Part shown: piece by piece, positions 1 to 64,000 of the stretch
How the letters are laid out: the number at the start of each line of letters is the position of its first letter
Position numbering within the stretch: position 1 is the stretch's first letter
Source: Cenococcum geophilum 1.58
Lineage: Eukaryota > Ascomycota > Dothideomycetes > Gloniales > Gloniaceae
Length of the DNA stretch: 64,000 bases
Direction of reading: 5' to 3'
NCBI GenBank assembly: GCA_001692895.1
Contig: KV748225.1
Location: forward strand, 1-64,000
Notes under the pieces: generated by a model
Told to the model about the DNA's origin: nothing
Databases searched by the model: none
The model's input: only the letters and a program-made list of their open reading frames with translations
Program-made: the position numbers and the translations under genes

Positions 1-1240
1 GGATAAAGGTCCTAGGTCTAAATGTATAGCTAGCAAAGCATCTCTATTTTAAATACCTTACCTTAATATATATACGGGTGGCCTATTTAGTTAGTACGCC
101 ATATTCTACTATTCTATAGTTACCGCTTTAAGCAGAGCCTTATACAGAGCTTTGAGTAGAGCCTCGTTTAGAGCTTTAAGTAGAGCTTCGCGTAGAGCTT
201 TGTGCAGAGCTTCGTGCAGAGCTTCGAGCAGAGCTTCGTGTAGAGCTTCGAGCAGAGCTTCGAGTAGAGCTTTATGCAGAGCTTCGTGCAGAGCTTCGTG
301 CAGAGCTTCGTGCAGAGCTTCGTGCAGAGCTTCGTGTGCAGAGCTTCGTGCAGAGCTTCGTGTAGAGCCACGTGCGGGCGTGTAGAGGTGCAGATGTGCA
401 GACGTGCAGACGTTCGTACGGGCGATTAATTGCAGAGACGTTTATAGAGACGATTGTATGGGCGTTCGTACGGACGTTCGTACGGGCGATTGTAGAACCT
501 TCCTAGTATATTAGCGCTGCGTGTTAGTAGAGCTTTGCAGCTCTATATAGGGCTTTAAGCAGAGCTTCGAGCAGAGCTTCGAGTAGAGCTTTTACAGAGC
601 TTCGTGTAGAGCTTCGTGCAGAGCTTCGTGCAGAGCTTCGCGCAGAGCTTCGCGCAGAGCTTCGTGCAGGGCTTCGCGCAGAGCTTCGTGCAGACCCCGT
701 GCAGAGTCACGTGCAGGCGTACAGACGTGTAGCTGTGCAGACGTGCGGATATTCGTACGGGCGATCAATTGCAGAGACGTTTGTAGAGACGATTGTATGG
801 GCAATTGATCGATTGATTGTATGGGCGTTCGTACAGGCGTTTGTACGAGCGAATGCAGAACCTTCCTAGTATATTAGCGCTGCGTGTTAGTAGAGCTTTG
901 GAACTCTATATAGGGCTTCGACCAGAGCCTTAACCAGAGCCTCGACCAGAGCCTTGACTAGAGCTTCGACCAGAGCTTCGACCAGAGCTTCGACCAGAGC
1001 TTTAAGCAGAGCCTCGTGCAGAGCTTCGTGCAGAGCCTCGTGCAGAGCTTTATATAGAGGTTGTGTTCGTGCAGGCGTTCGTGCAGGCGTTCGTGCAGGC
1101 GTCGTGCAGGTGTCGTGTAGGCTTCGTGCGGGCTTCGTGCAGGCTTCGTACAGCCTTTTGTACAGGCGTTCGTGCAGGCAGCAGAGGAGTAATAAATCAG
1201 GTAATAAGGTACAGAATGAATCTAGATATAATATATTAGC
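1..1240. repeat. 12-bp minisatellite blocks within a 363-bp higher-order repeat
   Basis: Three blocks (about 133-380, 545-712 and 915-1060) repeat a 12-bp unit close to CAGAGCTTCGTG. Between blocks lie CGTACGGGCG-type repeats and a unique stretch starting GAACCTTCCTAGTATATTAG at 495 and again at 858, so a larger unit of about 363 bp is itself duplicated. The unit length is a multiple of three, so all frames stay open and give tetrapeptide repeats ([12 protein letters not shown]); these are not genes. The same 12-bp unit is the third array of the composite elements elsewhere in the window, but those elements' ends are not visible here. Confidence 0.85.
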
Positions 1241-1563
1241 TATTTAGGTGTTTATCTACTATAAATATTGATATAGGAGGTCAAACGTTAAGGATTGGTG
1301 ATGGTTGATGGCTCTAGCTGAATGTTTACTGCTTTGGCGGTAATATTTAAGGCGAAACGTAGCGGTAACCACCAGGCCGTTCGCAATAATTTTGGCAGCG
1401 TTGAAATCGCCTTATAAAGTTCTAGAACATAACGTTGGCCGATTGTTTATAAAGGCGTTGGTTTGTTGTTGATTGATAGCTGAAAAATTAGTATGGCGCG
1501 CGAGTTTATATGAGGATTACATATAAATTAGCGCGCGGGACTAACAAATTTCCGAACCGTGTA
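1241..1563. other. No gene seen; moderately AT-rich spacer
   Basis: No convincing reading frame or repeat on either strand. Composition is less RIP-depleted than the neighbours. Confidence 0.5.
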
Positions 1564-1630
1564 CCAGACGATCATCATTATAAGCTGATTAATCTTTATG
1601 TAAGCAGCTTGTGATTGGATGATCGTCTGG
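1564..1630. repeat. Inverted repeat (hairpin) upstream of the left LTR remnant
   Basis: CCAGACGATCATC at 1564-1576 is matched by its reverse complement at 1618-1630, and the pairing extends inward imperfectly around CAGCTT. It occupies the place where the 5' half of the left LTR of chromovirus 1 should be, and has no counterpart in the right LTR. Confidence 0.7.
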
Positions 1631-1639
1631 GACCGAGAT

Positions 1640-1740
1640 AAATCACCTCCTTACGCCCTCGACCCTTACGATCGATCGCGCAACGTCTTGTAGACTCCTC
1701 GAATACATACGTCTTGTAGCCACTGCCCCGTCCCGTGATA
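1640..1740 (+). repeat. Partial left LTR of chromovirus 1
   Basis: Shares about 100 bp (from TCACCTCCTTACGCCCTCG to the CCGTGA end) with the right LTR. Sequence farther left does not match the right LTR, so the 5' half is missing, replaced or very diverged. The first internal bases (TTACGTTGCGCC) resemble those of chromovirus 2 and mark the probable primer-binding region. Confidence 0.8.
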
Positions 1741-4700
1741 TTACGTTGCGCCTTTTTACCACCGACACCTAGCCTACAACCAATTCTACGTCTCTATAAT
1801 ACTATAGGCGCTGCTAGAAGCAGCGTGCCTATAAGTTACCTTACTTTATACTTTTAAGGAACCCATAATAGTAAGATAATATTCCTTATTAGCTACTATA
1901 TTAAACCTAAAGAACAATCTAATACCTATACTTAACCTACGACGCCAATTAATCCCAGGAGAATTTGATTTATTAGCCCTAGCCTTAACCCCTAAGGAGA
2001 TGGACACTAATAATGTCTTATCTTTTATTAATTATATAACTACGGATAAGTAAGCGGAAGGGCTACTACCTATTAAAATTAAAATATGAGACGCTGAGAC
2101 GTTTGTAAAAATAGTAGCATAAGAACCTGATAAATACTACCGCCTTCTATAGAACTATTACCTAAGGCTTACATAAGCCGAGATGCGTACTACCTAAGAT
2201 TGTGATATTATCTAAGACCTATAAGCTTGCGAGGCGCTCGCCAACAACACGCGTTAAGAAACTAAAGATAACCTCCGCGTGTCTAAACGCGACGTCTAAC
2301 AGTTAAAGAAGGCTAAGATTGTACTTATTGCTACGGTCACTAAAAGAGAAGGTATAATTAAATACCTATAATCTTAGCTTAATAAGCATATTTATAATAA
2401 TGCTAGATACCTCTCTACTGTATATAATGCTACTTAAGTCTCTATACCCTTAGTAACTTTACCTACTTAACGCTTAATAGAGGGTTAGCGCTAAGCAGCT
2501 TTACCTAACGGGAACCCCTACTAAAGCAATAATAAAAGCTATAATGACCAAACCTAAGCTGCTACCGTAGGGTCTAATGCATATTACCCTAATCCCCTAG
2601 TTTTTTAGGGAGACCATAAAGAATATAGCCACTAAAAGATATAAATCCGTAAGAAACTAACTTAAAGTGCCTGCCTTTTTCCTACAAAAGACACTAAGAT
2701 TGGCTATATTATCGGGCGAATAAAGGGTATACTATTTAACAGACTCTTCGCCTAATAGGAGACTAATAGCCCCTAAAAGTGGTAGTCCTACTAAAAAGTC
2801 CTTAATGATCTTAACCTAATATACCGCAACTATAACCTACTGGCCACTAACTAAGCTAAACTACGTGCCCTAAAGATAAGCCCTACTAAATTATTTAATA
2901 AGTTCTATATTAAATTCCAGGAATACACCAAAGCCCTCGCCTAAGACGATACTAAAGACTAGAAAAATCTCCTTAAAAAAGTCACTTATTGCCTTAGTTA
3001 CGCAGCCGCCAGCTATAACTACAATAATGTTTATAATATGGTAGCAGCTATATAGAAGATTAAATAATAACTAAATTAGATCGCTACTATAAACCCCTAC
3101 CTAAAAACCTCCCTATAGAAGCCCTCCGGACCTACTAAACTACTAACGCCCACTACCCTAAGCAATACTACTGGTCCTAATATCGACCTTTCTATACTAA
3201 CCTTCCCATAGAAGCTACTAAATAGAGAACGCGAGCTACTTTAAAAGCTAAAGTGTTGCTATAGATATCGTTAAGAAGGCTGTTATAGCTATAGCCCAAA
3301 CTACCTAATAGCTAGGTTTAGCAGCTACTACCTAATACCTAACCTAGTACCTTAAACACTAAATATATTACTATATGCCACTACTATACAAAACGAAGAC
3401 GTAGTAATAGCGGTAGAGTCGGATATGGAAACGGAAAACACTAAGTCCTAGCCCTAAGTTGTAGGTTGGGACGCCCTAATAATAAGGGGATCTATATATC
3501 GGCCTACTTAATAGATAACTTAGTAAAGATAAATAGACGGAAACAGATAGTTTTACCTATAATAGGAACTACTGCCAAAAAACAATATAAAAGCCGTTCT
3601 ATAATTAATTGCGGAGCTACTAATAAATTTATAAATACCTAATTTGTATATACTTATAACCTACCTATCTTACCCCTTACTAAAGCCCGCGCCCTATAAC
3701 TCGCCAACGGTAGTTATACCTTATAGAAGATTACCTATATAGCACAACTCCACCTAGATATAAATGGGCACCAGGAAGAACTCTAGGCCTATATTACACC
3801 ACTTACTAACTACCCTATTATCCTTAGAATAAACTAGCTTAAACAATACAACCCCACCATTAACTGGAAAAAGAGAGAAGTAACCTTTAACTCTAAATAC
3901 TATAGAGAGACCTGCCTAGGATATAGCCTAGCCGCCTTTATTTACTCCCTAGGATACCAACCTAAGGAACCCCTTATTACCCTACCTATAACTAACTACC
4001 ACTATATAAGTGCCGCGGCCTTCTACCGCATAGCATATAGGAAAGGCTAAACCATTACCGCAGCCTTCCGATTATAACTATATAAGCTTAATAAAGAATA
4101 GGACCACGTCCTCTATAGTAATAGGATAGACATAGTTAACCTTCTAAAAAACGATGCCCCCGCAAAACTTTACGGACTTTTACCTTTAAACTTTAAGAAG
4201 TTTATAAAGCTTAAAAAAGGACTTACTAACGAGGAACTTTATAAGCTCCTCCCTAAGAGGTATTATAACTTTATTAACGTGTGCTCACAAAAGAGCGCAG
4301 ATATACTCCCCCTATATCAACCTAATAACTATGCCATTAATATTAAATAAGGAAAAATGCTACCCTATAAAAGACCCTACCTAATATTAAAAAATAAACT
4401 TCTAGTTGTTAAAAAGTATATCAACAAACACCTTAATAAAGGGTTTATTCGCCCCAGTATATCCCTAGCAGCCGCCCTTATCCTCCTTACTAAGAAGCTA
4501 GGAGGAGGTATTTAATTCTATGTTAACTATAGAGGACTTAACGCTATTACGATTAAGAACTAATACCCTGTACCGCTTATACGTAAGACTCTTAAGCGGC
4601 TTAGCTAAGCCAAAATCTATATTAAGCTCGATATCATCGCCGCCTTTAACCGCCTCCGAATATAAGAAGGTAATAAATAGAAAACCGCATTTATATCGCG

Positions 4701-7700
4701 CTTTGGCTAATTTAAATATACTGTTATACCCTTTAGCGTATATAACGGCCTAGGTAGCTTTTAAAGCTATATTAATAACGCCTTATAGGACTACCTTAAC
4801 GACTTCTACTCTGCGTATCTGGACGATATACTTATTTATAGTAATAACCCTTCTAAGTATACTAAGCACGTTTAAAAGGTCCTATAGCGCCTTAAGGACG
4901 TAGGACTTTATATTAATTTAAAGAAGTGCGAATTCTTAGTTATAGAAGTAAAATACCTTAAACTAATTGTTATTATTAAGGGTGTCCGTATGGACCCCAA
5001 GAAGGTATATATAATTACTGAATAGTAAACCCCTAACTGTATTAAAGACGTATAAGCTTTCCTTGGTTTTGCTAACTTTTATTAAAAATTTATATATAAC
5101 TTCTTAGATGTTATAGCACCACTTATAGCAATAATGCGAATAAAGGGCCTTTTTATAAAAGGAAGAAAAATATATTTACGTTTTATCTAGACGCTTAAAT
5201 ATAAGAAGGCGTTCTAAGACCTTAAAGATGCTTTTACTAAAGCACCTATTCTAGCTTACTTTATACTAGGACAATAACTCTATTTTAAGACTAACTCTTT
5301 AGACCACGTTAACACAGGCGTCCTTTCCTAGATAAGTAATAACGGTTTCCTCCACCTAGTCGCATTCTATTTATCTAAGCTTATACTATAAAAATATAAC
5401 TATAAGATCTATAATAAGGAACTTCTCGCGATTATATAAGCGTTTAAGGAATTCTAACCGGAACTCTCCTTAGTAGAACCTAACTAGCTAACTGAAGTCC
5501 TTACGGATCATCACAACCTTAAGTACTTTATAATTACGAAACAGCTAAACTAACGCCAAGTATACTGGAACAAGTTCCTCTCTAGTTTTAACTTTAAAAT
5601 CGCATATAGGCTAGAAGTATAAGGTACTAAGCCTAATAGCCTAATACGCCGCTTATAAGACCTTCCTTAGTCTAAAGATAACCCCTATAACCAGTTTTAA
5701 TAACAAACAATCCTAAAAGCACGGAATTTGGCCCTAGGTATACTACCTATAATAGAGCCAACTATACCTTAGCTCCACACCACAGAACTAGAATTACCTC
5801 CCAAAATTAACGAGCTTATTACTACGGTATATAACACCTCTATTGACCTATTACTATATTAACTTATTGCCGCAAAGACCGCCGGCGCCCATACGCTGCC
5901 GACTAAACTCTAAAGCTTAGGCTAGATTAATATAGTAGCCTTAAAAGTAAAAGAGAACAGGCTCTATTATAGAGGCCGTCTATTTATCCCTAACTTAGAA
6001 AATCTATAACGGCAACTAATCTAAATAGCCTACAACCTCTAATTAAGCGGCCACCTAGGCAGAGGAGGAACCTATAAGCTTCTTAGCCAATACTACTTCT
6101 GGCCTAAAATAATAGACTTAGTTAAACGCTTTATAGGCGCCTGCTACGGTTGTAAGCGCGCTAAGGCCTTTAATATAAAGTACTAAGGACTACTACACCC
6201 TCTATTAGTACCCATACGACAATAGGCAGATATTGCTATAGATTTCGTTGTTAACCTACTACCCTATAAGCGATATGGCCGTACCTATAAGAATATCCTT
6301 ATAATAATATACCGACTTATAAAAGAGCGCCACTATATCCCAACTGAAGGCGTAGCTGTTAGCGACGTTACTAACGCCTTTCTTCGCGAAATCTACCGAT
6401 TATATAGGTTACCTAACTTAATTACATCCGACTGAGGTATATAGTTCGGCTCTAATATATAGAGACGAATCTGCTAACGCCTTGGCATTTCTGTTAAGAT
6501 ATCTATATCCTTCTACTACAAAACTGCTAGGTAACTGGAAAATGCTAATGCTAGCATAAAAGCGTACCTACGACAGGTAGTCGCCTATAGTTAAGATAAC
6601 TGGGTAGATTACCTCCTACTAGGTGAATTCGCAGTAAATAACTATGTCTTAACTACTACAGGACTTACCCCGTTCTTCGTAAATAAGGAATATTACCCCT
6701 AATCCGGCATAGAACCACTAGAACCTATTAATAAGAAACTGCTATATAAAAAACGCCTTAAGATGCTACTTACCGACCAGTATGTAGACCGTATAAAAAA
6801 TCTACTTAACTACTGCAAGGGAGAAATGGCCTGGGCTTAAGTAAAGTAGGCCTACTTTGCCGACTATTATAGAACGCCACTACCGGAGATGCGTGTTGGC
6901 GACTGGGTATAGCTAGATGCACATAATATCTCTACGTAAAGGCCTATAAAGTCACTTAATTATAAGAACCTCGGCCCCTACCTAATTAAACGAGTTATTA
7001 ATAGGGGAGCCGTATACGAGCTAAAGCTCCTGCCTACCCTAGCTACCCGCGGGATATGGCCTGTATTTTACCTATAGCTACTATACCTTTACTAGCCTAA
7101 CCCCTTACTAGGGCAGATATAGCCTAAACCCCTACTAGTACTAATCCAAGATAAAAACGAAGACGAGAACTATAAGGAGTGGACCGTTAAACGAATTATT
7201 AACTCTAAATACTTTGGCAAAGGCAGAGGATAATGGCTTTACTATAGAGCTATATATATAGGATTTAATATAAATTAGCCAGAATGGCAACTATAGGAAG
7301 ACTTTAAAAATGCAAAGGATCTAATTAGCGACTTTTACCACGCGAACCTATAGAAACTAGGCCTAAGTAGAGATTTTATACCTAATCCTCTATAGGAGCC
7401 CTTATAGAGTTAAACTGTTATATATTGCCACGTAGGGGCAAATTGCCATTAGATTGCCGTTAGATTGCGGTAAAGTGCGATCACGTGACCGGAATATTGT
7501 TGAGATGTCTAGGAACTTTAACCGGCGGTTAAAGTTATCTAATTGGTTAGATTCTTAGATGCTAAGCCTTATTATATAACATTGTTTTAAGCCTTTAGCG
7601 ATACCCCCTTTTCTTCTTTTTTATACCCTAAGTGTCCCTTTTACATATATATAGTAACCATAGCGTCGCCGGAGCTCCGCCTCTATAGGAGGGGGGGTAG

Positions 7701-7892
7701 TGTTATGGAACCCTACCGCAGGGGCCTCTATAGGAGAGCCCCGTGCTCTTATATACACCTCGCGTACAGCTTATGTCAGCTACGCGTAGGTATATCACCT
7801 CCTTACGCCCTCGACCCTTACGATCGATCGCGTAACGTCTTATAGACTCCTTAAATACATACGTCTTGTAGCTACTGCCCCGTCCCGTGACA
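7701..7892 (+). repeat. Right LTR of chromovirus 1
   Basis: Begins TGTTATGGAACC after a G-rich polypurine tract (7690-7697) and ends CCGTGACA. It contains a short palindrome near 7760-7790 (CGCGTA...TACGCG) at the position where the left side has a different hairpin. Confidence 0.85.
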
Positions 7893-9900
7893 TTAAGCTT
7901 ATATAAGAATACACAAATAAGGGCATTATAATGGATATTATTAGTAGCACACTGTTCCATAAACACGTCCGCCTTATTAAGGAGTAGAGTGGCTTTCTAG
8001 TAAGTTACTATCTTAAAGATATAAGAAAGCCTCTCCTTAAGTATATCCGCGATCGTGCTTAATTCTCTAGTAGAGATCTACTTAGTTAGAAAAAGCGGTA
8101 ATTGTAAGGGAATAGAGACGTATAACGTAAAGTAGTCTCCTAAGGTATTCCGATATTGCCTCTGCTGTTAAGGCCTTACTAACACTAGACGGCCCACTAA
8201 TTTGCCTGTCTTAGTAGATGGTATAACTAATATTATAAAAGAGGGTATAGTAATATACTATAGGAGGGTAATAAGTCCGCGCCCTTTGCCTAATATAAAG
8301 TTATCTAAGATAGGGTAAGAGTCCTAAGATAAGTAGGTTTTACTAAGAGCTTAAATAATCTCCTTCTGCTAAGTAGGAATCCTAAGGTTATTAAAGGAAG
8401 AAGGGTTCTATATAATATTACTAATATTAGTAACTACAAACTTAACTATAACGCGTTAGTAAATGCCGCTTATATATAAGTAAAGATAACGTACGCTAGA
8501 GTTTATTACCTAAACTAAAACCTAGCACAGTTAGGCTGCTAATTAGGAAATCTTAATCCATTATTTTAGTTAAATCTACATTTATCCTCTTAATTTGGTC
8601 TTTTCTTTTATTTAAGCTCTTTACGGAATTATAGATGGCCTATAAGTCTAGTGTTTCCAGCAACTTGTTAATTTATAGTCTAGCGTAATTAGGGTTAATT
8701 TGCCGGAAATACGCCGTATTAACTATAATTCGGCTTTTAACAGAGACTTTAATCCTATTACCGTCTTTATCCTTATAGAAGGTAGTCCCTTAGTACTGGC
8801 GGTAGTGGACGCCTCTTAAGTTATTAAACGTTTGACTATATCCAATCAGCCATGCTCTAATCTCGCTTAATTTTTGGTAGTACTCCAGAGGAAATACCTA
8901 AAGGAAGTCTATCCGTTTTGTTCCGCGGAACTTCTTAATAGTAAGCTTAAGGGCGGCTTCTCCAAATACTTTCCCATTAAAATTAAAGTAGCGACAGTCT
9001 AGATGGAAGTACTTAGCTCCATCCAGTCTTACTTTCTCCTTACTATAATTATACTTAACGTATCTCGGTTTGCTGGTACTAGAATAGGTAGTATAGACCT
9101 CCGAGTTCGGCTTAAAGAGAGCCTAGAGTAGATTATACGTAATTTTATAGTTCTTAAAAAGGGGTTTAAGGCGTTTAGTTATAGATATATAGGTGGTTTT
9201 AATAAAGCTAATTAAGAGGTCCAGATATTCCAAATATACTTTATTCTTAAAGTTAACGTTTATACTACTTTAATATAATTCTAGTTCTAGGAGAAAATTA
9301 TATAGGACGTTTTATTTAACCTATACGCAGTATAAGCCGGCGAGTTTTAATAGCGGAGATTTTCTGTACCGAAGGCTTATCCTCTCTTAGGCAGATTCCG
9401 CGGATATCTTTAAGGACCTTTCTTAAAACGTCTCGCAACCCCTTAGACTTAACATTAATATAAGACGTAGAGTCTTTGGTTTTCTTATCTATAATTTATC
9501 TTTAGTAATTAAAGGCACTTATAAAGAGTATTATACCTACTAATTTAAATATAATTAACAAACATGTATTGGTCCAGTTTATTAACCTCTCCTATTAGGG
9601 CCACTAGCTTAGCAACCTTATACTAATAAGCTTTCTTATCCCAACTATAAAGAAATAGTGTTAGTAGGACTATATATGCACAACTATAAAGATATATACT
9701 TTATTTACCGTCTTATACTCTAACCTAGAGGCTTATAATATCGCTTTAGTTTTAGGGTCTTCTAGGGCTAGTAGCTCAACAACTAGGCCTTCTAGGGTAG
9801 AGGTAGAGGTAGACAACGTATTTATTACTATAGCTACCTTTAATAGCTCTAGGAATTATAAAGTATATTAAAGAGTAAGGGGCTGCTAAGCTGGTAATAG
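7893..9900 (-). pseudogene. AAA-family ATPase with N-terminal DUF7025-type domain, RIP-mutated and truncated
   Basis: Read on the minus strand, a long interrupted frame matches the fungal AAA-ATPase family whose N-terminal half carries the domain I remember as DUF7025. Visible pieces in order: LEDPKTKAIL (about 9760), GLRDVLRKVLKDIRGICLRE (about 9420), DLLISFIKTTY (about 9200), KFRGTKRID and FPLEYY (about 8900), FNNLRGVHYRQY (about 8800) and NPNYARL (about 8690). The Walker A region (GPSSVSKALTAE, 8160-8196) fits GPPGVGKTLTAE altered by RIP. A Walker B-like ATLLLNKADVFMEQ lies about 7960-8000. A 62-nt intron (8197-8258) separates GKGRGLITLL from the Walker A loop. The gene stops at the LTR of chromovirus 1 just after Walker B, and I do not find the rest left of that element. 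Many stops at former CAA/CAG/TGG codons make it non-functional. It may once have been duplicated, which would explain why RIP attacked it. Confidence 0.85.
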
Positions 9901-10540
9901 AGTAGGGCTGCCTAGAGGAGTGTTTAGGGTCTTTAATATAGTCTATATGTTGTCTAAAGGATAGAGCTAATTTAAAGTATAAAATTAGAGAGGTAGCTAA
10001 AGGAGGTTAATAGTACCGGTCTCTAGAGGAAAATTAGAGTGAGGAGCTAAGTATAGATAGTATTATTTCTTTAAAAGATCCGCCTTCTTTTATACCCTTT
10101 AATAGGACCTAAGCTGCTACTATGCCGCGAATGTTTACTAGAACCCGCTTTATGCCATATAAATACTTCCCCCTATTTATCTTAAGAGACGCTATATTAA
10201 TATCGCTTCTAATGTAGTATAGAACTTAACTAAGTAAAGGTGTATAATCCCGCCGTAACTGCAGAACCAGAGCCGTGGCTTATATTTAGTATCTTAGTTC
10301 CAACACTAGAGCGATATAAAAGGAGATACAATAGACACGCAGTTGTATATACAGTAGAGGCTTATAGCTGTCTAATATTGTTTAAACTAGAAACCTAAGG
10401 TAAAAAGAGATGTAACTGCTCTGATTAATGCATAAGTGCTAGGTAGATATCTTAATTAAAGTGAAGAGTATATGCGCTAGGCCTGAGTATCACTAGGGCT
10501 TTACTATATTCGTCCTAACCCCCGCTTACGAAACCTATAT
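9901..10540. other. RIP-mutated DNA without an assignable gene
   Basis: AT-rich, CpA-poor sequence. It may contain the 5' end or promoter of the ATPase pseudogene on the minus strand. No other family recognised. Confidence 0.4.
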
Positions 10541-10549
10541 ATAGCAGAT

Positions 10550-10650
10550 TATTCCCAATCTCATTCCTAATCTTATTCCCAATCTTATTCCCAATCTCAT
10601 TCTCATTCTTATTCTTATTCTCATTCTATTATTCCCATTCTTATTCCCAC
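10550..10650. repeat. ATTCCCAATCTT / ATTCTT simple repeat
   Basis: About 100 bp of imperfect 12-bp (ATTCCCAATCTT) and 6-bp (ATTCTT) units on the plus strand. Pyrimidine-rich; no hairpin. Confidence 0.85.
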
Positions 10651-10704
10651 CCTAATCACTTCTACCCTAACTTAGTTCTACTATTTTTTCCCTTTATACG
10701 CGCT

Positions 10705-11680
10705 ATGTCTTAATAAGCTAGAATACCCAAGAAGGCTATCTTATTACGCGGTTGGTTAATAGAAAAACTTAAGCAAGTAAGAGCAGAATTTAAAAATAAT
10801 ACTTATAAATTACTTTTATTACAAAAATCTCTAAAGATGTGTTGCGATTTACTAAAAGAGAGCAATATAATTCTGGACGGGAAAATAACGTTAACGCGCA
10901 GCAGAAGGCAATAAGTGCGCAATATTTTCATAGAAGTCTTCAGATCATTTGGCCCTAAAGTATTCCTATTATATATCTTAGCCGTACCTATTATAAAGCT
11001 ATATAAAATAAAATATAAGGATATCTTAGCAGATATTTAAACGTAGTGGAACGCTGCCGAGCACCTATAGGAGCTAACTGCGGCTGCTAAGCAATTCTAT
11101 GCGGTTAATTCGATTAGCACTCTAATCTCACTATTACGCAAGCGTTTATCCTTATAGGTAGCTATCGCCACTAGTAGAGAAACTCTTCTACCCTAAATAA
11201 CTTTATTACTAATTCTTAATAGAGCAAGGCTAATTGTAAAGCACGCCTTCTTTATCTAAGACGTATTTACTAGCCTTTAGTCCACAACCTTATAAAACGG
11301 ATCTAGACGTAAGGAGTACTTTATCTCAAAAATATCCTCTTTTAGACATTAATCTTTCCACGGGTATAAAAGGCCTTTTATTTTAAACGAATTGTTAATA
11401 ATTCTTATTAAAGGAATATTTGACAATAATTAAAGACGCTTAGTTACCGGAGAGGCATTCTAAAGCTCCACTTTCCTAAGACGCAAATTAAACGCTCGGT
11501 ATGCCGGTCTTAGACGCTTATTAACTAACTGCTTATTTATCTTAGAGGGAGATTTACCACGTAAAGAAAGCGCCCTCTTGTCTAATAATTAAATAAAAAA
11601 AGGTTAAATACCTTTCTTTAAAATTTAGTGTGTTTAATGCTTATCTAAAATAGATACCTCTTCTAAGAGTCCTTCTAGCG
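10705..11680 (+). pseudogene. Unrecognised RIP-mutated reading frame cut by chromovirus 2
   Basis: From an ATG at 10705 one plus-strand frame reads protein-like sequence for more than 900 bp, interrupted only by TAA/TAG at places fitting former CAA/CAG. Clean segments include KQVRAEFKNNTYKLLLLQKS, FIEVFRSFGPKVFLLYILAV, NAAEHL and LNELLIILIKGIFDNN. I do not recognise the family. The frame runs into the left LTR of chromovirus 2, and protein-like sequence resumes after the element's right end (17593-17795). It could be a host gene or the product of an unrecognised DNA transposon. Confidence 0.5.
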
Positions 11681-12050
11681 TGTTACGGGACACCCCCGTA
11701 ACACCTTGCATACGTCTACCTGTTTCCACCGACTTAGCAATTAGAGACTAACCGCGAAATAGCAATTTAACGGCAATCTAATGGCAATCTAACGGCAATC
11801 TACGGCATTCTGCTATATTCTGCTAAGTTCTACTAAATTCTACTAAGTTTTGCCAGGATTATGACCTGAACCCTATTTTACCTATATACGTGTTAACCAA
11901 GCAACCAAGTTAACGATATATGCCCTTTCTTCCCGTTTTCCTACCTTCTTTCCTTATGCAACGTCTTAACTTTATCACGCAGTTTATATATATAGCTTAA
12001 TAATACCTACTTCGCTATATATTATTACCGCTTATGCTTACTCCGTGACA
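11681..12050 (+). repeat. Left LTR of chromovirus 2
   Basis: 370 bp, starting with a small perfect hairpin (TGTTACGGG...CCCGTAACA, 11681-11703) and ending CCGTGACA. Short tandem repeats of TCTAATGGCAA type (about 11765-11810) and CTGCTAAGTT type (about 11815-11850) lie inside. Confidence 0.92.
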
Positions 12051-15000
12051 CTACGTTGCGTTAAAAACTTATACCACCCTCTAAAAATGCAGAACGACCC
12101 TAAAGCCCCTATAACGGCCGACGCTATTATAGCCGCACTCTAAGAATAATTAGTAGGTATATAGAAGTCCTTTACAGACGCCCTTGCACAGCACTAAGCT
12201 ACTTTAACTTAATAGCAAGCCGAATAAGAAGCACAATAATAATAATTAATTAAAGCACTTTAAGAAGAAGTCCGCATCCTTAAGATGCCTATATTAAGGC
12301 CCTAAGACCGAACGCTATCTCTGGAGATGAATACGCGGAACATAAGCCCCGAATTAGTAGTAGTTACTTACCCTATAGAGCCGACTACCGCACTAAAACG
12401 ATCCAAGAAACTACTAGACCCCCTAGTATTCACCAGTAAACGATAAAAGCTTTAGTTATTCTTAAGCCGGCTTAAGAATAAGCTAACTGGTAATACTAAC
12501 CGCTACCTAACCAAAGCTAACCGACTCTATTACGCCCTAAGTTAACTAGGAGGAGATATAGCTAACCTTATTAAACCTCTCTAACCAAACTTAGTATAAA
12601 GCCTAGTTATACTTTTTAAAGCTATATACGGTGACCTAAACCACCAAGCTACCGCTTAAAGAAAGATAAACTAAATAACTTAAGAAAAGGAAAGTTTCCT
12701 AGTATACTTCTCCAAATTCAACCGCTACGTAAAGGAAATAGGCTAGAATAACTCCGTACTAATTAACAGCCTTATTAAATCCCTAAGCCCTAAACTAAAA
12801 ACCTCCTTAATAGGCGTAGACCTCCCAGAAACTCTTAATGCCTGCGTAAACGTTATTAACAAATGGTATAACGATATACTACGCCTTATACTAAAGCCCG
12901 TTTATCGATACAACACGACAACCCTATAAATGCCTACTAAGTCATTATCTCAACCTAAGCACCCCGACGCTATGGATATTAACACTAGGACCCTAGGATA
13001 TGCCCCACTAGGGTCCTCTAAACAAGAACAACGCATTAAGCTAAGCCTTTGCTTTAAATGTGGAAGTAACTCCTACCTCTCTAACTACTGCTCTGCCCCT
13101 TTTTAAAAAGACCTATAAATAGTTAACGCTAGCAGCCCACTGCCCTAATCCTCTAGCCACCGTCCCCGATCTTTATCTGGCTCCAGCTTAACAATTAGTA
13201 AGTACCATTCGCGAGGACAAAGCTCCAACTAACGTCCTATAAGAACCCCACCCTAATTGCCTCTAAAAGGAAGGTTCTGGAGCTAAGTCGCTCTTTAGGA
13301 TAGCTCTGCTACAGGATCTTATTAAACGCATTTAACGTTATAAACTCCGACTCTTAAGACTATAGTATAACTATTAACTATTATCTTTAGTAGAATGGTT
13401 AATAGGCTAACGCTTAAATCCTAATTAACACAGGAGCTAGTAGTATAGGATTTATTAACAAGATCTTTATATAAGATAATAGTTTTACCCTAACCCCCCT
13501 TAACCAGCATATTAATGTATTTGGATTTAATAGTAAACGCACCGTCTTAGGCCGTATCACCTATGTAGTAACCCTAAGACTCTAATACCTAAACCACAAA
13601 GAACTAATTAAGCTTTTCGTTACTACCCTAGGTTACTTAGTAATCCTTAAATAACCCTAGATAAAGCTATATAAGGTAACTATTAATTAAAATAACCTTA
13701 AGCTTCTATTTACCGCCTCCCGTTGCAAGCAGAAGTGCTTTATAACTTGCTGCTTAGACCTAGAACCGAAATCTAAAGAATCTACCAGATTCCACCAACG
13801 TAAGATTTCCACCGAATTTTACCGACATGAGAATTCCACCGACACCCACTAAGGATCCGAAAATTCCACTAAGCTCTATAAGTTATTACTAAGCACTATA
13901 CCGCCCCGAACTAAACAGAAACTTAAGCTTAGTATACGAAACTACTAGAAGGACTAGTATCCTATAATAAAAAGAATACTTAAAGAACCCAAACCTAAAT
14001 CTAATACTAACTCCGTACCTAACACTAAACCTAAACCTAAACAAGAAACTACGGACGAGCCGAATAAGCTCGGTACCCTAGATATCCGTATAATTGGAGC
14101 TACTTCGTTAGCATAACTTGCTAAGAAACCTAAATATACGATCTTTGCTATTACTATAGCTGATATTAAGAAGGCCTTAGCACCGAAGAAGTACACCAAC
14201 CCTGCTATAAAGGTACTAGTAGAGTACTATAACCGCCTAGAGGTATTCTTACGGAAGGAAGCCGATAAGCTACTAGAATACCGATTATACGACTATAAGA
14301 TTGTACTTAAAAAAGGAAAGCAGCCTGGATTTAGACCCTTATACGGGATGTCCTAAAATAAACTCTAAGTACTATAAAAGTATTTAGATAAGAACCTAAG
14401 TAAAGGATTTATTAAAGTAAGCTTATCGCCTATAGCCGTACCAGTAATCTTTGTTAAGAAACCTGGCGGCGGTTTGCGCTTCTATATAGACTACCGAGCT
14501 CTTAACGCCGTCACCATTAAGAACCGATATCCGATCCCGTTAATATAGGAGATACTAAACCGACTAAGTAAGGCTCGTTACTATACAAAGCTCGATATCA
14601 TCTCTGCATTTAACCGTCTTTATATTATAAAAGGGGACAAATAGCTTACTGCATTTTGTACCCAATATAGACTATTTAAGTACTTAGTAATACCCTTCGG
14701 CCTTACAAACGCCCCGAGCTTATTTTAACATTATATAAATAACACCCTATGCCCCTACCTAGATATCTTCTATACTGCTTATATTAACAACATCCTAATA
14801 TATAGTAATAACCTAACCAAATATTAGAAACACGTTAACTTTGTCTTATAAGCCCTACACGGAGCTAGTCTATAATTAGATATAAATAAATGCGAGTTCT
14901 ATAAAACGGAAGTCCTATACCTTAGACTCCTTATTTCTATAAATGGTATATAAATAGACCTAAAGAAAGTCAAAGCAATTATAAACTAGCAAGAACCTGA

Positions 15001-17217
15001 GAACGTTAAGGACGTAAGAGCCTTTATAGGATTTGCTAATTTCTACTAACAGTTTATTAATAACTTCTCCGCCCTAGTTTCACCCCTTATAGCTCTAACC
15101 TAAAAGGATAAAGTCTTTGTTTTTAATAAGGAATGCAAGAAGGCCTTTGCCTATCTAAAAGTTATATTTACTACTGCGCCCGTGCTCTAACACTTTAACC
15201 TAAACCAAATAAGTATTATAGAAGCCGACTTATCTAACTACGTTACTAGAGGCATCCTGTCTTAATATAATAAGGATGGAGTATTACACCCTATAGTATA
15301 CTTCTTAAAACGACTAAGCCTAGCTGAATATAACTACGAGATCTACGATAAGGAATTGTTAGCTATTATTAGGTGTTTTAAATAATGGCGACCTAAACTA
15401 GAAGGCGCTGGATTTTTAATTAAGGTCCTTAGCGACTATAAGAACCTATAATACTTTATAACCATAAAACAGCTAAGTTATTATTAGGCCCGCTGGTTAG
15501 AATATCTGTCTCGTTTCTAATTCTCAATTATATACCGCCTAGGCGTCTAAGGTTAGAAGCCTAATACCCTAACCCAACACTCGTAAGACGCGCCAGCCCT
15601 AGAAGAAGCGCGCTTTTACTAAAATTAGACCCTGCTTCGCCCTAAACTATTTAACCCTCCTACTAAAGATCTTATGGTACACGTTCTTAAAATAACTAAT
15701 TAATTAATTAAATAGATTATAGTTAACGAATACCCAAATAACGAGTTTATTTAAGAGATGCTTAAGCTAATGCAAGATAGTATTAGACGCTCTAAAAAGA
15801 TTTCTTTAAGTGAATATAAAGCCTGCGGAAACCGCTTATATTACTAGAACCGTCTAGTTATCCCTAATTATAATAAGCTTAAGCTTAAACTCCTTAAATA
15901 CATACACGATTTACCTATCGCCGGCTACCCGGGCTAAGGAAAGACCCTAGAACTACTCTAATAGGAGTATTATTGGCCGAATATGTATAATATAACACGA
16001 AGGTATGTCTCTAGCTGCTATACCTGCCGACGAGCTAAAGCTTTACATAAGACGTATAACGGTCTTTTAAAACCGCTACCTGTTCCAAACCGAAGATGGA
16101 AGGATATCTTAATTAACTTTGTTATTAACCTTTCTAATAGTAGAGGCTGCATAAACATTATAGTAGTTATAGACCGACTATCTAAAATAAGATACTTAAT
16201 CGCCTGCCCTAATATATTAACGCCTGCCGTTGCCTAACTATTTCTAGATTACGTATAGAAACTCCACGGACTCCCCAAAACAATTATCTCCAATAGAGGC
16301 AGCCAGTTTGTCTTAGCATTCTAGAAAGAACTAACTACTTAACTCCGCATTAAAGTACTGTTATCTACTATATATTACCTAGAAACGGATGGCTAAACGG
16401 AACGCGTAAATGCTATAATAGAATAGTATATTCGGATATATATGTCGTATTTACAGGATAACTGGATTAACTGGCTTGTATTTACTAAGTTTACTGCAAA
16501 TAATTCCGTCTTGGAAACCACGAAAGTCTCCCCGTTCCTGGCTAATTACGGCTAGCACCCACGAATGGGTTTTAAACCCTTTAGTAATGTTCCTTACCCT
16601 GCTTATCACGCCTTATAAGTCGCAGAAGTAAATAAATTCGTAAAGAAGATGGAGGAACTACAATAGTTCCTTACTAATGAGATAATATGGGCTTAATCTG
16701 TCTATAAAGCCGCAGCGAATAAGAAACAAACCCCAGCACCGGCCTACTAAATTAGTAATTTCGTTTAGCTAGATATAAGAAATCTAAACACAAAATAACC
16801 TACTAAGAAACTTAATTAGAAGAACGCTAGCCCTTATAAGGTTAAAAAGGTTATTTCTCCTTATACCTACCGACTAAAGCTCCCTAATACGGTTAAAATC
16901 CACCCCGTATTCTATACGTTAGTCCTCTACCCTACTACCCCTATATTAGACGCCCTGCCTAGATAGATATAAGACCCTCCCCTACTAGTTAAAGTGGATG
17001 GTGAGAACGAGTACTTTATTAAAAGAATTAATAATATTAAGTATAATAAACGGAAACGCTAATATATATATCTTATGAAATGGAGAGGCTTTATTAAGTC
17101 CTTATAGGAACCCGTTAACTCTGTAGGACTTATATAAGCCGTAGAAGACTTTTATAAACTTTACCTAGAACTACCACAGCCCTATCTCGCAGAAGCTTGA
17201 GTTTAAAGGGGGGGTAC

Positions 17218-17587
17218 TATTATAGGACACCCCCGTAATACCTTGCATACGTCCACTTGTTTCTACTGACTTAGTAATTAAAGACTAACCGTAAAATAGC
17301 AATCTAATGGCAATCTAATGGCAATCTAACGGCAATCTACGGCATTCTGCTATATTCTGCTAAGTTTTACTAAATTCTGCTAAGTTCTGCTAGGACTATG
17401 ACCTGAACCCTATTCTGCCTATATACGTATTAATTAAGCAACTAAGTTAACGATATATGCCCTTTCTTCCCGTTTTCCTACCTTCTTTCCTTACGTAACG
17501 TCTTGACTTTATTACGCAGTTTATGTACATAGCTTAATAATACCTACTTCGCTATATATTATTACCGCTTATGCTCACTCCGTGATA
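17218..17587 (+). repeat. Right LTR of chromovirus 2
   Basis: 370 bp, collinear with the left LTR. Differences are mostly C/T and G/A, as expected after RIP. Followed directly by the TAGCG target duplication. Confidence 0.92.
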
Positions 17588-17592
17588 TAGCG

Positions 17593-19336
17593 CCACTATG
17601 CTAGTATATTGTTAAGTTATAGATAAACCATTATTAAAGCGTCCCTAGTTAGAATTATAGCAGATTTTAGGTCTATAAACAACCCTTAATAAGATATCGC
17701 TTATAGTTAACATTAATAGGATATCTAGTATTGCTAGGATAGGGCTAGTACTATTCTTTCTTATTTATAAGGCGCTATATAATTAAAAACCTCCCTAAGC
17801 TATTTTGTACTAGAATAAGGACGAGTAATTTATAGAGAAAGGAAAAGGAGAGCGGAGGACTAGCGGTTATAAATTGTCTGTCTATATATATGCCAAAAAA
17901 GGACAATAAGGACGCTCTTTTAGTACTTAGGATTGGCTATAAGGATAAATAAAACATCTCTAATTTATTTGGTTTAGGAGACCTAGATACTCTAGAGTTT
18001 TAGAAAAATACTATAAAAAAAGCTAGAGATTAACTCTTATCTATAAATAAATGGTATATATTGCTTCGGATTACTACGTATTACTACCTCTTCTTTAACT
18101 TAATCCGTACCCTTATTATATAATATCGATACCTAGTAAGAACCTCTTTTATTACTTATCTATCTTTTATACCTAATTCTTTAACTAGCTTTCCTTCGCC
18201 GTCCTTAATATTATATAATATGCCTTTAAATATTATAGTTATGTCCTCCGTTATCTTAAATTTATAAGCTTTAATCGCCTCCTATTCCCCACTAAGCGCC
18301 TTATCCCTAGCCTTAGCGGACATAATCTATATAGCTAGAAGTGCGACTACGTAAGTTAACGGAACAGGTGGTTATAAAGGAGAGGTATTCTATAGATATA
18401 AAATATTAAGTAAATGTTGTCTTTTATAAAGTATTTTTAATCACGGATAGCTGTCTAAGGAGAAATGGCGGCTAATTTAGGAAATTATTTTAGAATAAAA
18501 GGCTGTAAAGCATATGCGCATTAAAGCACAACTATTATAAAAGATATAAGTAATTAGGCACATGCTACGCAGGGTAGAATGGCTAAGCTGGTATTTACCT
18601 TAGTGGTAAGAATAAAATTGCTAGATAACTATAAGAGGCAGAATGCAAGAAATATAAAAAGAGGTGGATTATAGGCTTAAATGGAGAGCGGCTTTGTGGA
18701 ACTGCGCTACGAATAATTAGCGAAGTAGGTTTAAAGGAAATTTATAAGGGAAAATAGAGGTGTTGCTATAGTTAGGTTTATGGCTACTTAAGCATTAGTG
18801 CCCGACGGGAAGGCTTATATAAAAGAATTGCTAAGCAGCTACCTCTTAGGCTTAGCTGCGGCCGGATTTACCCTATTTTACTATTAAAGCTTTTTAGCGC
18901 AGAATATTACGTATATAATTAGGCTACTAGCCAAATAGTAGAACGGGTAAGGCGTCCGCTATAACGCGTATTTTAGCTATATATTAGAGTCACTAAATAT
19001 ATATAGCCTCTCCACTAACTAAAATATCTTATAAGAATTAGGATCTTATGGCTTGTTCTTATTTATAAGGTAAACTAACTGTAGCTAGTTTATGCGCCTT
19101 TACGTCGTATATATAAGTTAATTAATTATTAACGCCCGATTTTATATTATTTGGACTGCCGCTCGGTTTTAGCCGTGTTACGTGATTTGAATTAGCTGGC
19201 CAAGTCGTAAACGTAGTTTTAGCCTTGCATTCTCTATTATTTGTGGCGTTATAAGTAGTAATAAGTGGCTCTTACTTACCGCCCTTAAAAAAGTGATGCT
19301 CTTGCGGACCTTTTTATGCAGCCCTTATATGATAGG
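17593..19336. other. RIP-mutated sequence; start may continue the frame cut by chromovirus 2
   Basis: The first ~200 bp (17593-17795) keep a protein-like plus-strand reading (for example INRISSIARIGLVLFF), perhaps the other side of the frame interrupted by chromovirus 2. The remainder is AT-rich with no family I can name and no clear repeat ends. Confidence 0.35.
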
Positions 19337-19485
19337 AAATGCGCTATAAATAGATTAAGCTAAAAATGGAATATATAACAGGAAATAGACCTTTAAGCTA
19401 AAAGAAGTGCGCTATAAATAGATTAAGCTAGAAATGGAATATATAATAAGAAATAGACCTCTAAGCTAAAAGAAGGGCGCTACTA
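19337..19485. repeat. 68-bp tandem duplication
   Basis: GCGCTATAAATAGATTAAGC at 19341 recurs at 19409 and the following ~50 bp also match, ending with a partial third copy at about 19479. The copies differ by a few transitions. Confidence 0.85.
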
Positions 19486-19494
19486 TTACTACTA

Positions 19495-21060
19495 TCTCTT
19501 TCGCCTAGTAGGCCGGCCCCTTTTCTTCTATATAGTAGGCTAGGCCTTTAATTTTAAATAATAATGCGCCTATAGTGATCCGAGACTTCTCTCTAGAAAG
19601 TGGTCTTTAATCCATTCCCATAAAAGATTATATCCCTCCTTTAATTTAATAAGCAGCGCGTCTTCCTTTTTAGTAAATTTTATTTTGGACTTTAGCCTTT
19701 AGGGCTTTAGCTCCTAGGGCTACTTAATTAGGTTAAAAGGTAAAGGGAATTGTTAAAGAAGAATATTTAGTGTATATAACCCGCCTTTCTAGCGCCTAAA
19801 AGCTGCTTAGATTAAAATTTCTTTTAAATTAGTATTTAAGGCGGCTCCTGGTATTGCTTTATTAGAGTTAAAGCTAGAGGCAGGGCTCAGTAGCGGTTTT
19901 TGGGTATAAAGGCGATTATATATTAGGGATGCAACTTACTTATAATAATTACTAGTAAGCGTAGTGCTTTAATTAGACGTATATGTAGATAAAATTAAAG
20001 GGGAATAGTAAGACCGCTAGAGATAATACTTTATAGCACGCTTTGTCCTTAATTAACTAGTAATAGGGGTTAGTAATCCTTATCGCCCTATATACCCGCG
20101 GGTCTTATTACCCTTATTACTACTACTACTGTTACCGTCCCTAGAGTTATTATTATCCGTATTATTACTATTATTACTTCCGTTACTATAGTTCTTGGCC
20201 TTACCTTTATTTACAACATTCTTACTATCCTCGTTATCGCTTTCTTTAGCTAAGCCGTTAATAAGATTGTCTAGAATATAATTATAACTATTATTAGCCT
20301 TATCTTTTAGTGGTTTAGTATTATAAGGAGATATATAGTGCCGGGGGGAGGAGCTAGTAGGCTGCGCAGTAGAGACTACTTACTCCTTAATACTGTTACC
20401 GTTATTAAGGCTAAGGGTAAGAGAGCTAGAAGGCGTGGTCCTCCGGGAAGTAGGTAACCTTTATTACTTTCTAGCTTATACGCTTTCGCTACTTTTATTA
20501 ATAGAAGTATCGGAGATATAATTAATGCTGTCTGGTTAATCGAGCTAATTAGACCTCCGCTTCTTTAACTTTTTAGCTTTTAAAGACTTTTAACTGGTAG
20601 CTATTAATGTCCTAAGCTCTTGCCTAAACTGCGAAGCAGTTTTAATACGACGCCCCTTAGCTAAATTATCCGTTTAATTGCCGTCTAGCGTTAAGAGTGT
20701 AGTATAATTATATATAGGTGCGCGTACCTCCTCTTCTAGCGCTTCTAACGTATTATCTTTATTGTCCTTACTACTACTATTATTCCCATTATCTACTAAT
20801 TATTAAATAAGGCCATTATAAATTAAAAGGGGAAGCGTATACCTAATCTATAAGGTATTAGTCAATTATTAGCTTCGTTAGCTTTATCGTCAGCGTTACT
20901 AGCTTTATTACCCTTAGCTTCCGAGTCTAGATTAGCTGTATTATCTTTAATAACTATTAGATTTTCTACTAGTCGTTAAATATATATATTTACAACTACT
21001 AGGGGAATAGGGAAAGTGTAGTAGGGTAATTATAGGGGATAATTACCTTAACTACTTCCT
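19495..21060 (-). pseudogene. Myb/SANT-domain protein with Ser/Asn-rich region, RIP-mutated
   Basis: On the minus strand, 19500-19682 reads KFTKKEDALLIKLKEGYNL, then WIKDHFLERSLGSL and HYYLKLKA, ending with a basic AT-hook-like KKRGRP. This fits the fungal Myb-like pattern (PWTPEEDALLVELKE...W..IA.FFPGRS.G.LQ.RY..KL). Upstream on the same strand (about 20095-21060) low-complexity Ser/Asn/Asp-rich coding-like sequence is visible, such as KNYSNGSNNSNN near 20200 and SRRTTPSSSLTLSLNNGN near 20420, as is usual N-terminal to the domain in this family. RIP-type stops make it a pseudogene. Composite copy 1 begins 200 bp upstream of the visible coding sequence, so the promoter side is probably displaced. 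Confidence 0.7.
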
Positions 21061-21256
21061 CTAGAGACTTAACTATTATTTCTATCCCTATAGAAATCTT
21101 CCTTATTGTCCTCGTTATCCTTATTATCCTTATAATACTTCTTATAAGCTTTCTTGTAATTATATATAGGGTTTATAGGCGCTTTATTAGACGGAATCTC
21201 TAAACTAAGGCCCTAGGTAGAATAATATGCCGTTAATTACCTAAGCTTTTAATACT
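21061..21256. other. Flank between the Myb pseudogene and composite copy 1
   Basis: RIP-mutated, probably the 5' portion of the Myb pseudogene. Nothing separate is visible. Confidence 0.35.
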
Positions 21257-21582
21257 TATCGGGAAAATATAGTACCCTTTTAATGGCCTCAATGGCTAGT
21301 GGTTAACGCAATTGGCGCGTAGTTGAGGTCATTTAGCAACTTGACCGACTAGCCTATATCGTGTTTTTTTAACACGCAGCCTGCGCGTAGCCTGCGCGTA
21401 ACCTACGCGTAACTTACCAGCAATCTACGCATTTAGCAACCATAATTATATTTACCTCTTTTATACTAATAGTATATTTTAAATAAATAAAAGCTACTTT
21501 AAAGCTATTTATAAGGCTAGCAAAAAATATTATTATTTTAGATAATTTAATATAATATAACAATGGTTCTCTTTTACTTATC

Positions 21583-21985
21583 TACCTATTAACTTACCTA
21601 CCTGCCTATATTGCCTACCTATTTATATTACCTACCTATCTATATCGCCTACCTATTTATATCTACTTGCCTATCTATATCTACTTACCTATTTATATCT
21701 GCTTACCTATTTATATTTACCTACCTATCTATATTACCTACCTATTTATATTACCTACCTATCTATATCTACTTGCCTATCTATATCTACTTACCTATCT
21801 ATATCTACTTACCTATTTATATCTACTTACCTATCTATATCTGCTTACCTGTCTATATTTACCTACCTATCTATATTTACTTACTTATCTATATCTACTT
21901 ACCTATCTATATCTGCCTACCTATCTATATCTACTTACCTATTAGTATCTCCCTATTTATGCCTACCTGTTTATACTACCTTAAT
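21583..21985 (+). repeat. CTACCTAT(TTATAT) array of copy 1
   Basis: About 13-16-bp units of the type TACCTATTTATATC. The open frames across it (PTYLYYLP, LPIYIY) are by-products of the repeat. Confidence 0.9.
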
Positions 21986-22024
21986 TTAATTAATTAATTG
22001 AATCGTTTATAGTGTTCGCTAGCT

Positions 22025-22720
22025 AGTTATTATCGTCTAGCTCTAGCAATAGTTGTCTAGTTCTAGCGATAGTTATCTAACTCTAGAGACGGTCGTCTGG
22101 TTCTAGCAACAGTTGTTTAGTTTTAGTAACGGTCGTCTAGCTTTAGCAATAGTTGTCTAGTTTTAGCGACAGTTGTCTAACTTTAGAGACGGTCGTTTAG
22201 TTCTAGCGATAGTTGTCTAGTTCTAGTAACAGTTGTCTAGTTTTAGTAACGGTCGTCTAGTTCTGGTAACGGTCGTCTAGTTTTANCGACGGTCGTCTAG
22301 TTCTAGCGACAGTTGTCTAGCTCTAGCGATAGTCGTCTAGTTCTAGTGACGGTCGTCTAGTTCTGGCGACAGTTATCTGGTTTTAGCAACGGTCGTCTAG
22401 TTCTAGCGACGGTCATCTAGTTCTAGTGACGGTTGTCTGGTTCTAGCGACGGTCGTCTAGTTCTAGCGACGGTCGTCTAGTTCTGGCGACGGTTGTCTAG
22501 TTTTAGTAACGGTCGTCTAGTTCTAGCGATAGTTGTCTAGCTCTAGCGATAGTTGTCTAGCTTTAATAATGGTCGTCTAGTTCTAGTAACGGTCGTCTAG
22601 CTCTGGCAACGGTCGTCTAGTTCTGGTAACGGTCGTCTAGTTCTAGTAACGGTCGTCTAGTTTTAGTAATAATTGTCTGATTTTAGCGATAGTTATCTAG
22701 TTCTAGCAACGGTCCTCTAC
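22025..22720 (+). repeat. 20-bp GGTCGTCT array of copy 1
   Basis: About 35 units close to GGTCGTCTAGTTCTAGCGAC. One ambiguous base (n) lies at 22286. Confidence 0.92.
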
Positions 22721-22845
22721 TAGCTGCCGTTCTAGTGCCTCCCTAGGTAGGGAGGATATAAGAAAGAAAGGAAGGCTAAAAAATAAGGCGGCTATATAGG
22801 CAGAGATATATATAGACGCTATTGGGAATATAGCGGGGACCTGAT

Positions 22846-23268
22846 ACAGAGCTTTGTATAGAGCCTCTATACGTAGAGCTTTATATAAAGCTTCGCGTAG
22901 AGCCTTATATAGAGCCTCTATATATAGAGCTTTATATAAAGCTTTATATAGAGCTTTATATAGAGCCTCTATATATAGAGTTTCGCGTAGAGCCTTATGC
23001 AAAGCTTTATATAGAGCCTCTATACGTAGAGCTTCGCGTAGAGCCTCATATAGAGCTTTGTATAGAGCTTTGTGTAGAGCCTTTATATATAAAGCCTCGC
23101 GTAGAGCCTTATATAGAGCCTCTATACGTAGAGCTTCGTGTAGAGCTTTATATAAAGCTTTATATAGAGCTTTATATAGAGCTTCGTGCAGAGCCTCTAT
23201 ATATAGAGCTTTATATAAAGCTTTATATAGAGCCTTATATAGAGCCTTATATAAAGCCTCTAAGTAAT
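22846..23268 (+). repeat. 12-bp GAGCTT array of copy 1
   Basis: About 35 units of GAGCTTTATATA / GAGCCTCTATAT type, the RIP-shifted form of CAGAGCTTCGTG seen in the other copies. Confidence 0.92.
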
Positions 23269-23724
23269 AAAACTATATAAGATTGTATAAGATTATATTA
23301 AATAATATATAATAGTTAAATATATAGTATATAACTTTACCTTAATTGCATATTAAGAAATATATAGTTACCTTTTAAAGTTACTAAGTAGGTCAACTGC
23401 GTATTATTTAAATTTTAAATATGTTAAGTTAGTTAATTGCGTGTTAATTACGTGTTAAGTTGGTTAAATTACGTATTAAGTTAATTAATTACATATTAAG
23501 TTAGTTGAATTGCGTATTAAGTTAGTTAATTGCGTATTAAGTTAGTTAAATTGTGTATTAAGTTGGTTAATTGTGTGTTAAGTTAGTTAAATTGCGTGTT
23601 AAGTTAGTTAAATGCGTGTTAAGTTGGTTAATTACGTGTCGAGTTAGTTAAATTACATGTTAATTACGCGAAACGCGAAAATCAAAGTCTACTTAAATCT
23701 CATCCTACGAATATTTTCCCGATG

Positions 23725-24215
23725 TTTTTTATTTTTTAGGGGGAAAATAGGTACTCCCCTGCTCCTCCTTTTAGGCTTACTACTCGCGCTTTTCTTAGGG
23801 GCTATAATTATATAGTGCTAAGACAAAGCTATTGATTTTCTAGGGGGACTGGTGTAGAAATTGTTATTATTAAGTGAAATTTCGGGAGGGATATAAAATA
23901 AAGATCGAGATAATGCTAATATTATTATTATTAGAGTTGCTATTACTTCGTGGCTTTTTATAGCCTTAAGAGGGGAATTATAGGTCTTTTTAAGTGCATA
24001 TTAGCTCTCCCTTTACCACTAGCTTTCGTCTATTGCCCCTTACCTATTACCCCTTACCCGAGCTTTTTATTAAATTAAAGCACTTAATACGTGCGCCTCT
24101 AGTATAGACTAGAGTAAATTGCCGTTTATAAAGTATAAAGGTTTATAAGGGCTTAAATTCCTAGCGTCTAATTAATATTCTTAGCAAATTGCGATTAAAC
24201 TATATCCGCCTGTCT
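23725..24215. other. RIP-mutated DNA between composite copy 1 and chromovirus 3
   Basis: No gene recognised. Some short coding-like minus-strand segments may be the far 5' side of the Myb pseudogene locus. The last five bases (TGTCT) are the target duplication of chromovirus 3. Confidence 0.35.
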
Positions 24216-24636
24216 TATAATAAAGCCTTATAGTAGGGACTACGGTGGACTTGTTAATAGGCTAGGTATATAGGTATTGTAAGTAAGTTAACAACGTAAT
24301 AATAATTGGTGGAGTAGTTGCCTAATAAATTAACTCTGATTGTATTCTAAGAATCACTATAAGGAAGAAACTATCTAGGTAGGGACTAAAGGTCCTTAAA
24401 TACACAACCGTACTCCTATAAAATTCTTCTTATACGTGATATACGTCTTATACGTAAGGTATATAAGTTCCCTTTGTTCCTCTTATTCCTCTTATAGTAC
24501 CTTATATAACCTTAGTTACTATTTCTTGTTATATAGTTCTATAGGTTCTATCCTAGACCGTATTTATATTAACTAACTAGCTTCTTCTAACTCTTCTCTA
24601 AGTAATTATAATATTATACTTAAAGCATCCGTAATA
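24216..24636 (-). repeat. 3' LTR of chromovirus 3
   Basis: 421 bp, aligned end to end with the right copy. Confidence 0.92.
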
Positions 24637-24929
24637 CCATCTCCCTCCTTTCTATCTTCGTCCTTAAAGATACCTAGCATCTCTAAGTTATTTACTAGAG
24701 GTGTAATATCCGTCTAATTAATTTAGTTAATATTATTACTTATAATGCCTAAAGCTTCTTCCTCTTCATACACGCAACGTTGTGCTCGCACTATTGCTGT
24801 AATATTATTACTTAGTAAAATAATGCTATCTCCGTGTTCTTATTGCTTAAGGGAGGGATTAGTATATATTGCGCTGGTAAGTCCCTTGTCTTAGTAACCC
24901 TCCTTTTATTTAGAGTGTACTAAAGCAAA

Positions 24930-25370
24930 TATTTAATTATCTTGCGATGTTTGTTTTACTTCTAACGCTAAATATACACGTCCTATAACTCTTAATAGTC
25001 TTTAAGTTCCCTAAGTAATTTATTATAGGGTCTTATGTTTAATCTGCTGCTATAAAGCTTAATAGTAACCTAGCGCAGGCCCTTACTAAGCTTAAGCGTT
25101 CTTAGGATATAGAATAAAAGGCCCTAGATGCTCGCATCGCGGCGTCTACCCGTCTACTTTATCTTAAGAAGGTGCGTAAGAAGGTTTATTTTAAGGAGTA
25201 GAAGCTTATAAAATAAGGTTTGCAGAAACTTAGTAATAAAAGAACGGATTCTCTTCTAATAGCAAAGGAAATAACTCTAAGTAGTTTAGCAGTCGCTCTT
25301 TCTAGGTCCCCCTTAGGTGGCTTATTCTTTAGTAATTTTTTTTTATTAATATTGCCTAACCTTTTCTCTT
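24930..25370 (+). other. Coding-like stretch antisense to chromovirus 3
   Basis: Between the chromodomain and the 3' LTR, the strand opposite to gag-pol reads protein-like sequence: NSNLAQALTKLKR, ALDARIAASTRLLYLKKVRK and NKRTDSLLIAKEITL. The composition is basic and helical. The retroelement-sense strand of the same segment also has a 62-residue open frame (25186-25374), so which strand coded is not certain. It is fossil sequence inside a dead element; function unknown. Confidence 0.4.
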
Positions 25371-28300
25371 CCAATACTCCTGTACCTTTTTTATAGCGTT
25401 CTTTAGATTTTCTAGTAGCTCCTAGGTAGTCTTATTATAGCCTATCCACTTTACTTCGTACTATATTTTATTATTGACGTCCTTATAACTAATAATCTTT
25501 AAAACTTGCTATTTGTCTTCTTCTTATCCTCTATACATATCTGCCTCGTAGATTGGTGGCTTAATATTTCTGTGTGCTAGCTTTAGCATTATAATATGCT
25601 GTATAGGGTAGATCTTTATTTTAGCTAGTAGGTTTAACTTAAACGTAACTAATAAAATTTTCTGCGTAATTTTAAAAGGTCCTAGTCTAACATAGTCTAA
25701 CTTCTTACTTAGTTATCAACTCTTAAAATTTTTGTATAGTAGCTATACTTTATCTCCCTCCTTAAGATCTGGTCCCTTAGATCTCTTAGTATTATAGTAC
25801 TTTTTTATTCTTTACTGTACTGTTTTAGCTGTTTCCGTAAGGTTTATATAAAGATTTATTAAAGTCTCTATTCTTTACTTAGCTTTACTACTCGTTTTCT
25901 TTACTTATTATAGCAATAATAATGTTCTTAGCTCGTGCCTATAATTCGCCTTAAATAGTAACATACCTATTCCTTTTTGTGGTGTTATATTATATATAAA
26001 CTGTATAACTAGTAATAGCAATACCTAATTATTCTGTACGTAATTAATATAGTACCTTAGATACTGCTCTAGTATCTAGTTTAATCTTTCCGTTTAACCG
26101 TTTGTCTATAGATAATATACGGTAGAAGTTACTGCTTAAACTCCTTGCTTCGCTAAGAATACTTCCCAAAATATTACTACGAATCTTAGATCTCTATTTA
26201 ATATAATTTTACTTAGTGCTCTATATCTTGCAAATACTTCTTTAATATAGATTCTAGTGATATCTTTTGCTAAGATTTCTTCCGTATAGGCTATAAAGTA
26301 TCCCCACTTTATAAGCTTGTTTACTATTACTAAGATTACGTTATAATCTTATCCGGTAATAAGATCTTTTAATTTTAGTAACTTAATAATAAAGTCCTAT
26401 AATATAACCTTCTATAGTCTCTCTGGTATTTTAATAGGTTGTAGCCCTCTATACGGCTTATGCCTTGTTAGTTTATTTCTTTAGCAATTTAGACACTCCT
26501 TAATGACCCTTTTAGCTATTCTTTAAATTCTGTTAATAATATACTCCTCCTAGAGTCTTAATACTAAGCCCGTGGCTCTATTGTGTCCTTAAGTTAGTCC
26601 CTTATAGAAGTCCTCTATAAACTACTCTACTATACTTCTTAGGATGTACTTTGCTTCTTAATTTTCGTATATATCCGACTGTAGGTCTTCTAGTTATGCT
26701 TTTAAAATCCTTTATACTTAAAAGCTTTCTGGTGTCTTATAGACTTTCTTTTCTAACTTATTTTCTTATGTTGCTGTAATCTTTGGATGATTATACCTAA
26801 TTAGTCCATTTATGTCTTTTCGCAGTAAAGCCCCTAATGGCTTATTATTGTTTTATAGTTTAGCCTTTTAACTTAACGCATTGGCTCGCGTGTTATCTAT
26901 ACCCTTAGTATACTAAATTTCGAAATGGTATTCTGTAAGCATCTCTACCCATCTAACCTATTTTTAGTTAAGTTTCTTTGTTGTTAGGAATCCTATTAGG
27001 TTCTTATAGTCTGTTTTAACTATAAATGGTTTTTCTATACCTTATAAGAACGCTCTCTATTTTTTTAGTGCTATAACTATACCTAATAACTCCTTATTAT
27101 AGATGTTATAGTTTAACTCTAGTAGTATTATCTTCTGACTATAGTATGCCACTAGGTGCTATCTATCTAGATGCTTTTATATAAAGTATACTTCTAGTAT
27201 AAAGTCTAATATATCTATTTCTACAACTATCTCTAGTTCTAGTTAATAGATCTTAAGAACTAGCTCCTAGGTAAATAACTCTTTAACTTTTTTAAAGAGT
27301 TTTCGCTGTTCCTCTCCCCATGCCTATAGTTCTTCTTTCTTTATTAATTATGTGAATGGCTTAATATCTTTTAACTATTGCGCTATAAACCTCCTGTAGT
27401 AATTGCAAAACCCTAAGAATAATCTTAACTACGTAATATTCTCTAGTTCCTGCTAATTTACTATAGCCTTAATCTTCTTTAGATCTATACTAAGTTGGCC
27501 TAGTTTAATAATAAATCTAATAAAATTAGTCTTCCTGGTAAAGAACTCGTATTTCTTAATTACTACTAGCATCTATTCTTTCTATAGTCTCTTTAGTACC
27601 TATTTAATATATTCTCCGTGCTCTTCCTTATTTATTAAGTAGATAATAATATTATTAAGGTATACTATAACAAATTCATCTAAATATTCTTTTAATACAT
27701 TATTAATACGCTTCTAGAACATTGCTAGTGCGTTTATAAGCCCAAATTATATAACTAATAGTTTATATAGTCCTTCCTTTAATCTAAAGGCTGCCTTTTA
27801 TTTATTGCCTTCCTTAATCCTAATCTAATGGTATGCCTATCTTAGATCTATCTTTATAAAGATTTGCGCATTACCTATCCTGTTTTAGATTTCGCTAATT
27901 AAGGGTAAAGAATACCTATCTTTTCTAGTAATGCTATTTAACTATCTATAGTTGATATACAGCCTTAGTTTGCTATTCTTCTTTAGTATAAACAGTACTG
28001 GATATCCTACTAATAACTGCGATAGTCTAATATATCCCTTTTGTAAGTTCTCTTAGATAAACTCTTTTAGTGCTCTACCTTCTTCTTTAGTAAGCTTATA
28101 GATTAGAAAGAACCTTAGACTTATTCCTAGTTTTAATTCTATCTTATAATCCTATACTATATACTCTAACAGCTTTTCACTTTTAGGTAACTATAGTTTC
28201 TTGCTATACTTATAGTATCTTTTTAGTACATAGCTTAGCCCTTTTTCTATTTCTTTATAGGTCGCTCCTACTTAGTACTATACCAACTTAGCTTATTATT

Positions 28301-31300
28301 ATATCTTACGGCGTTAAGTATCTCTGATATTAACCTAACCTATAATCTAATTGATCTTTGAATTATATTCCTGTAACTAAGGCATTTTTAGTACTGCCTT
28401 ATTATTCCCTAATAGTAATATATTAAAAGACATCTTAACTAGTTTTCCTTTAATAGTTAACTAAATAGGTCCTATTTTAAGATTGATAATACCTCCTCTA
28501 TAGGCTATCAGATCTCCTAAAATTGTCACTAATAGATAAGGACATTCTTTTTGCCTATGTGGTAATCCTATCCTTTTTACTACTATTAGCGAGATATAGT
28601 TCCTTATTGCTCTACTATCTATTAATGCCTTAAACTGTTGATCTTGCTATTTAATTTATAAATTTAGGTGTTGTCCTTGAATTCCTTTAAGGGTCTAAGG
28701 CTCTACTACTGGCTCCCTCTAGTCTTATAGGCCTTTACTTTTCCCAACTATTGGCTACTAGATCCTATTTGTACTTGGTCTAACTTAGGCCAATACTTAG
28801 TTTGTTTCTTATCTTTAATATACTATAGATAGGTGTTCTCTAGATATTCCCACTATTATTATCTATTTAGGTATTCTTCCGTAAGGAATCTTCCTAGTTA
28901 AAGTATTAAGTCCCCTTATTCTTAAACTTCTACTAGGTACTAACTATATATATACTTAGCGTTTTAATATTTCGCCTTGTTTATTATCTAATATATCCTT
29001 ATTAAATACTTTTAATTTTTGTTCTTTAGTGCTTTATGCATATTATACGTATTATCTACGCATGCTATCTATAATAGTATATAATGTGCTTAATATCTTA
29101 GGTTAACTCTTAGCTTATCCTCGTCCTTAAGTTTAAACCTTTCTTATATTAGTTTAGGCGTTATAACTTTATTTATAGGTACTAAGATTTGTCTTTCGCT
29201 TCTCTAGTCCTCTAATTACTTCTCTAGATCTTTTAATATTATAATTAAGGCCCCCTTAATATAAGTTATAGCCTTCTCTATAATTAGGTGGTCTTAGATA
29301 ACTTTCTTATCCAACTATATATAGAAATCTTCCTACTTATTGTTATATTGTTATCTATACTACTTTTAGTACAGCTGCTTAAGTATATACGGCTCATCCG
29401 TAAGGAAATATCTCTTTATTACTATATTGTAACAGCCTTTAGTATATCGTTCTTTAAACCTAGTAGGAATCTCTAGATCCTCTTCTTATTCTAGTTTGGT
29501 AAGCTACTTAGCTCTTAGTGTACCTATTCTAGGCCTATTAGTAATTCTTTATATTAGCGCTCTATCCTTTATATGTCCTAATATGCTAGATCTCTTATCT
29601 AGTTTCTGTTCTTGCTATAAGGTAATTCTTGCCCTAAATTTCTCTATGGTTTCTTTTACGTCGCGTCTTATAAGTAGATCCTTAAAGTCTTTATGCTTCT
29701 TGATCTTAGTATTAACTTTTTAATCTTTAGGCTAAATACTGTATTCCCCTAGTAAGTCTTCTAGGTTTATATATCTGTCTCCTAGTCTAATTGCTATTTA
29801 TGCTGTAGATTTTCTAATCTATAAAGAAGCCTCTTACCTCTTGCTTATAGGTGTCCTGATTTATACTCTAAATTCTTATCCCCTTAGATTACTTAATCTT
29901 AAGCTTACTTCTAGCTTAAGCTTAGTTCCCGCCTTAGTCTAACTAGGCGTCTATAGTGTTTTTATTTTATTTTAAGAGTCTTAAATCTCACTTATCTTGT
30001 CTTAAGAATCTTATGCTGTAGAAAACTCTTGTCCTGAGCTTATTTATATGTTTTTAAACTAAGCTACTACCCTGCTCTATTGGTTTTCGTTTATTATAGG
30101 TCCTTAGGTATACCTTATCTTATCTTAAGAATCTTAGTTATTTCTTATCTTATTTTAAGAATCTTAAGCCTATAGCCTTTTGCCTTTATTAAGTGGTAAG
30201 CTAGTACTAGCAATTATTTGCTTGCTTAATTGTCTTTAGATATTACTCCTTCCGTCTTATAAAGCAATAGATGCCGTATCTAATGGTGTTATAATACCTA
30301 TTACTAAACTATACTCTATAGCGGTCTTAGTCTCTACTTTTATTACGTTATTAAGGTTTAGATACCCTTAGTTGGTTCCTTTACTATCCTTATTACTATT
30401 AATTAATAAGTACTCTAACTCTATTATTATTATTACTAATCTTTACCCGTATATTACTGTGATATCTTAATCTAGCTTATAAAGTTAATCTTATTTTTTA
30501 TCTAACTCTTTGGTTTCTTTAAGTCCTTTTAACTTTAGCTCTTGCGGCTAATAGCTTGTACTGTACTTGGCGTCTTTATAAATTTAGTATGCGTTATTAT
30601 AACAAAACGCAAAACTTCTAATTAAATATTCTTTTGTTCCTTGTAGTATACTATTATCCCTCTATATATATGTGTTATATACTATTAATCTGGTTCCCTT
30701 TATTATATAGTGACTCTAACTATCTTTATAATCCCTTACGAAGTAACCCTATTTTCTATAATTTATATAAGCTCTATCTCTAAACCATTAACTTTATTAT
30801 AGAGTCCGCCTAAATATCTTCTGCTATTAAGATCCCTGGTTTAGCCTATGCTTTTTAGTCCTGTAATTACTAGATCCTTAACCTTTAGGTTTTTATAGTT
30901 TCTTACTCCATCTCTTATAGGCTTCTTTAGTACTACTTAGGTTTATTAGCTCTACGCCATACTATAGTTTCTAATTTAGCTTAGGTTATTGCGTACTCTA
31001 CGCCTTATATAACTATAGAACTCTGTCCTAGCCTTTCTTAGCCTATTCCCTTTAAAAGATCCTATTATTAATCTTAATTACTTAATCTATTAATTCCCTT
31101 AAGGTGTCCGCATCTTCTATTAGAATAATTATATCCTAGACTTTAGCCTTAAGTCCCTATTTATACTATGCTATAAGCACCTTATTATTCCACTTAAGTT
31201 ATATAGCTAGCGTTTAGAATTATATTATATACTTAATCGCTAAAGTCCGTTACGTTAGGTCCTAAAGTTTTCTTTTTGCTATAGTTGTTGCTTCTAGGTC

Positions 31301-31817
31301 CCTGAACATTTATATAAGTCGCTCTACAAATCTATTCCAGCTTAAAAACATAAACCGTACTTCCTAGTTTGTTATTATTATTCTATTTACTTATATCTTT
31401 ATAAGGTAAGACTTAAACCATTTAAGTGCTCTTTTTAATAAGAATAATCCTATATATGCTACTTAATCCATAGTTATTACTAGCTTTACTCCTTTCTGCG
31501 TAACCTTAAAGTATATTTACATAAAGAATCCTTTAAGCTTTAATCTTTCTCCTAAGAATCTTTTAATTAATAGTAACTTAACCTTTGCTGCTTTTATCCT
31601 ATTAATCCTATTTTTAAGTGCCGCATTATTTCCCGTTAACTAGTTAACTATTATTTATAGCTATCCTACTGTTATAGGTTGTTATAAATCAGTATCTGCT
31701 ATACTAGTATTGTTACCTAATTCTAACGTATTTACCGCCGTTAATAGCGTTATAGTGGTGGCTGCTTTTAGTAGCATATTGTTTAACTTATTAAAACTAT
31801 AACCGTGGTAGTAATTA

Positions 31818-32238
31818 TATAATAAAGCCTTATAGTAGGGACTACGGTGGACTTATTAATGGGCTAGGTATATAGGTATTATAAGTAAGTCAATAACGTA
31901 ATAATAATTGGTAGAGTGGTTGCCTAACAGATTAACTCTAATTATATTCCAAGAATTACTATAAGGAAGGAACTATCTAGGTAGGGACTAAGGGTCCTTA
32001 AATACACAACTATACTCCTATAAAATCCTTCTTATATATAATGTACGTCTTATACGTAAGGTACGTAAGTTCCTTTTATTCCTCTCGTTCCTCTCATAGC
32101 ACCTTATATAACCTTGGTTACTATTCCTCATTATATAGTTCCACGGGTTCTATCCTAAACCGTGCTTATATTAACCAACTAGCTTCTTCCGACTCTTCTC
32201 CAAGTAGTTGTAACATTGTACTTAAAGCGTCCGTAATA
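31818..32238 (-). repeat. 5' LTR of chromovirus 3
   Basis: 421 bp, followed by the TGTCT target duplication at 32239-32243. Confidence 0.92.
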
Positions 32239-32243
32239 TGTCT

Positions 32244-33959
32244 AAGCTGGCATATTTAGCTCTAATATAGCCATCACATCTAGCCCCTTATTAGGAGGTT
32301 AGTGGCTTAAATTCTCCACCCTCGTTCTTTAGTAAAAGGCAGTACTAACATATCTATTTACTTCCTAACAATGCTAATTTAGCTAATCTTCTGCGCCGCT
32401 CGTATTAATAGGATATAAAGCCCCGCTTATACGTACGCGTTATAAGCTATCTATAATAAAAGGAGGTAGTGTCTTTATTAGTAGCGGGGCTCTTTAATAC
32501 TAATAGCCTAGTAATAGATACGCCTGCCGCTTATATGGTGATTATATATTATAACCGACTACCGGACCTTGCATATTACCCTATTTCACCTACGTTAGCA
32601 CTACCCTCGTATATCTCAGATATGTTTGAAATGAGTTATAGGCTTTAGAGTTTAGGGTCTACTTTTATATATTTATACCACTTAATTTCTATAAATTTAC
32701 AATTAAGTTGCTCGTTCAATTCCTACACTGCAAAGCTTACATATATAAATATATAAATGCGCCAAGTAAAGGACTATATGGGGTGCTGTATGAGGTGCTA
32801 TATAATGCTCGCCCTCCTGACGTAGCTAGCTGGTATTAAAAATTACTTTATAGTTATATCGCGGTACCACTAATCCGTTATGCGCCTAAAAGCTATAACC
32901 TTCTAATTTTAATCTAGGTGGTTCCTATAATAGCCCTATAGCTTAAAAGGCTAGATTATTAATCCTTTACCACTTTGCCGCTAAGCAGTTAGGTAGAGCT
33001 AATAGCCCCTTAGCCCTAAACTAGTAGATTAAACGGCGTCTCTAAAATATCCGTAGTAATATAACTATATTACTAGGCAGGCATATATAGCTACCTAGGC
33101 AACGCTCTATATAATGTCCGTTTAAATAATACCTAACATAGCCCCGTATAGGGTGGTTGCTTAAATTAGCAACGTCTAAATACTTTTCCGTTAAGTAGCC
33201 TAGTAGGTATACCAGCCGTAATATAGGTAGCTTTAGCTATCGGTAAACGCTAAAGCGGGCCGTTTAACTAACAGCATATCCTAGGAGAGAAAATAGCATA
33301 TAGGTTAGCTAAAATAAGTGCGACGTAAGCTCGCTTAAGCCCTTAAGGGTAGTAATGCGGCACGCCTATCCCTCCCTACCCTAGAAGGAGATATGCGGCA
33401 GAGTTAAATAAGACGATAGTACTGACGCGGCTAGTGACTACGGAATTCCCCTAACCCCCTTCCTATGGGACGGTTTTAGGCCAGCGTTATTTAGGAGGCT
33501 AAAGGAGAAAGAGCGTAAGAGAGAGAATAGGATTATAAGGGTATGTTCGCGCTTAGCGGACAGAGGCAGCGCTAAGAGATCTTAATAATAATTAAAGTCA
33601 CCAGCACCAGAGGCGGTGATTGGGAAAGGAGGCTATGACTATCTATATATTGCTATAAAAGAGAGTCGCCCATTAGAAAGGCCGTAATTAACTGCATTAA
33701 TTATTAGTCTAAGATATAGGTGAATAAAGGAATAAGTAGGCTGGACTTGCATACGTATAAGCGCTAAGGGGCGGCAGAAATGCCTTAATACGACTATGCC
33801 AGGGACTGGTAGTAAGAAGAGGAGGAGGCGCAGCGTTAGGAGAAAGGAAAGATGGAGGATAAGAGGAAAAGCGGCGAGAGAAATGGCCTTTTATAGTTAA
33901 GGTTGAGGGGCAGTCTTGGCTTGGCTAGGGTTAATAAGCGAGGGCGCCTTGCCCGTAAA
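32244..33959. other. RIP-mutated unassigned region with a basic coding-like patch
   Basis: No family recognised. A G-rich, less mutated patch (33470-33900, plus strand) reads VGWTCIRISAKGRQKCLNTT followed by a very basic KKRRRRSVRRKERWRIRG segment, which could be the end of a mutated gene. The remainder is AT-rich with nothing identifiable. Confidence 0.35.
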
Positions 33960-34742
33960 GGAAGCCTTTATTTCCTAATACAGTTTCCCTAATAACAAAA
34001 TAACTAGTTATATAGTTTATATATAATAAAACACTATAGAAAGATATAGAGATATTACTATTTTAAGTAAATTACAAATATAAGCCTAGAATATTGCTAT
34101 TATTATAATAAGTAAAGAAAATAAGTAGTATAGTAAAGTAAAAAATAGAGACTCTAATAAATCTTTATAAAGACCTTTACTTTATAACAAAGTTAGTATT
34201 AAAAAAGATAAAAAAGTATTATAACGCTAAAAGATTTAAGGGACTAGATCTTAAAAAGGGGGATAAAGTATAGCTAAGATTTTAGAAGTTATATATAGAC
34301 TTACTAGCAAAAATAAAGATTTACCCTATATAGTATATTGTAATACTAAAGCTAGTATATAAAGATATAGAGCTACTAGTTTATAAAGTAGATATATATA
34401 AAGGATAAAAAGAAGATAAATAGTAAGTTTTAAAGATTATTAATTATAAGGACATTAATAATAAAATATAGTATAAGGTTAAGTGGATAGGCTATAATAA
34501 GACTACTTAGACACTATTATAGAACAAAAAACGCAATAGGAAAGATATAGAAGTATTAAAAGAAAATAGGTTAGGCAATATTAAAAAAAAGCTAAAACTA
34601 AAAAAATTAGTTAAAGGTAATAAAGGAGATATAGGACTAGAGGGATCCATTACTAGTATACTAGCTATTTCTGCCTCTTCTTAATTAGAATCCTTTTTAG
34701 CCTTCTTAGCCTTAAGCTAAGTTAAACCTTACTCTATAAGAT
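33960..34742 (+). mobile_element. Chromovirus 3-family fragment: integrase end and chromodomain
   Basis: Plus-strand fossil fragment. It carries the C-terminal integrase region (about 34200-34330) and the chromodomain (about 34430-34510, KVKWIGYNKTT) of the same family as chromovirus 3, then a 3' tail that resembles the fragment at 45509-45900. It stops exactly where an LTR of the family begins in the opposite orientation. Broken and RIP-mutated. Confidence 0.75.
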
Positions 34743-34836
34743 TGTAATAAAGCCTTATAGGAAATACTATAGTAGACTTATTAATAGCCTAGGTATATAG
34801 GTTAGGAAATAGTTAATAATATAAATATAACTAGTA

Positions 34837-36323
34837 CGAAGGCGGCGGCGGCAAAAAGTAATCGGACACCGATACTTTAGCCGAAAAATATAACCCTACT
34901 AGGAAATTATTAATTCTAGCATTAAATTAACTTTAACTTTAGTACTAATTATAGTATAAAAGGTTTCGTGCTTAAAGTCAGGTCTTAATCGTTCTTCTAC
35001 AAGCTTTAAAGCCTTCCTCTACAGCGACGTGGTGTCGCCATTTCTTACAATTCTTCTCGTTGAGTGCGCAAGCTTAAAGATCTCCGTAACGTCGTCAACT
35101 AAGAGAACCAAGGGTCTTCCGCTCTTCTCCTTCACAGAAACTAGATCTTCGACTTTAGGAGGTAAGAGGCTAGCAGCAAGGCGCTCTTCTTTACTGCAGT
35201 TTTCTTATCTTCTGCAAATTCGCTTAATAAGAGCCGCCCATATTACAATACGCATTAAAAAATATACCCCCCTATTGCCCCACTAAATATAGCTCTATAT
35301 TTTATATATAGTAGCCTATTTTATAGCTCTATCCTAGGGCTATAAAATAAGCCCTTATTTATATAATTTAGGGCTGTTTTTGTAGAGTTATAGGGGGTGC
35401 TTATTGATAGGAATGGAGGAGGTCGCGATCGCGCAGAGCCTCAATTTAAGTTTTACAGCTACCCCCTATAGCCCCACTAATACAGCTCTATATTTTATAA
35501 ACAGAGGCCTATTTTATAGCTCTATTCTAGAGCTATAAAACAAGCCCTTATTTATATAATTTAGAGCTATTTTAGTAGAGTTGTAGGGGGTGCTTGTTTT
35601 GGGGCAAAGCGGTTCCTAGATTAGTCAGCGTAAAGCCTTAATTTAAGTTTTGCGGGTGTTGCAAAGCACCCCATATAATTCCACCAATATTGGTCCAATT
35701 TATATAAATAATGGTTTATTTTATAGCCCTAAAATAAAGCTATAAAATAGGCCTCTATTTATAAAATATAGAGCTGTATTAGTGGGGCTATAGGGGGTAG
35801 CTGTAAAACTTAAATTGAGACTCTGCGCAATCGCGACCCTCCTTAATAAGCACCCCCCATAACTCCACAAAAACAGCCCTAAATTATATAAATAAGGGCT
35901 TATTTTATAGCCCTATAATAGAGCTATAAAATAGGCCACTATATATAAAATATAGAGCTATATTTAGTGGGGCAATAGGGGGTGTATTTTTTGATGCGTA
36001 TTGTGATGTGGGCGGCTCTTATCAAGCGAATTTGCAGAAGATAAGAAAACTGCAGTAACTGCAAGAGATCGTTTCCATATATCGGCAGCTGTTAATTTTA
36101 CAAGGTTGCAGAGCTTTACTGCCTCTCTTCTAGTCTTTCCGCACTTATAATACGTTAAATATTAAGCTTTTCTAATATTAGAAGTATAAGGACCTATTCT
36201 ACTAAGTATTAACTAAGTAGAGTAGAAGTAGGGTTGGTGTAGGCGCGAAAAAGGTCAAATTTTGGTGGAGTTGGGTTTTCTCGCTAAGTATCGGTGTCCG
36301 ATTACTTTTTGCCGCTGCCTTCG
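34837..36323 (-). mobile_element. Tc1/mariner-like TIR element with a giant internal foldback
   Basis: Terminal inverted repeats of about 40 bp start CGAAGGCGGCGGC at the left and CGAAGGCAGCGGC at the right (reverse complement). They share AAAAAGTAATCGGACACCG and are flanked by a TA duplication (34835-34836, 36324-36325). The family LTR it splits gives the empty site, with one TA. On the minus strand 34960-35190 reads like the N-terminal helix-turn-helix of a Tc1-type transposase: PPKVEDLVSVKEKSGRPL, DDVTEIFKLAHSTRR, then VAVEEGFKACRRTIKT. No catalytic DDE domain is present. The centre is a foldback with arms 35191-35595 and 35664-36058. It looks like a transposase-deleted, non-autonomous derivative. 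Confidence 0.82.
35191..36058. repeat. Foldback of two ~400-bp inverted arms
   Basis: Arms 35191-35595 and 35664-36058 are inverted copies; the outer ends share CTGCAG and TCTTCTGCAAATTCGCTT. Each arm holds two tandem modules beginning CCCCCTATAGCCCCACTAAT-like and ending GGGGGTGC. The loop is about 68 bp. One arm alone could fold back on itself. Confidence 0.85.
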
Positions 36324-36644
36324 TAAAGTAGGTTACCTAATAGATTAACTCTAATTATGTTCTAAGATTTACTATAAAGAAGAGAACTATCTAGGTAGAG
36401 ACTATAGTCCTTTAAATATATATTACTGCGCCTGAAAAAATACTAAGTATATTAGTATATTAATATATTACATTCCTATATTTCTATATTTCTATATTTT
36501 AAACTTATAATATAACTAGCGACGTAATTTAGCTACCCCTTATTTTATAGCTTAATTAGTTCTAGTACCTCCTATACTATTTTAACTAACCTATTTATAT
36601 CTCTTTTTAGTAGTTATACTACTATTAATATAAGGTCCGTAATA

Positions 36645-36954
36645 CTATCCCCCTCCTTTTTATTTTTATTTTTAAAGATATCTTCTATCTTTAAGTTGTC
36701 TATTAAAGGTATAGCATTTCTATTTTTAATTTAATAACCTTTATTATTTCTAATATCTTTTATTAGATCCTTTATATCTTTTATTAGATCCTCTATATCT
36801 TTTATTAGATCCTTTATATCTAATTATTATAATTAGCTAATACCTATAATTCTTTTACTTAGTAAAAATTAGACTATATTAGACTAGGACTATTTAGGAT
36901 TATAGCTAATATTTTAAAAGTTATATATAAACTTAACTTACTAGTAAAAATAAA
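36645..36954. mobile_element. Chromovirus 3-family internal scraps left of the LINE
   Basis: 36645-36740 match the internal sequence beside the 3' LTR of chromovirus 3 (minus). 36890-36954 match the integrase-end sequence seen at 34260-34330 (plus) and continue across the LINE at 45509. A 21-bp unit (ATCTTTTATTAGATCCTTTAT) is repeated three times at 36754-36820. Confidence 0.6.
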
Positions 36955-39900
36955 CTACCGGAGCTGCTAAGGGCCGAAGGAGAACATATACTGTTAGGTG
37001 ATTTCAATCTACACTACCCCTTTTAGGGGGGTGTAACAGTAATATGCGCGGACAACGTGGCGGATAACCTTATCCGCGCTATAGAGGCAGCTGGCCTAAG
37101 CCTAGCCACTAAGGCGGGCATAGAGACGTGGGTAAAGGGCATATTAAGGAGCACACTAGACCTAGTGTTTACCTCCCCCTAGATTACTAACAGGCTGCTG
37201 CAGAGTTAAAGACAAGACTGTTGGCATATAGGGTCTAACCACTTTCCTATTATTACGGAGGTTAATGTAGAGATATTAGAGGGGCCCCCTTTACCTAGGA
37301 GACCGTTATAGAAGAAGGCTAATTAGAAGGTAGTGTAGAGCGAACTAGAGGGCCGACTTTAGCCCCTATATAGACTCCCGTGCGATATAAGAGATAAACT
37401 AGATATACTAGTGGAGGCTATATACTAAGCGATTAAGAATACTATAGTAAAAACAGTACCTAATGTGCGGCCCTTACCGTAAGCCTCTAAAGTATGGTTA
37501 GAGGAATGTATAAAAGTGGTAAAGGAAACCCGATAGGCCTTCCGGGCGTAAAAGGTCTCTTAGTTAGTACCTAACTGGATTAACTATAGAGTCGCATAGA
37601 ATAAGAAGAAAAAGGCAATCTAATAAGAGGCTAATAAGCTATAGAGGAGGACCGTTAAAAAGCTAATAAATAACCCTAAAGGGATGTAGAGGATAGTAAA
37701 ATGGGCGCGCACAGTGGACGGGAAGCCGAAGGCCCTACTATAGTTTCCTCCTATTAGCAGACTAGGAGAGGAGACCCTACACTATAATAATAAGGAGAAG
37801 GCTATTATCCTTATAGAGTAGTTCTTTCTGCTGCTAGTAGAGGCGGACCTTAGCGATATACTAGGGTTTATATACCTAGAGCCGCGAATAGTAAAGAAAG
37901 TAGTTAAGGAGGAGGATATTATTATAGCCTTAAAGGGGCTTGCCCCTAATAAGGCCCTAGGTTTAAAGAAGATTACTAATTAATTCCTTAAGACGTGCGG
38001 AGAGCAGCTAGCCCTAGCGCTGGCTAAACTCTTTAGTAGCTATATAGCAATTGGATATTACCTAAAACCGTTTAAAGACTCTATTATAGTAGTTCTCCGG
38101 AAACTATAGAAGCCATCCTATACTACGGTAAAGGCCTACTAGCTGATCGCGCTGCTTAACACCATTAGGAAGCTATTTAAGAGAATAGTAGCTAGCTAAT
38201 TATCTAAAATTATAAAGGAGACAGGTATGCTACCGGCTAGTTAGATGGGAGTAAGGCCGGGGTACTTAACGTAGATAGTACTGGAGCTACTAACCTAATA
38301 GGTATATATGGTGTGGAGGAGTAACCTAAACCTAGTAGCCTTATTACTTAGCCTTAATATTTCCGGGGCCTTTAACTAAGTCTCCTATAAAAGAATAATC
38401 TATAATATAAAGGCCTAAGCCGTGCCCTACTGGATAGTATAGTTTATAAAGTCCTTCCTTAAGGATTAAATAACGAGGCTCTTAATTAGAGGATATATGG
38501 CATAAATAATATAAACGAACACCGGTATACCCTAAGGCTTAGCGCTGTTGCTAATCCTATTCCTCTTTTTTGCCTATACACTCTTACTAGAGCTAAAAGG
38601 GGGAACTACTACGGCATTTAGATTTATTAACGACTCTAATATATTAACGTATAGCAAGACTATAGAGGAAAACTGTAGAACTATAGAAAGGGCGTATAAG
38701 GTATACACGGCGTGGGTACGCCGGCATAAGGTAGTATTTACCCCTAAAAAGTACCACCTTATCCATTTTATAAGGAGCTATAAGAAGTTTAATATAAAGG
38801 CTATAGCTAACATATATGGCTTTATAGAAGGCCCAGTTAGTAACCTATATGTATTAGGGGTATAGGTTAACTTAAAGCTTAAATAGGGACCGTATGTTAA
38901 CATTGTTAAGACGAAGGCAATTACCTAAATAGCCGCACTAACCTGGCTTATGGCCTCTATATAGGGCGTCTTCTTTTAGAAGGCGCGGATAATATACTCT
39001 ACCGTAGTCCGGCTGGTAATCTTATATAGATATAGTACCTAGTACTTACTACCGGAGTAAATAAAGCCTAAGGAGATAAGTAAAACTAAGCTATACTAGC
39101 TAGGCGTAGTATAGAACCTATACCTTTATACTATTATAGGGGCGTATAAATTAACGCTAATAGTAGTACTGGAGTATAAGACGGGGTTTCCACCGCTATA
39201 GATATACCTTAAAGAGCTAGCTATAGCCTATGTAAAGAGGACGCGGGAAGGACTGGTAAGAGAGTATATTAAGAGGGAGTGCAACACTATATAGGCTATA
39301 ATAGCCTACTAACTCCGGCCTAGAATAAAGCTACTAATACGGCCCACTAGATGGGATAAGCTTAAGAGGATAGCGGCCGCTATTTTAGGGACATCGGCAA
39401 AATATAGTACCCTTTAAATGGCCTTAATGGTTAGTAGTTGACGCAATTGGCGCGTAGTTGAGGGCATTTGGCAACTTGACCGACTAGCCTATATCGTGTT
39501 TTTTTAATACGCAGCCTGCGCGTAACCTATGCGTAACCTATACACAACCTACTAGCAATCTGCGCATTTAATAACCATAATTATATTTACCTCTTTTATA
39601 CTAATAATATATTTTAAATAAATAAAAGCTATTTTAAAGCTATTTATAAGTCATCGGCAAAATATGGTACCCTACCAATGGCCTTAATGGTTGGTAGTTG
39701 ACGCAATTGGCGCGCAGTTGAGGGCATTTGGCAACTTGACCGACTAGCCTATGTCGTGTTTTTTTGATACGCAGCCTGCGCGCAGCCTGCGCGCAGCCTG
39801 TAAGTAACCTACGCGTAACCTATACGTAACCTGCTAGCAATCTGCGCATTTGGCAACCATAATTATATTTACCTCTTTTATACTAATAATATATTTTAAA

Positions 39901-40724
39901 TAAATAAAAGCTACTTTAAAGCTATTTATAAGACTAGCAAAATAAATATTATTTTAGATAATTTAATATAATATAGCGATGGTTCTCTTCTACCTATCTA
40001 CCTATTAACTTACTAACCTGCCTACATCGCCTACCTGTTTACATTACCTACCTATCTATATTGCCTACCTATTTACATTACCTACCTGTTTATATTGCCT
40101 ACCTGTCTATATTACCTACCTATCTATATTATCTACCTATCTGCATTGCCTACCTATCTATATTGCCTACCTATCTATATTACCTACCTGTTTATATTGC
40201 CTACCTATCTATATTACCTACCTATCTGCATTGCCTACCTGTTTATATCTACCTACCTATTTATATCTACCTACCTATTAGTATTTACCTACCTGTCTAT
40301 ATCTGCTTACCCGTTAGCATCTTCCTACTTGTGCCTACCTATTTGTGGTACCTTGATTTAATTAATTAATTAAATTGTTTATAGCGTTCGCTGGCTAGTT
40401 GTTGTCGTTTAGCTCTTGCGACGGTTGTCTAGTTCTAGTAACGGTTGTCTAGCTTTGGCGACGGTGGTCTAGCTCTGGCGACGGTGGTCTAGTTTTAGCG
40501 ACGGTCCTTTTTTACCTGCCTACCTGCCTGTGTTAGTGTATAATTTAATTTAGGGGAGGGGTTGGCCTAATTAAAGGCCCTGATTATATTTAAACGGGTA
40601 CCTCCCTAGGAGGCCTTAATTTGATTTGGTAATAGGCCAATATTAAAGCTCTAGTTTAATTTGATTAATTGATTAATTAAATCATTTGTGGTATTTACTG
40701 GCTGGTTATTTAAACGGTTGTTAT

Positions 40725-41090
40725 TTGGTTCTGGTAACGGTCGTCTAGTTTTGGCGACAGTTGTCTAGCTCTGGCGACGGTCGTCTAGCTCTGGAAACGG
40801 TCGTCTGGCTCTGGCAACGGTTGTCTAGTTCTGGTAATGGTCGTCTGGTTTTGGTAACGGTTGTCTAGTTCTAGCAACGGTCGTCTAGCTCTGGCGACGG
40901 TTGTCTGGTTCTGGTAACGGTCGTCTAGTTCTAGCGACGGTCGTCTGGTTCTAACGACGGTTGTCTAGCTCTGGCGACGGTCGTTTGGTTCTAGCGACGG
41001 TTATCTAGTTCTGGCGACGGTCGTCTGGTTCTGGCGACGGTCGTCTGGTTCTGGCGACGGTCGTCTAGTTCTGGTGATGGTCCTCTGCTG
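40725..41090 (+). repeat. 20-bp GGTCGTCT array of copy B (main part)
   Basis: About 18 units close to GGTCGTCTAGTTCTGGCGAC. Confidence 0.92.
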
Positions 41091-41203
41091 GCTGCCGTTC
41101 TGGTGCCTCCCTAGGTAGGGAGGATATAAGGAAGGAAGGATGGATAAAAAAAAATAAGGTGGCTATATAGGAGAGGCTATCGGGAATATAGCGGGGACCC
41201 GAT

Positions 41204-41706
41204 GTAGAGCTTCGTGTAGAGCCTCCGTACGCAGAGCTTTGCGTAGAGCCTTATGCAGAGCCTTTATACGCAGAGCTTCGTGCAGAGCTTCGTGTAGAGC
41301 TTCGTGTAGAGCTTCGTGCAGAGCCTCTGTACGCAGAGCTTTGTGCAGAGCTTTGTGTAGAGCTTTGTGCAGAGCTTCGTATAGAGCTTTGTGTAGAGCN
41401 TCGTGTAGAGCTTCGTATAGAGCTTCGTATAGAGCTTCGTGTAGAGCTTCGTGCAGAGCTTTGTATAGAGCTTCATGCAGAGCCTCTGTACACAGAGCTT
41501 CGTGCAGAGCCTCTGTACGTAGAGCTTCGTACAGAGCTTCGTGTAGAGCTTCGTGTAGAGCTTCGTGCAGAGCTTCGTGCAGAGCCTCCGTACGCAGAGC
41601 TTCGCGCAGAGCCTCGTGCAGAGCCTCTATACGTAGAGCTTCGTGTAGAGCTTCGTGTAGAGCTTCGTGTAGAGCTTTGTGTAGAGCCTTGTGCAGAGCC
41701 TTTAAG
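41204..41706 (+). repeat. 12-bp CAGAGCTTCGTG array of copy B
   Basis: About 42 units, mixing GAGCTTCGTGTA and GAGCCTCTGTAC variants. Open on both strands as tetrapeptide repeats; not a gene. Confidence 0.93.
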
Positions 41707-42477
41707 TAATAAAACTGTGTAAAAATTCATTTACGTAATTAGTATATAACTTTACCTTAATTGTATGTTAAGGAATATACAGTTAGCTTTTAAAGTTGTT
41801 AAATAGGTTAACTGCGTGTTAAGGAATATACAGTTAGCTATTAAGTAGGTTAACTGCGTGTTATTTGACTTTTGGATGTGTTAAATTGGTCAATTGTGTA
41901 TTAAGTTGGTTAATTGCGTGTTAAGTTGGTTAAATTGCATGTTAATTACGCGAAACGCGAAAACCAAAGTCTACTTAAATCTCATCCTGCGAATATTTTC
42001 CCGATAAAGGCTAGCAAAATAAACATTATTATTTTAGATAATTTAATATAATATAGCGATGGTTCTTTTCTACCTATCTACCTATTAACTTACCTACCTA
42101 CCTGCATTGCCTACCTATTTATATTGCCTACCTATCTATATCTACCTATCTGCATTTGCCTACCTATCTACATCTACTTACCTATCTATATTTACCTACC
42201 TGTTAGTATTTACCTACCTATCTATATCTGCTTACCTATCTATATTTACCTACCTATTTATATCTACTTACCCGTTAGTATTTACCTACCTATTTACATC
42301 TACTTGCCTATCTACATCTACTTACCTATCTGCATCTACCTGCCTATCTATATTTGCTTACCTATCTATATCTACCTACCTATCTATATCTACCTACCCG
42401 TCAGCATCTACCTGTTTATGCCTACCTGTCTGTGCTACCTTAATTCGATCGATCGATCGAATCGTTTATAGTGTTGG

Positions 42478-43205
42478 CTGGCTAGTCGTTGTCGTCTGGC
42501 TCTGGCGACGGTCGTCTGGTTCTGGCGACGGTCGTCTGGCTCTGGCAACGGTCGTCTAGTTCTGGTAACGGTCGTCTGGTTCTGGCGACGGTCGTCTGGT
42601 TCTGGTAACGGTCGTCTGGCTGGCGACGGTCGTCTGGTTCTGGCGACAGTCGTCTGGTTCTGGCGACGGTCGTCTGGTTCTGGTACGGTCGTCTGGTTCT
42701 GGCGACGATCGTCTGGCTCTGGCAACGGTCGTCTGGTTCTGGTAACGGTCGTCTGGCTGGCGACGGTCGTCTGGTTCTGGCGACGATCGTCTGGCTCTGG
42801 CAACGGTCGTCTGGTTCTGGTAACGGTCGTCTGGCTGGCGACGGTCGTCTGGTTCTGGCGACGGTCGTCTGGCTCTGGCAACGGTCGTCTGGTTCTGGCG
42901 ACGGTCGTCTGGCTCTGGCAACGGTCGTCTGGTTCTGGTAACGGTCGTCTGGCTGGCGACGGTCGTCTGGTTCTGGCGACGGTCGTCTGGTTCTGGTAAC
43001 GGTCGTCTGGTTCTGGCGACAGTCGTCTGGTTCTGGTAACGGTCGTCTGGCTGGCGACGGTCGTCTGGTTCTGGCGACGATCGTCCTGGCTCTGGCAACG
43101 GTCGTCTGGTTCTGGCGACGGTCGTCTGGCTGGCGATGGTCGTCTGGTTCTGGTAACGGTCATCTGGTTGACGAACGGTCGTCTAGTTCTAGCACGGTCC
43201 TCTGC
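42478..43205 (+). repeat. 20-bp GGTCGTCT array of copy A
   Basis: About 36 units of GGTCGTCTGGTTCTGGCGAC with a recurring shortened unit (GGTCGTCTGGCTGGCGAC). A higher-order repeat of about 60-80 bp is visible. The longest minus-strand frames (242 and 180 codons) come from it. Confidence 0.93.
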
Positions 43206-43330
43206 TGGCTGCCGTTCTGGTGCCCTCCCTAGGTAGGGAGGATATAAAGAGGAAGGAAGGGTAAAAATAAGGTGGCTACATAGGGTAGAGGCACGTGTAG
43301 AGGCTATCGGGAATATAGCGGGGACCCGAT

Positions 43331-43772
43331 GCAGAGCTTCGTGTAGAGCCTCTGTACGTAGAGCTTCGCGCAGAGCCTCGTGCAGAGCCTCTGTACGCAG
43401 AGCTTCTCCGCAGAGCCTCGTGCAGAGCCTCTGTACGCAGAGCTTCGCGCAGACCCCTCGCGTAGACCCTCGCGCAGACCCTCCGCGCAGAGCTTCGGTG
43501 CAGGAGCTTCGCGCAGAGCCTCGTGCAGAGCTTCGTGCAGAGCTTTGTGCAGAGCTCTGTACGCAGAGCTTCGTGTAGAGCTCCGTATAGAGCCTTATGC
43601 GAAGCTTCGTGCAGAGCTTTATGCAGAGCCTCTATGCGCAGAGCTTCGTGCAGAGCCTCTATACGCAGAGCTTCGTGTAGAGCTTTGTGTAGAGCCTCTA
43701 TGCGCAGAGCTTTATACAGAGCCTCTGTACGCAAAGCTTTGTGTAGAGCCTCGTGTAGAGCCTCCAAGTAAT
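43331..43772 (+). repeat. 12-bp array of copy A
   Basis: About 36 units of CAGAGCTTCGTG / CAGAGCCTCTGTACG type. Confidence 0.92.
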
Positions 43773-44786
43773 AAGACTATAAGATTGTATGAGATTGTAT
43801 AAGATTATATAAGATTATATATAATAGTTAAATATATAGTATATAACTTTACCTTAATTGCACGTTAAGAAATATACAGTTAGCTTTTAAAGTTGTTAAG
43901 TAGGTTAACTGTATATCGAGTTAGTTAAATTATATATTAAGTAGGTTAACTGCGTATTAAGTTAGTTAAATTGTATATTAAGTAGGTTAACTGCGTGTTA
44001 AGTTAGTTAAATTATATATTAAGTAGGTTAACTGCGTGTTAAGTTAGTTAAATTGCATATTAAGTAGGTTAACTGCGTATTAAGTTAGTTAAATTGCATA
44101 TTAAGTAGGTTAACTGCGTGTTAAGTTAGTTAATTGCGTGTCAAGTTAGTTAAATTGTATATTAATTACGCGAAACGCGAAAACCAAAGTCTACTTAAAT
44201 CTCATCCTGCGAATATTTTCCCAATAGATAGATATACGGCTAATAGACTTATCTAAAGCGCAGTATAAGAGAAGTAGAAGGGCTAGGGTATAAAAGGCGT
44301 TTAAGGAGCGGTAGAAAAGGGAATAGGAAAAGTATTAGAGTACGCTTACCTACTATATAATGGCCTAGGCCGAGCTATAGAATAAGGAAGTCTTTAAACG
44401 CCACGCGAGGCTTATAAAGGTAGAGAGTATAATTAATACGCTACTTAGAACCGAGTATATAGGGCTTAATAGATACCTCTATTACTAAAAAGTACTAAGG
44501 CACCCAACTCCGGCCTACCTATGCGGCTATAGCCAATAATTAATAATGCACGTAGTGGTGTTCTGCCCTAGGTACGCTGCTAGCCGGGCGGAAATATATT
44601 ACTATACTGGAATATCCTTATATAAAGAGCTTCTAACTAAGCTAAAGGCTGCCAAGGTAGTTGCGGACTGGTTTATATAGATAAACCTTTTACTACACCT
44701 TTTATTTGCTAGAGAGCTGGCTAGAATAAAGAGAGGAGGCTAGGAAGTGCATTAAGAGGCGGAGGATAAATACTATAGGGATGGTA

Positions 44787-45105
44787 GAATATAGTAGAAT
44801 TTTGCAGATAGCAACCTAGTAGAAGTTGGCAGAACTTTAGCAACCTAGTAGAATTTGGCAGAACTTATTAACCTAGCAGAATTTGGTAGAATTTAACAAC
44901 CTAATAGAAGTTAGTAGAATTTTAGCAACCTAATAGAATTTAGCAGAGTTTTAGCAACCTAATAGAATTTGGTAGAATCTCGGCAACCTAGTAGAATCTA
45001 ATAACCTAACAGAAGTTGGCAGAACCTTAGCAACCTAGTAGAATTTAACAGAATTTAGTAACCGGGCAGAATTTGGTAGAGGTTAATATCCTAATAAAAC
45101 TTAAT
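44787..45105 (+). repeat. 28-30-bp minisatellite in the LINE 3' region
   Basis: About 11 imperfect units of the type AGCAACCTAGTAGAATTTGG followed by CAGAACTTT. It lies after the zinc-finger-like end of the LINE coding sequence. Confidence 0.88.
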
Positions 45106-45508
45106 AAAACTTGGCAAGGTATAGAGCTGCGTACGTTAACGCAGATGCAAATAAAGGAACCTTTTACACTACTACTAGCCTTATGGGCCACCGGCCTACG
45201 CTCTACCTAGATAACCGGAGTAGCTAGGAATGGAACCTAGGCCCTAGCTATATACCCCACCGGATAGACCTAGGAGTACGCATTAAAATGGCTTTTCTAT
45301 AGCGCCTCAAAGAGATATTTACTTGTGCTTGGTAGTTACTAATTAGAAGAGAGGCTATATAGGCCGTATAACAAGAGAAGGAGAGGTTTTATCCGGCCCT
45401 AGTGGTACGGTTCCCCTCTTATATATGTATATATATATACCCATATAGACCCGCTACATAGACCCTAACGGGAGCCGCAATAGCGTAATTGAATATTATA
45501 ATATAATA

Positions 45509-45900
45509 TAGTAAAAATAAAAACAAACCTTATATAGTATATTATAATACTAAAGCTAGCGTATAGAGATATAAAGCTACTAGTTTATAAAGTAGACATA
45601 TAAAGGGTAAGAAGAAAATAAATAGTAAGTTCTAAAGATTATTAGTTATAAGGATATTAAGAATAAAATATAATATAAAGTAAAGTAGATAGGCTATAAT
45701 AAGACTACCTAGAAACTATTATAGAACTTAAAAAAATAGGTTAGGTAATATTAAGAAGGAGCTAAAAATAAAGAAATTAGTTAAAGATAATAGATAAGCT
45801 AGAGTATTTAAGGGATCTACTATTAGTGTACTAGTTATTTCCGCCTTTTTTTAATTAGAATCCTTTTTAGCCTTTTTAGCCTTAAGTTCCGCTAAACCTT
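45509..45900 (+). mobile_element. Chromovirus 3-family fragment right of the LINE
   Basis: Continuation of the sequence cut by the LINE at 36954. It holds the integrase end and chromodomain (about 45640-45720) and a 3' tail similar to 34560-34742. Fossil, broken. Confidence 0.75.
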
Positions 45901-46500
45901 ACTTAGTAAGATATAATTCCTTTAAACTTACTTTTTTGTGAACCTTTAAAAAACAAGTTAATTAAATATAAGTATTTAGTTAGGCCTTTAAAGTATAAAA
46001 TACTTTATTAAAGCGCTATTAAACTTTAATAAGGGCTCGTAATAGTTTACTTTTTAGTTTTTTAACCACTTCTAATATATAAGACCTTATACTAAATTAG
46101 ATAAGAAATAAGATAATTATAGAGAATTATAAAACGTATATACTTAGCGTTAAAGACGGATTAAATATTATAGGATAATTAAATATTTGCTTGCGTATAC
46201 TTAACGTATAAAGAAGGTTAGTAACTAGATAAAGCCGCGATTATAATATATACTAACTTTTTCTTTATATATTAAAAATAAGACAGTATAACTTTACCTA
46301 TTAACTATAAAGCTTTTAAGTAATATATATAAGCAGCTACGGGAGCTAGCCCTCTTAAAACGCTCTTAATGCTTTATATATAAGGTTAATAGTAATGCTC
46401 TACCACTTATTATGTTTATTAAGTGCTATCTTTATAACTTAGTAAAAAGAAATAACAAGACTCCTCCGCTTTTAGATACTAAATAGTAAAAGGCCCTGCA
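45901..46500. other. AT-rich RIP-mutated border of the gene island
   Basis: No recognisable gene. Extremely AT-rich and CpA-poor up to about 46495, then composition changes abruptly at the stop codon of the kinase gene. Confidence 0.6.
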
Positions 46501-46502
46501 GG

Positions 46503-49500
46503 TCATGCAGCTTGCATGATAATAATCTCTAAAATACCATCCAAATTAGCCACAACAATAAATACGTCTTGCCCAATCCTGACCACTCTCATTCTCGAAC
46601 CATCTTTTGACCCCGTTGTAAGCTTACAAACCTCTTCTCCCTCCTTTTCTAATGTGTGATCTGACCCATACCAAATCAAATGCTCTTTTACTCTAGCCCG
46701 GCGCATGGCCTCCTTTTCAATTGTGAGCAAGCTGTGATCTAAAAACATACAAGTAGTTAAAACATGTGGCAGCGCCACCTCGTGGCGGGGCAAAGTGCCG
46801 ACACCGCTGGATTTCGAGTTATGAGTTTGGGAAGGAAAGAACTGGTTCTGGGGTTTTTTGATAATGCACCCCGGGAATTCGTTGTAGGGAATAATGCAGC
46901 TGATGCTAGCTTGTTCGTACTAGCGAGTCGTTAGTCTAGGGCGGTTCGGAAATAGAATGCCGTTGGGTCAAGAAAGAAAGTCGGCGCGCGTAATATGGAA
47001 CCAAAGGATAAGAAAATCTCAAGGCATTTTTAGCCTAGCTAAAGCAATTGCAATACGTCCACGTGATATGCGAGGTGAATTCTTGTTGGCTTACCGAAGA
47101 GTATCGACCCACAGAGATAGGACGTGGAGAGATTGCGCCGCTTTGAGTTTGCCAAGTGTAAAGGTGACCTAGTCCTTGACTATGAGCCCAAGCATAGAGG
47201 AGGGTTCCTGCGTCATTAAAAGCCGCATGGGTAAACGCCTGGCCATGTTCAGCACTTAAGACGATCTCGTATTTCCTTGACCCGAGCGAGCGAGACCTAT
47301 TGTAATATGATTAGCAAGAGTAATCAGGGTTATCGAAAATAGGCGGCATACCATAACGTCGTAAACAAGATCGTGTCGTTGCACACAAATGCGGCGGCGC
47401 CATGTTGGGATAGCGCGATATTCTTGAGAGATACGAGTTGCTCGGGTCCGGGTGGTTCTAGTGTGCCTTCAGCATCGCGCATGTCTCGAAGATAAACCTA
47501 CATCCCGTTAGTGATTCGTATTCATGTCTGCTCGTCAAATTGTTTGAGCAAATTCACCATGTGTCTTCCACGTGCTAAGGATTGGCCCCATGCAACAATA
47601 TAGTAACCTTCCGCAGTGACAGCTTGCCAACTTTTCCCTTCAGGAAGTGACAGATTCGGAAGCTCAACGTATGACTTTTCCTCAAGCTTAATACTAAAGA
47701 CGTGAATTCTTGACCCGATCAAGTACGCCACGAGCTTTCCGTCACATGCCAGCGAAACATCAGTGATTATTCCCGTAGACCGGAGAAATGCATTCACAAC
47801 CTTTTTCTTTTTCTTAGTAGTCTGGGTCTTTAGGGAAATAATTATAGACGGTAGAGGCTTCCTAGATATGTCGTTTCTAATTACAATGCCATGTCCAGTT
47901 GCAGAATTCGGGACTTCCGAGAAGGGTCTAACACGATGCGGTTCTTCAGGCACAGAGCCATATAGGAAAGACTTTTCGGGATTTTCATCAGCTATGGAAG
48001 GTGTAGACGCTTCAGAATTTATTTGAATATAAGAAGCTTGTGGGGCTGAAAACGGTTGTGGTCGAGGTGGATTCCAGGACATGTCGTATGATGGAAGTTC
48101 GTATATGGAGTCCTGTCCGAGAGAAGGGCTCCACGGAGGTGAATGTAGAGCCGAAGGCGAGAAATGTAAGTCTATTTTAGGCAAGCTTTGTGGAGGATCT
48201 CCATTCTGGTTTCTGGAATCTCCACCAAAAGTGAGGGCGGGAACGATAACTATGGGCGTCGAATCAACCGTTGGAGGTTTCATTGATGTTAGCAGCGAAA
48301 CTGATTCTGTACCTGCGGTAGGCGTTGATAAAGGGGGATCATCTATCCAGGGCACATTCGAATATATTCTTGTTGAATGGGCTACAGGTTTTTCCAACTT
48401 CTCTGGGACGCATGATTGCATTTGAGGTTCTTGGAGCCATTTCGGTAGCGACGAAGTGATGGAGCCTTCCAAATCTTCATTTTTTTTAAATGGACAGTCC
48501 GTAATTTTGCTGTCTCGTCTAGAAGCTACCAGGTGAGTGTATATATGGCTGGTCATCTCCAAAACCCTGTTCGCGTCGGGCCTACGTTCAGCGTCGATGA
48601 TTAAGATGTCTAGAATTGTTGCGGCACAACAGCCTAGCCATTCAGCAGGCCGATCAAACCTCCTGGGTAAACGCTGAAGCCATTCTACAATCCATGGTCG
48701 AACTTGATACTGCTCGGGTGAATCTGGAGCTGAGGGAGAGCCCGCGGTTTTGTCGAGGTAGAAGTAGTCATCGCTCAAATTCCCCTTACGAACGATTTGG
48801 AATTCTTTAACGAGCTTGTCTCTGCCAAGCTCAAACGCGAGTACGTCGCTGAAGATGCAGCCAAAAGACCATACATCGCTCTTACGAGCGATTTCTTTCT
48901 GATCAGGAGAGAGATGAGATAGCTGGTCCCAGGAGGGTTTGCGTATCGTGACTTCGGGGGCCTGATATGTCCCTTTCGCGCGTCTTAATCTGGTTTTGGT
49001 AGTAATTTGGGAGTAGTAGTCGCCAATAGAGACATATTTGGAGTCTTGCTTCTGAGTGTCTTCTTTAAATACTGAAATCCCAAAATCTGAAAGCATCCAT
49101 CGACCGACAGGGGAGTCCTTGGCATTCTCCACGAGGATATTACTGGGCTTTAGGTCCATGTGGGCACAGAAAATTCTGCTGTGACTCTGTTCCATAGAAA
49201 TACCACTGTGAAGCCACGCAAGTGCATGGGCTACCAAGTACAATTGATGGAAAAGGGCAGTCGTTAAGTCCCCGCCTTTCGGGGCGGGAAATCGGTCTTC
49301 AAAATTGTATAGTCTCTTTCCGTCATCGCTGGTGCCACAGTGGAGAAACAATTCTAGATCCAGATGATCAGTTAAAGGGAGGAGAATGTAGTGTTTGGAT
49401 CCGTGAGTAATAGTAGCTAAATGTTTCATGATATTCCTGTGTTCGGTAAGGCTTTCTTTCAGGATCTTGAGATTTTTTATTTCAGTTTTGAAGTCCTGAC

Positions 49501-50214
49501 TGACTTCCAGCTTCTTACAAGCAACAATCTTGGCCTGGGAGACTGTTAGTGAAGGCCTTTATATCACCAGTAGTAGCTTACCTCTGGCCAGATCGTACCG
49601 TCTTCTTGCTTCAGGTAGCCGGCAGAAATGCTGACCCGAGTAACAGTGCCATATCCACCAATACAAACCTTCTTTTCCACAGTTTCGAAGGGCAGTGGCC
49701 TTCGTTCGTCCAAGACAAGTGTCTCTTGTGTAGAGGATACTCTAATAACCTCAGGAATAAACCGGAACTGCTCCTTGTAGAATGAGTGCCGGCTGGCGGC
49801 TTCTTCTAAAAAGTCCAACTGATGCTTATAAAAAGGTAGGTCTGAATCCCGAAGAGTAGGAATAGGCGTATTATGGTTGAAGAAGGAATGGAAGTCTAGA
49901 AGACCGCTGTGTGCGCCAGTGTAGACCAAAATGGATAAAATCTTGATAAAGTTTGCTCGAATTGCTTGGAACTTCGCGGAGCTGTATTGTTCCAGGTGTA
50001 GGATAGTTGCAATGGACTCGTCGGACCAGGCAGACTCAATATCTTTGTCACAGATGAACGCCTTTGAAGGATCGCCTGATCCTTTCATGCGCTCGTTTAT
50101 TTTATTGAATATTTTGTCAATAACTTCCCTCTTCTCTATCTGCTCAGAGTAGTGTTGATCTCCGGAAGCTTGTGGCTGACCCACTACATTCGAGCTGCTC
50201 ATGCTTACGGTCAT
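46503..50214 (-). CDS. Protein kinase with C-terminal propeller-like region, five exons
   Basis: Exons on the minus strand are 50214-49582, 49534-47558, 47497-47352, 47296-47095 and 46919-46503. All junctions keep frame and give 1124 residues. Introns of 47, 60 and 55 nt have GT...ctaac/ctaat...AG signals; the fourth (175 nt, branch-like ACTAAC) is the least certain. The kinase domain has a glycine loop CIGGYGTVTRV (184-194), the VACK lysine (218), a catalytic loop HMDLKPSN (336-343, HMD for the usual HRD), DFG (361-363), APE (403-405), SDVWSFG (about 430) and the closing RRPD (about 529). A Pro/Ser-rich linker (about 555-780) leads to a beta-rich region (SLACDGKLVAYLIGSRIHVF; VFIVVANLDGILEI) resembling WD/propeller repeats. 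Probably a serine/threonine kinase; substrate unknown. The ATG at 50214 is the first in frame; a second lies at codon 5. Codons show no RIP bias. Confidence 0.85.
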
Positions 50215-50722
50215 ACCGGCGAAGGCACTGGCCCAGGAAGCCGTATGCGAAGACCAATCACGCGTACGAGAAGGGGGCACTCAATGACGACGATAAGGAA
50301 GCTCCCATCAATCCCCGGATTGAGAAGAGCAAGGGTCTCCTAGGCTTTGCGGTTGTGAAAGGAACCATGAGGCTTGAGAAAATGGGTACTGTGGAGGATG
50401 ATAAGGCCGAAGGCGGAGACAAGGACGTGGGAGATTGTGGCGGCGCGACTGGGCAACAGAGGAGCCGGCTTTTATTGCGCGTTTCTATTTTCTCCTTAAC
50501 AAATCCTCATAAAATCCTCATAAGCACCTCCACGGGAAATATTGGCCCAAGGGTGTTAACTTAAGCTCTTTCACAACCTGCCATGCTGTTCATGCTCATC
50601 ATTTCCAAGTTTCTGCTCTGTTAGAAACGACAGCAGGTAACTGGGCGCACGGTCGGGAAGAAACAACCACGTGGCTTAGCTAAGTGTGGACTAAGTGAAA
50701 CTTCCGCTTATCATATTAAAGT
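50215..50722. promoter_or_regulatory. Upstream region of the kinase gene
   Basis: RIP-free sequence that should hold the kinase promoter and 5' UTR (minus strand). A plus-strand open frame covers 50172-50564 but has no recognised family. No TATA box stands out. Confidence 0.4.
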
Positions 50723-50724
50723 TA

Positions 50725-50905
50725 AGCTCGGACCCCTAAAACTCGGCTACTCCCTAGATCCTTATTAAATTTAGGCTATTAAGTGGTATCTATTCCTATA
50801 TTAGATTACCACTTCTTTAAAACCTATAGCTATATTAAATCCTTAATATAACTTTAATATAATCTATTTCGTCTATCCCTTAACCCGTCGATTTGGGTCC
50901 GAGCT
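50725..50905. mobile_element. Small MITE with AGCTCGGACCC ends
   Basis: AGCTCGGACCC at 50725 is inverted as GGGTCCGAGCT ending at 50905, flanked on both sides by TA (50723-50724, 50906-50907). The interior is AT-rich and non-coding. TA flanks suggest mobilisation by a Tc1/mariner-type transposase; TTAA-like flanks (TTAA / TTAT) make piggyBac a second option. Confidence 0.65.
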
Positions 50906-50907
50906 TA

Positions 50908-51338
50908 TCGATAAGCGCCAGCCAATTAGATTTACTAGATTCGATAGTCGTACTCAGATATTTAAAGCCTTTGGATATTGCTTATTTCTCATACAAAATC
51001 TCTATACAAGCTTATTCTTTAGAGTTGAGTCGCTTAATATGAGGCTACTGGCGGGCGTCGTTCCCGCATGATTGCGGGGCATAATGGCGGTGTAATTAAT
51101 GGTTGAATTCTATAGTCTTAATTCTGGTGTTCGCGCACAGACCACGTACTCTACGGACGGGTTAAGGGATAAGCTCTTCTTCTATCTTAGAAATATAATA
51201 AATAGTAGAAACTATGTTAATGAAAGCTTACATATACCTTTAGAGACGTTAGATTTAAAGTATAAAATCGTTATAATAGTACGGTGGGAGTTAAATTGTA
51301 AACAAAGTGAGGTTATATCGGAGCTAGAATATCACCAC
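50908..51338. other. Intergenic DNA with a weak open frame
   Basis: A plus-strand frame of 85 codons begins at 51099 (MVEFYSLNSGVRAQTTY...) and runs into the MITE at 51341. Its composition drifts from genic to AT-rich. No family recognised; perhaps a decayed gene. Confidence 0.35.
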
Positions 51339-51340
51339 TA

Positions 51341-51486
51341 CAAGGGGGCTACCTGAGCGGGCTGCCGGCACACTCCCTGCAAGTTTGTGGCAATATAGTA
51401 ATCTCTACGAAAATAGTGTGGATACGACTAAAATGCCACAAAACTTGCAGGGAGCGGGCGGCAGCCCGCTCAGGTAGCCCCCTTGT
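51341..51486. mobile_element. Snap-back MITE with CAAGGGGGCTACCTGAGCGG ends
   Basis: About 50-bp inverted arms (51341-51390 and 51434-51486) read CAAGGGGGCTACCTGAGCGG inward and end at TTGTGGCA / TGCCACAA around a ~43-bp loop. TA is duplicated on each side (51339-51340 and 51487-51488). The size (146 bp), GC-rich arms and TA target fit a Tc1/mariner-type MITE. It shows little RIP and so looks younger than the burned elements or below the RIP length threshold. Confidence 0.82.
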
Positions 51487-51488
51487 AG

Positions 51489-52023
51489 CCGAGGTTTTAG
51501 CGCCTTGGCTAACACCAGCGGAGCTTTCGGCAACACTCTCCGAAGTGTATGCTCCGGTAATCGAGGGTTCATGTGAACAGGCTAAGGCGGCCATAATTAC
51601 CCATTTTCTCCATTTCAACAATCACACTCGAGCTTAATATATTGATCAGACAAACTCGGCTAAGCTTGACTGCTCAAGTGTTATGAGTCACGTCGCTTAA
51701 TGTTTAGGTCCCTCATTAGTTAGCGATTACGTCTCATTCACGTATTAGGGGTTGTGCTATTCTAGCTTGCGTCACATTAAGGCGATGATTGGTCTGATTC
51801 TTCATAGTGATGTGCCTTGCAAAAGCCAACGCAATACCCCGCGTCCGGGAGATTGTCTTTAGCATTTGCCTACAACACTCGACTACACTCTTAAAGCACT
51901 AGCCTCTCAAAAGAGTAAACCTTACGATATAGTAAGAACCGAGATCTACTCTCCCACTACCCTTATCTACTCTGGGCTTCTCCCATTGTCCCACTGACAG
52001 TTCACTTCTAGCTTCGGCATATT
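51489..52023. promoter_or_regulatory. Upstream region of the secreted-protein gene
   Basis: 51489-51637 is open on the plus strand with good codon texture (EVLAPWLTPAELSATLSEVY) and ends in TAA, but no start or family is clear; it may be an exon remnant. 51640-52023 should contain the promoter of the following gene. No motif is secure. Confidence 0.35.
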
Positions 52024-52269
52024 ATGCATTCCTACGCCCTTCTCTTAACGGCTCTCACCCTCACCCATTTCACCTATGCCGGTCCTGCTGCCTACGGCAT
52101 CCGCCAAGCCGGTTGTGCTGCTGTCGTTATGGCATGCTACTCTGCAGCTGGGTTCACCTGGGGCGCTACACTCGGTGTCTCCGCGCCCGCTTCGATCTTA
52201 GCTTGCAATGCAGCATTTGGAACTTGTCAGGGTGCATGCGCTGTTGCTTTCATAGCGCCAACTCCTTGA
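52024..52269 (+). CDS. Small secreted cysteine-containing protein
   Basis: 81 codons, single exon. Residues 1-19 form a typical signal peptide (MHSYALLLTALTLTHFTYA, cleavage before GPAAYG), leaving a mature protein of 62 residues rich in Ala, Gly and Ser, with cysteines at 31, 38, 61, 68 and 72. The pattern GPAAYG...GC...AC...ACN..FGTC...CA...APTP resembles a small secreted family widespread in ascomycetes, often labelled zygote-specific-like protein in databases (from memory). Those proteins usually begin C.xGC; here the first cysteine position is Arg27, leaving an odd number of cysteines. The start is the only ATG before the signal peptide. The function of the family is unknown; an effector-like or surface role is only inferred from secretion and position. 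Confidence 0.8.
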   Translation: MHSYALLLTALTLTHFTYAGPAAYGIRQAGCAAVVMACYSAAGFTWGATLGVSAPASILACNAAFGTCQGACAVAFIAPTP

Positions 52270-53118
52270 GCTTTGGCATTCCTTGAGCTTTGGCTTTTAG
52301 GACGCAAGGAACTTAAAAGGCAGAGAGTAGAATCTGTGACGGCATTTCCGAAAGTTTTTATAAAACCTGGGAGAAGCGGCTTTTATTGTGGGCAAGGAAA
52401 TCAGTGGACTTAGGAATACGAAGATTGGCATAATGGAATCAGATTGATAATCTTTTTGGAGTAGTTACGAAGCAATTAAGTTACAGATTTAGTTTCTCAC
52501 GTATCGCGAGTCACTTCTAATTTCAGACACTGCTACGGACAAGTCTAACATGCGTTATCGGACACAGGGTAGAAGAAGCAGAGTGTATGTATTTGTAAAG
52601 AGTTAGAGCCAACTATGGTGGAGAACTCTATTGCAGTATTTACCAATTTATGTCAGCTACGACGAGGCTAAATGGCATGCCCATATTATACATTATTCTG
52701 GCTACTTATATACTCTTATTTGGGCAGTCAAAATCGGACTCTGCACCTGTACGAGGTGACTTGGCCTACGAACCTACTGATCTTCGGATTGAGCAGAGCC
52801 AATGCAGAGACGTCGCACAGCGTGCGGGTGGGAGCTAGTGGTTATCGAGACGTTGCGGGCAGCAGTAAAAAGTTTTTATACGGGATAGTGAGATCTTTAA
52901 ACTACTACTAACGGCACCCCTTTATAGCAAATAGCTACTACGCTTTTATCCTAAGCCCACTTATATATAATTCTTATAGATAGAAGTTAGATTTAATATC
53001 CTCTAACCCCTAATTAAAAGTATTAACGAGCCCTTATAATTAATAAATAAACGAACGAGTAAATATATCCCTTTCTATACTTAAGGTTATACGCGCCTAC
53101 GGAATATAATAGATTACT
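52270..53118. other. 3' flank of the secreted-protein gene and island border
   Basis: To about 52910 the sequence is RIP-free intergenic DNA. Two overlapping ~62-79-codon open frames (52650-52911) show no family features. From about 52910 the sequence turns RIP-mutated and AT-rich. TTACT at 53114-53118 is the target duplication of chromovirus 4. Confidence 0.5.
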
Positions 53119-53321
53119 TGTTAGGACGCCAAGGCCCTAAGGGTATGTAGCAACGTAACAACAGCAGCGGGATGCAAGGAGTATCTAGTTCTTAATAAAG
53201 TAGAACTGTAGAACTAAATTCTACTGTTCTCTAATGCGGGGCGACTACGTTTTATAGGCGCCTCGCCTACGCCTCACCTGCGCTAAGCCGGTTACGGCTA
53301 GTGCGTCTCTATAGCCTAACA
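53119..53321 (-). repeat. 3' LTR of chromovirus 4
   Basis: 203 bp, matching 61663-61865 along its whole length. Confidence 0.93.
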
Positions 53322-53849
53322 ATTGCCCCCCCTTCTTAAGCGGCTGTCCTTAGCCGACGCTATTATACAATAGGAGCGCTATTATTGTCCTTTACTAAAT
53401 AAAAAGTGTGTAATAAAATTTAAGTAAATTAAATAATATATAAATAGGATAATAGAATAATAAGATAATAGAACGTTAGGGCCTTAATAAAATCTATAAA
53501 GGTAAGAGTTCCCACTAAGGTAGGACACCAGATTTCCCTTCCTATTTAATTTTAATTTATTTAGCCTACAACTTGCCTTTTTCCTAACTTCTAATCAATT
53601 ATAAATTGTAAGCGTAGTACCGCTAGTTCGCCTACTAGTAAACCTTCCGTAAGTATTCTTTATATTAGCTTATAGCTATTGCTAACCCTACTAGGCGCCG
53701 TTAAAGCTCCTACGCTACTTATAAGCTACTCCCCTAACCTTACTAGAACTAATCTACCTCTACTATACTAAGCGTATAGCCACCGCTAGGTAGGCTACCT
53801 ACGGTAAGTAGGCTAACTATAATTGCGGGTACTGCTAATAACTAAATAA

Positions 53850-54440
53850 GTTATACTAAGCAGTAAGTTTAAGTGCGTTAGTTTAGGTTCTAATAGCTAA
53901 TAAACTAAGTCCCTAAGGCCTTTTATAGCCGCCTAAATAAGCTACTTACCCTTATTAATAGGGCTAAGCGCTAGCAGGTTGCTAGCGAAAATACGGCTAA
54001 CCTTAACGCTCGCGTTACTGCTGCCTAGAAGTCCTTTATAAAGGATATTAAGGCCTTAGTACGCACTAGCGCTAAGCACGGTCTTTATTAGCGCCTAAAG
54101 GGCGAAGACTTTTTCCTACTCTAAGTATAGGAATTATAGGCCATCCGTTATATCCTTAAAGGAATTCTTAATATAATGCGCGCTTTAGTACATATTATAG
54201 CGCAGGTATTTCGCTGTTATAGCGGATACTAATAGTACCTATAGGCTAATATGCCTCCTATTATAAGGGATAAGGAGGAGAATAAGGGTAAGGAGGATAA
54301 GGAGAAGAGAGAGGAGGATAAGAAGGAAGAAAAGGAGGAAGAGAAAGGAGGGGAAAAGAGGGAGGATTTATTAGAGCTGTAGAGTATCTGTATTTCTATT
54401 AGCGTACTACTATTACTCTGCTGTTATTCCATTATCGCCC
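53850..54440 (+). other. Coding-like stretch antisense to chromovirus 4
   Basis: On the strand opposite gag-pol, one frame reads protein-like sequence for about 590 bp: KAFYSRLNKLLTLINRAKR, ASENTANLNARVTAA, KSFIKDIKALVRTSAKHGLY, AIRYILKGILNIMRALVHII. It then has a highly charged tail of Lys/Glu/Asp (54275-54360) and a hydrophobic end. It sits between the chromodomain and the 3' LTR. Fossil sequence in a dead element; I do not recognise the product. Confidence 0.5.
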
Positions 54441-55099
54441 TACTAATAGGGCGTAACCCCAGTTATAATTAAAAGTTTTTTATTTTCCTACCTATTTCCT
54501 TTTCTATTTACCCCTTAGGGTAAAGTAACTATTATATATCTCCTTTGCGTCCTTATTAATGTCCTCTACTAAGACCTATTTATTATACTCTTCTAGCTAG
54601 CCTTTTTACTTAACTAGGTACTATAGGGTCTATTCACGTCCCTTCCTTCTATATACTTCTTCTACCTTATATTAGTCCTCTTAGTCTTTTTAATCGTCTA
54701 GCTTAATAGGCCCTAGTAAAGGATCTCTAGTAATACCCTTATATTATTTATATACATCGGGAAAATATTCGCAGGATGAGATTTAAGTAGACTTTGGTTT
54801 TCGCGTTTCGCGTAATTGACATGCAATTTGACCAACTCGACACGCAATTAACCAACTTGACACGCAATTGACCAATTTGACACATCTAAAAGTCAAATAA
54901 CACGCAGTTAACCTATTTAACAACTTTAAAAGCTAACTATATATTCCTTAACACGCAGTTGACCTACTTAATAGCTAACTGTATATTTCTTGACACGCAG
55001 TTAACCTATTTAACAACTTTAAAAGCTAACTGTATATTCCTTGACATGCAATTAAGGTAAAGTTATATGCTAATTACGCAAATGAATTTTTACACAGTT

Positions 55100-55640
55100 T
55101 TATTACTTAGAGGCTCTGCACAAGGCTCTACACGAAGCTCTACACGAAGCTCTACACGAAGCTCTACACGAAGCTCTACGTACAGAGGCTCTGCACGAGG
55201 CTCTGCGCGAAGCTCTGCGTACGGAGGCTCTGCACGAAGCTCTGCACGAAGCTCTCTGCACGAAGCTCTGCACGAAGCTCTGCACGAAGCTCTGCACGAA
55301 GCTCTGCGTACGGAGGCTCTGCACGAAGCTCTGCACGAAGCTCTACGTACAGAGGCTCTGGCACGAGGCTCTGCGCGAGGCTCTGCGTACGGAGGCTCTG
55401 CACGAAGCTCTGCACGAAGCTCTGCACGAGGCTCTGCGCGAAGCTCTGCGTACGAGGCTCTACACGAAGCCCTGCACGAGGCTCTGCGCGAAGCTCTGGC
55501 ATAACGGAGGCTCGTACTACGACAGCTTCTACACGAAGCTCTATACGAAGCTCTATAGCGAAGGCTCTAACCGTACAGAGGCTCTGCACAAAGGCTCTGC
55601 GCGAAGCTCTGGCGTACGGAGCGTCTACACGAACGCTTCT
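55100..55640 (-). repeat. 12-bp array of copy C
   Basis: About 43 units, seen on the plus strand as CACGAAGCTCTG. The unit spacing is more irregular than in copy B. Confidence 0.92.
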
Positions 55641-55779
55641 GCATCGGGTCCCCGCTATATTCCCGATAGCGTCTACACGTGTCTCTGCCTATGTAGCCCG
55701 CCTTATTTTTTTTACCCTTCCTTCCTTCCTTACATCCTCCCTACCTAGGGAGGCACTAGAACGGCAGCCAGCAGAGGAC

Positions 55780-56290
55780 CGTTGCTAGAACTAGATGACT
55801 ATCGCTAGAACTAAACACCGTCGCCAGAACCAGACGGACCGTTACTAGAACCAGACGACCGTCGCCAGAGCCAGACGACCGTCGCCAGAACCAGACGACC
55901 CGTCGTTAGAGCCAGACGACTATCGCCAGAGCCAGACAACTGTCGCTAGAACCAGACGACCGTCGCCAGAACCAGACGACCGTTACCAGAACCAGACGAC
56001 CGTCGCCAGAGCCAGACGACCCGTCGCTAGAGCCAGACGACCGTCGCTAGAGCCAGACGACCGTCGCCAGAACCAGACGACCGTCTCCAGAGTCAGACGA
56101 CTGTCGCTAAAACCAGACGAACCGTCGCCAGAGCCAGACGAACCGTCGCCAGAACCAGACGGACCGTTACCAGAGCCAGACGACCGTTACCAGAACCAGA
56201 CGAACGGTCGCCAGAACCAGACGACTGTCGCCAGAGCTAGACGACCGTCGCTAGAACCAGACGACTGTCGCCAGAGCCAGACGACAACGA
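55780..56290 (-). repeat. 20-bp array of copy C
   Basis: About 25 units, seen on the plus strand as CAGACGACCGTCGCCAGAAC. Confidence 0.92.
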
Positions 56291-59200
56291 CTAGCCAGCG
56301 AACACTATAAACGATTCGATCGATTGATCGAATTAAGGTAGCATAGACAGGTAGGCACAAACAGGGAGATGCTGACGGGTAGGCAGATGTAGACAGGTAG
56401 GCAGATACAGACAGGTAAGCAGATGCAGATAGGTAAGCAGATGCAGATAGGTAGGCAGATGCTGACGGGTAGGCAGATATAGACAGGTAGGCAGATGCAA
56501 CAGGTAGGCGATGTAGATAGGTAGGCAATGTAGACAGGTAGGCAATGCAGACAGGTAGGCGATGCAAGCAGGTAGGTAGATAGGCAGGTAGGTAAGTTAA
56601 TAGGTAGATAGGTAGAAGAGAACCATCGCTATATTATATTAAATTATCTAAAATAATATTTATTTATTTTGCTAGCCTTATAAATAGCTTTAAAATAGCT
56701 TTATTTATTTAAATATGCTATTAGTATAAAAGAGGTAAATATAATTATGGTTGCCAAATGCGCAGATTGCTGGCAGGTTGCGCGCAGGTTGCGCGCAGGC
56801 TGCGCGCAGGCTGCGTGTCAAAAAAACACGACATAGGCTAGTCGGTCGAGTTGCCAAATGACCTCAACTGCGCGCCAATTGCGTCAACCACCAGCCATTG
56901 AGGCCATTGAAAGGGTACCATATTTTGCCGATGTAGCTCTAGTAAGCTAATATAAAACACTAAGTAGATATAGTTAGTATACTTACTTTTTAACTAGTTT
57001 AGTTATACTAAAAGGTCTAATAAAGCGTGCTATAAGTTTCTTACTTAGCCTTTTTAGTTTAAGGTTCTTAGTTAATAGTAAAACTAAATCCCCTACTTTA
57101 TATACCTATAGTTAGTAATAATAATTATAGTATTTTACTTATACCTCGGCGGCGCCTTTCTAGCGCTTTGCTAGCGCTTCGCGTTTAAAGAATATTCTTT
57201 TAATCCTTTTAGAGGCGGCTAAAATAGAACTACTATCGTCCACCTAGACCTTATATTTTAGATATAGGTAAAACCTATAGTAGGTATAAAACGGGCTTAT
57301 ACCTATCGTGCTATATTTAGCATTATTATAGGCGAATTTGGCTAGTAATAAAAGGCCTACCTAGTTACTTTACTTTTTATTATAGAATATACAGAGGTAA
57401 TACTCTAGGGTTTAGTTCTAGCGTTCTATTTACCCGTCTATTTATAGGTAAAAGGCTATACTTAGCCTACATTATATTTTTATAGTAAAGTATAGCTCCG
57501 ACTAGAACTTACTAGTAAAGATACTACCGCAATTAAATATAATCCCCCTAGGGGCTCTAAAACGGCGTATTACTTCGTTAAGGAAGAGATCTATAAGTTT
57601 AGTTATAGTAATAGTTTTTACTATAGGCAGATATAAGGCCATCTTAGTATAGCGGTCGACTATTATATATATTGCGTTATATACCTTATCGCCTTATTTA
57701 CTAGGCGGTAGGCCTATAATAAAGTCTATTATAATCTCCTGTTACGGCTGTTCCGGGTAAGGTAGCGCTTAGAGCTCGCTATAAGGGCGATATTAAGGCG
57801 TATGTATACGTTAGTATAAATTATAGGTAGAGATATAGTTTATAACGTCCGTATTTATACTAGGCCAGTAGTACTTATATAAAAAAAGATTTAGAGTCTT
57901 TTTTTTACCGAAGTAGCTAGCTAGGGTATTATTATAGTGGATCTGTAGAAGCTCTATATAAACTATAGGGTTTAGGGGTATATATAACCTCCCGCGGTAA
58001 TAAAGTAGTCTAGTGAAATTAAACTGCCACACTAGCTTTAAGCGGGCGCGTTAACGGCGTCTTGCAGTATCTATGTTATCGCTGCGCTTTTATAGCATAA
58101 AGTTATCTTTAGTCTGAAGTCCTTTAATAAGCTTAACAACTGTTTCCGTACTAGACTTATAAGCACTCTTTTAAGTACTAGCTTCTCTAACTTAGGTCCT
58201 TATTATATGCTGCTTAACGGCATATATATAGGTTACCCAGTTAAACTATAATACTATATAGCCTAGGCGTACCGCCGTCAAGTCGCTAGCTTATAGCTAT
58301 AAAAATAACACCTTTATAGAAGGCTCGTTTTCTTATATACCTAATAGGACTTTTACCTTAGGTTAGTAGCCCTATATTCCCAAAGTCCTTTAAAGCAGTA
58401 GTAGCATAGTGTCTTCTTTTGGCGGACCCCCTGCGCCTAGGGGTCGCCTTAACGGCGCGTCTATAGGGTTTGTTTTTCCCGCCCTATATTTAATTACAAA
58501 GTTATAGGCAGCTAATACTATAGCCCATCTAGCTTACCGTCTATTAAGGGCTTTTACTTTTATAAAACCCTTTAGATTATTATAATCTATAAGCACTTCT
58601 AGGCGGCTTAATAGCCCCTTAATATAGTGTCTTTAATACTTAAAAGCCTCTATAATAGCTAGTAGCTCCTAATTATAGGTTTTATAATTACGCTCTACTA
58701 GCGAAAGCTTCCTAAACTAAAAGGCTATTAGATACTAAAGGCCGTCCTTAAACAGCTATAATATAATAGCTGCTAGGCCTTATATTAAGGCATTAGTCTC
58801 TAACTAGGTTAGTAAGCCTGGCGTATAGTATTGTAAAAGCGGCGCTATTATAAAGACGTTATAGAGCCGGCGTATTGCCTACTCTACCTCTTCTAGCTAA
58901 CTAAAAGGTTTAGCTTTACGGCCGTTCTTTACTCCCTTAAGGAGATTAGTAATAGGNTTNNCAATAGNANAGTACTTATAGATAAACTNGNAATAGAAGT
59001 TAGCAAANCCTAAAAANACCTAGACATCCCTATAGNATTAAGGGCTCTCCTACTTAGTAATAGCTTCTACCCAGCTAGGATCTATTACTACGCCTTTAGG
59101 ACTAATAATATATCCTAGGAACTTAACCTCTTATACGCCAAGCCTGCACTTCTTAAGGTTTATATATAGTTAATATTACTATAACCTATATAGCACTTTT

Positions 59201-61662
59201 AGTATATAGCGCTAGTGTTCCTTTAGATTTTTAGAGAAAATTAGAATATTATTAAGGTAGACTATATAGAAAACGTTTACTAGTCCTAATAAGGCCCGAT
59301 TAATATAGCCCTGAAAGGTCAATAGTCTATTAGTTAGCCTAAAAGGCAAAACTAAATATTTAAAGTGGCCGTAACGCGTATAGAACGCCGTCTTTTACTT
59401 ATTACCCTAATAGATACAAAGGCGGTAGTACGTATTTATTAGGTCTAACTTAGTAAAGATCTTAAACCCTACTAAGCGGTTTAAGGTCTTACTAATTAGT
59501 GGTAATATAAGATAATTTTTAATCGTTACCTTATTAAGGCCTCTATAGTCTATATAGAGCCGCAGCTTTCTATTCTTTTTAGGTATAAATAGGATAGGTG
59601 CCCTTATAGGACTAGTACTTAGTTAAATCTAGCCTTTAGCTAAGGCGTTATCTAAGTACTCCCTTAGTACCTCTAGCTCCTTAACTAAGAGGTTATAAAA
59701 TAGTCTATATAGGACCTCCTATCCCTCTTCTAGGTTAATAGCATAGTCGCCCTAGTAGTGTTGGGGTAGCTTTTCTGCTTCCTTATATAAGAAGATATTA
59801 CTAGCTTCTTTTAACTATAGGGAAAAAACCGGCAAGCTGCCGTTGTTTTATTTGCTAGGTATTAATCTAGTAATTACTAGGGCGAAGACCCTAGATTCCC
59901 TCTAGAGAGTCTCCGCAAAACCCTTAGGGGTTTATAGTAACAGGGACGAGCCATCTAGCTTTTATCGCCACGCCTTTACCTCGCAGTTAATAAGAAGTCG
60001 GGCCTTCTTTAACCCCGGCATACCTAGGGTAATAGTAGGGGATATATTAGTCATTCTATAGCAGATAAGGGTTACTTCCCTAATCCTACTCTAGCTATTT
60101 TTTATTTTTAATAGTACCTTATAGGCTTTATAGTAATATACCTAAGTTTTATTTAACTAGGAGTAGGTAAGCAATTCTACGTTTAGTGTTTTAAAGTTAT
60201 ACTCTATTACAAATTACTAATTAATTATATTTACTTTAGCGCTAAGATTAAGTATTACTAAGGTCTCCTTCTAAGTCTACTTAAATAGGACTTCTCTTAA
60301 GATAGTAATAGCTTCCTTATAATCTAGTAGTAGCTTACGCCCTATAAGTATAAGGGGCTCTAAGGGCGCCTACCTTTTCCTAGCGTAGAGATAGCGTTTA
60401 CGCTACTTAGCGGCGGCTAGTACTATTATAGCTCTAGGCACTATCGCCACCAATATCCTAGCTTACCACAATTTTTGTAGTTCCCCTTAGGTTAGGTTAA
60501 ACCCCTAATAGTACTACTTCGCCCCACTATTATATTGCTGGCGGTGGTTTTAGAGTCTACTTTCCCTAAGTTACCTAATAGAGTGGTCTTTATATTTAAG
60601 TTTACGGCGCGCCTATTACCTCTAGCCTATATGGCGCTCGCGCTCTTCTAGTTTTCCTTTAATAGGGCAGCTAGAGAAACTAGCTAATTTTAAGTTTATA
60701 GAAACTCCTAATAGTTAATAACTGTAAGCTATAGCTTTAGCCGTAGCTTCGCGAACAGGTGTATTATTAAATGCTTTATATTATAGGGAGGATTAATTTA
60801 TACTTCTAAGGAGGTCAGATAAGCAGTAAACTTATTTATAGGTTAATCGGTTCGCTATATTGCCCTTATATATATTAGGGCTATATAGAGTTCTTAATTA
60901 ATAGAACTTTTAATCTAGTTAAGTAGGAATTCTATTAGCTTCTCTTAGGTAAACTATATATCTAGGTAATTATCTTTATATTATAGCTAAAGGGTTCGGT
61001 TAGTCCCCTTTATATATTATATAGTAAACGCAACTTTAGTATCCTTATCCGCGAAAGCGTTAAGCTCTAGGTAGAACGCTAGCTTTAAGCTATTGCGGAA
61101 GTCTTAGTGCTCTTATATACTCTTACCATAATACGGAGCAATCTTCTCTATTTTAATGGCCCGTTTTAATAAAGCGCCTATTATATTAGTAGCCTTCCAC
61201 TTAAGAGTTAAATACCTTAAGCTACCCTCTAAGTACTCTAATAGGATGCTCTAAGGTAGTAAATTTGGGTTAGAAACGGGAGTTAACGTTACCTTACTAC
61301 GTTAACGCTATCTTAGCATTTTTACCTCTTCCCTAAGCAACTATAGTTTTTCTTACTCTAGGAGTTATAGCTTCTCGTTCTTTAGCCGTTATATTTTTTC
61401 CTATATAGTATCCTCGCTTATAGCTTCTAGTTCTATCTAGGACGTAGGTTTACTCGCATTATCCTAGGGCTAATCCCCAGACTTAGTACTACGCACTACG
61501 CTAACGTTACGCCCGCGTCTCGCTATTAGGTTAATAAACTATAATACAGTTAATAAATATAGATCGTCTTTTTAATAGAGGGCTATTGCTACGTGGTTGC
61601 AGCCTTAGTAGACTACTATATTACTAGACTACTACCCCTAAAAAGGGATAAAAATTTAGAAT

Positions 61663-61865
61663 TGTTAGGACACTAAGGCCCTAAGGGTATATAGTAACGT
61701 AATAACAGCAGCGGGATGCAAGGAGTATCTGGTTCTTGATAAAGTAGAACTATAAAACTAAATTCTACTGTTCTCTAATACGGGGCGACTATGTTTTATA
61801 GGCGCCTCGCCTACGCCTCGCCTACGCTAAGCCGGTTACGGCCAGTGCGTCTCTATAGCCTAATA
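61663..61865 (-). repeat. 5' LTR of chromovirus 4
   Basis: 203 bp, followed by the TTACT target duplication (61866-61870). Confidence 0.93.
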
Positions 61866-61870
61866 TTACT

Positions 61871-64000
61871 TGCTATTAATTAATAAATAATAATATATCC
61901 TCGTTTAACGTCTAATATGGTCCCCATTAAGGTCTATATAGATTAATGCCGTTATATAGGTATAAAAAACGTCTGGGGGAATATAAGAGGTAATATAGTA
62001 TATGCCCCTATAGGTAATACCTATACTACATTAACGGGGAGGGGGGATATCGTTAGGTCGCTACTCTGAGACTTCTATAAGGGAGTGTCCTAATTGCCTA
62101 TATTGCCCTATCTGCCGTTTATACCATATTTCCGCATTTTTATAGATTTCCGTAAGATTACTATATATATGCTTGCTATTTTTTTAATCTATTATATTAT
62201 ACTATGCATAATACTACGCATGCAGCCTCTAGGCTATAGCGCTATAGTTCTATATATATAAATCCTTTCTAGGCAGCTTAATATATACTAGTAGCTATAT
62301 TCCAGTAGTTTATAACCCTTTAAAATAGGTATTTACCGCTTTCTAATAAAATACTAGGTTACTAATAACTATTAAGTAGTAAAAAACTGTAGAAAAATAG
62401 TAAAAAAGAAATCCTAACGCCTATCCCTATCCCTTCTATAATTTTATTTCTGTTCTTTTACTTTCTATTATCTATCTACTAGAAGTTTAGTAGGAGTTGC
62501 GTCCTTCTAGAGATCCTACTAGTGTGTCCAACAGTCAGCTTAGCTGCGATCTTGAGAAAAATAGCTGACTGACTGCGTCAATTGGATCTCTCGCTGTCCG
62601 CTAACTGTTGAATAACGTACGCTGACTATGAAGCTGCCAGCTAGCTGTCCCAATTAGGAAAGTAGTATAGACTTTATAGTATTTTATTGCGGATTTTAGT
62701 AGTACCTCTTTATATATAAATATTAATATTACTTAATTAAAACTTGACCCTAATTTACCTAATATAGTATTTAAATATAGCTAAATTTAAATATAGCTAA
62801 ATTTATCCTATATACCTATAAAAGCTTTTAAAAAAATGCGTAAAATAGTTGGTATGAAAGGCTCTAAAGGCTCTATTTCTCTATTAGATTTAATTAAATA
62901 TAATGCTTTATTAAATATATCTTACTAAGCTAGCCTTTCTACCTCTATAGTTAGCTTATAGCTAATAAGATTAATATTTAAACTTATTAACTAGGGTATA
63001 GTTAAAGCTCTACTAGAGTTAATATAGTGAATTAAACCACTTAATAAAAAGCCTTTAATTAACCGCTACTTCTAATATTAATCTACTTTAATTATATCGG
63101 CTAATAGTCTACTATACTTATTAATAATAATTCTTTTATCTTAATTAAAGGCTTAGTTATATATATAGAGTTTATTACTAGTATAGAGAATATATTAAAA
63201 GCAATTTTAGTAAGTATTAGATAAAGAATTTAACTAATTTTAAGCTACTAGTTAAGAGGATTAGAAATAATAATATTCCGCTTATTACTATTATTAAAAT
63301 TAATCTTAATAGACTTAAAGCCTATATTATAGTAGCGGTTAAGCTTACTAGTAAGCTTAATACGCTTTTAATCATACTTTAAGGAAGTAAAACTCCTATC
63401 TATAGCTAAGAATTGTATATTTATTACTTAAATTATTATTAGATTTATAAGGAACCTTTTTACATTATTGCTTAACTAGTTCCTTATCTTTCTTATTTAC
63501 TTATTAATATAGCTATTAAATAAAGTCTCTATATACCGCTTGGCGTACTTCTATTACTAGGGTTACTATTTTTACTTAATAAAAGTAGGCGCGTCTAAAA
63601 AATAGATAAAGGATTACTATAGCAAAATAGTAAGGGCTCTTAGCCTTTATTTTATTAAGATTTTTATTAAGATTTTTAATAGCTATATTAACGCCTAATT
63701 TAAAGAAGATATTATTGTATAATTATAGCACGTGGTACACCAAACGCGTAGTTACGCGTTTGGTGCACTAACTACTTAAGTGCTGACTAATTAAGGGGAG
63801 GCGCGTCAGTATATAGACCACGTAGTCTACCTTAATAGAATTAACAGTTACTACCATCCCAAAGAGCATACGATACTATACGTATTTCATGCCCCGGGAT
63901 ATAACTCAATTATATTATTAAGTTAATACAAACACTGATTAGTAAGCGCGTACAGATTAGCAATTACTTAATACCTCCCCCAAGCGATACACGACAGCGA
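61871..64000. other. AT-rich RIP-mutated terminal region
   Basis: No gene recognised. 62525-62645 is a less mutated island with CAACAGT (62529) and ACTGTTG (62606) in inverted order. 62820-63720 is extremely AT-rich with short Lys/Leu-rich frames on both strands that match no family I know; it could be a fully burned DNA transposon or gene. Confidence 0.4.
63735..63768. repeat. 34-bp near-perfect palindrome
   Basis: GTACACCAAACGCGTA is followed, after GT, by TACGCGTTTGGTGCAC. Only one base pair fails to match. It stands in otherwise AT-rich, CpA-poor DNA and retains CpA and CpG. Confidence 0.85.

Follow-up and report, generated by a model that had tools for sequence, protein, structure and literature searches.

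Four copies of a puzzling repeat stand in a 64,000-nucleotide window (the whole stretch of DNA analysed here), each bounded by short inverted ends and holding minisatellite arrays in one order. What kind of element is this, and which enzyme family could have moved it? A sequence-only reading had proposed a lineage of non-autonomous DNA transposons. This proposal held up, as we found copies with constant ends, unrelated flanks and target-site duplications (TSDs), together with a partner that has the same ends. We consider it highly probable (about 0.93) that the small elements are non-autonomous Plavaka-type (CMCT/EnSpm-like) TIR transposons in a Pezizomycotina genome. The repeat is thereby tied to a defined enzyme family, and a Plavaka-type transposon seems responsible for the placement of hundreds of minisatellite loci.

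Anatomy and host sites of the window copies

Direct reading and TRF bore out the four copies, with their inverted ends, head, array order and tail. All four start with [C/T]ATCGG[C/G]AAAATAT, end with ATATTTTCCC[G/A]AT[G/A] and carry four arrays in one order:

21257..23724, plus strand: copy A, both ends present, with strong RIP mutation (GC 0.35); arrays of 18 bp (21575-21942), 20 bp (22033-22719) and 12 bp (22844-23257), and a 3′ subterminal 20-bp array (23443-23663); flanks CT/TT, a 2-bp duplication with one transition
39392..44226, plus strand: copy B1, both ends present, split by copy B2; head to 39651; arrays 42078-42398, 42491-43204, 43330-43764 and 43891-44137; TSD GA/GA
39652..42006, plus strand: copy B2, nested in B1; arrays 40022-40311, 40410-40505 plus 40728-41086, 41203-41699 and 41878-41945; junction atypical, with AAG on either side and one extra T
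39652..39985, plus strand: head of copy B2, with the 14-bp TIR, subterminal CGCARTTR motifs (offsets 50 and 61) and 11-bp CGCAGCCTGCG repeats
41203..41699, plus strand: 12-bp CAGAGCTTCGTG array of copy B2, in the non-autonomous interior
41800..42006, plus strand: 3′ end of copy B2, with the subterminal array (TTAAGTTGGTTAATTGCG, inverted CGCARTTR motifs), tail and TIR
54755..56933, minus strand: copy C, inverted, both ends present, inside a Gypsy element; arrays 54816-55013, 55113-55632, 55772-56285 and 56363-56592; head 56600-56933; TSD TA/TA

The central 20-bp array is often broken by a non-repeat insert (e.g. 40506-40720 in copy B2). A frame scan of the window copies found repeat-periodic frames only and no transposase gene. 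The elements had been described as built entirely of four minisatellites; the arrays are there, but 'entirely' goes too far, since the first ~320 bp and the last ~540 bp of these 2–3 kb elements are held in common with the coding partner described below. The TTAAGTTGGTTAA array is part of that common 3′ region, and the interior of the small elements consists of three minisatellites, of 18, 20 and 12 bp.

A foldback-type element like Tetris of Drosophila, in which the inverted ends are built of tandem repeats, would share the modular, array-rich and apparently non-autonomous character seen here (PMC4079207; this and the other papers identified by PMC number are cited from excerpts). However, the inverted ends of our copies measure 14 bp, and their arrays are mutually different rather than inverted copies of each other, so that this class is scarcely credible.

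Insertion into a LINE, an LTR element and a sister copy had also been claimed. In domain scans that covered one strand per flank, copy C splits a Gypsy element whose RT, RNase H and integrase domains score above cut-offs; a sub-threshold SH3_Tf2-1 match stops ~25 bp short of the junction. Copy B2 lies in its sister copy, as stated. Copy B1 lies ~0.5 kb from the RT domain of a LINE on one side, and past its other end no domain was detected. Around copy A, the scan returned only sub-threshold SH3/Chromo matches, 1.6–1.9 kb away.

Copies across the genome

Copies with constant ends, which the sequence-only reading had expected genome-wide, are abundant in the 177-Mb Pezizomycotina host genome. 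The tail pattern gave 424 matches (vs. 1 for the reversed pattern) and the head 469 (vs. 0 for the control). Judged by median array positions, array order was conserved in 22/22 copies, although in copies L063 and L070 the TTAAGTTGGTTAA motif was undetected and order was taken from three arrays. The 20 loci from outside the window were the top-ranked head matches after the window's own, and both this count and the duplication counts below are biased toward well-kept copies; locus L076 was left out, having no tail inside 5.5 kb.

Might these simply be satellite blocks that segmental duplication or recombination, and not transposition, has dispersed? The 12-bp repeat does occur outside the family, at 145-706 of the window. 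Among the copies examined, however, no 60+60-bp flank was similar to any other flank, which argues against segmental duplication and against the suggestion that the copies might lie in larger duplicated segments. The 23 insertions examined also show constant ends, exact 2-bp duplications and a nested insertion, and dispersal without transposition is accordingly most implausible.

An exact 2-bp target duplication flanks 21/23 insertions, the exceptions being copies A and B2; at 361 other offset pairs the corresponding count averaged 2.1 (maximum 8). The 21 exact duplications comprise TA (10), TT (3), AA (2), TG (2) and one each of TC, AG, CT and GA. A Tc1/mariner (Stowaway-like) MITE family, which duplicates TA, could account for 2-bp duplications in which TA is the most frequent, and MITEs with 2-bp, mostly TA, duplications have been described in another ascomycete (PMC4522978). 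Yet 11/21 exact duplications are not TA, and in the partner a Plavaka match lies between the same ends; this assignment is very unlikely.

A 16-base variant of the TIR, CATCGGSAAAATATNW, gave 15 matches against 11 for its control; the three that were examined gave relatives (L081–L083), not a transposase.

The Plavaka partner

In a profile search, PF18759 (Plavaka transposase) gave 123 scored matches in the host genome, out of 266 candidates, and none in 14 control genomes. Neither PF02992 nor Tet_JBP matched the host genome or the control genomes in the same kind of search.

We asked where the Plavaka matches lie relative to tails, heads and the 5′ interior of the partner, all positions being taken among the matches listed. 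After removal of 13 of the 123 Plavaka rows, which were C-terminal halves beside another row, 110 remained, 67 of them near full length. For 13/67, one of the 100 tails listed (out of 424) follows on the same strand at a distance of 2,074–2,246 bp, as compared with a mean of 1.0 in 10 shifted controls that allowed any geometry inside 6 kb. This was also true for heads: 6/24 near-full-length matches on C1–C12 are preceded by a listed head at a distance of 16,748–16,979 bp (mean 0.125 and maximum 1 in 96 controls). The other 18 divide into six with a head at 23–41 kb and 12 without a listed head inside 60 kb. Finally, 38/40 scored copies of the partner 5′ interior (reference element included) are followed on the same strand by a Plavaka match less than 60 kb away, the input being the 67 Plavaka matches plus one and 30 of 76 DUF6532 rows. 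The distance is 15,628–16,790 bp in 27/40 (92 controls, mean 0.011, maximum 1) and 21.7–40.2 kb in 11, while two have no Plavaka match.

Both ends were read in one partner, C10:374439-394371, which is flanked by TA/TA and whose head is 75–87% identical to those of all 22 small copies. We thus show that a ~20-kb element with the same ends bears, toward its 3′ end, a predicted gene for a Plavaka transposase, which was assigned by profile match alone. An autonomous-type element with the same TIRs, as the sequence-only reading had hoped for, therefore does exist, now in mutated form.

The class agrees with published Plavaka elements in transposase family, CATC..GATG termini and 2-bp TSD (PMC12730594). 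PlavakaB, of the CMCT group, combines a PF18759 transposase with CATCA..TGATG termini and a 2–3-bp TSD, and PlavakaA has a 2-bp TSD (PMC12730594); the exact 2-bp duplication at 21/23 insertions fits either. The family termini, CATCGG..CCGATG, agree with those of PlavakaB in the first four bases and differ in the fifth. In Marasmius oreades, pfam18759 defines autonomous Plavaka, and non-autonomous elements are generally recognised by structure and TSD (PMC8290104). Fungal EnSpm elements have CAC termini and a 3-bp TSD, and EnSpm/CACTA proper was rejected in view of the CATC termini and 2-bp TSD found here.

All 123 scored Plavaka matches are interrupted by stops. Against the majority consensus, C>T changes affect 13.4% of CpA sites vs. 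1.2–3.2% of other C sites; there are also 33 A>G changes, which are expected if that consensus is itself mutated in places. The stops, together with RIP-type mutation in the heads, make the family look extinct, and it is probably immobile now.

CGCARTTR motifs are directed inward in the head of 22/22 copies and in the 3′ array. Insertion generates the 2-bp duplication. We propose that the TIRs and these subterminal motifs, which face inward at both ends and occur in many copies in the 3′ array, would have been the sites at which a Plavaka transposase acted in trans. The interior may have had a single origin and then have been copied along with the element, its array lengths being altered by slippage or unequal exchange. 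RIP would afterwards have mutated the transposase copies, every scored one included.

Origin of the minisatellite interior

Helentrons are rolling-circle elements without TIRs or TSD, unlike the elements here. Those of oyster nevertheless offer a likeness, in that a non-autonomous mobile element scatters tandem arrays (PMC7492417). Tandem repeats within DNA transposons are already known. Tetris of Drosophila virilis is likewise a non-autonomous DNA transposon with tandem repeats and many rearranged forms, but its ~220-bp repeats lie in foldback-like TIRs, and their growth into kb-size satellite arrays has been demonstrated (PMC4079207). Arabidopsis Atenspm/ENSAT1 and the CACTA-like Jozin of Chenopodium tie EnSpm/CACTA-group elements to satellite DNA; their repeats come from the 5′ UTR or transposase region, and the excerpt describes no ordered multi-array interior (PMC9659126).

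Plavaka itself was reconstructed from Agaricomycotina (PMC12730594). A 'plavaka transposase' is named among proteins of plant-pathogenic fungi (PMC10156984), and Plavaka is a prevalent family in Rhizophagus (PMC11075540), so that Plavaka outside mushrooms is not in itself new. In contrast to the published elements, as far as the excerpts describe them, ours have CATCGG termini, a ~20-kb coding form, a Pezizomycotina host and minisatellite-filled non-autonomous copies (PMC12730594). In the excerpted literature on fungal TIR elements, DNA-transposon tandem repeats, Plavaka and CACTA, we found no minisatellite-filled Plavaka coding/non-coding pair. Here one Pezizomycotina genome provides such a pair, with a Plavaka element of ~20 kb that has decayed by RIP, and the birth and length change of arrays inside a mobile unit are now testable in hundreds of related copies.

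Did the interior come from the partner? The small elements could be plain internal deletions of it, with partner-derived arrays; this is a variant of the Plavaka reading, not an alternative to it. Both ends are common to the two forms: head positions 1–260 can be aligned to the ~20-kb element in 22/22 copies and positions 295–323 in 19/22, and the 3′ subterminal array, tail and TIR recur in both Plavaka-linked tails read (L041 and L048; the 30 tail loci compared came from the top of the listing and were not sampled at random). These two tails also hold a TATAAGATTG array, and a tandem repeat of different sequence is found in the partner itself (48 bp × 3, at 885–1028 of the 5′ part). On the other hand, 18-, 20- and 12-bp arrays are absent from the parts read, namely the first 2.27 kb of the ~20-kb partner and, in L041 and L048, the final 1.5 kb; isolated hits to the 18-bp motif in these regions are at chance level only. 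Moreover, of the best 40 of 1,226 spacer candidates, none lies less than 19.5 kb inside 40 partner 5′ segments. Derivation by plain deletion is therefore rather improbable.

Under the Plavaka reading, small elements may also act as vehicles for minisatellite modules, putting them together, changing their order and spreading them among unrelated repeat families, a suggestion that we make very tentatively. Two observations serve as leads for it. Element L083 has the family head but a different array, and its 20-bp module is in inverted order. In the window, at 1195-1641, the 12-bp repeat adjoins a different repeat family.

Insertion and copy number of the short elements

The sequence-only reading had described four copies of a minisatellite-bearing TIR element in the window. 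These are real, at the following positions:

21257-23724, + strand, copy A
39392-44226, + strand, copy B1
39652-42006, + strand, copy B2, nested in B1
54755-56933, - strand, copy C

The host genome comprises 177,193,698 bp in 162 contigs; the window takes up the initial 64 kb of one of them, C50. The whole-genome check with head and tail, as that reading had proposed, recovered many copies: the tail pattern (29 bases, at most 2 mismatches) matched 424 times versus once for its reversal, and the head pattern (31 bases) 469 times versus 0 for the control. With the 334-bp head as query, 753 first-look candidates were obtained, the best 40 of which were scored and gave 41 matches at 86–100% identity. 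Of 30 tail loci, taken in order from the top of the list, 26 had the 12-bp array within 1.5 kb of the tail; the other four were L032, L035, L041 and L048.

Both ends were present in 19 of 20 fetched loci (lengths 1,968–2,996 bp), which together with the four window copies make a set of 23 insertions. Exact 2-bp target duplications flank 21 of the 23 (TA 10, TT 3, AA 2, TG 2, and TC, AG, CT and GA 1 each), compared with a mean of 2.1 matches and a maximum of 8 over 361 other flank-offset pairs; in none of the 23 does the duplication reach 3 bp. The flanks of copy A, CT and TT, are one transition apart, and the copy B2 junction has AAG on both sides plus one extra T. Copy B2 interrupts the B1 head, which is continuous in sister copies, and a comparison of 60 + 60 bp of flank per locus found no pair alike. 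The exact duplications, the unrelated flanks and the nesting bear out the claim that the short elements moved as units.

The claim of a fixed array order with differing lengths also held. The order was identical in all 22 short copies (B1 left out; 3' motif undetected in two), and cover varied for the 18-bp (133–340 bp), 20-bp (100–640 bp) and 12-bp (135–657 bp) arrays. A non-repeat insert at window 40506-40720 divides the 20-bp array, which is split in many other copies too; by eye, an inverted counterpart of this insert occurs in L083, a chimeric relative.

A Plavaka element with the same ends

An autonomous-type partner with the same TIRs, set as a test beforehand, was found in the form of a ~20-kb Plavaka element, which is long for a TIR transposon. 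One example, on another contig of the same genome, was read at both ends:

C10:374439-394371, partner example, ~20-kb Plavaka element (loci L085 and L086)

Its termini are CATCGG..CCGATG with TA on either side, and its head gave 75–87% alignment with all 22 short copies across positions 1-260 or more. The transposase profile, PF18759, had 266 candidates in the genome, with 123 scored matches, and none in 14 control genomes. A family tail lies 2,074–2,246 bp downstream, on the same strand, of 13 of 67 near-full-length Plavaka matches (100 of the 424 tails listed), where 10 runs of shifted controls averaged 1.0. For the 24 matches on contigs covered by listed heads, the head is 16,748–16,979 bp upstream in 6 and 23–41 kb away in 6, with none listed within 60 kb in 12; 96 shifted controls gave a mean of 0.125 (maximum 1) in the 15–19 kb class. 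A 770-bp query from the 5' interior of the C10 partner had 80 candidates, 40 of them scored (90–100% identity). Plavaka followed within 60 kb on the same strand in 38 of these 40 (query's own site included), at 15,628–16,790 bp in 27 and at 21.7–40.2 kb in 11; in 92 controls the mean for the 15–17.5 kb class was 0.011 (maximum 1). The simplest reading of the wider spacings would be insertions that came later.

A DUF6532 match lies on the opposite strand, 258–285 bp past the 5' segment, in 26 of the 40 scored partner copies. There is also a second Plavaka lineage (e.g. C64:386050, C13:2389530 and C32:1228596), in which the profile often matches in two pieces. In this lineage, 14 of 15 hand-picked pairs show a DUF6532 match 4.0–4.7 kb downstream in the same orientation.

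Shared ends, interior arrays and possible module exchange

Head positions 1-260 are common to the partner and all 22 short copies, and positions 295-323 to 19 of the 22. At the 3' end, ~540 bp are common to both, and these contain the arrays of TTAAGTTGGTTAA and of TATAAGATTG (L041, a Plavaka-linked tail, against L073 and L075; 70–71% identity). The 18-, 20- and 12-bp arrays were absent from the 1.94 kb that follow the head in the partner's 5' part, which has its own tandem repeat (48 bp, 3 copies), and from the last 1.5 kb of two Plavaka-linked tails (L041 and L048). Of 1,226 genome candidates for the spacer that separates the 20-bp array from the 12-bp array, none of the best 40 lies in the 19.5 kb inward of any of the 40 partner 5' segments. 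Thus, unless they occur in the remaining ~16 kb of the partner, these three arrays look like a private interior of the short elements.

In all 22 short copies the head carries the motif CGCARTTR at offset 50, at offset 61 or at both, and the motif recurs, inverted, at least 3 times towards the 3' end; the background is 0.14 per kb (window's first 21 kb). Because these motifs are putative transposase-binding sites, the 3' array may be part of the mobility signal, by analogy with EnSpm elements, whose subterminal repeats belong to theirs. Supplied in trans, the Plavaka enzyme would mobilise the short copies. As a guess, the private arrays could come from slipping synthesis that refilled a break in an excised or copied element.

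Variants exist. L082 represents a divergent subfamily that shares its first array with the main family. L083 has the family TIR and first ~140 bp, followed by a different repeat of the CCTGGTCGTCC type, with the 20-bp array and neighbouring spacer inverted. The 12-bp CAGAGCTTCGTG repeat is also found at window 145-706, adjoining a 447-bp sequence (1195-1641) with 1,636 first-look candidates, 40 of them scored.

C66:321100-324130, chimeric relative L083/L084; after the inverted module, a GGCA array, then a 9-bp GTCCTAATG array
Window 125-1641, another high-copy repeat carrying the 12-bp CAGAGCTTCGTG repeat; the 447-bp sequence is its right part

Together, L082, L083 and the 12-bp repeat beside another repeat family suggest that modules were exchanged between repeat families, in one direction or the other.

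Decay, known relatives and the window's gene

Against the majority consensus of 22 aligned heads, counting both strands, C>T changes were found at 118/880 CpA sites, compared with 24/748 at CpG, 9/572 at CpC and 9/726 at CpT. Such an excess at CpA is the hallmark of repeat-induced point mutation. Every one of the 123 scored Plavaka matches (266 candidates) contains stop codons; the family is probably inactive, though an intact copy is possible among the unscored candidates.

Tandem repeats in DNA transposons, and satellites derived from them, are already known. Tetris is a DNA transposon with tandem repeats from which satellites arise (PMC4079207), and Atenspm/ENSAT1 and the CACTA-like Jozin link satellites to DNA transposons (PMC9659126). 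Plavaka elements are recorded from mushrooms (PMC12730594, PMC8290104) and Rhizophagus (PMC11075540), and the name 'plavaka' is used for proteins of plant-pathogenic fungi (PMC10156984). The accessible parts of the literature searched, which covered few subscription papers, yielded neither a Plavaka pair from Pezizomycotina nor any element whose interior consists of several minisatellites in a set order.

Outside repeats, the window's long open frames are accounted for by a kinase-like gene:

Window 47522-50280, kinase-domain protein, long open frames amid RIP-mutated repeats

Its two closest homologues are at 96% and 89%; the named ones among the others are from Pezizomycotina ascomycetes (e.g. 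Coniosporium, Acephala, Mollisia and Rhizodiscina).
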